The translations under genes were made by a program, and so were the position numbers. A stretch of 64,000 nucleotides of DNA from Tribonema minus (taxonomy: Eukaryota > Sar > Xanthophyceae > Tribonematales > Tribonemataceae): contig JAFCMP010000042.1 of NCBI GenBank assembly GCA_017506865.1, positions 1 through 64,000 on the forward strand, read 5' to 3'. Shown here piece by piece: positions 1 through 64,000 of this stretch. Position 1 is the stretch's first letter, and every line of letters starts with the position of its first letter. The notes below the pieces were generated by a model. The model saw only the letters and a list, made by a program, of their open reading frames with translations, searched no databases and was not told the DNA's origin.

Positions 1-1616
1 TTTGCTGGCACCCTAGGTGGGAGCAGATAAGCGAGCTCACACGTTCACCTCCACTCGCATCTCTGGGGCAGTGTCACCACAGTATACGGACTCAAGTGCG
101 GGAGCGCTCCGGACAGAAGAGCATAAGTCCCCGCACAATGGCGGCGCGATCCACACTGTTAAATGCGTTCTCACAGTCCAGCTGGATTGTGGTGCCATAC
201 AGCTCGTGCCACACGCGCGGCGCGCGCTGCCACATGCTCGACGCCAGACCGGTATCCTACGCCAAACTGCGACATGGAGGCCAGCAGCCCCGATATTTTG
301 CCCTTGACCCCGTGCCGCTGTGGACCCGAGGAGTCTGCGCCAGACACTGGAGCAGGCGATCGGACGCCGCTTCTGTCCTATGCCTGAGAGGGCCGCGGCG
401 CGGAGAAGCCGTTGCGATTGCTCCGGCAGCAGTTCGGGCTCAACAAGCAGCGTCGTGAACACCTTGGCCAGGTGATGGGCGAATGCCGGTTCCATCACAT
501 CCGATTCTGAATCACCAGCTAGTCCTGGCGAGGCACTGCCCACGGGGCGGGTGGCTGCTTTCACTGGTGCACCAGGCCCAGCGGCCATCAAGAGGTGTTC
601 ATAGCGTAGGCCGTCCAGCCCTCCTGCCTTCCCCGCCCTGCTGCGGACAAGGTCGACAGTATGTCTGTCGCCTCCACCTCGAGGCGCCGTCCGGCTGCGC
701 TGGCAGCATCCTCAGGCCTATCGCTGCGATCATGCGCCTGACCCGATTCGAAGACGGGACTGCCGCTGCCAGCGGGCCCGGCGGTCGTTGCCACCCCTGC
801 GCCGTGCAAGCAGTGCCGCCGGGCGTCGCGTACCAGGCCGCGCACTTGCTCCATTGGCGTATCGACTACCCCGGGCCGGGTGCCAGTTTCAGGGTGCTTT
901 GCTGCCAGCACCTGTGCCGTGACCTCGTCTGCTGGGGCGCATGCTTCACGCGCCTCTAGTCGTGCGGCAGCCAGGCCTACCCCCCGTCGCTTGCCTGAGA
1001 GGGCAGCGCATGCTGTTTGCTGCCTGGAGTCAGCCTCCGTCCAGTCGGCATCGAAGTTCGTTTGTGCCGACGCCGTAGCTGCGTTGTTTGGTTTGGGGGC
1101 CCGCAGCGCCGCTGCTGCTGACAGCGTCTTTCTCAGTAGCTCCGCAAAGTCGCCAGACAGCAACGCTGCCAGCCGGGCCGCAGGCGGCATACCGGTTCCC
1201 TCCGGTTGCCTACCAAAGGCCATTGCTGCTAGCAGGTGCAGCAGCCTGTAGCCGCGCTGCACTAGAGTCTGAGAAACCTGATGAGCAAACGCCCCGGCAC
1301 CATGGTGGAGGCGCACCCGTGCCGCCTCACGTGCACTGTCTGTGGCGTCCGCCAGTAGTCGTGTGGCGTGCTCCACTAGCCGTGCCCACTGGGTGCACTG
1401 CAGCTGAGTGCGGAAGGGGTTGGCAGTCGTGGTGAACCGTAGCAGCAGTAGATCCGCCTCATTGGTCTGGTCAAGTGCGTGGACGACCGAGGGCGTCGAG
1501 AGGTCCCAAGCCAGGGATGCTCGTGACTGGGGCTTTGAGGGCCTGCCACTGGTGGTGGTGGTCGGGGGGGCGGTGACGCGGCATCGTCCGGCGGGTCCAA
1601 GTCCATGTCCGCCCAT
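1..1616 (-). pseudogene. Frameshifted reverse-transcriptase region of the OTU retroelement
   Basis: Continuation of the minus-strand element. The stretch 588-1616 is one open frame whose start (ASLAWDLSTPSV) and AAKHPE segment match the pre-RT part of the plus-strand element. Near 640 the homology moves to another frame (AGGLDGLRYEHL, equivalent to GAGPSGLRYSHL of an RT fingers motif), which then gives QKRRPIACSSVWRRL. Near 280 it shifts again (SQFGVGYRSGVEH), and near 225 once more (YGTTIQLDCENAFNSV, RT motif A with its catalytic Asp). The window ends before the YxDD box. Several independent shifts within about 1.4 kb suggest a dead copy; uncorrected long-read homopolymer errors are the alternative for some of them. 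Confidence 0.75.
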
Positions 1617-4600
1617 CCCACGGCCGTCCCGTGGGGGGGGCTGCTGTCCTGCAGCCTTAGGCTGTTAGACTGAGTGCGGCTGCCGGCGCTGCCAGGCGGT
1701 GCCGCAGCAGCTGCCGTTCGGCGCCGGCGTTGCGCGCCGGTTGCCGTGGCCGCCGGGCGTTTCTTGCTGGACTTTGAGTTGGCAGCGCCACTAGCCGGCA
1801 CCGCCGGTGGCTTTGGAGGTGTCGCTGCGGCAGCCCCCGCCGCCGCGGCCGCGCCGTCGCTACCCGCACCCCCGCCCTCGGACTGGCCCGGGGGTACTGC
1901 CGGGCGTGCGCGCGTGGGGGCGCTTCCATTCCGTCGACACGTGTGGCATGGCGAGGTCAGCGCGCATTGCCTCTGCCCCGCGCTGGCTGACATATGGACC
2001 AGACCGCAGGCACCTGTGCATGCACTCAGCTTCCTTACCGCCCGTAGGAAGTCTTCTGCCGTGCAACCATACATGGTGCTCATCTCCTGCACACGCTTGG
2101 CATGGTGTGCCCCAGTGTTGCAGGTACTGCTGCCTGAAGGGGCACGGTCACCGGATGGGTCGTGATCAACCTGCTGCCGGATGCCCTTGGCGTATGCTGC
2201 CGCCAGATTTTGCTGACAGTGTGATGTGCTCGCCTCAGGGTTCAGCATCGACCTCGTGCAGCTACCACCGTTGAAGTGGGCCACTACCGGTGCCATGCGG
2301 CTCGCAGCTGACAGTTTGCCTCGCTGTTTGCTGTCCTCTTTCTGACCAAGCTGCCAAAATGCCAGTGTGCATAAAGGACACCTCAGTGGCTCAGGCTGCT
2401 GCGGCAACTGTAGCGCAGTACGGGGCTGTGTCCGACTCGGAGCCGTGATGTGGGTGCTGTTAGCTTGAGTGGTCGCCGATGCTGTCATAGTGGTTGGCAA
2501 GGGCGGAGCTGCCGCAGGGGCGACAAGCAGTTCAAAGTGTCCCACATTTGTATATAGCCCAGGCGGCGTCCACAGCACATCCAGATGGCAGTCAGGCTGA
2601 GCTGGAGTTACCGGTGCGAATACCGCTGGCAGCCCCATCAGTTGTGCCAGCACCAGCCCTGTTGATTTTTGCGTGCTGCCAGTGGCCTGAGGCTCGGCCT
2701 GCCACACCGTCACCGAGACCGCGTAGACCGCTGCAACAATGGCCCACACAGACAAACCGAGGGGCCGTCCCCACACGCCCTCTTCCTGTAGGCGTTGCAG
2801 CAGGAGCGTGTGCCCGCTGTCCGCGCTGTCCGTTTCATTTGTGCCGTACTCGATTGCGAGGCAGCGAGCGCGTGTCCCGTACGTGTCGAATTGTTCACGT
2901 GTACACGCAGGTTGGGCTGCTGCATGCGCGGTCAGTTGACGCATCGATGACATGCTGGCCCCTTGTTTGCCCGCCCCCTGCGTGACGTATGCCACCATCC
3001 CGTCCAGCAGTGCCTCTCGCATGGCAATCACCAGTGCTGGGGCCGGCAGTCCGTGCTCAACTGCGACGCTGCCTATGCCGTGTAGAGCTGTATGAATCAG
3101 GCAGTTGCCGTTGCCCACGTTGCTCACGGGGCGAAGCTCCCCACCACGTGCTAGCGTCGCTGTGTTTTCCCCAAGCGCCTGTTTGTGGAGTGCCTGCAGG
3201 CCCGTGTGCCAAGTGGAAAAACCATAGTTGGTGGCTTTTGCCAGCGCGTCTTGCTGCTCCTCCACGGTGACTGTATGGCACACGGTTGAGGGTACCCGGG
3301 TCGCCACCGTCACGGTGGTGACCTTCGCCGGCCCGGATATTGGTGCTGAGGGGGCAGAGGCACCGCCCCTCGGCGGTGTGGTGGCTGGTGCCAGGGGTGC
3401 ACGAGAATTGTCGCACTGGGCCTGTCGCTCCTGCGTCCGCCGTCTGTGTTTACCTCTGCGTCGACTGCGCTTTCCACTGGCAACCATAGCCGTGACAGGT
3501 GCTGTCTCGGTCATTGTTGCGTGGGTGCTGTTATCACCAGCCTGCGTTACGTCTGACTCACCACGTTTCCCGGCTGGCTGGCGAGGCGACCTGGCAACGA
3601 CCGGTTCCCTAAGGGAGAGTTGGTCAAACACCGTTGCCAGGTCATTACCTTCTTCTCGGAGGGAGAGCAAGCTGAACGTGACCGTCAGGTCATGCATCTG
3701 ACTCGCCAGCGGTGCGCAGGAAGTCCGGCCCAGCAGGGTCTGTGTTGCTGGCGCGTCGCTGGGCGCCGGCCGCATATGCAGTCGGCGTGACGTGCGGCAG
3801 GGTCCAAGCTTGGTACCCGTCGGCCAAGCGCAAAGCACCGTGACGCGTGCCCGATTGGGGGCAAGGGCCAGTGCACGTACCCTGCGCGCGAGTGCGCCAG
3901 CCGCCCCCAGCAGGCCTTGCCAGTGTGATCCCGTCGGGTCCCTGGGGCATTCGCTAGACTGAGCGCCCGCTGCGACAGCAGCTGCGGCACTGCCAGGTGT
4001 GCTGGGCACACGATCGTTGCTTGACATCGTTGCGCCGCTATCGCTAGCACGACTTTCGCCAGGCAGCACACCCATTGTGCTGCTCCGGGTCAGTCTCGGC
4101 AGCGGCGCATCTGCCACACCGTCCAACGTAGATGCATGGGCTTGCCTGGGGTCTACCCCCAGGTGCTCGCATCCGAGGATTTTGCGTATGGGACCACATT
4201 TGCTAGCGGCGGCGAGCAGCGCGGCTGTTGGCTTCAGGCTATTCCCCCCACCAACAGCTGCACCACCCGCTGCCGCCGCGCATGTCGTTGGTCGGGTGTG
4301 TATGTCAGCAATGTGATCATGGCCTGATGCACGGTCACAGCCTGAGAGTGTGCATGCTGTCGCGGCGACCGGGCCTGCGAGGCAGTCGGCGCAGCGCCAC
4401 ACGTCGCACTGGTCCAGGGCCCCTAGATCACCAGATGGTGTCGTGGCGCTTGCTGCTGTGCGTCTGATGAAGAGGTTGCCGCACCCATCGCAGACCTGCT
4501 CCAGGCCGCCGCATATTGGTCGATGGTCTAGGAAAAGCTGAACATGCAGTTCTGCAAATTGCTTCCCTTTCCCTGTGTGGCGCGTGCGCTGGTGTGCACA

Positions 4601-6397
4601 TGCGTGTGCCGCTGGGCAATTCTTTCCCGGGGCCCGAGGATTTGCTCGCACTATGAACTTGTCGCACATGCGGCAGTCCAGCCCCGGGATATTGACCTTC
4701 CGGTTGGCAGCGGGTGTCTTGGCGGGCGCCAAAAATGTCATAGCGGTGATGCCGGATATTGGGTGCCCGTTGCGACTGTTACCGTCAGAGGTGACGCTGC
4801 CGCCTGACAGAGAGGCGCCGCTGCCAGCTGGCTGCAAAGACCGGGACGTGATTCGTCTCTGGTGACCCGCCGGCCCAGGTTCGCCAACTTCCATCGGTAC
4901 AGGCATGGTCACGGTGACCGGCTTTGCCAGCGCACCGCCAGACTGTGGCTCTGGACGGGTGACGCTGCCAGTGCTTTGGGCGCTGGCGCGGCGCCGACCC
5001 CGCCGGGGTGCAGCCGCCCCACGTTCGCCGCCCGGTGCAGCAGCCGCTGCGGCCGCTGGTGCTGTTGTCACCATGTCTGCAGTACATGAGGTTTCCGCTG
5101 CGGTGACCTCCATCGGCTGAGGACCGGGATGCCACTGGGGAGAGGCGCCGCTGCTAGCTGGCTGCGAAGGCCGCGACGTGATCCGTCTCTGGTGACCCGC
5201 TGGCCCACTGGTAGGTTCGCCAACTTCCATCGGTACGGGCACGGTCGTGGTGACCGCCTTTGCCAGCGCACTCAGTTTGCCAGACGGCGACTCTGGGCGG
5301 TTGATGCTGCCAATGCTTCCGAGGCGTCCCGGGGGCGGCCCGGCGCTGGCGCCGCGACGCCGACCCCGCCGGGATGCAGCTGCCCCGCGTTGGCCATCTG
5401 ATGCGGCAGCGCCTGCCGGCGGTTTTGGCACCATGTCTGCCGCACGTGGCGTTGCCGCCGCCGTTAAGTCGGAGGTAACCTTGCGACCGCATGCAGCGGC
5501 GGCTGTGACAGTCGTCCGTGGCTGTGCAACCACCGGGTTGGCCGGTGCGGGCCCCGCCGCTGGTGCGGCAGTGGCAGCCGTCACTAAAGGCGTTTTCCGC
5601 CGCGAACGTCGTTTTGGCATTGGCGTTGTCGCTACTGGTGAATCCGGCGGCAGTGTCGCCCGACGGCGTTTATTTGCCGCTGGTGGCGGTAGTACCACCA
5701 AGCTCAGTACAATCATCGCTGCTGGCGGCAGTGCCTCCCGTAAACTCGCCGCTTGAGACTCCGAGTCACTGGCAGGCTGATGCCGCGGGCGCTTCGTCTG
5801 TGAGCATCCCCTGTCACAGTGATTAGCGGCACCTGGGCTAGACAGATGGCGGCGGCGCTTCTTGACGTGCGCGTGGCTGCCACTGCCCTGAGGCTCGTCC
5901 GAGTCGGCTGACGACAAGTGTAGTCTGCGCATGCTTCTGCACAGCTCTGCAACCTGACTGCACACTGGCACCTCTGGCATCGGCCGCGGTCTAGAGCTCT
6001 GGGCCATCAGCTGAGGTGGTGGCGGGCCGGGTATCGGTGGCGGGTCCGGTATCGGCGGCGGGCCCGGTATCGGCGGTGGGCCCGGTATCGGCGGCGGGCC
6101 CGGTATCGGCGGGGGGCCCGGTATCGGCGGCGGGCCCGGGATCGGCGGCGGGCCCGGGATCGGCGGCGGGCCCGGGATTGGCGGCGGGCCCGGGATCGGT
6201 GGCGGCGGCGGTATCACTAGGCGTACCCAACGGCCAACACCATGGCGGCGTCTGCGGCGTGTGTCAGATTGGCGTGCAGCTTTGACCTGCCACCACCACA
6301 AGCCAGTATTCAGCCCGTGGTTGCGCTGTTCCCGTTTGCGTTTCAGAGGTGACCCCTCCCCACGTGAGGCAGGGCTGGTAAGCCAGTGGAGAGCCAT
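1376..6397 (-). CDS. Retroelement ORF, 5' part: Pro-rich leader, zinc-finger-like cysteines and OTU cysteine protease
   Basis: Open for 1673 codons from the ATG at 6397. The frame is also open upstream to 6511, but only through a poly-T tract and without an ATG. Residues about 64-125 are ten hexapeptides of the PPIPGP type. The middle is Ala/Arg/Pro-rich low complexity. Cysteines start at residue 575 (CRMC, followed by spaced His and further CxxC pairs), like the N-terminal nucleic-acid-binding fingers of R2-type elements. An OTU-like protease core follows: GNGNCLIH with Cys1099 as presumed nucleophile, and VGHFELLV with His1287 as presumed general base. Family OTU proteases usually have GDGNCLF, so Asn replaces the Asp here. 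The last part of the frame is probably not translated: the homology to the pre-RT region switches to another frame near 1560-1640, where runs of seven and eight G occur. Confidence 0.7.
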   Translation of the reverse strand: MALHWLTSPASRGEGSPLKRKREQRNHGLNTGLWWWQVKAARQSDTRRRRRHGVGRWVRLVIPPPPPIPGPPPIPGPPPIPGPPPIPGPPPIPGPPPIPGPPPIPGPPPIPGPPPIPDPPPIPGPPPPQLMAQSSRPRPMPEVPVCSQVAELCRSMRRLHLSSADSDEPQGSGSHAHVKKRRRHLSSPGAANHCDRGCSQTKRPRHQPASDSESQAASLREALPPAAMIVLSLVVLPPPAANKRRRATLPPDSPVATTPMPKRRSRRKTPLVTAATAAPAAGPAPANPVVAQPRTTVTAAAACGRKVTSDLTAAATPRAADMVPKPPAGAAASDGQRGAAASRRGRRRGASAGPPPGRLGSIGSINRPESPSGKLSALAKAVTTTVPVPMEVGEPTSGPAGHQRRITSRPSQPASSGASPQWHPGPQPMEVTAAETSCTADMVTTAPAAAAAAAPGGERGAAAPRRGRRRASAQSTGSVTRPEPQSGGALAKPVTVTMPVPMEVGEPGPAGHQRRITSRSLQPAGSGASLSGGSVTSDGNSRNGHPISGITAMTFLAPAKTPAANRKVNIPGLDCRMCDKFIVRANPRAPGKNCPAAHACAHQRTRHTGKGKQFAELHVQLFLDHRPICGGLEQVCDGCGNLFIRRTAASATTPSGDLGALDQCDVWRCADCLAGPVAATACTLSGCDRASGHDHIADIHTRPTTCAAAAGGAAVGGGNSLKPTAALLAAASKCGPIRKILGCEHLGVDPRQAHASTLDGVADAPLPRLTRSSTMGVLPGESRASDSGATMSSNDRVPSTPGSAAAAVAAGAQSSECPRDPTGSHWQGLLGAAGALARRVRALALAPNRARVTVLCAWPTGTKLGPCRTSRRLHMRPAPSDAPATQTLLGRTSCAPLASQMHDLTVTFSLLSLREEGNDLATVFDQLSLREPVVARSPRQPAGKRGESDVTQAGDNSTHATMTETAPVTAMVASGKRSRRRGKHRRRTQERQAQCDNSRAPLAPATTPPRGGASAPSAPISGPAKVTTVTVATRVPSTVCHTVTVEEQQDALAKATNYGFSTWHTGLQALHKQALGENTATLARGGELRPVSNVGNGNCLIHTALHGIGSVAVEHGLPAPALVIAMREALLDGMVAYVTQGAGKQGASMSSMRQLTAHAAAQPACTREQFDTYGTRARCLAIEYGTNETDSADSGHTLLLQRLQEEGVWGRPLGLSVWAIVAAVYAVSVTVWQAEPQATGSTQKSTGLVLAQLMGLPAVFAPVTPAQPDCHLDVLWTPPGLYTNVGHFELLVAPAAAPPLPTTMTASATTQANSTHITAPSRTQPRTALQLPQQPEPLRCPLCTLAFWQLGQKEDSKQRGKLSAASRMAPVVAHFNGGSCTRSMLNPEASTSHCQQNLAAAYAKGIRQQVDHDPSGDRAPSGSSTCNTGAHHAKRVQEMSTMYGCTAEDFLRAVRKLSACTGACGLVHMSASAGQRQCALTSPCHTCRRNGSAPTRARPAVPPGQSEGGGAGSDGAAAAAGAAAATPPKPPAVPASGAANSKSSKKRPAATATGAQRRRRTAAAAAPPGSAGSRTQSNSLRLQDSSPPHGTAVGWADMDLDPPDDAASPPPRPPPPVAGPQSPSHEHPWLGTSRRPRSSTHLTRPMRRIYCCYGSPRLPTPSALSCSAPSGHG
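6025..6207 (-). repeat. 18-bp minisatellite encoding (PPIPGP)n
   Basis: About ten tandem copies of an 18-bp unit, on the plus strand of the form TATCGGCGGCGGGCCCGG with single-base variants. Because 18 is a multiple of three the repeat stays in frame and encodes a proline-rich spacer in the OTU retroelement ORF. The three rightmost full units carry GATC or GATT in place of TATC, which changes few residues. Confidence 0.9.
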
Positions 6398-6426
6398 AGC
6401 TTTGAAAGGCGACTTTGAGGCGCGAG

Positions 6427-6457
<31 letters not shown>

Positions 6458-7231
6458 CCCAGGCTCGGTCTCGAATGCGCGGCTGCCTACCGCGAACACT
6501 CCCCTGCACAACTATACCACTTTCAGTTCAAGATCCCGTCCTGCTCTGGTGTATCTGTTGAGGTGCTTCTCCCGCCGTCGTGAAACGAGCGGTGGTGGAA
6601 CGAGTCGGTGTGCTCAAGCTCTCTGCCTCTGACCAACACAAGGCAGCTGGGCTGAATGCAATGCTGTGCACTTCGTGTCCTTGCCGCTGCAGTGTCGTGG
6701 TCCTGTCGTGTCTGTGCGTGTGCTGAATGCAGTCAGTCTCTGCCAGGCGGGGTCCCTTGTGCGGCTGCAAATCAAGCTGGTCAGCAAGCGTTCAAACCTT
6801 AATCTGGTGAAGTGCTATCTACTGCCCTGCGATCCAGTGTGCCCTAGGTTCCCCCTTCCCGATCCGTCGACGGCGATATCGTCTGATGTTTTGTTTTTTT
6901 TTTTTTTTTTTTTTTTTTTTTGTTTGCCCTTCTTGTGCTTCGGCCGATGTCGCTGTGTGCGTAGGTAGCTTTAGCAATATCAATGCGAGGCTTACTTGCT
7001 TACACCGGCGACCCACGCTGCGTGTCTGGCCTTGTTCGCCTCAGGCCCGCGGTGGAGCGAAAATCCGCTCTCTAGTCCTCGGCTGTAGCCAGGCCGACAG
7101 GTTGAGCGTGCGGTGCTGCTGTGCCCTCAGTGTCCCCTGTGCATCCTCGCCTTCCGCGCCGCCGCTCCGCCAGCGGCTCCTCCTTCGCTGCCTCCTCCTG
7201 CCGCTCGCCCGTGCAGCGCTCAAATGTCCAC
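6398..7231. other. Spacer between the two divergent retroelements, with poly(T)28 tract
   Basis: No convincing gene. It holds the A tract at 6427-6456 and a T run at 6894-6921 that mirrors it about 440 bases away. The 437 bases between the two homopolymers show no coding pattern I recognise. From 7232 the target-site repeat of the plus-strand element begins. Confidence 0.6.
6427..6456 (+). repeat. Poly(A)30 tract
   Basis: Thirty uninterrupted A residues on the plus strand, just upstream (in minus-strand terms) of the retroelement ATG at 6397. Read on the minus strand it would encode a run of phenylalanine if translation began at the non-ATG codon at 6511, which argues against that start. It may be the 3' tail of an unidentified plus-strand retroposed insert, or simple slippage. 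Confidence 0.85.
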
Positions 7232-7245
7232 AAGTACTACCCTGA
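7232..7245 (+). repeat. Target-site duplication, left copy
   Basis: AAGTACTACCCTGA, identical to 12806-12819. It bounds the retrotransposon on its 5' side. Confidence 0.85.
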
Positions 7246-10200
7246 TACTGCCGCCTGTTTTGTAACAATATTTCCCAAGTACTTGCTCAAGTACTCAGCA
7301 CAAGTACTTGCGGATAGGTATGTAGCTGTAGCATGTAGCACCATGGCGTAGCAGAGATCATGAAAAGAATATCATGGCGGCGGCGGGAGGCCCGTATTGC
7401 CAACTCTGAATCAGCGCAGAAATGCAAGGAATCCGATCTAGCGTGCGCACAAGCGCAGGATATTAGCACCAGTGCTGCAGATGGCAATGGCGCTTGTCAA
7501 CAGGACGATGGCACGAGTGGCAGCAGCAGAGCAACTGGAGACGGACGCGCAGCGCACAAACGCAAGAGGGTACAGAATGACGGTTGGTCAATTTCCGATC
7601 AAACAGGCGAAGGGGAGCACACGGGCGGGCAAAGTGCAGTCAAGCGCTCTAGAACAGGTCATAACAGTCTGGAACAGCAACCTCTGATGCTAGACGACGA
7701 AGCTGGAGGTGGAGGCAGTGCGGACCCGGAGTACAAGTGCAACTTATGCGACCTCGTGGTGAAGAAGGGCATGTCGCTGCTCTCGTTACAGCAGAGGTTA
7801 AACGCCCACATCGCGGCGAAGCACCAGCGCAAACACCACAGTGGGACAGCAACAACGTTCCTGGAGCGCTCCGACCTCAGCACGTCGCACTTGCAAACCA
7901 TCTACACCGAGTGTGCCTTGTGCAAAAACCTGTTTCATGCCAACAAGACATTCAGAGTGGACAGCAGCGATGCCAGCGCGGGCAAGCACTGCCGCAAATG
8001 CAGGCCTATCACTTCACCCGCTGCAGTGGCGGCAACATTGTCAACAACAGCATCAGCAGCACCGCTAGCACCTGATGCATCGACGGCAACAGCTACCACG
8101 TCGCTGCCACAGCAGCAACCGGCGTGCACACCCATCGGCAACCCCTACGCAAAGGGACCAGCGCACGCGCAGCAGGCACCTGCTGCTCAGGCTGGTGGCA
8201 GCAGCTCCTCCGGCAGCTCGAAGAGGCCGGAACGTGGGGGCAGCAGTGCTACACGAGGGGGTCGGGGTCGCAGTGGAGGGCGCGGACGTGGCAATGGAGG
8301 ACGCGTTCGCAGCGGCAGCAATGATGCAGACATCAGCAGTAGCAGAGCGACTAGCGGCAGCAGAACCGGAGGCGGCAGCAGCAGCGGTGCCGGCGGCGGC
8401 AGTGCAGCCGGTACTAAGGACAGCGGCGCTGGCAACGGCCGCAGCAGTGATGCCAGCAGCCGCAGCGGCGGTGCTAGCAACAGCGGCAGTGGCGCGCGAA
8501 CTCAAAACGGCCGCGGTGGCCGTGGCAGCGGTCGCAGCAGCGACAGCGGCGGACGAGGCTGTGGTCGTGGCGGCCGCGGCGGCGGCGGAGGGGGCCCCAG
8601 AGCGGCAGGTGCGGCGACAGCAGCGGCAGCGCCAGGCCCTGCAGGCGCAGCAGGTGGGGCAGGTGGGCTTTTCACGTGGACCATCTCAACCCCCGCAGTC
8701 GCAGCAGTGCTTGACAGCATCAGCCTCGATGAGCTGTGCAAGCTGCAGTTCGCGACAACTAGAAGCCTTGCTAGACCACGCAATCGTCGCTATGTGGGAG
8801 CTGCACTGGAGAACGCAGCAACACATCTGTTGGCACACACAATGACGATGTTCGTCAATGCGGCGCGGGAGCCAGATTCCGCAGGGCGGGTGCAGCGACT
8901 GCAAAGATCCACGATTCTACACCACCTCATGCCATCACTCATCACCTCCACCGATGGCGCACCTGGCATCACTCGCTCCGACAGAATCAGAATGTTGGCA
9001 CGCGGTGAGCTTGACCGGTTGGTGCCAGCGCTCCTCGCACACGCGCGTGCGCACCGGCGCTGGCGCGCGCGCCAGCAAACGGAGGCAGCGATCAACGCCT
9101 ACGTCCTACAGTGCATGGGCACACGGGGGGGGCTACAGCAGGCAGCGCGTTTCCTTCAGCCCAAAACGGTGGCGATACCTGATGATGACTGCTTTGCCGC
9201 CATGCAGTCCAAACACCCCCCCGCTGCGCCAGGGGAACAACTCCATGAGCTATCCGGCATGGTTGATCAGCTTGTGGCGAAAGCAGCCGACATGCCAGCA
9301 GAACTCAGCCTGTTACAGGGGGAGGGAATTGAGCCAGAGACGGTTGCCAAGCTCATCCAGCGAGCAAGCCCTTACAGTGGAGCAGGCCCATCGGGGCTGC
9401 GCTACAGCCACCTGCAGGATGCGCTACGCACAAGCTGGGGACGGCATGAGTTTGCTGCTGTCCTCACACGGTGGCTTCAGACCGTTATGCGGGAGGCTGC
9501 GCGGCTGCCGGATGCCTTCTGGCAGTTGCATGGCGCGGGGCGCCTGACGCCACTTGCAGAACAACAGGAAGATGGTACAGCTAAGCAGCGGCCCATCGTT
9601 TGCGGCGAGGTGCTGCAGCGACTATGCACTTCGGTGTACGTGGCAGACCGCAAAGACTTCCTGGCGGAGCTCCTTGAGCCAGACGGGCAGTATGGGGTAG
9701 CCGTCTCAGCAGGAGCGGAGAAAGCGGCCATGGCCGGCAAACTCGCGTATGAGCTCGGTCACTGGCAGTTCATGCTGGACCTCAAGAATGCCTTCAACAT
9801 GGTGTTCGTCCTGGCGGCAGCGGAATGGGTAGCAGCACAGCTGCCGGACTTCCTCGACTACTTCATCGGCACATACGTTCGCACTCGGCCACGCCTGCTG
9901 TTCCAGCACGTTGACGGCTCCACGCGCATCATCATGTCTCAGCGCGGGTTTAAGCAGGGGGACCCCGCGGCACCGATGCTCTTCTGCGGCGCCATTGCTC
10001 AGTGCTTGAAACGGTTCAATGAGGCGGCGGCTGCGCAGCGCGCGCGGAGGCGGATGGGCGCCTACATGGACGATGCCAACGTCCGAACAGGCGCTTGCAC
10101 GCTGACTCAGGATGACATACAGGCGGTGGCGCAGCTCAAACAACACTTTGCGGAGGTGGGGCTGGAGCTAAACCTCACCAAGTCACGCGCGCTGCCTGGC

Positions 10201-12805
10201 AGGGGGCATGTGGTGACAGACCACGAGCGGCAACTGCTGCAGCAGCTGGGCGTTCAGCTAGTGGGGGATACGGATGAAAATCAGAACCGTGGAGCTGTGT
10301 TGCTGGGGGTGCCGGTGGGCCACAGCAGCTTTGTGGACGCATGGCTGCGCAGGGAAGCGGGTGCAGGCGGGGCAGGGGCTCGATTTGCAGAGCGATGCGC
10401 GCGCCTGACATCTCCGAGGGCTATGTTCAGGTTACTGCGCTACTGCGTGGTGCCTCGCATGACGTACTGCCTGCGCACCATTCCCACTACGCAGACAGCG
10501 CCAGCCGCCAAGGAGTGGGATCGGGTCACGCAGTGGGTGCTTGAGCACTCAATGGGCCTGCAGCCACCAGGCCAGACCTGGCGCCAGTTTGAGCAAAGTG
10601 GGGCCCACTTCCATCTGGCAGCGCACGGCCCAGCCTTACAGCAAGCGCGACTCCCAACACGGCATGGCGGCCTTGGCATTACCAGCGCCTGCGACATCGC
10701 TGATGCTGCGTATGTGGCGGGCACGTTGCAAGCGCTGCAACCAGCACTCTCTGGATGGGCGGGGGTGCTGCAGCAGGCGGCTCCTCAAGCGGCTGCAGAC
10801 AACGCTGCTGAGGATGCGGCAACACAAGCGGCACCGGCAGCAGCGGCAGCAGCACCAGCACCAGCAGCATCAGCAGCGGCAACTGTTACAGCGGCAGCGG
10901 CGGTTGCCAGTGGAGGCGCGACCGCCCCGGCAGCGGCAACTGCATCAGCGGCTGGCCGCGCTTATGGCGCAGCCATTCCGGCAACACACGACGCAGCTGC
11001 CGCTGGATCAGGGGCCGCGGCGGCAGCACAGGCGGCACCAGCGGCAGCAGCAGCAGCGGCGGCGCACGGCGCAACTACTCCGGCGGCAGCAGCAGCGGCG
11101 GCAGCAGCAGCTGCTCCAGCATCAGAGGCTGCTGCAGCAGCGGCAGCACATGTTGCACCTCAAGTGGCCTCGGCGGCATCACTAACTGCAGCATCAACAG
11201 CAGCGGCTGCGGGCATAGGCAATACAGCTGCTACAGGCCCTACTAGCCTAAGGGCTGCTGCAGCACCTGCAACAGGAGCAGCGTCGGCAGGCGGCGCCGC
11301 AACCGTGCCGGCTGCGACAGCGGCAATGGCGGTGGCAGCGGCCAATGCGGCAGGTGCTGCACCAACACCTGCGGCAGCAGCAACACCACTGGCAGCAGCA
11401 GCAACGGCAGGCGGCACAGCTGCAGCACCAGCGCACGCAGCAGCGGCAGCCGTCAATTCAGGCGCTGCGCGTTCCACACCAGCAATGCTACAAGGCGCAG
11501 CAGCAGCAGAGGTGGCGCGCCTGCCCCTCATGCAGACGATCGCCACAGCTGCCACATCTCTACGTGCAGCAACAGGTGACAAGCTGGAACATATACTGCC
11601 ACCAGCGCTAACGCCACTGCAGCAGCAACCACCTACGCAGCAGCCGCCGCTGCGGCCGACAGCAGGTGGTGGCACTGGTGCGGATGCTGCTTGCGTACTT
11701 GACGCCAGTGCTCTGCAGTTGCAGTGTAGCCTGAAGCGCCCCAATCAGAGTGCGCTTGCAGATGCCGTCGCTACCGAGCTTGCAGATAAGGTGGAGGCGG
11801 ACCTGCAACAGCTGCCGCAGGGCACGCAACGCACGCAAGCACTTGCTCGATTCCGGTCGCAGCGCCACATGCACTCGATCGGCATGGCATTCCTCAACGA
11901 GCCCATGTACTCCACAACGGCTTCGTTCGATGGCCTATCCTGGCAGCTGGCCGTCAAACGCGCCATCGGAGTAGAGGAGCAGACGGCAGGCTGCAAGCTG
12001 TGCGGGAAGTCGCCGGGCGGCACCCTGCATGCACGGCTGTGTCAAGCGCCACGCGTCAAGGCGCACGACACCATTGTCCACAATAGCGTCAAGAGGGCCA
12101 CGCAGCGCCTCCTGCGGCAATACCTCAAAACGGGACTGGTGGACGAGGACTACACGCCGTTTCTGGGGTCCGCCGGGCCGCCGGGGAGTCGCAGGATGGA
12201 CATCGTGCTGCCTGCCGACGCCTTCCCGGTGACCGGCTACGACGACCCGACACGCCACCTACCGCTCATGGTGGACGTTACCTGCTTCGAGGCACAGGTG
12301 GCGTCGCGGGCGGCGAAGACTGCAGCAGACCCCGAGCGATGCTGCCGCGACCAAGAGGCCGCCAAAACTACCCACTATTCTGGTCATTATGATCAGAATT
12401 GCTACAAACTTGCCACATTGGCAATAGGGTCATTTGGCAGCATCGGGGAGCAGGGGCGGAAGCTGCTGGAGGCTGTGGCGACGGAGTATGCCAGCAGGAT
12501 GTCAGTGCCCGGAGGAGCGCGCCCTAAAGCTCTCAAGGGCATCGCCCTGGCGCGCTTACGCTCGGCACTGTCGGCAGCGCTCCACATGGCGTACTCTGGC
12601 CGTGTCATGACACACATGGCAGAATCCAGGGGGGGGGGGCACATGGAGGAGGACGTAGGGGAGGACCCCGAGATGCCATTTGGCGGCGGCGGCGTTTGAG
12701 TGGTTGTCGTTGCGACACTTTCAGACTGTCATACGACATGTAGATTCCTTACAGCTAGATGCCAATCATCTGGGCTTTTTCGCGCCCTGAGCGAGAATTA
12801 ATAAA
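7246..12805 (+). mobile_element. Apparently intact non-LTR retrotransposon with restriction-like endonuclease, flanked by a 14-bp target-site duplication
   Basis: The element consists of a 114-base 5' leader, a single ORF (7360-12699) and a 106-base 3' UTR ending in an A-rich stretch. The identical 14-mer AAGTACTACCCTGA occurs immediately before it (7232-7245) and immediately after it (12806-12819). The match stops exactly there on both sides. This is the expected footprint of target-primed reverse transcription, so the ends are set by the sequence rather than guessed. An unbroken 1779-codon ORF and a perfect repeat together suggest a young insertion. The domain order (zinc fingers, RT, CCHC, endonuclease at the C terminus) is that of RLE-type elements such as the R2/NeSL groups, as known for those families; no LTRs are visible. 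Confidence 0.85.
7360..12699 (+). CDS. Retrotransposon polyprotein: zinc fingers, reverse transcriptase, CCHC and PD-(D/E)XK-like endonuclease
   Basis: Begins at an ATG 114 bases inside the element and encodes 1779 residues. Around residue 127 a C2H2-like finger (CNLC ... HIAAKH) is followed by two CxxC pairs (CALC, CRKC), likely DNA-target binding. Residues about 270-440 are Gly/Ser/Arg-rich. The RT runs from about 540 to 1000: GAGPSGLRYSHL, KQRPIVCGE, motif A LDLKNAFN, FKQGDPAAP and the catalytic YMDD box at residue 902. Residues about 1137-1400 form an Ala-rich linker built from GCN codons. A CCHC knuckle starts at Cys1545 (C-x2-C-x8-H-x3-C), followed by a restriction-like endonuclease core with Asp1614 (RRMD) and Asp1639 (LMVDVT), as in R2-type nicking enzymes. 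No OTU domain or RNase H is seen. All key RT residues are present. Confidence 0.85.
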   Translation: MKRISWRRREARIANSESAQKCKESDLACAQAQDISTSAADGNGACQQDDGTSGSSRATGDGRAAHKRKRVQNDGWSISDQTGEGEHTGGQSAVKRSRTGHNSLEQQPLMLDDEAGGGGSADPEYKCNLCDLVVKKGMSLLSLQQRLNAHIAAKHQRKHHSGTATTFLERSDLSTSHLQTIYTECALCKNLFHANKTFRVDSSDASAGKHCRKCRPITSPAAVAATLSTTASAAPLAPDASTATATTSLPQQQPACTPIGNPYAKGPAHAQQAPAAQAGGSSSSGSSKRPERGGSSATRGGRGRSGGRGRGNGGRVRSGSNDADISSSRATSGSRTGGGSSSGAGGGSAAGTKDSGAGNGRSSDASSRSGGASNSGSGARTQNGRGGRGSGRSSDSGGRGCGRGGRGGGGGGPRAAGAATAAAAPGPAGAAGGAGGLFTWTISTPAVAAVLDSISLDELCKLQFATTRSLARPRNRRYVGAALENAATHLLAHTMTMFVNAAREPDSAGRVQRLQRSTILHHLMPSLITSTDGAPGITRSDRIRMLARGELDRLVPALLAHARAHRRWRARQQTEAAINAYVLQCMGTRGGLQQAARFLQPKTVAIPDDDCFAAMQSKHPPAAPGEQLHELSGMVDQLVAKAADMPAELSLLQGEGIEPETVAKLIQRASPYSGAGPSGLRYSHLQDALRTSWGRHEFAAVLTRWLQTVMREAARLPDAFWQLHGAGRLTPLAEQQEDGTAKQRPIVCGEVLQRLCTSVYVADRKDFLAELLEPDGQYGVAVSAGAEKAAMAGKLAYELGHWQFMLDLKNAFNMVFVLAAAEWVAAQLPDFLDYFIGTYVRTRPRLLFQHVDGSTRIIMSQRGFKQGDPAAPMLFCGAIAQCLKRFNEAAAAQRARRRMGAYMDDANVRTGACTLTQDDIQAVAQLKQHFAEVGLELNLTKSRALPGRGHVVTDHERQLLQQLGVQLVGDTDENQNRGAVLLGVPVGHSSFVDAWLRREAGAGGAGARFAERCARLTSPRAMFRLLRYCVVPRMTYCLRTIPTTQTAPAAKEWDRVTQWVLEHSMGLQPPGQTWRQFEQSGAHFHLAAHGPALQQARLPTRHGGLGITSACDIADAAYVAGTLQALQPALSGWAGVLQQAAPQAAADNAAEDAATQAAPAAAAAAPAPAASAAATVTAAAAVASGGATAPAAATASAAGRAYGAAIPATHDAAAAGSGAAAAAQAAPAAAAAAAAHGATTPAAAAAAAAAAAPASEAAAAAAAHVAPQVASAASLTAASTAAAAGIGNTAATGPTSLRAAAAPATGAASAGGAATVPAATAAMAVAAANAAGAAPTPAAAATPLAAAATAGGTAAAPAHAAAAAVNSGAARSTPAMLQGAAAAEVARLPLMQTIATAATSLRAATGDKLEHILPPALTPLQQQPPTQQPPLRPTAGGGTGADAACVLDASALQLQCSLKRPNQSALADAVATELADKVEADLQQLPQGTQRTQALARFRSQRHMHSIGMAFLNEPMYSTTASFDGLSWQLAVKRAIGVEEQTAGCKLCGKSPGGTLHARLCQAPRVKAHDTIVHNSVKRATQRLLRQYLKTGLVDEDYTPFLGSAGPPGSRRMDIVLPADAFPVTGYDDPTRHLPLMVDVTCFEAQVASRAAKTAADPERCCRDQEAAKTTHYSGHYDQNCYKLATLAIGSFGSIGEQGRKLLEAVATEYASRMSVPGGARPKALKGIALARLRSALSAALHMAYSGRVMTHMAESRGGGHMEEDVGEDPEMPFGGGGV

Positions 12806-12819
12806 AAGTACTACCCTGA
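12806..12819 (+). repeat. Target-site duplication, right copy
   Basis: AAGTACTACCCTGA, identical to 7232-7245. It directly follows the A-rich 3' end of the retrotransposon. Confidence 0.85.
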
Positions 12820-13864
12820 CCCTCAGGCCACCAGTCACTGTCACAGTGGTCCACAAGCCTGAGGTCCGCCTGGTCGACAACGGTCGACAACCACAACGGT
12901 TACCGTTCAACGGTCGACAACCACAACCGTTCGACAACCACAACCGTTCAACGGTTGTGGTTGTCGCAACCGTTCAACGGTTGTGGTTGTCGACCGTTGT
13001 CAACGTTACGGTTACCTCAGTACAATTAATGTTACAACATTGCAAAAAATGCAATGAGTCCGTGAGTCACACACTGTAGCAGATCGCAGCACACAAGCTT
13101 CAATCCGCTTGACATCATGATTATTGAATGATTGTCACACAGTGCTGATCGTGTCCCTCCCTCCTGCCACCTCAGCAGCCAGCGCGCCGCGGTCCTGCGA
13201 GCTCTGCAGTGCTCAGCGAGCCTGGAGTGCCGTGCAGCCATACCGCTGAAGTGGTCAAGGCTGCGGAAATTACAATAATTATAACGTATGTGTACAAAGT
13301 GGGGTCCAAGGCCCCTGAGACAGTGACTGCGCATGACATTGTGTCCCGATTCAAGCAAGCGCTGCACATCGTGCGCGCCCCCGTGAGCCTGACGGAGGCG
13401 GGAAGGGCAAGAGCTGGTACCCATGCAAAGCTACTTCAAGTGCACCGCCGCTTCTGCACTTTTGGGACCGGGAGGCACCTGCCGAAAACGATGTCCATAA
13501 ACTTGTTGACCCCGGGCCGTGGCGCGCCGTAGTGGCGCGGAAGCCGGCGGTCGAGTCTGCGGAGGGGGCCACCTGCTTGAGCAGCTGATCGGGGTTCGCT
13601 GCTCTATCCTTTGAAAAAAGGAAAGAGACTTTCCGAGGGGCCTGTGGTCGCCATCGTCCATCCTTACAGCCTTACAGCCATCGTCCATGCTTACAGCCTA
13701 CAACCTCGCTCTGCTCGGCAAGGCCAGGGGGCCCTGCTGCGAGCTTCGTTAACCTACCAGTGCAGATCGCTTTGCCGATTTCGCTGTGACTTTTAAAAGC
13801 TTTTCGGCAAATCCGTGATTTTCAACTTCAGTTTCTTTGACGGGTTGTAGGCGTCGTCGCTGCC
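12820..13864. other. Spacer upstream of the arylsulfatase, with a nested palindrome cluster
   Basis: From 12880 to about 13010 the words CAACGGTCGACAACC, ACAACCGTT and their reverse complements are repeated. The best palindrome, 12932-12966, has 17-base arms around one central base. The rest (13020-13864) shows no convincing reading frame and presumably holds the promoter and 5' leader of the sulfatase; I see no TATA-like element that I would defend. Confidence 0.6.
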
Positions 13865-16800
13865 ATGCGGCCTCTTGCCCGAGGGCCGCTAGTTTCACTC
13901 TTGGCTGTAATCGCTGCAGCTGGGGTGATGCCAGCAGCAGCAGCAGCACATATCCGCACATCGCCACACATCGTTGCCATTATACTAGACGACTGGGGTT
14001 TCAACAACTGGGGCTACCGAGCGAAGGGACTTGCAAACAGCCTGGAGGTGAAGACCCCCAACCTCGACGAGCTGGCAGCAAAAGGTCTGGTGCTCGATCG
14101 TCATTATACGGCTTCGATCTGCAGCCCAGCCCGCGCCGCTTTCCAGACAGGCAGACATCCCATCCACGTTGACGCCAGTAATGGCGTTGAGGCACGATAC
14201 AATCCTGCTGATAGCATCAGCGGGTTCGAAGGTATCTCGGCAAACTTCACGGTGATTGCAGGTACGTCATGTAGAAGACACCATCACCAAAACAGTCACT
14301 TCAAATACCACACTCATTCAGAAGTATATCGGTCAACACTATAGTCTCAGAGTTGGTTTCCGTGGTGTATCAGGCGATGCCTCAGTGTATTTGGGTCGAT
14401 TATGGCCGTCTTATAATCAAGGGAAGCCCGCTGCACTTCGAGTCACGAACTGATGGGCAGGACAGACTGAGTGATCATCGAATTGGATGACAATCAATTG
14501 ATAATCATAGTTACAGTAACAGTACTGCAGCTACTAGTGACTACTAGTAGTACTACTAGTAGTAGTGGACGGTGTTGATTGTTACTAATCGTCAACTCGG
14601 GGTCACCGACGGTCCGACTATGGTATGGAAATACCTACATCTTGTACCAGCAGGACCCCCCAGAGGGTGGTGGGCTCGCCGACGGGATCATCGGCGCATG
14701 CAGCTGCCATTACAATCTTTGCAATTGCTGTTATGCAGCTGCCCATGACATATAAGGAGAGAATTTTTTGGAGCAATCCCCGGATACTAAAAGGCACCAC
14801 AGGACATTTATGCAATGATCGAGTTGAAGATTGCACAATCATTTGACTGAACAGCAACAGTTCGCTTCAGGATGCTGTGCGGACGGTGATGCAACCGTCA
14901 AACTTCAAATTGAAGATGATGGTCAATACTGAGTGTGACAGTTGATGTTAAACTTCAACTTGAAGTTTTACTTCAATTACAGTAGCGTCTCGAGTCAAGT
15001 TTGTCCAATTTGAAGTTTGAAGATTGCACCATCATCCACAGAGCAAGCTGAAGCGAACTGTTGATGTTCGGTCAAATGGTTGTGCAATCTTCAACTTGAT
15101 CATTGCATTAATGTCCTGTGGTGCCTTTTAGTATCCAGGGATTGCCCCAAATAATTCTCTCCTTATATTGGCAATTGCTTTTTATATTATGTTAATACAG
15201 CACGCCACACTGGTATTTTGATTCATTCATGTAGGATGCGCAGGGTAATTAAGTTTACTTGCGAACCTCTCCCCCCGGGGGACCTGGTGCACTCGCAATA
15301 AAAAAAGCTCCATCTAGATCATCGGATGTGAACCAGTGATGCATGGCGTGCGAAAGGCTGCAGCACTTACTACTGCGCTACCTGCACAGCAGTTACTGCA
15401 AGTGACACGTCGCTTAGCGGGTCAGCCCCTGGGGCCATCAAACCGATTGAGGCTTCGTTGTCGCCAGCCAGCACACTGTGGCATGAGATGCCGGCGGTAT
15501 GATAGGGGCAGTGGGCGACAGCAGGGGCCCGCGGCGGTGCAGGTCCAATCACCAGCGCCGCCTGAAATGTGCGTGCGCAGCAGCACTTGCTTACTGAGCA
15601 ATCAGCATTTCGCAAGTTGAAGGCTTCAAACAGACGCGCACACCATCGACCCGATGGCCCGAGAATGGGACCCCCCCCCTGCAACATTGTGTATGTACCT
15701 CAATACGCGCGCATCACAATCTATGAGGCTCGGGACCACCGTCCCTCCTCCGGTCGAACACTGGCACTTCTCCGGGATCCCTCGCCTACCAAGTAGTATA
15801 GCAAGCAGACTGTTGCAGTAATTGGGGCTGTTACAGTTACTGCTACTGATTCAGAAGCTGTATTGAATTTTGTTACCTTGCCATGGCAGCTGTTGAGGCA
15901 CCATGATGGAGTGGCAGGCTGTGACAACTTCAAGTTGAAGCTAAGTTATCTACTGCAGTAACTTCAGACTCAGTAGGCTACGACTTGTCCACGTCGTGTC
16001 CACGCCATCATCGTGCGTGTGCTGCGCCAAAATCTCCACTCAACGAGCAGCTCAACCGTGTACTAAGGCGCTGGCAGGTCATTCATTCAATTTAAATAAA
16101 AATTTAGAATTGTGTGGAGTAGGAACTACTATTAGGTATAATGTACAACTGTCATACCTGCACTACTGGCAGCTGCGAGCCTCAGTCCTGATGTACCAAT
16201 ATACATACCTTCAGGAAAAAAAATTACCAAGCTGCCCGTGTACAGCCAGCCTCCGAGCAGTACATGGTATATAACCAGAACGTACATCTATGATTTTTAC
16301 AGCTGTCACTAATGATTGAAACTCAAACAAACAATTATCAACTTGTAAATGAGTGCAGCAGTGATTTCCAAAGAACTTAGAGTATGATGCTTCTAGACTG
16401 GACGGCGGGCGCTCAAGCAATTGTCAGTGAGTCACCCGACTACTGTGACTGTGACATATTATTTACATTAAGTTCTGGTTGTGCTCAGTGACGGTGTCTG
16501 AAGCTAGCTGTGCGTGGTGTTGCTGGTATTTTACTGTAGCACTTGAAAAAAGAAGCTCAGGCACAGTAGCTAATACAGTACCAACTCAGCGGCCGGCGTT
16601 GAAACTGAAGTTTTGCTGGCCAGATGCAGCAGCGGGTACTGAAACGTTAGGTCCTTTAAGTTGTGGGTCTCCCCTTCAAATGTTGCCCTGCGTCAATCAC
16701 TATGTTCATGTAATTTAAATTATTGATAATAGTCTAGCAGCTGCAGACACGCTATGGCAATGGTCACCTCCAGAACCCAGACTTCTGGCAGACTCTGGAT

Positions 16801-19800
16801 ACAGTGCCCTGGCGATGATGTTCCGGTCGCTGATTATTTAATAAATGAGTATAATAGCATTGTCAAAATTCATTGATGATTATTTCTTGTCGCTAATACT
16901 ATCGTGACTGCAAGGTGGTGCTACGATAACTCCATAGTAATAAGGTACTTGAGTTTTCACTGGCAAATTCTTGGATTCCCGTGCATTAGCATAGTGACGT
17001 CACGTACATTTGTTTACCATTGAGTGTCAAAATGTCGTTTGTGAAACTGTTTGCTATTTTACTGCCATCAATCATTTCAAAAGCATCATATGCAGCATGT
17101 ATTATTATCAAACTCCGAGAGTCTGTGGTTCAATTCCAGGGGGATTGCCATCATGATGCATTTACAAAATTCTGCTTTGACCTCCATTGGAGCAAACTTC
17201 TTGAGCGTCAAATTGGTATCTGTCATTGTAGCTCTTGTGCTGCTTGTGCCGCAGCACGTGCAGGGCGTGCGCTGCCAGTGTGTGAATGACAACAGGACCC
17301 CAAGCCATATAGGCACGTAGTACATATCTCTGCTACTAGATTAAACCACTACAGTAACTGTAACATACTGAGCATGACTCACTCACTATGACAGTCATTG
17401 ACTCATTGCTCAAGGTTATGCACTGCTGCAGAGAAAATGGCTGCTGCCGGATACATGACGCATTATGTGGGGAAGTGGCACGTGGGCCACGCTTCGCGCC
17501 GTCAGCTTCCAAGTGGTGAGGCACTATTGAGTCATTCGTATACCGTGGAGTTATTGTTAGGGCTGCCGGAATTTTGAGTTCTGGGCTACTCAGGACGTAA
17601 ATCGTAATTGTAATGTAAACGCACCGCAAGTAAAACTTTAATGCTGTAAATACTTAGCACCCCATTTGTGAGGACATATGTCGTAATTGTCGCCATTATG
17701 CACCCCGCGTTGGGGCCATTTAGTAAGCACCAAGTACCTGGACAATGATGCAACATGACAAGGTCCAGTAGCTGTTTGCAAAAAATAAATAAGTGCAAGC
17801 TCTTCAATGCTGAACGTCTGCTGCGCTAGTGAAGCAGTGCAGGGTCGGACCAAGATGCGCTTGTTGTCTGAATCAGCTGCAGGAATCTCAGTCCCTGCAG
17901 CTGCGTGGGTAGTACTTGAGGGGCGTTCCATGAACCATATGGATGCCATGCATGATCAATTGAACCAGATCTGAATTGGCACGCAAGTGAACAGGGGCCT
18001 CTGCTGAGCATACTGCATTGACCTCATCGTTTGGTGTGGACTGCATGGCATCTGACAGTGTGCAATCAGGCGTATTGGCGCCTCTGCGGCAGGTACCAAC
18101 TAATTCAGAAGATGCATGCACATGCATCCACAGTGCTTTTCCTGTCACGAACTGGGCCCTGAACCAGAGCGGACACATTGCTAATGCGGTGGCACATACT
18201 CTGCTCTCTGAGCTTGGCTTGACAGCGCGCGGCTACAGCACATTCCTGGGATACTTCACCGCTGGCATCAACTTCTGGACATATGGCGCGGTGAACGGCA
18301 TATGCGCGCCGGCCGACACGCTGCTGACTGACCTGTGGGAGCACAACGCGACCACCGATGGCCCAGCGGTGGCCTTGAAGCCCAGCTCCAAGTGTGCATC
18401 CACCCAGGGCAGCTGCTCATATGCAGATGAACTCTACCAGCAGCGAGCGTCCCAGATCATCCTGAAACACGGTCCGGAACGGCCACTATTCCTGGTGTAT
18501 GCGCCGCACGCCATACACGCGCCTCTCGACCCGCCGGCGAAACGCTTGCAGGAGTTTGCTTTCATCAAAGACAACACGGCTCGGCGTGCATATGCAGCAA
18601 CACTTGCAGATATTGACACGTGAGTTCCAAAGAGTCTGGACCATGATAATCCGGCCCTTCGTAGTAGCTGTAGACTAAGTTCACGCGTGCTCAACCAGCT
18701 GAAGTTTGGCTTGAAGGTGACTCTCGGAATGATTCAGGAAGATACCAACGGTGTGGCATTCAAGTTGCGACTGATTCCGCTAGACACCAATTCAAGTTGA
18801 ACACTGGGGCATTGCTGCCATATGGCACTCTTGTGCAAAGCCTGCGCTGCCTCAATGACAGCTATACACTAGTCACTGCAGCACCTGGAGGTATCATATT
18901 ACTGCTGCACACACGAGGTTGACGTGCACACCTGAAGTTCCAGGGCTGACAGCTCGACAAGCTATAGCATATGTGTACACAGTAGGGTGTCAATCATACT
19001 TTAGTGAACCTGGGGGGCATATTCATCGTGATAGTCATGTTGGCAGCATTCGATGCAGCACCATGCTCTGGCACGCCAGGCGCTCAACATGCGCTGAAGT
19101 TTTCTCAAGTCTCGGGCAGCATATTGAACCGCATGCTTCATGAGCAGTATGCAGTGCAACAGCGCGCTCCAGCAGCTGTTGAACCGGCTGGAGCGCGCTT
19201 TTGACCCGCACATATACCTCTGATGTCTGTTTTCATTACCACGCCTGCCTGCGTGAGCACCGTGATGATTGCTGTAGCAGCTGCTGCAGTGGACCTGCTT
19301 GCGCCATGACCGCTGCCTGATGTCGTGCGTCGCGTGGTGTACGCGTGCTACAGGCGAATCGGAGCGATCATCAAGAATCTGAAGGCCATGCGCATGTGGG
19401 CCAGCACTCTCATCGTCGTGACGAGCGACAACGGCGGCCCGACAGCCTTCGCCGACGGCGCCAGCAACTACCCGCTGCGCGGCGGCAAGTATGGCAACTT
19501 TGAGGGAGGCGTGCGTGTGAATGCAGTTGTCAGCGGCGGATACCTGCCCAAGGCGCAGAGGGGCGCGGTCGCCACCGGGCTCATTGGCATCGAAGACTGG
19601 TACAGCACATTCTGCGCTCTGGCGGGCCAGGACCCCTTTGACAAGAAGGCCAGCGCGGCGGGCCTGCCCCCTGTGGACTCCATCAACATGTGGCCGTACC
19701 TGTCTGGGCAGGTCAGTTGACGTTCGTGCAAGTGGGATGATGTCATGATGCAACGTGGACAGATCTGCAGAGCCTGCCAGCGCCTGCCAGTGACTCAGAT

Positions 19801-21006
19801 TCCACTGCAACCCTGCGGCGGAAGAGTTTGTCACCTACCTCATGCCAAACGCACCTGTCTCATGTGTCATTTCAGACCATATGCCCACAATGTGCGCCCA
19901 GGTGTTGTCAACGCACACGTGTAGGTACCGAGATGCGTTGCATCGACATCGCCTGGGCGCGCAACCAGAGCAACTACTAGTTTACCAATGGCCGCGTGCT
20001 GGTGAGTGCAGTGCACCCGTGAAACATTGGGCATCACTTGTAATTGTCAGCACTACAGGGAGCTTGTTCAAGTTCACAAGTCTTTTAAGGTGTCATAGAA
20101 GTACGTACCCTCAAAAGCTGGCGGTTGTTGCTTCACGGTGCCCTTGACGCAGACTCATTCTTGCGCCCGCTGATGCTCGCGTGCGTTAATGCCAGGTTGC
20201 AGCATCACCTCGCCAGGAGATCATCTTCTCTGCAAACGCGGTCGACAAACCTATCAATGGCGCCATACCGTATGTTCAGGGCGTGCTTGATGAGCGGGGG
20301 TTCAAGTTGATCTTGGGAGCTGTTTACACCTCATCCTGGTCACCTCAGGTTAACCCCACGAACACGACGGGAATTCCTTCGAAGGTGAGAATGTGCCAAC
20401 TCTTCATGTGGAACTATGCCAAGTTTGCGCAGGGTATATATATCTTGCTGAAATCATTGCCTCTATCTGGCCTCAGTAAACTGAAGATCCACGACGAATG
20501 ACAAACGCAGTTTCTGAGCTGCAGACGCACGTTCACGCAAGGCACTGCCGGAAGCGCTCCTTAGCATCTGACTCAGTAGGCCGCATAACAGCGCAGCAGA
20601 CTATGCAGCTCACAGACTCAGGGCCGACGCAGGCGTTGTACTTGACGATGTGGCATGTTACATCCATGTGCACTGTTCATCCCAGCATTGCCAGAGTTCC
20701 ACTCATGAGACGTCCGCATCCTATTGTGCGCAGAAATACTGTGGCGACCGCAACAAGTCTCTTGTCTACCCCTACACCGGCGCATGCCTCTTCAACGTGT
20801 TCGCGGATCCCTCGGAGCGCAAGGACCTCGCCCTCGGCGGCGCCCATCAGGAGGACATCGCACGCTTGGCCAAGCGCATTGTGGACCTGAACAAGACGGT
20901 GTTTGCACCGGACCGTGGGCCAGTGCCATCCAATCCAGCAGACTCCGTGGCATGCAAACATGCTGTGGCAGAGTTGTCAGGATTTGAAGGGCCCTGGCTG
21001 GACTGA
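13865..21006 (+). CDS. Secreted arylsulfatase (sulfatase family S1, arylsulfatase B-like), six exons
   Basis: Hydrolyses sulfate esters, probably of polysaccharides, outside the cell or in an acidic compartment. Exons I can phase: 13865-14261, 17432-17515, 18226-18619, 19354-19711, 20196-20384, 20734-21006. They join to 1695 bases (564 residues) with all six phases agreeing and GT-AG at each intron. A hydrophobic signal peptide (ending near AAAAAH) precedes the sulfatase core: metal-binding DD in IILDDWG, the formylglycine site SICSPAR with downstream TGR, VGKWHVGH, YAPHAIHAP, TSDNGGP and LRGGKYGNFEGG. Every catalytic position expected of the family is therefore there. Maturation would need a formylglycine-generating enzyme acting on the Cys of CSPAR. 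The C-terminal exon has cysteines likely in disulfides. A further very small exon cannot be excluded. Intron 1 is 3.2 kb because of a fold-back insertion. Confidence 0.88.
14744..15172. mobile_element. Fold-back (MITE-like) element in sulfatase intron 1
   Basis: Two arms of about 130 bases in inverted orientation: 14744-14878 and 15038-15172. They share TATAAGGAGAGAATT, GATACTAAAAGGCACCACAG and AACAGTTCGCTTCAG with scattered mismatches. About 160 bases of AT-rich, CTTCAAxTTGAAG-rich spacer lie between. There is no transposase ORF, so it is non-autonomous if mobile. Confidence 0.8.
19160..19198. repeat. Short GC-rich inverted repeat in sulfatase intron 3
   Basis: AGCGCGCTCCAGC and its reverse complement GCTGGAGCGCGCT are separated by about 12 bases. 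It could form a hairpin in the pre-mRNA; no function is implied. Confidence 0.7.
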
Positions 21007-22216
21007 TCATGGAGTCCTTCATGCCAGCCTGGACACCTACCAGATTGATGAGCACTCCTCATTCCGAAAACAAAGATTTAGCTACATGGGCTGAACAGAT
21101 CAGCAGTGACGCCTGACACATTGCTGCATTAGCTTCTATGACACCGCATGGCTACAGCACCAAAGCGTTCCATCTTTTTTAAGAATGAAGAACGCGGGCT
21201 TGTAGTCTGGTGAGTGATAGGGTGATGACATTTTTTCAGTTGTGATGTAAAGTTAGATTTTAATGTCCGTTACAGTCACGCGTTTCTCGTCGGTTCCTGC
21301 GGAGGCAGTGGCGTGACCGTCAGTGACTGAGAGGCAGCATATCATCGTCATGGTGCACCTACTCAGCACAGAGCGCCATTCTCAGTGCATACAGACAGCA
21401 CATTTTGTAGTCATGGCGTTGTGCCATCCGGTTGTTGCGACCCACTTTGGCTCTTTGGAGACCCTTTTATTTTTCAGAAGTTACCTGACTTATTTACTGG
21501 AATTAACAATTTATGAACGAAACCACGATGTGCGTCCTTTGATATTTTGTGTGCTGCTCTATGCTCTGTATGCCCCCAGTTTGCTAGTTGAGCCCTCATG
21601 ACAGTGGAAAAACGTGCGCATGCTGCCTCTCGCTGACCACAGCAGCGTCATGTACCATAACATCGCGACGATTGGGGATCTTAAGTAAGGCACCTTGGCA
21701 ATGGCAAGGTAGGATATGCAAGCTCATGAGCTGTAAAAAGATTGACTTAACACCCGGTTCGCCTACTGCAGCAAAAGACAGTCATACAGGTCTGCACACA
21801 AGCAATGGCAGAAAATGCCTGAAAGCGAAAGGGCACGCAGAAACCCAAACGTGTTTACAGGCAGAGAATGTTACCAAACCTGGTCCCCCCTGACTTGAAC
21901 CGAGAAGGGGGGGCTAATGACCCACGCATACCTACCGCCCCATGAGCCTATACCTGGTGACTTTCAACAACGGCAAACCCTACCGCACCTATTTTACAGC
22001 ACCTATCATATGTAACACGCCGCGGGCCCTGCTGTACCTATAAGCTGTATACTCTACAAGCACAATGTATGTATAAAGAGCACCGGCAGTGTCGCCGCCA
22101 GTTGCACCAGAGGGGGGGGGGGGGGGTTCCCGCATGCGGAAAGATGGCAATTGCGGCGCGAAAAGGCCCTGGTGACCAGGACTGACCAAGACCGCGCGTA
22201 AGCGGGGACTGTGGCT
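21007..22216. other. Convergent intergenic spacer between sulfatase and ClpS-like gene
   Basis: The two genes point at each other, so this stretch should contain both 3' UTRs and polyadenylation sites. It includes a run of 15 or so G near 22112-22127. No coding exon is supported. Confidence 0.6.
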
Positions 22217-25200
22217 TCAGTCCACGGGAAAGATTTCAGAGATGAGGCCGCGCGCCTTGAGCTGATCGCTGTAAAGCTCCGCCAGCTCCGAGTGCCAGAT
22301 GCCGACCAGAGACATTCCTGCACGGCCATTGTGCCAGTGACGCGGCAGCGGAAGTTGGCAGAGCGGCGTGGCGGTGGTAAGGGGTGTGGCTGAGTTGCAG
22401 CGAGGGCGCCAGCGTCGATAACAAGACAGTGCGATGGCAGCTGCTGCTGCGCGTCTTTGTGCGCAAAAACACGGCTGTGGCACTGCTCAGGTACATACAA
22501 AGCGTGCACCACACGCAGCTGCGTTAGCATCAGATGCAAAGCATTGCGGCAGTTCAGCAGCTGATATAGAACTCTACCAAAGCTGCAGCAACTACAAAAT
22601 TGCCAAGTCCCTTGCTAAACCAAAGGCTAAACCAAAGTATGTACTTCGACTTTGAAACTGGCTGGAGCAACATTGGAGACCTTGAAGTAAGTACTTCACA
22701 TGGCGCCAATTCAACTACTTCACAGGCAAGCCTATCTTTGCAGCCCTCAATCACCATGCCACATTGGAGACTGTAGGAATTCTGTGCGTCTTGATACGGT
22801 TGTTGCAAACGCCATACAGGCAGCTTTCACATTTTGACTTGAAAGTACATGCGGTGCATGCAACAGGGCAGCCGCAACTGCAACACGTGCACTTCTCCAT
22901 GATAAGTACGCTACGGCGACGCCTTGCACCACCGACCGGGCGCACAGGCCGGGCTCTGTGGTGTCCTGGTATCCCATAATGGGGGCGCCTACCCTGTCGA
23001 GTGTGCGCAAGCCTTGTAGCTCAGTGGTAAGGCCAGGGTCACCGCAGCTCACACTTACCATTGGTGTGCGCCGATATCATGATCTCGTAGGCGTTCGACT
23101 CCGTCACGCCCGTGACCTGCAGCGCGCGCAGCATCCACAGAAGGAGAAGACCATATGGGGCCATGGTTACGCAGATGAACACAAGGGCTCGGTGCGGATG
23201 TCCAGCGTGCATGGCATCCACAGAAGGAGAAGGCTAAACGGGGCCACGCTTACGGAGGTGAGCACGAGGGCTCCATGCGAATGTCGCAGCAGCCAAGACC
23301 AGAAAGGCCACGCGATGCCAGTGAACACAAGCATTTGGTGTAAATGTGGCAGGGACACAGAGACATCAGAACAACTCAGGCAGCAAGACAGATAACATCA
23401 GCGGCGTTTGGTGCAGTGCCGCAGACAGGGCTCTGCCGCTTTCGCGACTCGCACACGGCACAGGTTTGTGAAGGACAACAACGACAGTTGCATGCATTAC
23501 TCAGTTATGTAGTCGTCCAGGCTGACCACCCTGGGTGCGTTGTGAAGTGTGCATGGTGCTGCGCATCCTGGCAGCGCACTGCGATCAGCCCGTGCTGTGA
23601 AACCAACACTGCGCAACACAATGCCTGGTACAGTGCTGCAAGACTAAGCCGTGAGGGCCCGCCCCCATTCACATTTTTGCGCATGGTCCCAAAAACAATG
23701 CCCGCATTGGGGCTGCTGAACATACAAGATCACAAGTACAGTGGCAATGTCCACATGTGCACTGTTGTTTGCCCTTGCTACAAACGCGCACAATGCACCA
23801 TCGCCGCTTTACGTTTTTATTTTTTGTAGTTTTTAATTAATCAAAGTCTAAAGAAAAACGAATCAAAAAGATCGTTGAGCTCTAGGTGACAAGGGATGGT
23901 TAGCCGCAAGTGCCTTCCACCAATAACCGTGGTCGCCGCTGCTGCAGTCATTGGCCACGAGTCAAACAGTGCCTAAATAATAGCCTCACCTGCACCAGCG
24001 CACGCGCCACGTATTCGCGCGTGTTGCCGCTGTCGTTGAACAGCATGACCTGCAGCGTGTGCCAGCGCAAAAACAATCGGCCCGTGACTCGGAGGCGCAT
24101 GGCAACACGAACGCAAATGCGCACCACGAGCTGTAGCCCTACTTTGTCAGAGCGTTCATTTAAATAAATCAAGTTATCACAAACGCACACATATCCCCAG
24201 CACACGCGATAGTGACGGCATTGGGCGTGAATACTTCACAGCGAAGTCCACGGGAAGTGAAGTCTGCAAGCAAGGCATGTGACGGTATGGTCATCAAGAG
24301 CGACAGGGGTCCTACGCGCAGCAGTCGCAGCATAGGTTCTGGCTGCAACGTCATGTCATGTTGTTGCGACATGTCGTGAGAGTATCATGTAATCTAAGCT
24401 GTGGAATGTTTGACGGCACAGGCAGCAAGCATTGTGGGGCGAATACTGGTATCTCTGCCGACTAGACGTAGACTAAAGTTATTGTCCCAGACCGGCACGC
24501 TGCTCTCACCAAACAGCCTCGCAGGCGGCCGCATTGAGGCTGGCACTGGCGACTTGGAAGCACGTTGGATTTTATAACCTCTTGCAGTTGACAACCACCT
24601 GAACGAGCAACTTGACCAGAGTACGCAATTTTACGGATAGGTCCACAGCAGCGTGCTGCAGCAGGTGCTGTACCGAGACGTCAAGTGCACGGGCTGTAGA
24701 GCGCTGCCAGCACGGCTGGTTGTTGTGCATGCAGCCGCTGCTGGTGCCCAGCCCGTAGGTGCACACAAGAAGGTAACTGGGGCAAGCCACCAGCTACCAC
24801 TTGATGTACGCCGCGCCACTGAGGTTGCGCACGAAATTTTCTCAGCGCATGCCCCAGCGAACCCGGCCTTCGGCAGAGTGCCGCCGGAGTGCTGTTGCTG
24901 AAAATCATGCAGTATTTCAAGTACCGTACGCACTTCACGAAATAGTAGCTGTCGCTGAAGTCCAGGCTGTATTTCAAGCACTGTGTGTACTTCACGAAGA
25001 AGTAGCTAAGCAGCAGCGTTATTCACGTGAATAACGCACCTTGAGCTTGTCCACGTCCTCGCGCTTGCTGGCGCGCTCCATTACCGTCTTTGTCGTTGAA
25101 ATTTATGTGTTTCAAGTACTTTATGTAATCCACAAAGTAGTAGCCAAGCAGCAGCGTTGTTTATAAGCAGAACGCACCTTGAACTTGTCCACGTCCTCGC

Positions 25201-28200
25201 GCTTGCTGGCGCGCTCCACCACAGTCTTGGGAGCGGGGCGCTCGAGAACGGTGCTGCCGCCGGTTCTGCCGAGCTTATCGGGGGACGGGGAGGTGCCGAA
25301 TGGCACGTCACCTGACGCAATCCTGCAGACGTCAGGCAGGCAGTGCGGTCGAGGCGAGATGCAGTGAGCAACAGTTGGAGCCTTGAGTGCAGTTCAAGTA
25401 CTGTAGAGGAGCACAGAGTACAGATGCAACAATGTTGTTGAAGTAGGGAGCAGAAGTTCGACGCACACAAAATGGCAGGGGAGCAGTCACTGTTGACGCA
25501 GCGGAACAGTGGGCACCGACTATCAAGGGTGATGAGCTGGCGGTAGCCGCAGCAGTGCTCTGCGCTGCGGTGTCGTTGCGAAGTGTAGCTGTGGGCGGCT
25601 GCATTGGGCAGATCACGGAGATGATGACATGTGTCTGCTTGAGGGTGGCAGGCATATTGTGTGCGCGGGATGAGCTTATGCGGGGGGATGGGGGGGGGGG
25701 ATGGCACGTCACCTGACGCAATCCTGCAACATGAGGCGCGACATTTGAGGCGAGAGGCAGCGACCTTTGAGGGCCGTTATGAGCTGGCAGCAGCTGCAGC
25801 AGTGCTCTGCGCTGCGCTATGTATCATTGTGACGTGCGGCTTTGGGCGGCCAAATTGGGCAGCTAATTGAACTGGGGGGTGGTGGGTGGGTGGTGGGTGT
25901 CAGTTTTTAGGTTTGGGGGTGGGGGTATGTATGCGGGGTGAGCTTAGGGGGGTGAAGGGGTGCGCCGGATGGCACGTCACCTGGCGCGATCCTACGGACG
26001 TCGGGCAGGACAACATGAGGCAAGAGGCAGCCAGAGTTTGAAAGCCGTGGTGAGCTGGCAGCAGCTGCAGCAGTGCTCTGCGCTGATGTGTCGTGGGGAC
26101 GTGCAGCTGTGGGCAGCTCATGAAGACGATTATGATGTGTCTGCTTGAGGGTTGGGGTATGCATGTGTGCGGGATGGTGCACGTAAGGAATGATGCTAAA
26201 GTTGCCGGTTTCAGGGAGCAAGTATGTGGAATCATGACGAAGTTGGGGAGAGAGCACGCAGGATGATGGTGAAGTTGCTAGATGTGCTGGCCTACAGAGG
26301 TAGCGGGGCAGAAGTTGAGAGTGAGGCTGTGCGCACCATATTGATGTGCCTTCGGTGTTGAGAGTGATTGTGCGTAATGACGACGAGTTGACAGAGCAGA
26401 CGCGGGGCCGCAGCGACCCCAGCGGTGCACATTTCAGGCAGCGCTCAACTTGTGTGCTCGCTGCCGGCGTCGCGGCAGCACGCGCCGCTGGGAGGCACAG
26501 GAGACAGCGGTGACTGTGCTCGCCTTTACGTCTGCCGGTGGGTAGGTACGTAGTGCGCACTGACCCATACATACCCACTGCTTCAGCGCGAGAAATGCTG
26601 TAGTGATGGACTTGTATCCATAAAGGCCCCGAGAGAGGCCGGGTCTGCAGCAGCCTTGTCTGTATTGCGCCCTAAGGGCTTTCGTCCAGCGAGTAGGCAC
26701 CGGCGGGTTGTGATAGTAGTAGGTAGCATTGTGGGGCATGTGCGCTGCGCAGCTGTGCATGCAAGCGATCGAGTAATGGGGTGACACCATCAGAACGCCG
26801 TCGCTCATGGCCGCTCTCATCACTCATCGGGGCGAGTCAAGCCACATGAAAACTTGCACGAATGAGCATATGCGGCATTGCAGCAGGAGCGCGTAGAGCG
26901 CCATGCGGTGACGCTCCTCTAGCGCAGCGCAGCGCGCAGTGCGCGAGCGCGGTATCATGCAGCGCGCGCGTTCCGGCGGCCGCAGTCAAAGCGCGAACGC
27001 CGCGTCAACGCCGGGGGCGGTCCACGCACACACACGAGAACGCGCTGCCTGTACGATGCGCGTTTATCCATCGGCGCACAAACAGAGTATATGTACTGCG
27101 CTGCGCACTGGGCGCACGCGCGGGCCTAGTGCCGAAGCTCTACACGGTGAGCTGTCGCCGCAGCAGGACCGAAACCGCGCCGACCATCGCAGACAACAAA
27201 GAACAGCGCGGCTCACCACGCGGCGCGCGAGGGCTCCGTCTGCAGGCGTGCGGTGATCTCGCGCAGCTTGGCCGTCGTCGCGCGCTGCCGCGGCGTCTGC
27301 CCCCCCCGCTGCGGCTCGATGCTGATGCTGCTGCGGCAGCCGACGGCGCTGCTGCTACCGCTGCTGCCAGCGCTGCTGCTGGCGCACTGGTGGACCGCTG
27401 AGCGCTGCTGCTCCGCGGCCGGAGCGCCGTTCCGCGGAACGGTCCGGCGCAGCGCGCCCCTCAGGTCTGCCATGGCTGCAGCAGCGGAGGTGATACAGTC
27501 AGTAAGAGCGCAATGCTTACAGGGGTTGGGCGCTGCGCCGAACCGAACAAGTCATGAGTGGTGCGCTGACACCACAACGGTCGAGCTGCCTGAGCATGAA
27601 TTTTTCTGCTGAGCACTGCTGCTGCGAGAATGTGGATCGCCGCCAACACTAATGCGTTCCGTCAAGAGAGCAACGAGTGTGTGTCGTTGTCGCTGGCTCA
27701 CGCCGCAGCAGGTTTCCACATGCTACGGCAGTGATCATCCAGCTGCCTGTGTCACTGAGTGCTGCTGCTGCCGCTGCGGGGACACGGCGCGGATCCGCAG
27801 AACAGTCCGCAGCACAGTTCACTTGAGCGCAGTTCCGACAGTTTCGCCACTTTATTCAGCACAGCGCCGCTTGCGCACGAGCCGCGTGTACATGACCATG
27901 CTTCGCGTTACAACAAGCAACATTGCGTGCGCAAGGTGTGTAGGGTAACAACAATGCGGCTGCTACGCCATGACGCATCGGCGATTGCGCGATGCTCGTG
28001 CACTCGGTCAGCCTCACGGCGCGCTGTGTGCCGTCACTGCCGTCACGGCCTCAGGCAGTTGATGTGCCCATGCTGTTTAAATGAGAAACAGCGGACACAC
28101 TGAACCCCCAAATTGGTGAACAGCGCCGACACGCAGCGGCAAGTTGGCCGCGTCGTACCATAGGAGCTCAAGGCCCAACGGAACCTCTAGACAGCAACAA

Positions 28201-28682
28201 TTGCACGACATTTCAGTAATGGGGCCCCACGTGCGCAGCGGACCTGCACAGTTGTGCAGGCGCGGAAGAAGCTCTTGCTTTCGCTGCTTGCGATCATAGA
28301 GGTGCTCCGGGCCCATGAATGGTCACCGATTTCGAAGAGGTTTGTTGACACACCACTGCACCCATAAGTGCCATCTCAGGAAAGGTGTTCCGTGCAACTC
28401 AGGTTGCAGTTGGCGAAGTGGTGACCACCTCAATGTGGCACTGAAAGTAGAACCATATGACTACAAACCGCAGATGTCAGACGTCAATGGCACAAGCTAA
28501 AGCTTGAGCTTTCTAAGCACGACAGTCGCCTTACCTAGCGTGCTGTCTGCTGTCCTGAGCTGGATATTACTCCTGCCGAGCGCGGATCCAGTTGGGAGCG
28601 GCCTCAGAGCCGAGACGCCCAGAAGCAGCGCATTAATGGCCACCACCACCATAAGGCGGAAAGAAAATGTAGACGCCATCAT
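22217..28682 (-). CDS. clpS: ClpS-like N-degron adaptor with bipartite plastid-type presequence, five exons
   Basis: ClpS proteins hand substrates with destabilising N-termini to the Clp chaperone-protease. Exons in transcript order: 28682-28535, 25311-25178, 24049-23990, 23116-23059, 22317-22217. They join in phase to 501 bases (166 residues). Exon 1 encodes a signal peptide (MMASTFSFRLMVVVAINALLLG, then VSALRPLPTG), as expected for import into a complex plastid. Exon 2 gives GGSTVLERPAP and KREDVDKFK, the usual lead-in of plastid ClpS. The core follows: VMLFNDSGNTREYV (family ND pair of the binding pocket) and ISAHTNGMSLVGIW (pocket His). It ends ELAELYSDQLKARGL and FPVD. The link of exon 1 to exon 2 rests on phase and biological sense across a 3.2-kb intron, so it is the weakest step. 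The gene is divergent from the helicase at 29760. Confidence 0.78.
23131..23291. repeat. Intronic tandem duplication, about 80-bp unit
   Basis: Two diverged copies (about 23131-23208 and 23214-23291) beginning GCATCCACAGAAGGAGAAG and running through GGGGCCAYGSTTACG to GAYGTC. It lies in ClpS intron 3 next to the acceptor of exon 4; on the minus strand it supplies pyrimidine-rich CTTCTCCTTCTG runs. Confidence 0.7.
23854..23946 (+). mobile_element. Half copy of an inverted-repeat element family, in ClpS intron 3
   Basis: Contains CGAATCAAAAAGATCGTTGA followed by GCTCTAGGTGACAAGGGATG and ends CCGCTGCTGCAG. It is close to the reverse complement of 30759-30851. Confidence 0.8.
25008..25996 (-). 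repeat. Echo copies of ClpS exon 2 ends in flanking introns
   Basis: The tail of exon 2 with its donor and 40-odd bases of intron (25135-25213) is repeated at 25008-25083, keeping CGCACCTTGAGCTTGTCCAC with one change. The head of the exon (GGCACGTCACCTGACGCAATCCTGCA on the plus strand, at 25302-25327) is repeated at 25701-25728 and, with more changes, near 25972-25996. These copies are not open across their full length and look like decayed tandem duplications of exon-intron junctions. Confidence 0.75.
27213..27473 (-). CDS. Unrecognised GC-rich ORF inside ClpS intron 1
   Basis: Open from an ATG at 27473 for 86 codons. It starts MADLRGALRRTVPRNG, passes through a Ser-rich middle and ends in a possibly helical KLREITARLQTE; a GTGAGC donor-like site falls at its end, so it could be a first exon. 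It sits in an unusually GC- and CpG-rich island (about 26850-27560) that stands out from the surrounding intron. It could be an alternative first exon of the ClpS gene, a nested gene, or chance in GC-rich DNA. Confidence 0.25.
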   Translation of the reverse strand: MADLRGALRRTVPRNGAPAAEQQRSAVHQCASSSAGSSGSSSAVGCRSSISIEPQRGGQTPRQRATTAKLREITARLQTEPSRAAW

Positions 28683-29759
28683 CTCCGCACGCGCCAAGCG
28701 CCAGGCAGGCTAGAGATCGTCCAGCAAGAGAGGCGAGTTGCAGGCGACGTCAGCAACAGAGCAAGATTGCCGGGGATCTCAAACAGTCAGCGGAAAGCCC
28801 AGCAGCAGTTGAAGCTGATCAACAGGGCTTGCCTCGCGCGAGAAGACCTGCTGGCCGCTGCCAACGTGTACACCTCTAAGGTTTGTGATTTGACCAGGTT
28901 GAAGTAGTGAAGTTGAAACACACAGAGCAAGCTCCACTACGTCGAGGCGATGCGACAGACAGTATGTGGCTGACGTCAACTCAGATCTGCTGATCGCACG
29001 CCTGCGCCAGTGCGCTGCGGAGGCACAGGACCAAGTTGCACTCACCGAAGTAGTACTCGCACCAAAACGAAGTAAATTTCCTCGCGAAGAGAAGAGACGT
29101 GCACATGCAGAACGAGAACGACTGATGCGCTTACCTCCTTCAACCTCCCTCAAGCTCCTTCAGCTCCAGTGCTTAGTCTACTCTCTGCACAGACGCTGAC
29201 TTCCCCCTCTAAATCTGGGGGAACAAAGACCTGGGTTACGGGTTGGGAACAGCTGATGAAAATTGAGTTCGTGGCACTCACCGCTGCTGACCCACACGGC
29301 GTGTCCCTGTGCTGCTTCCATTCAGTGATAGAGATCGAAGAAACGTGCAGGTACGCGCGGACGCAAGCAGATGCACTGCTGTTTGGTACCTACTCTCTTT
29401 TCCCTCGTCTGTCGTGCGGTGCTGAACTTCCTGAGAGCTCAGCCCACTAGTTCGCCGCTGGAAGGACGGAAGGGTTGACGACCTGTTTGAACTGGCATTC
29501 GCATGTGCTCCAGCCTTTGAGGCTTATGCCTTAGGGCCTTGTTGTCAGGAAGGGTGAGCTGCACGTGTTTGGATGGAACTGACATGTTTTTTCGCATTAT
29601 CTCGCTCAGCATGCGTTATTGCGCCAGTACGCTTACATCAACATACTCGGACCATAACCTGCCTAGTGTTCTTGCTTGCTGCCGTGCGGTGACGATTGCG
29701 GCTGCAAGTGTAGAAGGTGAACGCCAGTGAGCATCCTCGAAACTGGAGCACAAGCAGCC
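28683..29759. promoter_or_regulatory. Divergent intergenic region between ClpS-like and helicase genes
   Basis: The first ATGs of two plastid-protein genes face away from each other across 1077 bases, so the promoters must lie here or overlap. Part of it (28791-28880, plus strand) reads as an open stretch ending LLAAANVYTSK before a GTTTGT, and 28985-29040 as DLLIARLRQCAAEAQ. These might be remnants of an upstream exon, but I cannot connect them to either gene. Confidence 0.45.
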
Positions 29760-32700
29760 ATGACGAACTCCGGTGGCGCAGCTCTGCTGGCCTGCATGTG
29801 CCTGTGCTGGTTGAATTCAGCGCCTTCGGCAGACGCCTTTACTCCTGGTGCATCAGCCTTCCTGCAGTCGAGGTCAGTGCTTTTGGCTCATTGCACTTCA
29901 ACTGCACCTGACAGCCGCGCACTATATACGATTACCGCACCACTGTGAATGGCATGCTTGCGGACGACCAGAGGTGCTTTTGTGAGATCGGGAAATGAAT
30001 TTGCTGAGTTGACACTTGTTGACACCTGAAACTATAGGTTCAAGATGACACTGGAACGGCCTCCATAACACGGAGGATCTCAACAGCTAGCTGAGAATTG
30101 CCATGAAGCTGCTTGTTTTCAATTATAGCTGCATGCCCTGTGCTGTCTTGCAATGCAGCTTGAGCATACATTTTTTTTTTTGCCGTCGCCAAGCGTCACA
30201 CGGTTGCGCACAAGTTGCATGTAATGCCTGTGCTGTTTTGCAGCAGCAGTGTGCAGCTTGTGGTTGCTCAAATCGCCCTCATGACTCAGCTTCTTGCCAT
30301 TTGCTCATGTCTTTTGCGTATGGTGTGCGCAGGAGCGGCCATGTCGCTGCACGTAGCAGTTATGCTCGACCAACGATGTCGCTGCGGGTGTCTGATGATT
30401 TCGAGGTCATCCAGGTGCGACTTCGGTGCTTTCAATTTGAACATACTTCTTGAAGTACAATTTAGCAGCCACCACTTGCCCAAAGTGTTTTAGCTTCATG
30501 AATTCAGTCACTGCGTTTTCAGTGCATGCGGGCTGTCAATACGATGGACATCTTGCGCATCAGCTTTAGGATGGTCTGTGCCCTGTACAATGACAGCTAA
30601 CAAATGCACACATGCTGCCACGGAGCCATCATACGTATACATGCATCTATTGAAATGTCAGCATGACTTGTTGAAAATCTGATGGTTGGTTGGCATGCAT
30701 CCGCAGGTCCCCCCCAAGTCACATGCTCGTAAATATGTGCATGACTCGTGGCCAATTGCTGCAGCAGCGGCGACCACGGTTATTGGTGGAAGGCACTTGC
30801 AGCTAACCATCCCTTGTCACCTAGAGCTCTACGACCTTTTGATTCGTTTTCATATGCATGACATTCCATGCTTGCCGTGTCACTGTCTGCGCGCGCGCAT
30901 CGCAGGACGCACCCCCCGTGAATGGAAGGCGCAGCATAATGGATGAGCTGGACAGCCTGTTGAATGAGGCGTCAGGTGCGCGCCCCTCTTGATGTCATGA
31001 ATTCATGCGCATGCACCGCTGCAATTCATGAAACTGTTGAATGAGGCGTCAGGTGCGCGCCCCTCTTGATGTCATGAATTCATGCGCATGCACCGCCGCA
31101 ATTCATGAAACTGTTTAATGAGGCGTCAGGTGCGCGCCTCTCGTGAGCTCGTGAATTCATGCGCATGCGCCGCCACAATTCATGAAACCGGCAGCGTGTA
31201 TTGTCTTTGAGTTTGTGCGTTTTCGTGGGTTTCCTCAATTACGATCAGCACGCCCTCTGCTTGGCTTTTGTGGGCATGCACCCTTGCGTAGGAAAAACGG
31301 ACTCAGGGCCTTGATGTTTGGGAGGCTGTGCCTCTGCGTTGAGAATTTGGAGGTCTTCAGCCTCTGCTTTACTGCACACAGCATGAGTGTCTGGTTATAC
31401 AGTGGATTATGTGTACCTGTACCGAAGGCGCGCATATCATTTCTTTGATGCATACTTCCATTACTGTGCATATCCTACACTATGTGCACAAGTGATTTAC
31501 GCCTATGACCTTGGTAATGTTGAAGTTCGTGCTTTGGCAGCCTCTGCTTTGTTACAGCAGCAGACCTTGTCGAGTATGGAGAGCTCTCAGCAGCTGAAAC
31601 ATTGTCAAAGCCACACCGTCAAACTGAGTCATGCCAACGAGTCCTTTCAGCACCATTTCACTGTTGACGACTGGCTGATGCGCTGCTGTTGATTACTTAC
31701 TATTGTCTCTCTCACTTGACTTTTCGTGTTTGTATAGGTGACGCGCCTTTGGCCGACATCCTGCCGCCGCCGAGGCGCGCAGCCAGGTAAAGTCAATCAC
31801 TAGTATTGCCATTTCATGATGTTGAAGTTAAGTTGCTCTCTAATCTGCCTGCCGCATAAGTTGAAGTTGTTTCATGTCAGGTCCGACGAGCAGCGTCTCT
31901 TTTGCTACATTGAATCACTCTGCATCGATAAAGATCAAGCACAGAGTTGTTATGTGCTACGCACCAACGCAGGTCACGTCACAGAGCTACTTAGTTCACA
32001 TATCCTTCAACTGCCAGCTTGTGGCCTGTTGCAGGCACTCATTTTCTGTGTTCTGAACTCGCATAATCCTGGCATCACCATGTGTGTGTACTGCTACAGG
32101 AGCGAGTGGCAGGGGTCTGGGGAAAGGGAGAGGAGCAGCTTTGGCGCCAACGGTGAGACTGGCGCTTAGAGTCTACAGCGGCAGAGGTTGTGGCTGCATG
32201 CAGTTTCATGATCAAACTACGGTTCTTGCAGGAGTGGTGGCCAAGAAAAACCTTTATTTTGCTTGAGGGGCAAAAAACGGTTTTAAAAACCCTGGCAAAG
32301 TACCCATGTTGACAAGGGTCATAATTGACTTAGAAAGCCATACCAAGGTGGCAGCCTTGCGTATGCTGTGTCTGTGCTCACCAGCAGATGCCGTGAAAAG
32401 GGACAGTTTATTGCAATTTACAGTCTCGAGATAGGGATTCATAGTGAACGCAAATCATCTTGTGCTCGCCAGGAATCCCGCAAAGTGATTGTTTTGGTGT
32501 TTGTGCGCATCAGTTCGTCATCAGATGCGGGCCAGTTGCGCATGTTTTGCATCCAGGAAGCCATGAGCACGATTCACCCTGTTACGCCAGTTGTGTGCTG
32601 CCGGCAGTGAATGTCTTCCGGTAACTGTAACTGCCGTAACCGTACAGCGTGCAAACGGCACTGAGCGTGTAACTGCCATATGCTTCAACAGTCACGTCCG

Positions 32701-35700
32701 TCTTGCCTCACATGTTCCAGCTCAATGTCATGCTTCTGCGCCTGCAGTCTCAATCCTGCTCTGTCATATGTAATACACTATGTATGCCATATTGCAGGGG
32801 GCGGGCGCGGCGCTGGCGACCGCGGCTATGACAGGGGGTCTGACAGGGGTTCCGACAGGGGGTATGGCAGGGGGTCCGAAGGGGGGTATGAGAGGGGGGA
32901 GCGGGGCCCACCCAGGGGGCGGAGCGCTGTGTTGGATGCCGGAGAGAAGCTGGTGGTGGACAGCGATGCGGAGAAGGTGGCGGTGGAGGGCAAGGACGTT
33001 GATCCTAAGGCAAGTCACTCCTTGAACTGGAGGTTGTCATTTCGAATGAATGGCCACAGGGATGTCGATTCGAAGGCAAGTCACTTTTTGTACTGTGGTA
33101 ATCACTTGCGTGAACACGGTGTCGACGTGCCGGAAGTGTATGTAGTACGAGAGGATGGCGGGGGAGGGCAAGGACGTTGATCCTAAGGCAAGTCACTCCT
33201 TGAACTTTGGTTGTCACTTTAGTTGAACCACCACGACTAATGATGTCAGCGTGGTTTGAGAAGTGTAGTTGAGAATGTGGCAGTGGAGGGCGTAACAAGG
33301 CAAGTCACTTTCTGAACTGTGGTCGTCACTTTGGATGAATGGCCGCAACACAATGTTTACTTGTCAGAAAGCTGGTCAAGGATAGCGATGCGGAGAAGGT
33401 GACGGTGGAGGGCAAGGACGTTGGCCCCCCCAAGGCAAGTCACTCCTTGAACTTGGGGGTCATCACTTTTGGATGAATGGCCTCAAGGCCGTTGATTCCC
33501 AGGCAAGTCACACTTGGAACTGTTGTCATCACTTGTGGTGAATGGCCACAACTCAATGCCAATGTGCTGGAAGTAGTGTTTGAGAAGGTGGCAGTGGAGG
33601 GCAAGGACGACGTCAACGTGCTGGGATCTCTGTTAGTGCATTGCCACAACACGATGTCAATGTGCCGGAAATGTAGTTTGAGAAAATGGCGGTGGAGGCA
33701 AGGATGTTGATCCTTAAGCAAGTCACTCTGCAAACTTGAGGTCATCACTTTGAATGCATGGCCACAAGGATGTTGATCCCGAAGCAAGTCTCTCGTTGAA
33801 CCTGAGGCCATCAATTGGGGGTGAATCGCCACAACGCGATTGCAACTTGCCAGAAAGTTTGTCAGCGCTGCTGTTCCAGGGAATGATGCGATTATGAGTG
33901 GATTCACCTATGACGGACGGACGGACGGGGGGGGGGGGGGGGGGGGGGGAAGGGGAGTGGTGTATGCAGAGCCAGGCGACGTGTACTGGAAAGGGCAGTT
34001 TTGCGCCGCTTTTCAATGAATGGCACGGTCGCACTACTGTAGCTTCGCCAATGTACACCACAGGACAGTGCAGGAGAGCCATCAGCACTCGATGATCACG
34101 TGTGTTAACAATGTCACTACAGAACAGTACAAGAGCGCCCTCAGCACTGGACGGACCTTGGGAACGTTTGTCTTGTGGTTGGATTCATGAATTTCAGGGT
34201 AACTAGGGTTAGGGTAAGCTTGTGGCAGCTGCAACCTGCTTCTTTACTTGGTGCTGTTTTCTGAAAACAACTACTTCATTGAAGTATCAGAGGGGTGGCA
34301 CCAGGGCCGGGTTGGCACCATGTGAGTCATATGGCAACAGCCGATGTGGTTAGAAACAGTCCGCTCAGCTGCATGTGTGGTACCTGCGCTGTTGCAGGTG
34401 GTCAAGTATGCATTTGTCGAAGGAATGACGCTTTGACACACGTGTTTACATGACAACAACTCTCGTCACACTCCAACAGCGCTCGACACTGCATATCCTG
34501 CAGGATGATCATTGTGCACCATAATCGCATACACTGGAAGTGCCTCGACGGTGGTCCTTACAATCTCAGAAAGGCACACTGTACATTCATATCTCCACAT
34601 GAATGCTCTCACTTCTTCAAGTTGTACAGTTGAAGCGAACAACTTTGAAAGATCACAGTTTCCTTGGCACTGCGCTGCGCGCAGACTCCAAGTAAGTAAA
34701 CTTGAAGTATAATGTTTTTCCTTCGCACTGCGTTGCGCGCAGACTATCGATGTGCTCTTGGGCAAGGGCATCACGCACTTCACGCCCGTGCAAGCGGTGA
34801 CCTACGAGCACATCCTGGCAGGCAGGGACATGATTGCCAAGAGCAGAACCGGTGAGCCTTCTCCAGAATTTTTATTCTAAGTAGAAGTTCTTTGATAGTT
34901 TTGTCCTGGTACCTGTGCTGCTACCTCTATGACTCACTTAGACCATCCACAGACTGCCATGCGAGCACATCCTGGCGGGCAGGGACATGATCGCCAAGAG
35001 CAGAACCGGTGTGCCCCCAAATTTCAGAACATGCTACTTCCAGCATGCGTACGCGTCCCCGCTGGTAATCGCTGTCCTCTGTGCATTGCGAGGCTGGGAG
35101 TCCTTCTGTTGACTCGCGCGGTGTAGTTGCCGCAGCAGAGGCGATCCACTCACCATCCGCTGCCGCGGTGCGCCCACCTGGTCCTACTTCAAGTACTTGA
35201 AGTACGTACCGCAGCGACGGCCTGTCTGGTCACCCCGAGCCCGCCATGCGGCCTGCACTTGCAGCGCCTGCGGTGCGGAGCGCTAGTTCAACTTGAACTA
35301 CAAGGTGTTGTGCCATTCACATCGGCATCATTGACAAGCCACACCTGGCTGAACGGTGTCTGGCTGCATGCGCTGACGACGCTGACGTGTCTCTCTGCCT
35401 GCGCATCCGCGCCCTCTCCCCGAATGCAGCTTCCACGCCAGCTGTGTGCGCATCACCTGGCAGCGCTTCCGACATCAATGTGTACTAGTCAAAAACAGTG
35501 CTCGCAATGTAGTCAGGCTCGTGAGCTCTCAACAAGGCCTGGCTGTGTGCACTGACGACGCTGCCGTGCCTCTGTGCGCTGCGTAACGTAAGCCGCTGTT
35601 CTCTGCTACCAGCACCCACTCAAGCGCTAATCTGCTGCCGTCTGCTGCCACCTTCCTTTGCTGCTGCGGAGGCAGCACCATTTTTCTTGCACATGTTCAG

Positions 35701-38700
35701 AAGTACGCGCATCTCCTAAACAGTCATGCATACCTACGGTAGGCACTGCTACAGTTCTTCCGCGTTTGAAGTTGAGCCTCGTGAGCACTGCTGCTGTTCG
35801 CTGCCGCAGGCACCGGCAAGACTATCGCGTTCGGGCTCCCCGTCATTCAGCACCTGGCCAGGTTTGCGGACGACGCAGACTCGCGCAGCAGCAAAAGGTA
35901 TGCTGCCCCACTGATGCGTACATACCACTTGGCCACAAACACATACTCCAAAGTACATGAATGGCAATGCAAGATGCACGCACTGTCATACGGCACCTGG
36001 CCAAGTGGGCAGCAAAGAATACTGCTCGGCCATGAAACACTGCGGGTGCGCGAGCAAGAGAGCGCTACTCGTGACTCGGTGACGCGAGTGATTCATTGGG
36101 TAAGCACTCCTCGCTGCCTGCTGATAGCTGCCTGCTGATACGTGCTGCACTGTGCTGCTGTCCTTGCGTCGTGCGCAGGGGCCGCAGCCCGCGCTTCCTG
36201 GTGGTGTGCCCCACGCGCGAACTGGCCAAGCAGGTGACGATTAATCATTCATTCATGATTCATTCATGAACTTCATTCATGATTCAGGCAGCCCCCACTT
36301 CCTGGTGGTTTGCCTCTTACGCAAACTGGCCAAGCAGGTGACGATCGTTCATGATCGAGGTGGCGGTATATCGCGCACGCTGCATGCGCTGCCTTTACAG
36401 GCAGTTCCGGTCAACAATGCTTTCTTCAACTGCATCACAAACTCCTGTGTGCAACTGACTTGTAACTGACATGCGAGGCATGAGGCGCCACATGCGCCAG
36501 GCAGCAGACGCGTTCGCGCAGCCAGCGCCTCAGCAATGCTTTCTTCAACTTCATCTTGAATGGCGTTGACTCTGCTGAGTGCAACTGACGTGCAACTGAC
36601 ATACCAGGCATGAGGCGCTTCGTGCATCAGGCAGCAATAGCGCCGCCAGCTTTGCCGCGCAGGGCATCCGCGATGCTTTGTTCAACTTCAGTGTCAGTGG
36701 TGTTGACGCTCCATTATGTAACCGCCGCGTAACTGCCCGCAACAGGTGGCGGACGAGCTCGCGCAGCTCGCGCAGCCCCACGGCATGAGCGTGGAGTGCT
36801 TCTACGGCGGCGCTTCGTATGGGCCGCAGGAGAGCGCTCTGAGGTGAGTGAGTGAGTGAGTGAGTGAGTGAGTGAGTGAGTCTCAGACAGTACCGTGAAG
36901 CGCGGCATGAACGTGCAGTGCCTCTACGGCAGCGCCTCGTACGGGCCGCAGGAGAGCGCTCTAAGGTCAGAAAGTGAGTCAGTGAGCGTGTGAGTCATCG
37001 CGTGAGTGAGTGAGTCTCAAACGAACCGTGAAACGCGGCATGAGCGTGGAGTACTGCTACAGCGGCGCCTCGTACGGACCGCAGGAGAGTGCTCTGAGGC
37101 ACGTGAGTGAGCGAGTGAGTGAGTCAAATAAATGTGTCTCGTTGCCTGGATGCTGATGCTCGGGAGCCGCACACGCCAGTGCAGTCACGCTCGTGCCAGA
37201 GGTGAAGCAGACAAGCCGACTCAAAGCAGAGCATGATATGCTAGACGAGGGCTCGTGATGCTGAAGAGTGGATTCTATTGAACCAATGGCGTGAGCCCGA
37301 AAAGAAAGGCTTAGGGTAGGTATGTATGTCACCACTGGGGGTACGGTGGTACTGCAGCTCTGTCAATGAGTGAGAATGTGAGTAGTTGAATGTTTCTTGT
37401 TGCCTAGATGCTTGTGCTTGAGAGCAGTGCCTGGCAATGCAGTCACGTGATGATCTCTGTTAGTAGAGCCGCTCATGGCGGAGGTGGCGCGTGACTGCGA
37501 GTCGCGCGGGGGGTGGGTATTCTCCTGTATGCATACATACCCATAGTGCTGATTCACGTCATCTGCTCACCAAACGTTTCGTTGCGCTGACTGCTGCAGG
37601 CGCGGGGTAGACTTGCTGCTGGACACCGCTTCGTCCAACTATGTATGTTTGTTATGCTGTTATTAAGGCAAGTCAACTGTTTTTTTTGTATGCGCTGTTT
37701 TCACTGAAAAGGCAAGTCAGTCGCTGTCCGCGAATTTACAACTGACTCGTCGCACCAACTGTCCACAGGCGCGGTGTAGACGTGGTGGTGGGGACCCCGG
37801 GGCGTCTGATTGACCACGTGCAGAAGGGCAACCTGGACCTCTCCGAGCTCAAGCACGCAGGTGAGCTGGTGATGAAGGGGTTGAAGTTCTCAAATTGAAG
37901 GTCAAATTTGAATTTGAAGTAATGAACAGCACATGAATGTTCACATCGAGGCCCTATACTACATCCACTTCCGACCTCAAGCACACAGGTGAACTGCTGA
38001 TGAGGGAGTTGAAGTTATCAATAGGCTGTGGAGTGTACCATGTATTTGTAGGTATCCTCCTGCGCGCAACGCAGCCACACCATAGTCTTGTTGGTGGCCG
38101 CATCTGTGCTGACAGGGTGGACGAATGAGCACTCTTTGAAGGCAGTGTCACGCTGCACAACTTAGGCGATTGCAGGGGTACTGCTGCGCGCAACTTGGTC
38201 AAAGCATGTCTCATCGGCTCGTTCCAGCTTGGGTCGTGACGGCAGTGCGCAACAGTGTCAGATGACATTTCCTACACAACTGCGCGCGTATGCACTGCTT
38301 TTACGCTACGCACCTTGCAGTACGCAGTATTTGCGTTCTGCACGGTTAGATAGTGGAACGACGCCATCCACTTGAACTTGTGTGGTGACTCTCAGTTGGC
38401 ACAAGAGCGCTTGCACAGACGCCATGCATCACCCCGCTGCTGCATACGTGTTGCATCTTTGCATCTCTCCATGGTGCATGCGCGTGCATACATACCACAT
38501 ACACTGAGCTCGGGAAGGTCTTGCCGCCTTTGTATTGGTGTGCATTCCCGCACACTAGCCGCAGCAGCAATTTGCGTTTCAGGTGCAGAGGTACATTATG
38601 CCCGGGCATACACTTCCCCAGAATCTGCCAAATTAGGCAAGGAAGCCTTTGAGCGCAATCTGCGCCTTCAAGAGGAAGCTGTGCCTCCAAGAGCTCTCTA

Positions 38701-41700
38701 GGCTGTGCCTTCACAAGCAATCTCGGACAATTTGCGAACCCCTTCCTGATGTACCAGGAATGCTCCATATTCCTACAACGTACATGACCTCCACACCGCT
38801 ACTCACCTTTTTGCATGCGCAGTCCTGCACCGGGAATGCTCCATATTCCTACAAGATGCATGACCCTATACCCCTTCTTTTTGTGCACAGTTCTGGACGA
38901 GGCCGACGAGATGCTCAACATGGGGTTTGCGGACGCCATTGAGGAGTTGTTTGCCAGGTGAGTGTGCGCATTTGCTTGAAAAGTGCCGTATTGTAAGCTA
39001 CGGCAGTAGCAGCTGCGTGGTGTTACAACCAGCAGCATGCACCGTGCTGCCTCCTGCCGAATGTTGCTAGTTCCGTAGTTCCACATCAACACCGTACATA
39101 TCTAGGGTTAGGGTTTTGAGCATGCACGATGTCTTGAAAGCTCATGCTGGTTTCTCGCTCTCACGCTGTGTGCTCGCACGCACAGCGTCAACATACCAGA
39201 GTGCCAGCATCGTTACATCCAGCATCAGAAGTACCGGCATGCACAATGCCAAGCACTGACCTCTTGTTTGCGCAGCAAATGGAGTGCCAGCATTGTACAT
39301 TCAACATCAGAAGTACCGGCTTGCATGATGCCAAAAGCCCATCTCTTGTTCGCACAGCGAACGGAGTGCCAGCATTGTACATCCAACATCAGAAGTAGCG
39401 GCATGCACACTGCCAAAGCTCATATCTTCTTCGCAAAGAACGGAGTGCCAGCATTGTAGTATTAACATTAGAAGTACCTGCATGCACAATGCCAAAAGTT
39501 CACCTCTTGTTTGCTCGCTGTACTCATGTGCAGGGTCAACATACCGGAGTGCCAGGTGCTCCTCTTCAGCGCCACCGTGCCCGACTGGGTCAGGCGCATA
39601 TCCGCCGCATACCTCAAGAACCCCCTCCAGGTATGGTGCAGTTTGTAGTCGCCTTTGACAGCGACGACGCAGTGTGCAGACAGCGCTCTCGTCTTGTAAG
39701 TCTGGGTATCTGAGTCAGGCGCATATCCGCCGCCAGGGATACTACAGTACATGAAAACGAATCAAAAGATCGTAGAGCTCTAGGTGACAAGGGATGGTCA
39801 GCCGCAAGTGCCTTGTGTAGTCGGCGACCACGGTCATTCGTGGAAGACACCGGCGGCTAGCCACACCTTGTCACCTACAGCTCTACGATCTTTCGGAATC
39901 GTTCCCGTGTAGTCTCCGTTGAAAGCGACGACATGACGTGCAGCAAACGCACTTGTGTTGTAAGTCTGGGCATCTGCTGGCAGGCACGCGCCCCATCACC
40001 AGTGCTCAGCGGCGGAAGAAGCAACGGCTTGAAGGGCGGCATGCATGGCGCAAATGAATTATGTGAGGCACAGTACGGGGCTATTGGTGTCAGTGCTCAA
40101 AGGCCTGGGGAAAACAGCCTCAATGAAAGTTGCCAGAACGTGTCTGCAGCTTATAGGAGCAACTGGCATTGGACGCCACGGCGTGGCTCCGAAATGCGCC
40201 ATGCTGATACTTCAGCATCTCCAGAACCCCCCATGCGTAGCGCCGACTGCGCCGGCGCGTCTCCCCCGTGTACTGCACATGTACTGCACCTGTTGCTCAT
40301 CTGTACTGCATATGTACCGCGCCTGTGCTGCATCTATTGCACAACTCATGTGCAGCGCCGGCGCGTCTCCCGTGTACTGCATCTGTACTGCACCTGTTGC
40401 TCATCTGCACTGCATCTGTACCAAACCTGCACTGCAACTATTGCACAACCCTTTATCGCACAACCCATGTGCAGCGCTGACGTGCCTCCCGTGTACAGCA
40501 TCTGTACTGCATCTGTTGCTCATCCGTACTGTATCTGTACCGCACCTGTACTGCATCTGTTGCTCATCTGCCCTGCATCTGTACCGCACCTGTACTGCAT
40601 CCACTGCTCAGGTGGATGCGGTGGGCACCACGGACAACCGCCTCGCTACGACGGTGAAGCACCTGGCCATCGAGACGCCCAGCCGCAACAGGGCACACAT
40701 GCTTGAGGTATGTTGTACTTGTGCAGAAATAAGTGCTTCTAGTGCATATTTTGTGCTTGACCTTCAGGGCACACATGCTGGAGGTATGCATGTACTTTTT
40801 TTTTTTGCTTGGGGTGTGAAAAAGCCCAGATGGTAAATGAACAGGTTGCTACCGGAATCTACATGTGTCTTGTGAAAACGCAGAAGAGTCTCAGTGCGCA
40901 TCGACGATCGCTTCTGAACGACATCGCCAAACGACATGTGTGTACTTGTATAGTAATGCTCGAGGCATGTAGTATGCCTGCTCACCGCTTTCGTGTGCCT
41001 GTGTGCATACGCAAACGTGCACCAACAGCGTGCCCCCATCCCACAGTTAGGGTCAGGGTCAGGGTAGAGACGGCTGACCTTGGCAAGCATGACACACCTT
41101 GCGGCATCTGACACCCCCCTAGCGGAGGCAGGTTATTCCACTGCGAGGATCGTTGCGGAGCACAGACACCTGAGCACTGCTGCCCTGCACTGGGTAGGGG
41201 TTACGGTTAGGGTTAGAGACAGCTGGCCTTGGCACATAGGACACATGCCGCTGCGTGAGAGCCCGTAACCGAGGTGTAGCTGGCCCCACTGCAAGTCCTT
41301 CAGCTCAGCAATAGAGCCAAGAGTCCGCAGCTCAGTGGGGGCACACGCGCAGCATAGCTCAGCTAAATTGCACGCTGTAGGGCGCTGCTCACTTCCAATC
41401 AAACAGTTTACGTCTGCGTCGCATTCAGCATGGTGGCTGCGTGCTGTGTGCCGTGATGTCCTGGACGCTGAGCACTGACACCTGAGCGCTGCTCCCTGCT
41501 TGCTAATGCAGGACGTCATTGCCGTGTATGGCAAGGGCTCGCGCGCCATCGTCTTTACGCAGACCAAGCGTGAGTGCGACGAGCTGGCTGCCGGCAACGC
41601 CTTTAAGACCCTGTCCTCACAGGTGCGCTTGTTTAAAAGTTGGGATGCATGTATTATTCATCAATGAATGGTCATTCATGAATCAACACTGATTTTGATA

Positions 41701-44700
41701 GGAAGAGCCGACGAGCTGGCCGCCTGCAACGCCTTCAAGACCCTGTCTTCGCAGGTGCGCGCAAGTTTTTCTTGGAAGAAACAGGGATGCATTTCTGTTT
41801 TTGCATTGCTCATTAGAAAAGAACGTTGACTTTGAGAAAGAGCCAACATTCACTGCATGATATTTGTAAGAATACTGTTCCGCTTCCACACATTCTATTT
41901 CTTGGGTCAACATTCATAGCACAGTAGACTTTGTTCGTTCTTCTGAATTCAGGGGATATAATTGGCCTGCAAGCGCAGCTCGTGAATGAGCGCTTGCTCG
42001 AAGGCTGGAGCGGATGGAGCGGATGGCAAGCGCTTGTGCCGCGGAAGGCACGCAAACACGGCCGTGTTTACATTGACTCTGAGGCTGTGATCACAATCAG
42101 CAATGTGATGCGGGTGCATAATCTTTTCACCATTACCCTAAGTAGCCCTATCACACTTTTCGCCAAAAGCTCTCTGTTGCCTCAGAAAGGAACCAATGCC
42201 TTTCTTCTTGCCGCGCAGCATGTTTGCTCGGAGGCACCACAGTTGGTCGGAGCTTCGGCACTTGCGCGCTCACACTCTTGGGTTAGGGTCAGGGTTATGT
42301 CTCTTTTTGCTGCTGGTTCAGGCATTGACACTTAGTTGAGCACTTCCACACTGGCAGTTGTGCAAACAATTGAATGATTCTTTTCCGTGAAGTTCACAGG
42401 AGGTGCTGGCTTGACGCCTGACTGCAACCATCATACCCTTACCCTACCCCATCGATTCGCGCTGTTGCAGGTGCTTCACGGCGATATCGGCCAGAATCAG
42501 CGTGAGGTCACCATCGGGCAATTCCGAAAGGTAAGCGCCCTCTTCGGGCCACAGCCCTCTGTCTGGCAGGTTTTGACGAAATATATGTGTGCTTGGAGAA
42601 CCTCAAGTGGACACTAGGCGAGTATGCAGCTTGCGTCTGGAACCTGATACCGCGCTGGGTTCGGAGGGTAGGGGTACGGGTTTGACGTAGGGTTGATCAT
42701 CAATCACAGTCAGGTGTGAGGTCAGCATTGGGCAGTTCAGAAAGTTGAGCATTGCCTTTGCCGCCGCGCAGCCTGTGTGTCAGTACATGATCGGCGATGT
42801 ATGGCGCGTCCATACTTCAAGTTGCCGCCAGGCCAGCTTCAGGCTCATCAGGTTTGGAACCTGTGACGCTGATGCCTAAGGGTCAGGGTTAGGGTGGTGG
42901 GCAGGGGTGAAGAGCAATCAAAACCAGTGTGAGGTCAGTACTGGGTAGCTCTGACAGTGTCTTCAGTGTCTCTGTCTCGCAGTCGGTTTGGATCCTTTTG
43001 AGGACTTGCAGTTGACGCGGGGCCTTCGTATACATGCCGCACACGAGCTCTGCTGGTCACCCCCACCACTTTGATGCGTCGCGCCGGCACTGACCACGCT
43101 TTGGATCCTTCCAGGACTTGCAGTAGACACTAGCCTTTACATACATGCCGCACACGAGCTCTATACGACGTTGCCCCCTCCCCTTTGATGCGTCGCGCCG
43201 GCACTGACCACGCCCTCCCTGCGGTGACCACAACATATATACTTAAAGTACTTCGAATTATATACATTCCGCACACGAGCTCCATTGGTCACTGGCTTGC
43301 CCCCTCCACTTTGATGCGTCGTGCCAGCACTGACCACGTCCTCCTCCCTTTGGTGATCACGTGCCCATCTGAGCGCTGCAACAGGGCCAATTCCAGGTTC
43401 TCGTCGCTACGGACGTGGCGGCCCGCGGCATTGACATCAGCGAAATCGACCTCGTGGTCCAGTACCGACCGCCCACGGACCCTGACACCTACGTTCACCG
43501 GTCAGGTACGTTAAAACACCAACTTGGAGTTGGCGTGATGCTGAGATGTCGCCGCTGCAGTGCGCAGGCCTTGAGCAGTAGGGCGGACCCTGACATGTAC
43601 GTTCACCAGTCAGATGCGCAAACAGCGCCTTGGCTGGGCTTGCTGCTGGATGCGCCGCTGCGGCGCCCAGGCTATGAGCGATAGCACGTACTGTCGTAAC
43701 TGCTGTAAATGCCATGACTCGTCAACCCGTGCGAAGGGTCCTTGTTGCCTAACCCTTACCCCAACCCTGGCCCTAACCCTAACCCTAGGGATGCATGGCC
43801 CTAACCCTAACCCTAGGGATGCATCGCAACGCACTGCTGCCACTTGCCATTGCACCTACCACCGGTCAAGTGCGCATGGGTCAGGCGCGTTTCCGCACGG
43901 TCGCACGTCTGCCTTTGAATGCGTACGCTGTTACATATGACTTGATGGGTTTTCGCACGGGCCACGGAATCAAACAAAAATAGTTTTTCAAGCTTTCATG
44001 TTAAACCGGTTCAGCTGAGCTGCTCTTGTTTGGCTATGTAGTGGTTTTGCAAACCGCGCCACCCGTGGGAAGGTTGCGGACTTGGGTGTGAGGTGTGGAT
44101 GAGGAGCAACCCTGAATCTATCCAACAAAACGTGTGCCCACCTCTTTTTGTCCTCTTTGAGGAAAACGTGCGGTGCAGCCTCTTTTTCGGTTTTGTTTGA
44201 TTTTTGACTCACGTGCGACACTTGTCGTGTTCGTCATGAAGAGTACAAGACATTCGCTAACCCAAACCCCAAAGCGCAATGCGGACGCCTCAAGCCCTGA
44301 TTATGACCCCAACTGCTGCGCAGGGCGAACTGGCAGGGCGGGCAGGCTTGGCACGTGCGTCACCCTGTTTGCCGACAACGAGCGCAGGGACGTACAGAAG
44401 GTATGTGTATCGATGTATGAAATGCATTATAAGCCGGGTACTTGCTGTGGGTACTATGAGATGCGATGGCGAGGTTGCACTGATCTGTGAAGTGGTAGGC
44501 ACTAGCTTGAGTGTGCGGTGCATGACGTGTGCCGCTGGGCTGTTGCAGTGCGGCGTACAGCATGCATGTATGTATGGCATTTGCGATGGCTGTTCGCAGC
44601 TTTGCAGCGCTCAAAGCGCCGCAGCGGAGCCGTTTTTTAGTGAGATGTCTACCGCATCAGTGCTCAGCAACGTCTGGTCTTTCTTTGAATCTGAGCACTT

Positions 44701-47700
44701 CATTCCGCTCTGCAGCTCTCAGTGTGTGTAGTACTTCAGCGTAAATGGGTGGTATTGTCGAGCGTCAGCACCAGAGCCCCTTATAACAGTGGTCCTGTGG
44801 GGGGCCCTCGCCGTTGCCATGCACCCACTGCCCGTACTTTCTGCGCATCGCTGCTCATGATGTCAAATGCCTGCGTGAATTCCTGCACTTCATGAGCTGC
44901 CACGCTGTTGAGCTCAGAGTCAGGGCTGGGGGTTCGATAAAATCTAAAATATAGCTGCCCCCCTGCACCGTCAACGGCTCAGGATGGCGGAGTACCTGGA
45001 TAAGGCAGCTTACTGCACTGCGCGTGCTGTGCTCGTGATCTGAAGTCCTGAACTTTGTGCGGTGCTGCTTCAAAGCGGCAGCGGCGCAACGTGGCCCGCA
45101 TGGAATTTCAAGAATTCATCGTCTTCAGTTCACGTTTTCGTGTTGTTGTGTTTTGGCTCGAGTGCTCTCAGCACGTGTTGCCACGTTGGCGCAAGCACTG
45201 GCAGTACGACAGTGCTATCGGCTTACCCGGCTATTGTGCTGTTCTGCGTTTTTTGCGGCGGCAGATCGAGAAGGCGATCGGCAAGGGCTTCAAGTTTGAG
45301 CGGGCAGCTGTGCCCAGCGCAACGCAGGTATGCCAACAGAAGAGACTTGACAGCTATCTAGCCACCCATGTGACACAGAGTCATCTTCTGCTTCCTCTGC
45401 GGCCTCTCAAGCTGATGTACAGTGGTACTTCGAGTTGTAATCTTCAAAGTGTACCAACGCAGGTACGCCCACTGAAGGGAGTTGACAGCAAACGAAGTAC
45501 GTACCACTGTACTGCTGTCCGATACGCTTGGCGTGCAGTATGCGTGGTCGTATCATGCAGCGTTGAACTGCAGCAACAAAGGGCGGCCTGAGTAACCTGG
45601 TTCCACATGCACCCGTGGCATGTACTTGCGTGGTCGTATCATGCAGCGTTGAACTTCAGCAACAAAGGGCGGCCTGAGTAACCTGGTTCCACATGCACCC
45701 ATGGCATGTACTACTACTTCTTGAAGTGCTAATCAGTTCATAGTCGCCATCTCAGTCATGGAGGTGGCTGGCACGGTCACGCTCAGGGCGCTCATTGACC
45801 ATCTGTGAAATCGTACTTTCAATTACCTCAAATGATCATGAGGCTCCGTTGGCTATATGTATACTTGGAAGTATAGCCGTGTCTCTGTGGCGTTGCAGGT
45901 CACAAAGGTGACGCTGAAGGCGCTGGCCACTTTATCACACCGCATGAAGTTGTTTCACAGTCAGTTTATGCGGCACCATTTGCTCAGCACGTCCAGTAAG
46001 CTGTTGATTCTGTTGGCAGGTGATGGAGGTTGCAAGCAAGGTTGCACTCAACGCCCTTGACACCTCGTCACGGCCTCCAACTGTAAGTTGTGATCGATTC
46101 GTCTGATCGATTCGTCGACACTGTTTCCTGTGTGTATTTGATGGGCGCCATTCGCTCACTACCTCACGTAACCTTATGTTCACAGGTAATGGAGGTGGCA
46201 CGCAAGGTTACCCTTGAGGCGCTCGACACCTTATATCACAGTGTAACGCTGCATTCAATTGTATTTGGCAGCGTTCACACTAACCCTAACCTGACCCCTA
46301 ACCCTACGTTCAGTTCCTACCTCACGTAACCTGACATTTGCAGGTAATGGAGGTGGCAGGCAAGGTTGCCCTTAAGGCGCTCGACACTGTCAGCGCAGAC
46401 GTCGTCCCCTTCTTCACACCGGCGGCGCGTGAGCTCCTTGCTGGTGAGTCACCTGCAAAATTACAATATGAACTTGTAGTCTCTCACTGAACTACAACTT
46501 CAAGTAGTCAGCGCAGGTGTCGTCCCCTTCTTCGCCCCGGCGGCGCGTGAGCTCCTCGGTGAGTCACCCGCATACTGTGACGTATGTACTTCAAGTAGTC
46601 CCCACTGTGAAGCATGTACTTCAAGCTCAGTGCATCATCTCCTTTTGCATGCCGGTGGTGCGCGAGCTCCTTACTGGTGAGTTGCCGCATCAGATCCTAT
46701 ATACGTACTTCAAGTTGTCCTACTTTGAAAACTCGGACCGTTTCGCGTGCATGGCGGGAATCAGAGCAGAAGCGCTACATTGTACGTGCCGCAGCGCAGC
46801 GTGTGCATATAACATGCGACGATATTATTTGCCTACCATCGCGTGCGATCGCGTGCGTGTTCTTTTTTTGCAAGTGCGGCGCCCTAACCACCTGATTGTA
46901 GACGGAACACGCAGATCGCCTGTGGCCAAAGAGGATGAACTTTGGTGCCATGCCTTTCAGGATGCAACGCTTGCAGCCCTTTAGCCACCTTTCTCAAAGA
47001 ATGATCCAACTATCACGACAGCACTGGCTGTGCAGTGGCCCTCCGGTCACCTTCCTGAAGTATATTACAAATATAGCTCCGCAATCTTGTGATTTGTTTA
47101 TGCAAATATGATAATTTCAAATAATGGCTGTGCAGTGACGCCGCGGTGGCGGCGCACGCTCGTGCTGCTGCTGATCCTCGTGGCTGATGCTGTGCCATTG
47201 GTGTTGAGCGTTGCTGCAGAGTCCCAAGCCGACGGCGCGAACCTCGACGCTGAGCAGCTTCTCGCCGCCTACCAGGCTGCAACGCTCTTAGCCCTTCAGC
47301 CACAGTTCTCACAAATAATCATCCGTCTATCCCAGCCTCAAGTTACTGTGCAGTGGCGCTGCGGTGGGTGTGCGCGTTCGCGTCGCTGATGCTCAGTACT
47401 GACGCTGCGCAATCGGTTGAGCGCTGCTGCAGAGTCTCAAGCCGACGGCGCGGAGCTCGACACGGAGCAGCTGCTCGCGCGGTGCCTCGCGGCCATCGCG
47501 CGCAAGACCGAAATCCAGCAAAGAAGCATATTAACAGGTGTGTGATGAGTGGCAAGAATGTGTACATATATTTGTACATGTATATGCATATGTTTAGAAC
47601 GATGTATGCGCAATCATCGCGGTGCCTGGCCGCCATCGCGCGCAAGACCGAGATCCACCAAAGAAGCATGTTGAAAAGGTGTGTGACAGGTGGCGAGACT

Positions 47701-50700
47701 TTATGTATCAAGTCGAACTTCTGAGTATATGTTTAGGACTTTGTGCAATCATTGCTTGCGCGGTGCCTGGCCGCCATCGCGCAAGACCGAGATCCAGCAG
47801 GGGAGCATATTGACAGGTGCGAAGTAATGGAATCATGTACCTTAATGTATGCACAATCGTCGCGTGCTTCCGGAAGCGCAGGTCACGCCGGCGCCGCGTC
47901 AAGTGAATGACGCTTCACCATATGAAGCATATTGATAGGTGCGGAATTAATTCACCTTCATGTCATATGCACAATCGTCGTGTGCTCTCAGAAGCGCAGG
48001 TCACGCCGGCGCCGCTACAGTGGGGTGACACTTTGCCTTTGACAAAGTCTTCTGTGACCCTCGCGCTGCGAACGCTCTGCTCCCGCGCTTTCCATCTTGC
48101 CTTGTGGCACTGCGCCAGGCGAGCCCGACATGGCGACAGTGCAGTACTATGTTGAGGTGGCGAGCCATAGGCTCTCAGTATCAGTATGTGGGTGTCCCAC
48201 CTTCCATGGTGGTCCTCCGAGTGCCAATAAAGCGCTGCCGTGCTGTGTTGTGCCTTGTTGCCTTGTTGCGCTACTGTAGGCGAACCCGACATGGCGACAG
48301 TCCAGATGGTCGCACACCAGCCCATGACCACGGGCGACGTGACGTTCGCCGTCAACAAGCTGGCGCGGGCAGGTGCGTGCGCGGAGCGTCTACTTGAACT
48401 TGCAGTCTGTGCATGCACTTCAACTGTGGGCCTGCATGCACCAGCCCATGACCACGGGCGACCTGACATTCGTTGCCATTAAGCTGGCGAGGGCACGTGC
48501 GTGCGCGGAGCGTCCACATTCACTTGAAGTCTGTGCATGCACTTCAACTGTTGGTCTGCAGGCATGACCAACGGCCGTGGCCTTCGCCGCTTGTACGCTT
48601 TCCAGGCGGGGCTCACATGGAGTGTCACACGCTTAGAGTATGTGCCCGCAGTTCAAGTGATTCATGCTCATCTAGTGTTGGCCTGCAGCAGGCACCTGGG
48701 TTTTGTACCAGAAAGGGAGAGACGGCGTCGCTTGCTAGAATGAAGATGACAGCGGGCGCAGAAAGAGCATGCAGCGTACGAGTCACCCCTGGTGTACAAT
48801 GGGTGTGCTGCTACGGCGACACTGGCTGCACGAGAAGGCTGCAGATGATTCAGTTCCATGAATCCGCGAAACATTCCGTATTGCACTCTCTCACAAGAAG
48901 GAACGGCATTCCAGAGGGCCGTGACTTGTGCAAGTGTTCAAATGCATTGTGACCTGACGTGAGCATCTTGCGTTGTGCTGCTGCCATCACTACACAGGAG
49001 GCGGTCCTTCGCCCAACATCGGCAAGATCGCCATTGGCAAGGACGCGCACACGGCGGTATTTGACATGACGCAGGCCGCCGCCGCTGCGCTGATCGATGT
49101 GGCCAACGACCAGGTGCATCACGTCTGTTGAAGTTGTGTGCTTGTGGGAGAGTTGAAGTCTAGTCATGAGCTTCGGGGGCTAAACTGATGTGCGTTTGTC
49201 TTCTAAAAGGTGAGGCGCGATGACTGCGCCGCTGCGCTGATCGAAGTGACCAACGACCAGGTGCGTCACAGTGTTGTTGCTGTTGAGGTTGTGTGGTTCG
49301 GTGTAATGAGGTACTTCGAAGTATATATTGCTTTGTGAGAGGTGATGCAAAATGCCTGCGCCGCTGCGCTGATCGATATTGCAAATGACAGGGTGCGTCA
49401 CGATGTGGCCGATGTTCAAGGCGCACGCTGATGCTGATAGAGGTGAAGTTCAGTCAAAAGTTTCAGAGGCCAACCTGAGGTTTGTATTTCATATGAGAGG
49501 AGACCCACGTCAAGCGCAGCCTGCGTCTGCCAAGCTTGCTTCCAGCAGCAATGTACCTGCAATGGACGTCAGTAAGGGCCAGTATTAATGCGGCAAGCAG
49601 TCATGCTCAGGCCATGCTGAGCAATTTTTCATGATGCGCATACCAAAGTCGTGGCGAGCACACTTTTTTTAGCGCCGCACTCTGCTGTGCACCCACCTCG
49701 TAGCCACCGCTGCTGTGGCACGTGACGCGCAATTCACCAACAGGCCATCATGCGCTTGAGCGACGCCGACTAACCCTCACCCTAACCCTAACTAACTCTA
49801 CCTCTAACCCTACTGTATGTATTGTGTTTTTTGCTCCAGTATAGCAGGCATGGCGCTGCACGGGCCATGTGGCTGCAATGCGTCGGTACAAACCAAAGTC
49901 GTACGTTTCCACCAGTGCAGATCTCAGCCTGCCTAAATTATCGCATGTGCAAGTCTGACTTCGCCTTCGTGTATTTGTTGACGTGTGCAGGAGTTGAAGG
50001 CCATCAAGTTCACGCTCTGCACGGAGCTGCCGGAGCTCTCAACACAGGTGCGCCACATGTTGTGTGGTCTCATTGCTTTGCACGTGAAAGTGCGCCGGTC
50101 AGTCTGCGTACAACTTCAACAACCACCACTTCGACATGACGTGCACGCCAGTTGAAGTATCACTTCAAAATCCAGATCGGTGTCGCATACTGAAGTACCT
50201 CGGTATATGATAGCAGACATGTACGCAATAGCAAGACTGCACGTTCACTCGGTGGCAGTAGCAACTGATGGCTTGACCAGCGTGGTCGGCACCGTCTGTC
50301 AGATTTGTTCCAGGCAGACACGCACCCCTGCAAGACCGCACATGCACACTCCAGAGTATGATTGGGGTGCTTCGAAGCATATACATATGTATGCGTTAGG
50401 CAGGCGAGTGCCCCTGCAAGACCACACGCAGCGCGCGATGATACGAAGCGCACACTCCTGCGTACGACTTGACCAGCCTAGTTAGCACCGTCGTGCATCA
50501 TGTTTGTCGGACAGACACACATGCCTGCAAGATATGGGTGCAGTACCCATGTCAGAGCGAGGTAGTACACCTCAGGACCTGCGGGCGTTGCACAGCTTGT
50601 ACCGCAGAAACTGTTTTTTTATCTGCAGCTGCCGGCATCGGCCCCAGCGCCTGTGACACAGCCCGTCAAGTCTGCCTGTCGATAGCTGGCCCAACAACGC

Positions 50701-52491
50701 ACATGCCATCTGATGGTAGCATTGATGCTTGTAAGCGTGCAGCTGGTGGATCATTCAAGCTCGTGTCGCGTTGGTGGCCGGATGCCATCCATGCTCTCAA
50801 TTAGGGTTAGGGTTAGGTTTAGGGCTAGGCTAACCGGCTGGTTCCCCCCCCCCCCCCCCTCTTGTGCAGGAATATGGCGGGCGGCCAAGCCGAGGAAGAT
50901 TCGATAGGGGCGGCGACAGGTGAGGCAATGCATCAAATGTGTTCATGCTCCTGCATAAAGTGACCACCAACACCATGACTTCATCAGCGCAATGCATCTC
51001 ACGACTCTGCTTGTGGACACCTGCCAGACTTCAAGTTTGAGGTGGTGTTGAACTTCGCGTGCGGCATGCGGAGTGTGGCCGGAGTGGGTGCATACGTACG
51101 TATAGTCTGCCCTCTCCTTGATACCACGCTGCGCCTTGCTCACCATGTGTACCTGGAGCCAGAGCTTCGTATGATAATCATGATGGCCATTGAAGCGAAT
51201 AAAATGATCGTAGGGCTCTAGGTGACAAGGTGTGGTTAGCCAAAATGGTCATATGCACCAGCTGCTGGCTAGCTGTGCATCGAAGCCAGTTACCTCTTGA
51301 GACTTGCTGCGCATGCTGCTGAATCAATGACGCATGAACGCAATGCGACTGGTGTCATGATTTTGTGCATGTGTGCAATCAGGCGACCGTTTGCACTCTT
51401 CGCCAGCAACCGCCGCTGGTTACTAACCTTGTGCTTCTATGTCCACCATCACTCCTTCACTGCTCATCAGGGGTTACGGCGGCCGCGGTGGCGGCGGTGG
51501 CGGCGGCGGGGGGGACTTCTATGGCGGAGGGCGCGGGGGAAGCAGGTGAGGCAAGATTGACACTGCAAAGCTGCCGAAGTACATCACGTTCAGAAGTGAT
51601 CGGCAATGCGCACTGAGACGCTTTCAAGGTGTTCACAGGACACGTGTAGATTCTGACTGCAAGCTGGACATTCATCATCTGGGCTTTGTCGCGCCCTGAG
51701 CGAGAATCAATACAAAGTTACAGTGTGGTGTCATGATGCTCTTCTCACGATGGTTCTGGACTGCACAGGCTGATTACGTACTTGAAGGATACCTACGTGT
51801 TTGAAGTGGATACAGAATTGAGCAGCGTTGAGCATCGTGCTCGGCACATGGAGGCGTGTTGAAGGCACAGCTTCAACTCGCAGTACTGTGATGGTTGCAG
51901 CAGCTTTTCCCCCATCATTGGTGTCTTGCAAGGTCCTTTGCTGTCACACACGCTTCACTCCATGTAAGAGAATTTTTGTGAGCTTCTCAGATTGCAGCGG
52001 CCGCTGCTATGCATGTGCGGCAGTTCGCTCTGCACAACAACCAACTGTTGAATTGGGCTTGCACTTCACACCAGTCACTTGAAGCAGGCAATGTAGCAGG
52101 CCTGTGCAAGGTCTGCATCACACTACAGATCCTCACTTGGACCGGAAAGGCTCCCAAGGAACCTAGGTGCAGGTGCGCAAAAAAACTGCGTGCTGTCATT
52201 GCTTTGTCACGGGCAGACCATCCTCGTCTGCACAACACGACATACCTCAACGCGTGGCATGCGTTCGATGTAAGTTTCTGCAGCTCTCTGATGCCATTTA
52301 AATCCTCTCTCCGCCATTGTTCATGCAGCTTCCGGCGCGAAGGGGGGGACCGCGGCGGCGGCTACAGGGGGTCAAGGGGGGGGGACAGCCGAGGGGGCGG
52401 CAGGGGGGGTGGCTCAGGGGGCAGGGGAGGGGGGCGCGGCGGTGGCGGCTATGGTGGCGGTGGCTACGGCGGAGGCTCAGCACCCTGGTAG
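29760..52491 (+). CDS. RH3: DEAD-box RNA helicase, plastid RH3-like, with GUCT-like domain and RGG tail; 28 exons
   Basis: ATP-dependent RNA helicase, likely for plastid intron splicing or ribosome assembly as known for RH3. Exons: 29760-29872, 30333-30414, 30906-30975, 31738-31786, 32100-32152, 32798-33009, 34743-34851, 35810-35897, 36179-36233, 36746-36843, 37769-37860, 38891-38957, 39534-39630, 40612-40707, 41512-41622, 42471-42530, 43385-43505, 44324-44400, 45265-45327, 46344-46443, 47433-47537, 48280-48372, 48998-49113, 49991-50047, 50629-50664, 50870-50919, 51471-51545, 52329-52491. All phases agree over 2508 bases (835 residues). Signal peptide then [12 protein letters not shown]-terminal RG repeats; Q-motif area GITHFTPVQ; motif I SRTGTGKT; Ia [46 protein letters not shown]; a GUCT-like region (ATVQM to VFDMTQ); Gly/Arg tail ending GGSAPW. 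Intron 6 uses a GC donor (AAG|GCAAGT). The two short exons near 50.6-50.9 kb are least certain. Confidence 0.87.
30759..30851 (-). mobile_element. Half copy of the same element family, helicase intron 2
   Basis: CTGCAGCAGCGGCGACCACG ... CCCTTGTCACCTAGAGCTCT ... GATTCG. It matches the copy at 23854 over about 93 bases on the opposite strand with few differences. Confidence 0.8.
30960..31190 (+). repeat. 77-bp tandem triplication spanning the end of helicase exon 3 and its splice donor
   Basis: Three copies start at 30960, 31037 and 31114, an exact 77-base period. Each contains TTGAATGAGGCGTCAG|GTGCGCG, that is, the last exon bases and the donor, followed by the first 60 bases of intron. The first two are almost identical; the third has more substitutions. 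Three equivalent donors are thus present in a row. Confidence 0.92.
33010..33850 (+). repeat. Decayed tandem copies of helicase exon 6 tail in intron 6
   Basis: The exon end (GAGAAGGTGGCGGTGGAGGG ... GATCCTAAG) and the following GCAAGTCACTCC recur near 33151-33205, 33383-33450, 33585-33610 and 33685-33735. Linkers of the type TGGATGAATGGCCACAA stand between them. Several retain the AAGGCAAGT donor. Confidence 0.85.
34968..35012 (+). repeat. Echo of helicase exon 7 tail
   Basis: GAGCACATCCTGGCGGGCAG and GACATGATCGCCAAGAGC, then AGAACCGGTG, repeat the end of exon 7 (34807-34854) with three substitutions and keep the donor GT. Confidence 0.9.
36289..36344 (+). repeat. Echo of helicase exon 9 tail
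   Basis: Copies CGCTTCCTGGTGGTGTGCCC through AACTGGCCAAGCAGGTGACGA of 36193-36240. The motif Ia codons are altered (ACGCGCGAA to TTACGCAAA), so it does not encode the helicase motif. Confidence 0.88.
36844..37125 (+). repeat. (GTGA)n donor microsatellite and two echoes of helicase exon 10 tail
   Basis: Directly at the exon 10 donor the intron reads as nine GTGA units (36844-36879), so the donor consensus GTGAGT is repeated. The exon tail then recurs at about 36903-36966 and 37034-37099 (GGCATGARCGTG ... GGGCCGCAGGAGAGCGCTCT), each again followed by GTGAG-rich sequence. Within the [11 protein letters not shown] stretch nearly all differences from the exon are synonymous. Confidence 0.88.
37585..38030 (+). 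repeat. Echoes of helicase exon 11 head and tail
   Basis: A head copy (GCAGGCGCGGGGTAGACTTG) lies at about 37598-37617 before the exon. A tail copy (GACCTCAAGCACACAGGTGA ACTGCTGATGA) lies at about 37974-38005 after it, including the donor and the intron words TGATGARGGRGTTGAAGTT. Confidence 0.8.
39143..39530 (+). repeat. Tandem copies of the exon 13 acceptor and head
   Basis: Four to five units of about 80 bases, each with CTCTTGTTYGC, GAGTGCCAGCATTGTACATY and AACATCAGAAGTACCGGC. The first (39183) still reads GCGTCAACATACCAGAGTGC, close to the true exon start at 39534 (GGTCAACATACCGGAGTGC). Here the duplicated unit carries the 3' splice site rather than the donor. Confidence 0.85.
39754..39905. 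mobile_element. Full inverted-repeat (MITE-like) element, helicase intron 13
   Basis: Left arm AAACGAATCAAAAGATCGTA followed by GAGCTCTAGGTGACAAGG; right arm CCTTGTCACCTACAGCTCTA followed by CGATCTTTCGGAATCG. The arms are about 60 bases with a short centre. This is the only copy in the window with both arms, so it defines the family as about 150 bp. Confidence 0.82.
40266..40611 (+). repeat. Pyrimidine-rich tandem repeat before exon 14
   Basis: Many short units of the type CTGTACTGCATCTGTTGCTCATC fill the 340 bases before the exon 14 acceptor. They give an extended polypyrimidine tract with numerous CAN|N sites. Confidence 0.85.
41702..41765 (+). repeat. Echo of helicase exon 15 tail
   Basis: GAGCCGACGAGCTGGCCGCC followed by TGCAACGCCTTCAAGACCCT and GTCTTCGCAGGTGCGC repeats 41573-41630, with the donor kept. 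Confidence 0.9.
42699..42970 (+). repeat. Two echoes of helicase exon 16 and its donor
   Basis: Copies near 42705-42745 (GTGAGGTCAGCATTGGGCAG then TTCAGAAAGTTGAGC) and 42918-42960 (GTGTGAGGTCAGTACTGGGT). In the first the exon donor AAAGGTAAG has become AAAGTTGAG, so the site is lost. Confidence 0.8.
43040..43345 (+). repeat. Tandem repeat before exon 17
   Basis: Three to four diverged units of CCGCACACGAGCTC ... CACTTTGATGCGTCGYGCCR ... GCACTGACCACG, plus a tail echo of exon 17 at about 43587-43615 (GACCCTGACATGTACGTTCA). They occupy most of intron 16's last 350 bases. Confidence 0.8.
43771..43826 (+). repeat. Interstitial telomere-like tract, 27-bp unit duplicated
   Basis: GGCCCTAACCCTAACCCTAG followed by GGATGCAT occurs twice in a row. 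It is the clearest of about ten degenerate CCCTAA/TTAGGG tracts in helicase introns; others lie near 34200, 41045, 41200, 42285, 42877, 46280, 49775 and 50805, and one near 58090 in the ankyrin gene. Confidence 0.8.
45540..45711 (+). repeat. 83-90-bp tandem duplication in helicase intron 19
   Basis: GCGTGGTCGTATCATGCAGC through AACCTGGTTCCACATGCACC occurs at about 45540-45622 and 45630-45711 with very few differences, so it is younger than most echoes here. Confidence 0.9.
45757..46250 (+). repeat. Four echoes of helicase exon 20 head
   Basis: The exon start (GTAATGGAGGTGGCAGGCAA then GGTTGCCCTTAAGGCGCTCG) is preceded by similar sequences near 45759, 45898, 46020 and 46186, most with a CAG acceptor in place. 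The one at 46186 differs by few bases and stays open for about 18 codons. Confidence 0.88.
46504..46685 (+). repeat. Two echoes of helicase exon 20 tail
   Basis: Copies at 46507-46567 (GTCAGCGCAGGTGTCGTCCC ... GAGCTCCTCGGTGAGTCACC) and about 46648-46682 (GGTGGTGCGCGAGCTCCTTA CTGGTGAG). Both keep a GTGAGT-type donor. Confidence 0.88.
47212..47945 (+). repeat. Head echo and three tail echoes of helicase exon 21
   Basis: A full-length-looking head copy starts at 47219 (AGTCCCAAGCCGACGGCGCG) before the exon at 47433. Tail copies follow near 47616-47665, 47760-47818 and 47930 (CGGTGCCTGGCCGCCATCGC, then AGACCGAGATCC and AGCATRTTGAMAGGTG). This is the densest echo cluster in the gene. Confidence 0.88.
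48108..48500 (+). repeat. Head and tail echoes of helicase exon 22
   Basis: The head copy at 48112-48148 (CAGGCGAGCCCGACATGGCG ACAGTGCAG) precedes the exon. The tail copy at 48436-48500 (CACCAGCCCATGACCACGGG CGACCTGACATTCG) follows it, and the flanking intron words (CACTTCAACTGT, GCATGCA) are duplicated too. Confidence 0.9.
49215..49400 (+). repeat. Two echoes of helicase exon 23 tail
   Basis: GCCGCTGCGCTGATCGAAGT GACCAACGACCAGGTGCGTC at 49228-49268 and a more diverged one at about 49358-49400, each ending in a donor-like GTGCGTCAC and TGTTG. Confidence 0.88.
51194..51247 (+). mobile_element. Partial copy of the inverted-repeat element family, helicase intron 26
   Basis: GCGAATAAAATGATCGTAGG followed by GCTCTAGGTGACAAGGTGTG; one arm only. 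Confidence 0.72.
51614..51717 (+). mobile_element. 5'-truncated 3' end of the RLE retrotransposon, helicase intron 27
   Basis: About 104 bases align with 12709-12806, the 3' UTR of the plus-strand element, including CATCATCTGGGCTTTGTCGC followed by GCCCTGAGCGAGAATCAATA. Only the extreme 3' end is present, as is usual for aborted target-primed reverse transcription. I could not find a target-site repeat. Confidence 0.8.
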
Positions 52492-53895
52492 AACGGCTTC
52501 CTTTCACCTGTGCCTACCAGTTGTCGCCTCTACAGCAGCTGTGCCCAACACTCGTTGGCTGCCTGTCAGCACGAGGTGTGATTTGGCACACTGCCAACTT
52601 CCCCCGGGGGCTTGCAAACAGCATCCATTCTACGCCTGGTCCCCCATGGCATAGCCAGCGGGCAATGCCCCTTGCGGCGTTGCACAGCGCACACCGCTGA
52701 GACGCGCCACGCGTTTGGCAGTCTGCAGCGCTGAGAGGCATGTGCGCAGGCGCCCTTTAGTATGCGGCCTACGGGCGATTAGGACGATGCGTGAGCGCTG
52801 CAATTTGATTGGCGCTGCTGGCACAGGGTCTGAGAACAGAGGGGAGCGTCACACTGCTGGCGCTGGCGAGCCCTCGTTTTAGTGCAGCGCTGCAGGGTTG
52901 CCAAGCTTGCAGTAGCACTCCGTAATGAAGTCATTTTGCTCATGTTTTTTTAGGATGCTGTCTCAACGCATGCAAAATTGTGGCTGCTGCCAAATGCAAC
53001 TGCTGCCATGACGAACTTGTTGGACAAGTGTGTCCTACTTTTCTCACACTCAGCTACAGCGTCAAGTTCATGATGTGTTTGTCAATGATGCCTTGTCTTA
53101 AGGTATGTTTGTTGCTCAGGTACGTACACGTGGTCTTTCAGCCCTATATCACTACATATGTGCGTCATCTCCAAACAAGAAGTGAGGCATGTGTGCTTCT
53201 CGTGCAGTCTGCAGGTGTGTGTGCACTTCTAGTTTTGCACTACACTTGCATGGTGCAGCCCATTCTTCTAATCTTGTGGTTAATAATACACAGGCATTGA
53301 ATCGCTGCGACATCACAATGTGTGATGAGAGCAACACCCCGCAGTATCTTCTAAGTCCAAACCTCAAGAAGTAGCCGTGAGCTGAATGAAGCGATGCGCG
53401 GCACACACAATTGAAGCTGCGTGAACACTGTAGAGCATCAGCATGCAAGTGTAATAGGCGGCTGAAAATTGGGTGGTGGGGGGGAAACCTCCCTACTTGG
53501 GGACTCAAAGGTGCAAGCAAGCTTGCTGCTAGTAGAACTCCCCCCTGTGCCTGTTTAGCAGTGCGCCCAGGTGTTGTCAATACACTGCATCTTGGTACCT
53601 GTACAATGCCAACGCATCTCAAAAGCTGCACAAGTGTCGTACAGGTGTCGTTGCATCCACACCTATAGAACACAGCACAAGCAAAATGACGAGATCTCTA
53701 GCCGACTCAAGCACTACCAGCCATGACGCCAGGCACAGCAGAGCAAAGCTCAAGACACTGATAGGCAGTCAGGCATGAATGAATTTATACAACAGGTGAA
53801 CGCGCAAAGCAATGAGCGCGCTGCAGTCGCAACAGCCGTCTTCGACTTGATTGAGCATCCACTGAACATCATGCACTGGCGTAGCGTACGGACAT
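52492..53895. other. 3' flank of the helicase gene
   Basis: Presumed 3' UTR then intergenic sequence. The words GCGCCCAGGTGTTGTCAA ... GGTACCTG (53560-53610) recur near 60690-60740 and 19890-19930, so a dispersed repeat is present. No exon is supported. Confidence 0.5.
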
Positions 53896-55450
53896 GATAA
53901 TATAGCATAGCATGCATCTATCAGCTATTCGTGACGTCGCTGAGTGCAATCAAGTCGAGGGGCCAAAAGCTGCCATGAAATCAAGGCACTGCCAGTCATC
54001 ACATTGAACTAGTGCAGCAATGCACACACAAAAAGCATCATTGTTTGCATGAAGTGCATTGTTAAAACCAAATGCAGCATGCTGTGCATGGAAGTGAAAA
54101 CCAGCGAATGCAAAGGCGTTCATGGCTACATGTAGAGTGTTGCGCCTTGTGCATCCTGAAGCAAGGGCGTCTGTGGCCCTGAGATTCACGTTGGCTATCA
54201 AATGGAGTGAATAAGAATTGGATGAAAGCCTGAGTGGACCATGTCCACAACCGATTGTCTGCTACCCAAGCCTGAAGTCCGTAGATCTCCGGACTTGCCA
54301 GGAGTTACCAACCCCATAATCCAGTGTGCTGACATTTGAACGAGTATGCTACCTATCAGCAACGCACTGCCAGCTGGGGATTTATGGCATACAACAAGGC
54401 CTCCCCTGCTGCAGCGCACCATCACGGCCATGTACTTGAACCTGTGTACAGCCATGAAGTATAACAAACACACGGCTACGCAGCTCTTGCACCAAGCTGT
54501 ACCAGGCGCTGCGTATCAGATTCTGTGCCAGACAACGTGAAACAGCTTTGCTGATGTCATGTGTGCACTGCGCCGGTAGGCGGCTCTGGCGGCAGTGTGC
54601 CGAGACTGATTCTCAGGCGAGGTCTTCAGTGATCGCTTGCGTCCCATGTAGCAGCCCGTTTCTTGCTGCTGCCACTGTGATCCTCCTCATCAGTGTCCCT
54701 CAGAGGTGATGCCAAAGGCGAGGGTATCGGGCTGCTCGAGAAGCGCTCCAGCCCGCCGCCTGCACCTGCGCCCGCTGCAGGCTCGTTCAAGTCGAAATTC
54801 AAGTTGAAGTAGGGACTGTGATCAGGCGCTCCTTCAGGCGCCATCAGCAGCGGCGGTGCACGAAGCGGGCTACATGCCATGGCTGCTGCAGGCGACGCCA
54901 TTGGTCCGAGACTCGGAGCATCCTTAGTGGCGGTGCCGCCAGCAGCAGCGGAGTGCTGCGCAGGCTTGCTGGTTGTATCGTGGAACCCGGGCTGAGCCTC
55001 CAGCCACTCCCTGAAGCGCGCCATGAGACCCTGGCACTCGGCGCCAAAGTGCTTGCCGCTCGTGTGCGGCATCCAGAGCGAATTCTCCAGCTTCTGCATA
55101 TCAGAGGCTGCCCTGCTCAGCAGCTTTTCGATGCACCGCGAGAACGCGACGCAGGTGCTGCAACCCGTGGCAGCGCTCACCTCCGAGTCATTGCTGCCGG
55201 CAGGGGGCAAACCTAGGGGCAAGGCTTCTGTCAGGAAGCTCTCCAGCGATCCTGTGCCTGTGGAGGACCATTTGGGCTGAACCTGGGCCATTGTGTCTGG
55301 ACGGGGAGGCGTGGGCCTCACACAGGGATTGGGGCAGCTTGCCATGTGTTTCGTTGCGCACATCACGGCGACTTGATGGCAGAACCACCCGGACTTGCTG
55401 AGTGCGCGAGGGTTGGCCCTGCAGGCGCCACCCGCGGCATTGCACAGATG
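53896..55450. repeat. Segmental duplication, copy 1
   Basis: About 1.55 kb matching 61870-63478 in the same orientation, with many substitutions and small indels. It includes the 3' flank and most of the last exon of the hypothetical gene ending at 54626. The match is lost around 55450 on the right. Confidence 0.88.
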
Positions 55451-55492
55451 GGGCAGCAAGGCAAATGGCGCTTGTGAGCTCTGTGTTGTCAT
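54626..55492 (-). CDS. Hypothetical protein with Cys-rich N-terminal part and acidic-Ser C-terminus (gene or 3' exon)
   Basis: Open from the ATG at 55492 for 288 residues; the frame continues upstream without another ATG. A 3' exon is possible, because a donor-like CAACAG|GTCAGT and an acceptor-like ACACAG bracket a potential 50-base intron just upstream. Near the N-terminus GGACRANPRALSKSGWF is followed by spaced cysteines (CHQ, CATKH, CPNPC), perhaps a metal site. The middle has CVAFSRCIEKLLSRAA and FREWLEAQPGF. The C-terminus contains FNLNFDLNEPA, Ser/Pro runs and a basic SSKKRAATW. I recognise no family. Selection is suggested by the duplicate at 62618-63473: there the amino acids are kept through several in-frame indels. 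It could be the last exon of the ankyrin gene upstream. Confidence 0.55.
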   Translation of the reverse strand: MTTQSSQAPFALLPHLCNAAGGACRANPRALSKSGWFCHQVAVMCATKHMASCPNPCVRPTPPRPDTMAQVQPKWSSTGTGSLESFLTEALPLGLPPAGSNDSEVSAATGCSTCVAFSRCIEKLLSRAASDMQKLENSLWMPHTSGKHFGAECQGLMARFREWLEAQPGFHDTTSKPAQHSAAAGGTATKDAPSLGPMASPAAAMACSPLRAPPLLMAPEGAPDHSPYFNLNFDLNEPAAGAGAGGGLERFSSSPIPSPLASPLRDTDEEDHSGSSKKRAATWDASDH

Positions 55493-56027
55493 GGTCTTGC
55501 TATGGCTGGTCACTGACCTGTTGAACCTGGCAGTGCCCCGGCAAACCGAAGCTGCCAACTTTGCACCAACTGTGAATCTGCGTGGATTCTCTGTGCAGCC
55601 TGCACACTCCGGGTTAGAGATAAGTTATGTACAGGTGTAGGCGTAGTGGCTGCAGCATTTCGTGAAGTGAGATCCCATCGATGCAGGGTACTACAAAAGT
55701 CCAAGCGAAAAGTGCTACTGTTTGTGAGGCAGGTTCAAAGGACAACAACATAAACCCATGAAGCGTACAATTTACGTTTACTTCACATAACCCACCTTGG
55801 TCAGTGATACCCAGTGATTGAGTGCGGTACATGCCTGTACCAGTCAGACGTGTATTGATACATGCTTGTAACGGTCACACCTGTATTTCATACTTCACGT
55901 GCCTGGCAAAGCAAAGCATGGCAGCGCATACCTTACAGTATGAGGAACCTCACATCCCGCTTTCTTGTGCAACGCAACGTCACCTACACACAGTGAGCAG
56001 GCAGTGAACGAACCATGCCTTCCTCAC

Positions 56028-59000
56028 CCTTTTTCCAGCAGCAAATCCATCACGTCGTTCGCGGCGTTCGCCGCCGTTTGGAACAAGGCGGTCGTCTTGT
56101 TCTTTGCGGACACCGCGTTGATGTCTGCCTTGTACTCAACAAGAGCCCTGGCCACTGCCACATTTCCTGCCCGGCTGGCAGCTGACAGAACAGGAAGCGT
56201 GTCGCCGTATTCGACTTTGATCTTGAGATTTGCCAGAGCCGGCGACTGTGAGAGCAAGGTGCGGACGCGGTGCTCGACGGTAGCGAAGGGCGAGTTGACC
56301 AGCGCCGTAAACTCGTCGACAGTTCCCTTTTGCAGCGTATGGGCGCTGCACCGAGGGGGGTGAAGCAGGGGTAGACAGAGAGTGTATGTCGACCACATGT
56401 TGCAGCGTATGGATGTTGCACACAGGGGTGGGTGAAGCAGGGGTAGAGAGTGAGTTGGTATTGATCAAATGCATGCATGCACCTGACAAGTTGTGTTTTT
56501 GCTTACTAATTGGTTTCGCTTGGCTAAGAACAAGAGCCTTTGCATATATCCGTACATTACTATTAGTAGTAGGTACTTGGCCAGCTTGGCTTTGAGGTCC
56601 TTGTAGATGCCGTTATGTAAGCAGAGCAAGCCTCATACTGATGGTCGTGGCTTCAGCAGGCCAACAGCAGTGCCGACAGTGCTGAGGCATGTTGACAGCG
56701 GCACTGGGCGTACTGCAGCTGTGGAAGATGTTCGTCATGAACGAAGATACCATTGACCAGCCACACCACTTTGAAAAAAAGGAACGTCGCTTAGCACAGG
56801 TATACTACATCAAATGCGCACATGGTAGGACGCACGCAAATGAGCCGTCGCTTGATGGTGTACGTACTTCGAAGACCAAAGCAAACATGGGATATGTAGC
56901 ACAAAGGGGTACTGCACCCACTGTTAAGCAACGACTGTCAGTTGCCAACCAGCAGACATGACACAGCATCTGCAAGCGACGTGATACCGGCCGTTTGTGC
57001 CGTGTTGTTGCAGCCTTGGTTGACCTTTGTAGTGGGTATAGCCCTAGCAATCATGCAGCCATACTGTCCTAGGCGATGTCTGGCAGAGAGAGAAAGTGTG
57101 CCTCGTGAGTGTTCATACTGTTTCTTTCAACAGCTGTCAGAGTGCATTGTACAGGACAAAAGTGCGCGTGTATGAAGGCGACATCCAAAGAGCGGACATG
57201 AGCACTCAGTTTGTGGCCTTTGCTTCGCGGTACAAATTCAGAGTATATACACGCGCAATGAAGGCGACATCCAAAGAGCGGACACGAGCACTAACTTTGT
57301 GGCCTTTGCTTCGCGATACAATACAGAGTATACACCTGTGCCTTTGAGTGTTCAGCCTAAGGCGAAACTGCGCAGTGCATTCACTTGTCAGATGACAGCA
57401 AACCCTGAAAGCAACCATTGAGGTTTGCTCATCTCAAATACAAGTGTCAGGTGCTTCAGCACATGTCACGATGTGAAGTGCTTCAAGTGTGCAACTCATA
57501 TCAAGCACAGCTTTAAACCTGCCATCTGGTCACAGAAACTACAGAAGTGAGCGCAGCAGGTTTTCAAGCGCACAGTATCTGGGTCTTACAGCGTTCGTGT
57601 CATGGCGCAAGCGAATAACATGAAGAGATGTGGCACAGGTGTACTTGAGTGAACCGCAGCTCTTGAGTTGGATGAATTGTGTGCATTGCGTCTGTATAAT
57701 TTGAAGTGTGTTTGCGCTTCACAGCCGGCATCGCTTGAGGTCTTCCGAAGTCCTCAGTTACAGGTGAAAGTTAATGGCAACTGCAGAGGCCTACATACAT
57801 GCGCGCCATGGACCGAATTGGTTTTCAGTTTGGCCAAGCAGCCATTTGCTGGTGACTCATGCGGTAAGGAGCAGCATGCCACGTTCAAAAGCGGCGTGAG
57901 GAGTGGCCGTACCGGTGGTGCAACGTAGACATACTGCAGTTTCGCCTGTAGTGTCCACAGGCTCTTGGTTAGTCACGTGTACATCGAAAGGCAGCAGCGC
58001 TGCAAACACCACTCTGCTTGATGGAGGCTGTGAAACATATGCACTGATGCCACGCGTCCGCCCACTGATACTGTGATGTCCTGTAGGCACTTGGGTTAGG
58101 GTAAGGGTTAGGGCCCATCTAGCCAGAGGATGCGTGCGGCTGATTTCACACAGTGGCTCGCCGAGACGTATCCGATCCATACTGCTGTGCACAAGTGCGC
58201 CAACATCCCCTCTGTTTATCTGTGTCTGCGCCATGAGTGGCTGGCAGACGTGCTCATCACCCATATTATACATTTCGCGGGCATTATGGAAGCTATGCAG
58301 CAGTCCCTACGAACTTTGCTGTCGTCTGCCGCATTGTACATCTGTGCGCCCAGATGCTCTGCGTTCGACATGCGTCTGCGCAGTGATCCTGGGTCAGCCA
58401 AGCCTGCTGGTCATTACTACTCCCCCATGCGATGCGGGCACCTCAAAGCTCTTACCTGTCGCCTAGCAGCCTGATCTCCTTGTCGACGCCGCCTGCCTCG
58501 AAGCTGAGCTCCGCTAGAGAGGTGCCGCGCTTCAGGAACTGCCCACAGTTGTCTTGCCACAGCTGTATCTTGTCGGCCCCAGCGTGCGTCAGCCTATGGA
58601 AACGCGAACACCAACGAGGTGCAGACGCAGCGAGCGGGTGTGTGATTGAGTGTGGCCACGGTGATAGGTGGACAACAAAGCTACCGACGCACCATGATCG
58701 GAAATGGACAACAACACATAGTCGGGACCATCTGCTCTGCTGGTGGGTGACTATAAAAGTAATAATCACGGAAGTAACAATCACGGAGTTTATACCACTC
58801 TGAAGCGAGCGCATCCATGGCATAGAAAAAAGTACTACGAGGAGGATCACCTGCTCTGCGGTTAATGCAACAGCCCGTGACATTTTGTAGCAGTTCAAAG
58901 CTATTGGTTGATGCGTACTGTACTTAGTGCACAAACTCGTGGCATGCTGCAAATTGCGCAATGTTCTCCCACACACCACAGATTGCTGGACTAGGGCATC

Positions 59001-60100
59001 CAACTTGAAGTCATCTGAAATAGCAGCTGAGTGTGAAGAGTTTCACACCAGGCATCCGCACACATTTCCTGTTCCCAACTGCAGATGCCCTGTGTGCTGC
59101 CGCAACCTTTGCTGAAAGCAGTGGTGTCCTCCTATCATCCGCCACTGGACAACTGCACAGCCCGTATCATTATTATTCCCTGACATATGTTCCTTTGTCC
59201 CCAGAAGCGCTTTCACAAACAACCACCATGTAGCACATTTTCCACTCCTGAGGCAATGTCGATAACATCAACATGTCATTGATGTGTCGCAGGCGTAAAC
59301 AAGCCCTTTCTTACCGCGATATCCGCAGCGTTTGTCTGGCACAGCTGTCACACCAGCCCAGCCTCTCCTTTAAGAAAGTCCACACATCGCCCGGCTGCAC
59401 GCTTTTGCTGAAACGAAGCACCACTCCTGCCAGCGCACAATCATCCTGCAGGATAATGATAGCGGTACGCTGGCATCGTCAAGACCTAGCTCAGGCTGAG
59501 GTGGGCAGGGCGAGTAGTAACAGCACATGCGCATATATATACAGTCTGCCTCAACAGCTGCCCATGCATATGCAGCACAGATGGTTTCCAGCACAGACAG
59601 GTACATGATGCCAATGACTGCGCGTTACAGGCTGCTGACACGGAAAAACTTCCACTCAGCTGTACCTGCAGCATGACACTGGTACAACTCCCTCGAATAC
59701 AGCTGCTCTTCTTGTCGTATGCAAAAACAGCAGCACACTGCTGTGTGCTAGCCAGTGGAGGAAAGGCTGGCTGGTAGCTGTGAGGTCAAAGACACCCCCG
59801 ACGCACCTTGCGAGCGACGGCCATTTTTGTCAGCTTCTGGGGAACCTCGGCAGCCTTCCCTCTAGCAGCACCAGGACGCTGCCAGAATACCTTGTCGGCG
59901 ACCTGCTGTCCAGCTTCGCAGCTGCCGATGTGGCTGCATGGTGCTTCAGAGCAAGCCGGGATGGCGTGCAGCCTGAGCAGCTGAATTTGAGCACCGTTTG
60001 GCAAACCATTGAACGTGCGAGGTGGCGCAGCACCAGGAGCACGAATATAGACCTGCTCCTCACCGCTCGCAACAGCACTAGCTGGCGCGTTCGCGTCCAT
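56028..60100 (-). CDS. Ankyrin-repeat protein, multi-exon, model incomplete
   Basis: Starts at the ATG at 60100. Exons that phase together: 60100-59807 (98 codons, ending MAVARK), 59445-59315 (DDCALAGVVLRF ... CDSCARQTLRIS) and 58593-58456 (LTHAGADKIQLW ... EIRLLGD). At least one more exon must follow; a candidate is 56631-56577 (HNGIYKDLKAKLA), which joins in phase to 56345-56028. That last piece has ankyrin-type repeats: GDTLPVLSAASRAGNVAVARALVEYKAD and NKTTALFQTAANAANDVMDLLLEKG, helix-turn-helix units used for protein binding. No catalytic domain is seen. It may continue into the hypothetical exon at 54626-55492, but I could not prove the junction. Confidence 0.55.
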
Positions 60101-61869
60101 CACGCCACAGTAGAAGGGTGAACTTTTCGAACTTCAACGGCACGAAGTTCAACCTTGAGTTTGAACTTGAAGTGTGGAGGTGGTTAGAACACAGGCTTGA
60201 ATACTAATTCAATGTTCTCAAAGGTTGTGTCATACATGTACTAGACGCATGTATGAAGGAACACGTAACACTGACTGATCGGATCACCTCCGCTTTCAAA
60301 AACCGATTTGATGGACGACGGCATCTTGATCGTGTTGCCAGCCGTTGAAAATCAGCACCCTGTTCGCAGAATAATAAATTCCACCCCGCCTCACCCTCCC
60401 GCCCCTCTGATCTCTGCTCTGGCAGTAACTTCAACTTGGGCCAGCACCTGACCAGCACGGGTTAATGCATATTCGGTCAATTCAATCATGAAGCTGCTCC
60501 CTCAAACTCGTACACTTAGCCAGCAAGACGCCATGCAGGATTGACTGCTCTGCTTCGAGACCATGCAATGCGGCCGCCGATGTTTATAAATACAAACAGT
60601 TTCACTTTTATATTTGAACCGCAGCAAGCACAGCTCAGCAAAGGTCAAGACGCTGATAGGCAGTCATGCATGAATGGATTTCACTGTGCGTCCAGGTGTT
60701 GTCGACACTTGTGCCATGCACGTGTCTCGGTACCTGTACGACATGGGGCGGATTAGTGCGCAGTGCCAACAGGTCGGGGGCGTACGTTGAAGTAGAATGG
60801 TGGTGTTCTTGCTTGGATTGTTTGCGCAGTGCCAACATGTCGGGGGTGCATATAGCAGTGAGCAAGTTGCTTGCCTTCAAGTTTGTTTGTGTGCTGCAGC
60901 AGTAGGACTGTATTGTTTGCAGCAACGCAGGTGCTACTCCAGCCAGACGCGCCGCAGTCTTTCTAAGACTTGGTGGTAGCGGAGGGTTAGTGGTATATGC
61001 CAGACGCCCGCGTTCTCTTCCAGAGTTTCAGCGGTAGCGGAGGGCTGCTGTTCTTGCATTCGTAGCAATATTGAGTGTGTAGCACCTGGGCGCCTCACAT
61101 GTGTGCATGGCTTTCCGCTTGCGGAGCAGAAGAGCCATGCAGGGGACGTATGTCGTGAAGCGGCCGCCATTAGCGTGCATTAGGATGATAGATGTGTGTT
61201 GGCAGCACGTAGCGCCTTGAGGTGGCCAGGGCTCAATTGGAGAGTTGTGCCCGTATTTGTCAACAGTCACCTCAAGTTGAATGGCAGCAGCGCTCAGCTG
61301 CATTTGTGCTTGTGTTCGCCTCATGATCAGAAACCGATCTACATGCTTTAAGGAAGGCTTTTGTCTGCTGTTGCACCGCCACGTTTACCGGAGCCATGGC
61401 ACTTGGTATCTGGAGAGAGTAGTTGCAAGCGCCGCTGCTTTCTCAAGGCAACATTCGCAGGCTTTAGGCTGTCACTGGAGCAATGGAGCAGTTCCTCACT
61501 CCTGAAGAGTCAACACTGTGAGCTGGGACACCACCCAGTCACCACAATGGCGATCTCATATTTAGCATGAGTTGCTCACTGCTGTGTTTATGAACTACTG
61601 CTAGAACTCCACACCTTACGACTCCTGAGACCTCAGTTCCACATGCCCATGTGCTGTGTGCAAACCCATATCAAATGAGAGCATAGCCAGCGGCCAAAGG
61701 CAGTGGAGAGAAGTCCTGTCAGGAAGTCATGGTGTTGGGTATCTTATTTATAGCACAAAAGGCATGTCGTGTACCGGCGGTTACACAACCCTACTTCAAC
61801 AGCTCCCCCTAGGGTCGCCTCACCACATCACAACCGTTGTGACAGATTTACGTGCTAAACAAAGAGCGT
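60101..61869. other. Region without a supported gene
   Basis: Sequence upstream of the ankyrin gene and left of the second duplicon. The stretch 60655-60745 resembles 53555-53780, extending the dispersed CCAGGTGTTGTCRA repeat, and GTGCCAACAKGTCGGGGGYG is repeated at 60766 and 60829. No frame convinces me. Confidence 0.5.
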
Positions 61870-63478
61870 AATGATAATATAGCATGGCATGCATCTGTCG
61901 GCTATTCATGACGTCTCTGTGAGTGCAATCAACTTCAAGGGCCAAAACCTTTCATGACGTCAAAGCACTGCCAGCCATCACATTGAACTAGTGCAGCAAT
62001 GCACAGCCACAAAACAATTGTTAACATCATTGTTGAAAAGATGTGCATTGTTCACGAAAAGCAGCATGCATGCTGTGCCTGGAAGTGAAAACCAGCGAAT
62101 GCAAAGGCGTACATGGCTATATGTAGAGTGCTGCGCTTTGTGCATCCTGAAGCAAGGGCGTATGTGGCCCTGAGATAGCACGCTGGCTATCAAATGGACT
62201 GGGTAAGTATTGGATAAAAGATTGAGTGGACCATGTCCACAGACGACTGTCTGCTAAGCCTGCAGGAACTCTGCAAGTATCCGGGACGTGCCAGGAGATA
62301 CCAACCCCATAGTCCTGTGTGCTGACACTTGAACGAGTATGCTACCTATCAGTAACGCAGTTGAGAATATATGGCATACAACAAGTCCTCCCCTGCCAGC
62401 GCACCATCACGGCCATGTACTTGAACCTGTGTACAGCCATGAAGTATAACAAACACACAGCTACATAGCTCTTGCACCAAGCTGTACCAACGTGCCAAGC
62501 GCTGCGTATGTGTGCCAAAAAAAAATCAACACCTTTGCCAATGCTACGTGCGCACTGCGCCGGTATGTAAGCGGCTTAGGCAGCACTGTGCCGAGACTGA
62601 ATCTCCGGGGGAGGTCTTCAGTGATCGCTTGCGGCCCATGTAGCAGCCCGTTTCTTGCTGCTGCCACTGTGTTCCTCCTCATCAGTGTCCCTCAGAGGTG
62701 ATGCCAAAGGCGAGGGTATCGGGCTGCTCAAAAAGCGCTCCAGCCCGCCGCCCGCACCTGCACCCGCTGCAGGCTCATTCAAGTCGAAATTCAAGCTGAA
62801 GTAGGGATTGTGATCAGGCGCCCTTCAGGCGCCATCAGCAGCGGCGGTGCACGAAGCGGGCTACCTGCCATGGCTGCTGCAGGCGACGCCATTGGTCTGA
62901 GACTCGGAGAATCCTTAGTGGCGGTGCCGCCAGCAGCAGCGGAGTGCTGCGCAGGCGTGCTGGTCGCATCTTGGAACCCGGGCTGAGCCTCCAGCCACTC
63001 TCTGAAGCGCGCCATGAGACCCTGGCACTCGGCCCCAAAGTGCTCGCCGCTCGTGTGCGGCTTCCACAGCGAGTCCCCCACCTCCCTGCGCATGGCCACG
63101 GCTGCCCTGCTCAGCAGCTTCTCGATGCACCGCGAGAACGCGACGCAGCCGGTGGCGCATTCCGTGGCAGCGATTAGCTCCGAGTCATTGCAGCCGGCGG
63201 GGGGCGCGCCTAGGGGCGCGGCTTCCATCAGGAAGCCCCACCCATGGGCTGCAGCAATTCTGCACCCGGTCCGGTGGTTGGCCTTCTGGGCTGAAGCTGG
63301 GCGGTTGTGTCTGCATGGGGCGGCGTAGGCCTCACGCAGGGGTTGGGGCAGCTTGCCATGTGTTTCGTTGCGCACATCACGGCGACTTGATGGCAGAACC
63401 ACCCGGACTTGCTGAGTGCGCGAGGGTTGGCCCTGCAGGCGCCACCAGCGGCGACGCACAGATGGGGTGGCAAGGCAG
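61870..63478. repeat. Segmental duplication, copy 2
   Basis: Direct copy of 53896-55450, displaced by about 8 kb. The left 700 bases are non-coding flank (TAATATAGCATGGCATGCAT, ACATTGAACTAGTGCAGCAA). The right part is the hypothetical gene copy. Confidence 0.88.
62618..63473 (-). pseudogene. Decaying duplicate of the hypothetical Cys-rich protein gene
   Basis: Same reading order as 54626-55492 but interrupted. A one-base deletion near 62820 (GCGCCCTTC for GCGCTCCTTC) shifts the frame before the FNLNFDLNEPA part. Replaced sequence around 63240-63280 puts the Cys-rich N-terminal part in another frame. Between them, about 130 residues remain open and similar (CIEKLLSRAA, HFGAECQGLMARFREWLEAQ). 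Confidence 0.75.
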
Positions 63479-64000
63479 AGGGGGGCTGATCAGCACCATG
63501 ACAGCATGGCCTTGTTATGACGGGTCAGTGTATCTGCCCTCAGGCTGGCAAGCCTAGCCTAACCAGACAATCATCAAATGCCTTTGCGAAGCGTACACTA
63601 GTCTCAAAGTTATGCAAATCAGCAGTCTGAGAAAGAAATATTGTGTTGAGTCAGACCCAGTTGCGGTGGTGTGTATCACGGCGCCTGTAGGTCAACCAAT
63701 CGCGAAGGAAGAGATGCCCTCTTGCACGGGTGACTGTCCACCCTTGCAGCAGGAGCAGCAGCAGCAGCAGTAGTATATGGTTCCAGCAGCAGTAGTATAT
63801 GGTTCCTGACACTATTTTTTAGTTAAGGAACATGGCTGAACATACAGCAGACAGCAGTGCCACAAACAACGTGAACATGGCTGGTGACCACTGTCTCATG
63901 GTCACCAGCTGTACAATGGAATGTTTGGTTGGCAACTAACAATAGACAGCCCTGGTACCGGCATTACGGTGCAAGAGTAGCACCTGCATAACTACTTCGG
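63479..64000. other. Right end without a supported gene; small microsatellite
   Basis: Holds (AGC)n/(CAG)n near 63750-63770 and a duplicated AGCAGTAGTATATGGTTCC at about 63765-63807. Nothing else recognised. Confidence 0.55.

What the first reader, a model, noticed from the sequence alone, without database searches (positions are those of the whole stretch)
29760..52491. Systematic 'exon echoes': junction-spanning tandem copies around most helicase exons
Around at least 16 of the 28 helicase exons, the neighbouring intron holds one or more diverged copies of a 30-90 base block spanning the exon-intron junction (exon tail plus donor, or acceptor plus exon head). Clear cases follow exons 3, 6, 7, 9, 10, 15, 16, 20, 21, 22 and 23 and precede exons 11, 13, 20, 21 and 22. 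They range from near-identical to barely recognisable, so the process has run for a long time and is still active. Introns may therefore grow by repeated local duplication of splice junctions, leaving decoy splice sites. I know of no named process that matches this; it differs from introner insertion, which is dispersed, not local.
Basis: partly seen in the sequence, partly recalled or inferred. Interest (0 to 1): 0.88.

Follow-up and report, generated by a model that had tools for sequence, protein, structure and literature searches.

The report
Introns lengthened by local splice-junction copies
In the genome of a probable alga, many introns contain decaying copies of the ends of their own neighbouring exons, apparently left by small local DNA duplications that lengthen introns without changing the protein.

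Summary
The echoes are real and not confined to this gene. In the 28-exon helicase, donor-spanning windows have a nearby direct copy at 14 of 27 junctions and acceptor-spanning windows at 4 of 27; the reverse-complement control gives 0 of 54. In 33 kinesin genes modelled elsewhere in the genome the figures are 27 and 28 of 114, and 54 of those 55 copies lie on the intron side. Over both sets, 62 of 155 introns carry an echo.

Echoes decay about neutrally: codon positions 1, 2 and 3 differ by 8.3, 6.7 and 17.0%, intron parts by 15.9%. They are therefore unlikely to be assembly artefacts or functional exons. Echo count predicts intron length: 230 bp per echo within genes, 0 of 5000 permutations.

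Best reading: small local duplications, probably break repair, accepted only where the outer splice sites still work, then neutral decay. Junction-spanning events are 79 of 142 (0.56), against 0.21-0.26 simulated for uniform duplication in introns of present length. Assuming shorter introns gives 0.41-0.54, so a junction-targeted process is possible but not shown.

The parts
29760..52491 (+). 28-exon DEAD-box RNA helicase gene (DEAD, Helicase_C and GUCT domains) whose introns carry the echoes
   Evidence: Single open frame of 2496 nt over 28 exons; Pfam DEAD 2.2e-46, Helicase_C 1.2e-31, GUCT 9.8e-14. Exon 25 (50629-50652) is the least certain exon. The exon 16 echo (score 40) has no coordinates from a call and is not listed below.
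30957..31188 (+). Exon 3 tail plus donor: 77-bp unit in three tandem copies
   Evidence: 94% identity
32947..33835 (+). Exon 6 tail plus GC donor, with several diverged copies through the 5' half of intron 6
   Evidence: many pairs, 68-96% identity; donor window score 101
34962..35015 (+). Echo of exon 7 tail plus donor (true copy 34805-34858)
   Evidence: 94.4% identity, spacing 157
36288..36345 (+). Echo of exon 9 tail plus donor (true copy 36184-36241)
   Evidence: 86% identity
36903..37126 (+). Echoes of exon 10 tail plus donor (true copy from 36781)
   Evidence: 79% identity, spacing 122, further copy at 37036
37970..38021 (+). Echo of exon 11 tail plus donor (true copy 37842-37893)
   Evidence: 86.5% identity
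39199..39514 (+). 82-bp tandem array before exon 13; its unit resembles the exon 13 acceptor and head
   Evidence: acceptor window score 40
40765..40797 (+). Echo of exon 14 tail plus donor (true copy 40689-40720)
   Evidence: 91% identity
41709..41760 (+). Echo of exon 15 tail plus donor (true copy 41577-41628)
   Evidence: 90% identity
43584..43679 (+). Echo of exon 17 tail plus donor (true copy from 43476)
   Evidence: 77% identity
45455..45489 (+). Weak echo of exon 19 tail plus donor (true copy 45320-45354)
   Evidence: 85.7% identity over 35 nt, only 8 of them exonic; donor window score only 32
46013..46229 (+). Two echoes of the exon 20 acceptor plus head (true copy 46317-46387)
   Evidence: 82% and 89% identity
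46507..46729 (+). Echoes of exon 20 tail plus donor (true copy from 46389)
   Evidence: 71% identity, spacing 118
47128..47265 (+). Echo of the exon 21 acceptor plus head (true copy 47346-47478)
   Evidence: 78% identity
47618..47819 (+). Echoes of exon 21 tail plus donor (true copy from about 47478)
   Evidence: 76-86% identity, spacing 140
48097..48144 (+). Echo of the exon 22 acceptor plus head (true copy 48258-48305)
   Evidence: 83% identity
48439..48564 (+). Echo of exon 22 tail plus donor (true copy 48315-48440)
   Evidence: 86.5% identity, spacing 124
49227..49402 (+). Two echoes of exon 23 tail plus donor (true copy from 49080)
   Evidence: 70-84% identity

Best explanation
Introns of this genome gain small local direct duplications (about 75-450 bp between copies, most often 110-150), probably scars of double-strand-break repair by fill-in and end joining. 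Duplications fall in introns and across exon-intron boundaries. Those that break an exon are lost. Those that span one splice junction survive because the outermost donor or acceptor keeps being used, so the mRNA is unchanged and the intron grows by the duplicated length. The inner copy then decays at the neutral rate, while the true exon is held by selection, so the exon part of an old copy outlasts the intron part and looks like an 'exon echo'. Shown here: the copies, their one-sided placement in the gene models, near-neutral decay, and the tie to intron length. Inferred: the break-repair origin, that the added length came from the duplications, and continued use of the outer splice sites in RNA.
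For: Direct, not inverted. Same pattern in 33 kinesin genes modelled by spliced profile alignment. Of 148 non-redundant events, 63 are intronic, 42 are donor-spanning and 37 acceptor-spanning with the copy on the intron side; one donor-type copy lies on the exon side, one event duplicates a whole exon and 4 are other kinds. Exon-part mismatches are 102/1226, 83/1230 and 208/1221 at codon positions 1, 2 and 3, and 1049/6610 in intron parts: half rate where only the echo is free to change. Length grows with junction echoes, whose number of targets per intron is constant: 230 bp per echo within genes, 0 of 5000 permutations; length = 589 + 0.98 x summed spacing, R2 0.52. Telomeric 9-mers, of a kind shown in mammals to enter at breaks (PMC7215372), occur 85 times in 42 of 155 introns against 0.45 in Markov shuffles and 0 in 34.6 kb of exon; the places listed put TTAGGG arrays at the starts of contigs C2 and C3.
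Against: Uniform placement in introns of present length predicts a junction fraction of only 0.21-0.26; observed 0.56, bootstrap 0.48-0.66, and 26 of 39 at 85% identity or more, which the simulations put at 0.21-0.35 or, for 300-400 bp introns, 0.43-0.58. Purely intronic events also lean to intron edges: 35 of 59 within 100 nt against 18.6 expected. Telomeric 9-mers are not concentrated at or between the copies. Of 18 donor echoes of 85% identity or more, 9 stop within 13 nt of the donor, and further similarity beyond the block was seen in 2 of 20 (0.6 expected by chance); the nearest simulations need an old age profile and high indel rates and still give fewer gaps (0.71 at most, observed 0.85). 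In the 90%-plus subset, differences are mostly at third positions (4, 5, 25 of about 167 each), more than neutral decay predicts. Longer introns might simply tolerate more echoes. Breakpoint microhomology was not tested, no reads or RNA were available, and no random sample of the genome or control species was examined.
Confidence: 0.68

Rival explanations
1. A junction-directed process: duplications are made preferentially at exon-intron boundaries, for instance at breaks tied to transcription, R-loops, the GC step or nucleosome edges, so junctions are mutational hot spots.
For: Junction fraction 0.56 against 0.21-0.26 from uniform stationary simulation and against 0.30-0.43 after allowing for pre-duplication intron length; 26 of 39 among events of 85% identity or more. 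Intronic events cluster at intron edges. Exons are more GC-rich than introns, 0.645 against 0.543.
Against: Simulated introns of 300-400 bp give 0.41-0.54 without any hot spot. Detection favours exon copies. Only 5 events of 90% identity or more are intact tandem copies, 2 of them at a junction, so a clean test has no power.
Confidence: 0.25
2. Echoes are functional: alternative or poison exon pieces and splice sites kept by selection.
For: Third-position excess in the 11 events above 90% identity; by eye, some echoes have an AG just upstream and a GT downstream; donor GT or GC kept in 39 of 42.
Against: Over all 79 events positions 1 and 2 differ at half the intron rate, as for a free copy beside a held exon. 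In the gapped class at 82% identity or more (32 events), codon differences are 60 synonymous and 61 replacing. Splice dinucleotides decay about as expected.
Confidence: 0.04
3. Insertions of an introner-like or other mobile element with long target duplications.
For: Block, unrelated gap, block structure in many high-identity cases.
Against: At least 35 of 44 gap sequences match no other sampled place; 7 do, and 2 are unresolved because hit lists were cut at six rows. Only 1.4% of intron bases match another of the 20 loci compared. Spacing and gap length vary. The sample is a few hundred kb, so only abundant families would show.
Confidence: 0.02
4. Assembly artefact or chance similarity.
For: None found; reads were not available.
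Against: Inverted controls near zero; divergence that depends on codon position is hard to get from mis-joined reads.
Confidence: 0.01

Closest known systems
Small tandem duplications from double-strand-break repair (CST/Pol alpha-primase fill-in, PMC8355091, passages read; 'partially tandem' duplications in rice, Vaughn and Bennetzen 2014, seen only as cited in PMC7407515)
   Same: Short, local, direct, tandem or with a gap; adds DNA.
   Different: Known work describes genomes or induced breaks at large; an effect on splice junctions and on intron length was not seen in the passages read.
[quoted passage not shown] potato RdRp case, PMC4974935, abstract and passages read)
   Same: A local duplication crosses an intron-exon boundary and splicing absorbs it; the potato case is the nearest single example read.
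   Different: There the duplication makes a new intron. Here an existing intron grows, no added intron is needed by the gene models, and the pattern recurs in 62 of 155 introns sampled.
Introners (PMC9860276, listing and two passages seen)
   Same: DNA addition tied to introns.
   Different: Introners are dispersed copies of an element; here each copy resembles its own neighbouring exon.
Interstitial telomeric sequences from break repair (PMC7215372, abstract and passages read)
   Same: Short TTAGGG runs inside introns.
   Different: For human the paper finds intron placement compatible with random insertion; here the density is far above shuffles and zero in sampled exons, and it is not linked to the echoes at fine scale.
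Tandem exon duplication (recalled, no paper read)
   Same: Exon sequence copied into the neighbouring intron.
   Different: Mostly exon ends are copied; one of 148 events has a copy block spanning a whole exon.

Membership tests
Small local tandem duplication | Copies in direct orientation and close together | tested here: met
Small local tandem duplication | Copies adjacent, without a gap | tested here: inconclusive
   36 of 148 events have a gap of 5 nt or less; the others have gaps, partly reproduced by old age in simulation or by gapped duplication
Break-repair duplication | Microhomology or fill-in signatures at breakpoints | not tested
   Too few young intact events (5 of 142)
Intron gain by tandem duplication | A new intron is excised between the copies | not testable with these tools
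   No RNA; the helicase frame closes without the echoes
Introner | Many dispersed similar copies in the genome | tested here: not met
   At least 35 of 44 gap sequences without a match elsewhere in the sample; 1.4% of intron bases match another locus
Tandem (mutually exclusive) exon duplication | Whole exon copied and under selection | tested here: not met
   1 of 148 events with a whole exon; near-neutral codon pattern

The most novel reading that the evidence does not exclude
Exon-intron junctions are mutational hot spots: a repair process linked to transcription or splicing keeps copying the exon end and its splice site into the intron, making it a main, self-hiding engine of intron growth in this lineage.
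Probability: 0.25. Interest if true: 0.82.

Novelty: new variant of a known kind. Interest (0 to 1): 0.62.

Why it matters
Why introns differ in length between and within genomes is an old question, often answered with mobile elements. Here detected local duplication is associated with about half of the variance in intron length in the sample (R2 0.52), and the one-sided junction copies, each of which can be roughly dated, would make growth measurable event by event. They also give a natural experiment on how the spliceosome chooses between duplicated sites: in the gene models the outer site is the one kept in nearly every case.

Tried and rejected
Block-gap-block duplication placed at random: junction fraction 0.19-0.22, exon part longer than intron part in 0.42-0.52 of high-identity cases against 0.85 observed. 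Random tandem duplication at steady state: 0.21-0.26, and high-identity echoes mostly gap-free, not as observed. Recent growth from 100-150 bp introns: 0.23-0.27. Duplication largely ended some time ago: 0.26-0.37 and 0.26-0.46 (one steady-state run there: 0.24). The one search runs with high indel rates come nearest to the sharp edges and codon rates, but at 85% identity or more they give a junction fraction of 0.22-0.35 against 26 of 39 observed, and the 0.46 run has an indel rate above what the alignments suggest (298 gaps to 1049 mismatches in intron parts). Shorter introns: 0.41-0.54. My first impression from the helicase that donors are favoured over acceptors was dropped after the kinesins. 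Gap sequences as an abundant repeat family: not supported. Telomeric repeats at the copy edges: no link, although introns with an event more often hold one (31 of 80 against 11 of 75, P 0.001), which intron length may explain. Papers: the searches listed no paper that by title and abstract start treats junction-spanning duplications as a genome-wide source of intron length; one search found no paper at all. I read passages of PMC4974935, PMC8355091, PMC9860276, PMC7407515, PMC7919458 and PMC7215372, and the abstract of PMC4974935; no paper was read whole. Subscription papers are mostly not held.

Full report
What was checked. The window lies in an unnamed 158 Mb genome of 554 contigs. The two best protein matches of the helicase N-terminal half are named Phaeothamnion and Choristocarpus, so the host is probably a stramenopile alga; that is an inference from two names. 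I rebuilt the gene by hand: 28 exons, 2496 nt, one terminal stop, introns of mean 749 and median 782 bp, with DEAD, Helicase_C and GUCT domains.

The observation. Each junction was taken as a 60-base window (40 exon, 20 intron) and aligned to 1.5 kb on either side, directly and as reverse complement. At score 40 or more, donors give 14 of 27, acceptors 4 of 27, intron interiors 147 of 594, and windows outside the gene 37 of 625. The inverted controls are 0 of 54, 4 of 594 and 9 of 625. Local duplications are about six times denser in this gene than in the rest of the window: 34 events in about 22.7 kb against 10 in about 41 kb. The rest of the window is of mixed and mostly unknown content, and some stretches there (4-8 kb and 24-28 kb) are also well covered.

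Beyond the gene. Kinesin motor exons were found by Pfam in the same genome, and 19 larger loci were fetched. With 14 smaller loci, a spliced profile aligner that I wrote gave models for 33 genes with 149 introns. For the window test I kept 114 introns of 150 bp or more, with flanking exons of 25 nt or more and a GT, GCAAG or GCGAG donor; 35 were dropped. Donor echoes: 27 of 114, all on the intron side. Acceptor echoes: 28 of 114, 27 on the intron side. Interiors: 531 of 2650. Exon interiors: 18 of 323. Inverted controls: 0, 1, 7 and 4. The copies are therefore not special to the helicase. The helicase's lean to donors is not general. No random sample of the genome was obtained.

Events. Self-alignment gave 148 non-redundant local events in the helicase and the kinesins: 63 within introns, 42 donor-spanning with the copy to the right, 37 acceptor-spanning with the copy to the left, and 6 others. 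For this step predicted introns under 100 bp were merged into exons and exons under 20 nt dropped, which leaves 155 introns of 150 bp or more, the 27 of the helicase included. The split is stable under ten filter settings, with a junction fraction of 0.54-0.60 and a gene bootstrap of 0.48-0.66. Of the 155 introns, 62 carry a junction echo (41 donor, 33 acceptor), and 22.7% of intron bases lie in detectable copies.

The copies are free to decay. In 79 junction events the exon part differs at 8.3, 6.7 and 17.0% of codon positions 1, 2 and 3, and the intron part at 15.9%. This is what is expected if the echo mutates freely and the true exon changes mainly at third positions. GT is kept in 35 of 42 donor echoes (GC in 4 more) and AG in 28 of the 35 acceptor echoes where the site could be aligned, close to neutral loss at about 7% per site. 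In the gapped class of 82% identity or more (32 events), changed codons are 60 synonymous and 61 replacing. One result does not fit: above 90% identity, 25 of 34 differences are at third positions. The group is small (11 events) and was picked after the fact. Exon parts also have fewer gaps than half the intron rate (24 in 3677 nt against 298 in 6610), which I did not explain.

Intron growth. The number of junction targets per intron is constant, so echo number need not follow length. It does: 230 bp more per echo within genes, 0 of 5000 permutations. Over 155 introns, length = 589 + 0.98 x summed spacing, R2 0.52. That regression overlaps in part with longer introns having more room for intronic events, so the junction test is the cleaner one. 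Longer introns tolerating more echoes is not excluded.

Are junctions special? Random placement of the observed alignments predicts far fewer junction events: in the helicase 17, 14 and 3 observed (intronic, donor, acceptor) against 28.5, 2.8 and 2.7; in the kinesins 46, 28 and 34 against 87.9, 10.3 and 9.8. Forward simulations of random viable duplication with neutral decay give a junction fraction of 0.21-0.26 at steady state, 0.19-0.22 with gapped duplications, 0.26-0.46 when duplication has mostly ended (one steady-state run gave 0.24), 0.23-0.27 for recent growth, and 0.41-0.54 if introns were 300-400 bp long; observed 0.56. Among events of 85% identity or more the observed fraction is 26 of 39, above each run (at most 0.58). 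By counting placements with the length before each event, expectation is 0.30, or 0.43 if the spacings of all detected events are removed, before any detection bias. Purely intronic events, which are free of the exon-conservation bias, also sit near intron edges: 35 of 59 within 100 nt against 18.6 expected. So a junction excess of roughly 1.7- to 3-fold in odds over one search is left to explain; a hot spot is possible, but introns that were shorter at the time, together with detection bias, are a fair rival. Parameters of the simulations are my choices.

Shape. Of 18 donor echoes of 85% identity or more, 9 end 5-13 nt past the donor, typically with an unrelated stretch of about 40-260 nt before the copy. 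Similarity beyond the block was seen in 2 of 20 donor cases, 0.6 expected. Steady-state tandem duplication does not give this. An old age profile with a high indel rate comes near it, because the exon part stays alignable longest. Gapped duplication or conversion of the echo by its exon are not excluded.

Mechanism. Small tandem duplications are known products of repair at staggered breaks (PMC8355091, passages read), and rice insertions were ascribed to such repair (Vaughn and Bennetzen, seen only through PMC7407515). A second hint is the load of telomeric 9-mers in introns: 85 in 42 of 155 introns, 0.45 expected by Markov shuffling, none in 34.6 kb of exon, with TTAGGG arrays at the starts of contigs C2 and C3, the only places listed. 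In mammals such runs were shown to enter at breaks (PMC7215372, abstract and passages read). They are not closer to the copies than elsewhere, so this hints at frequent breakage at most.

Verdict. Confirmed observation, with a mechanism of a known kind working at what looks like an unusual scale and leaving an unusual signature.

Noticed in passing
window 34206, 39105, 42280, 42886, 43771, 43799, 46296, 49780, 50803, 58093 and 58105; kinesin introns: Short interstitial telomeric runs (TTAGGG type) in many introns: 85 telomeric 9-mers in 42 of 155 introns, 0.45 expected, none in 34.6 kb of exon; telomere arrays at the starts of C2 and C3.
   Followed up: partly
window 33010 (exon 6 donor) and intron 6: A GC-AG intron whose GC donor, by eye, has been copied several times into its own intron; GC donors also appear in several kinesin models (26 of 176 donors), some of them probably false.
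   Followed up: no
window 7339-12696, + strand: Reading frame of 1786 aa with a reverse transcriptase domain (RVT_1, 2.1e-10), probably a retroelement; a 1711-aa frame at 1379-6511 on the other strand has no Pfam match.
   Followed up: no
window 23855-23970, 30742-30855, 39748-39903; locus L044: A dispersed repeat of about 115 bp, about 82-92% alike to the L044 copy, some copies inverted.
   Followed up: no
11 echo events of 90% identity or more: Differences from the true exon lie mostly at third codon positions (4, 5, 25), more than neutral decay predicts; unexplained and small.
   Followed up: partly
window 1-4000, 12001-20000, 52001-56000 and 60001-64000: No local duplications in these 4-kb bins, against coverage of 0.20-0.44 in the bins from 32 to 52 kb; two bins outside the helicase (4-8 kb, 24-28 kb) reach 0.20 and 0.23.
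   Followed up: no
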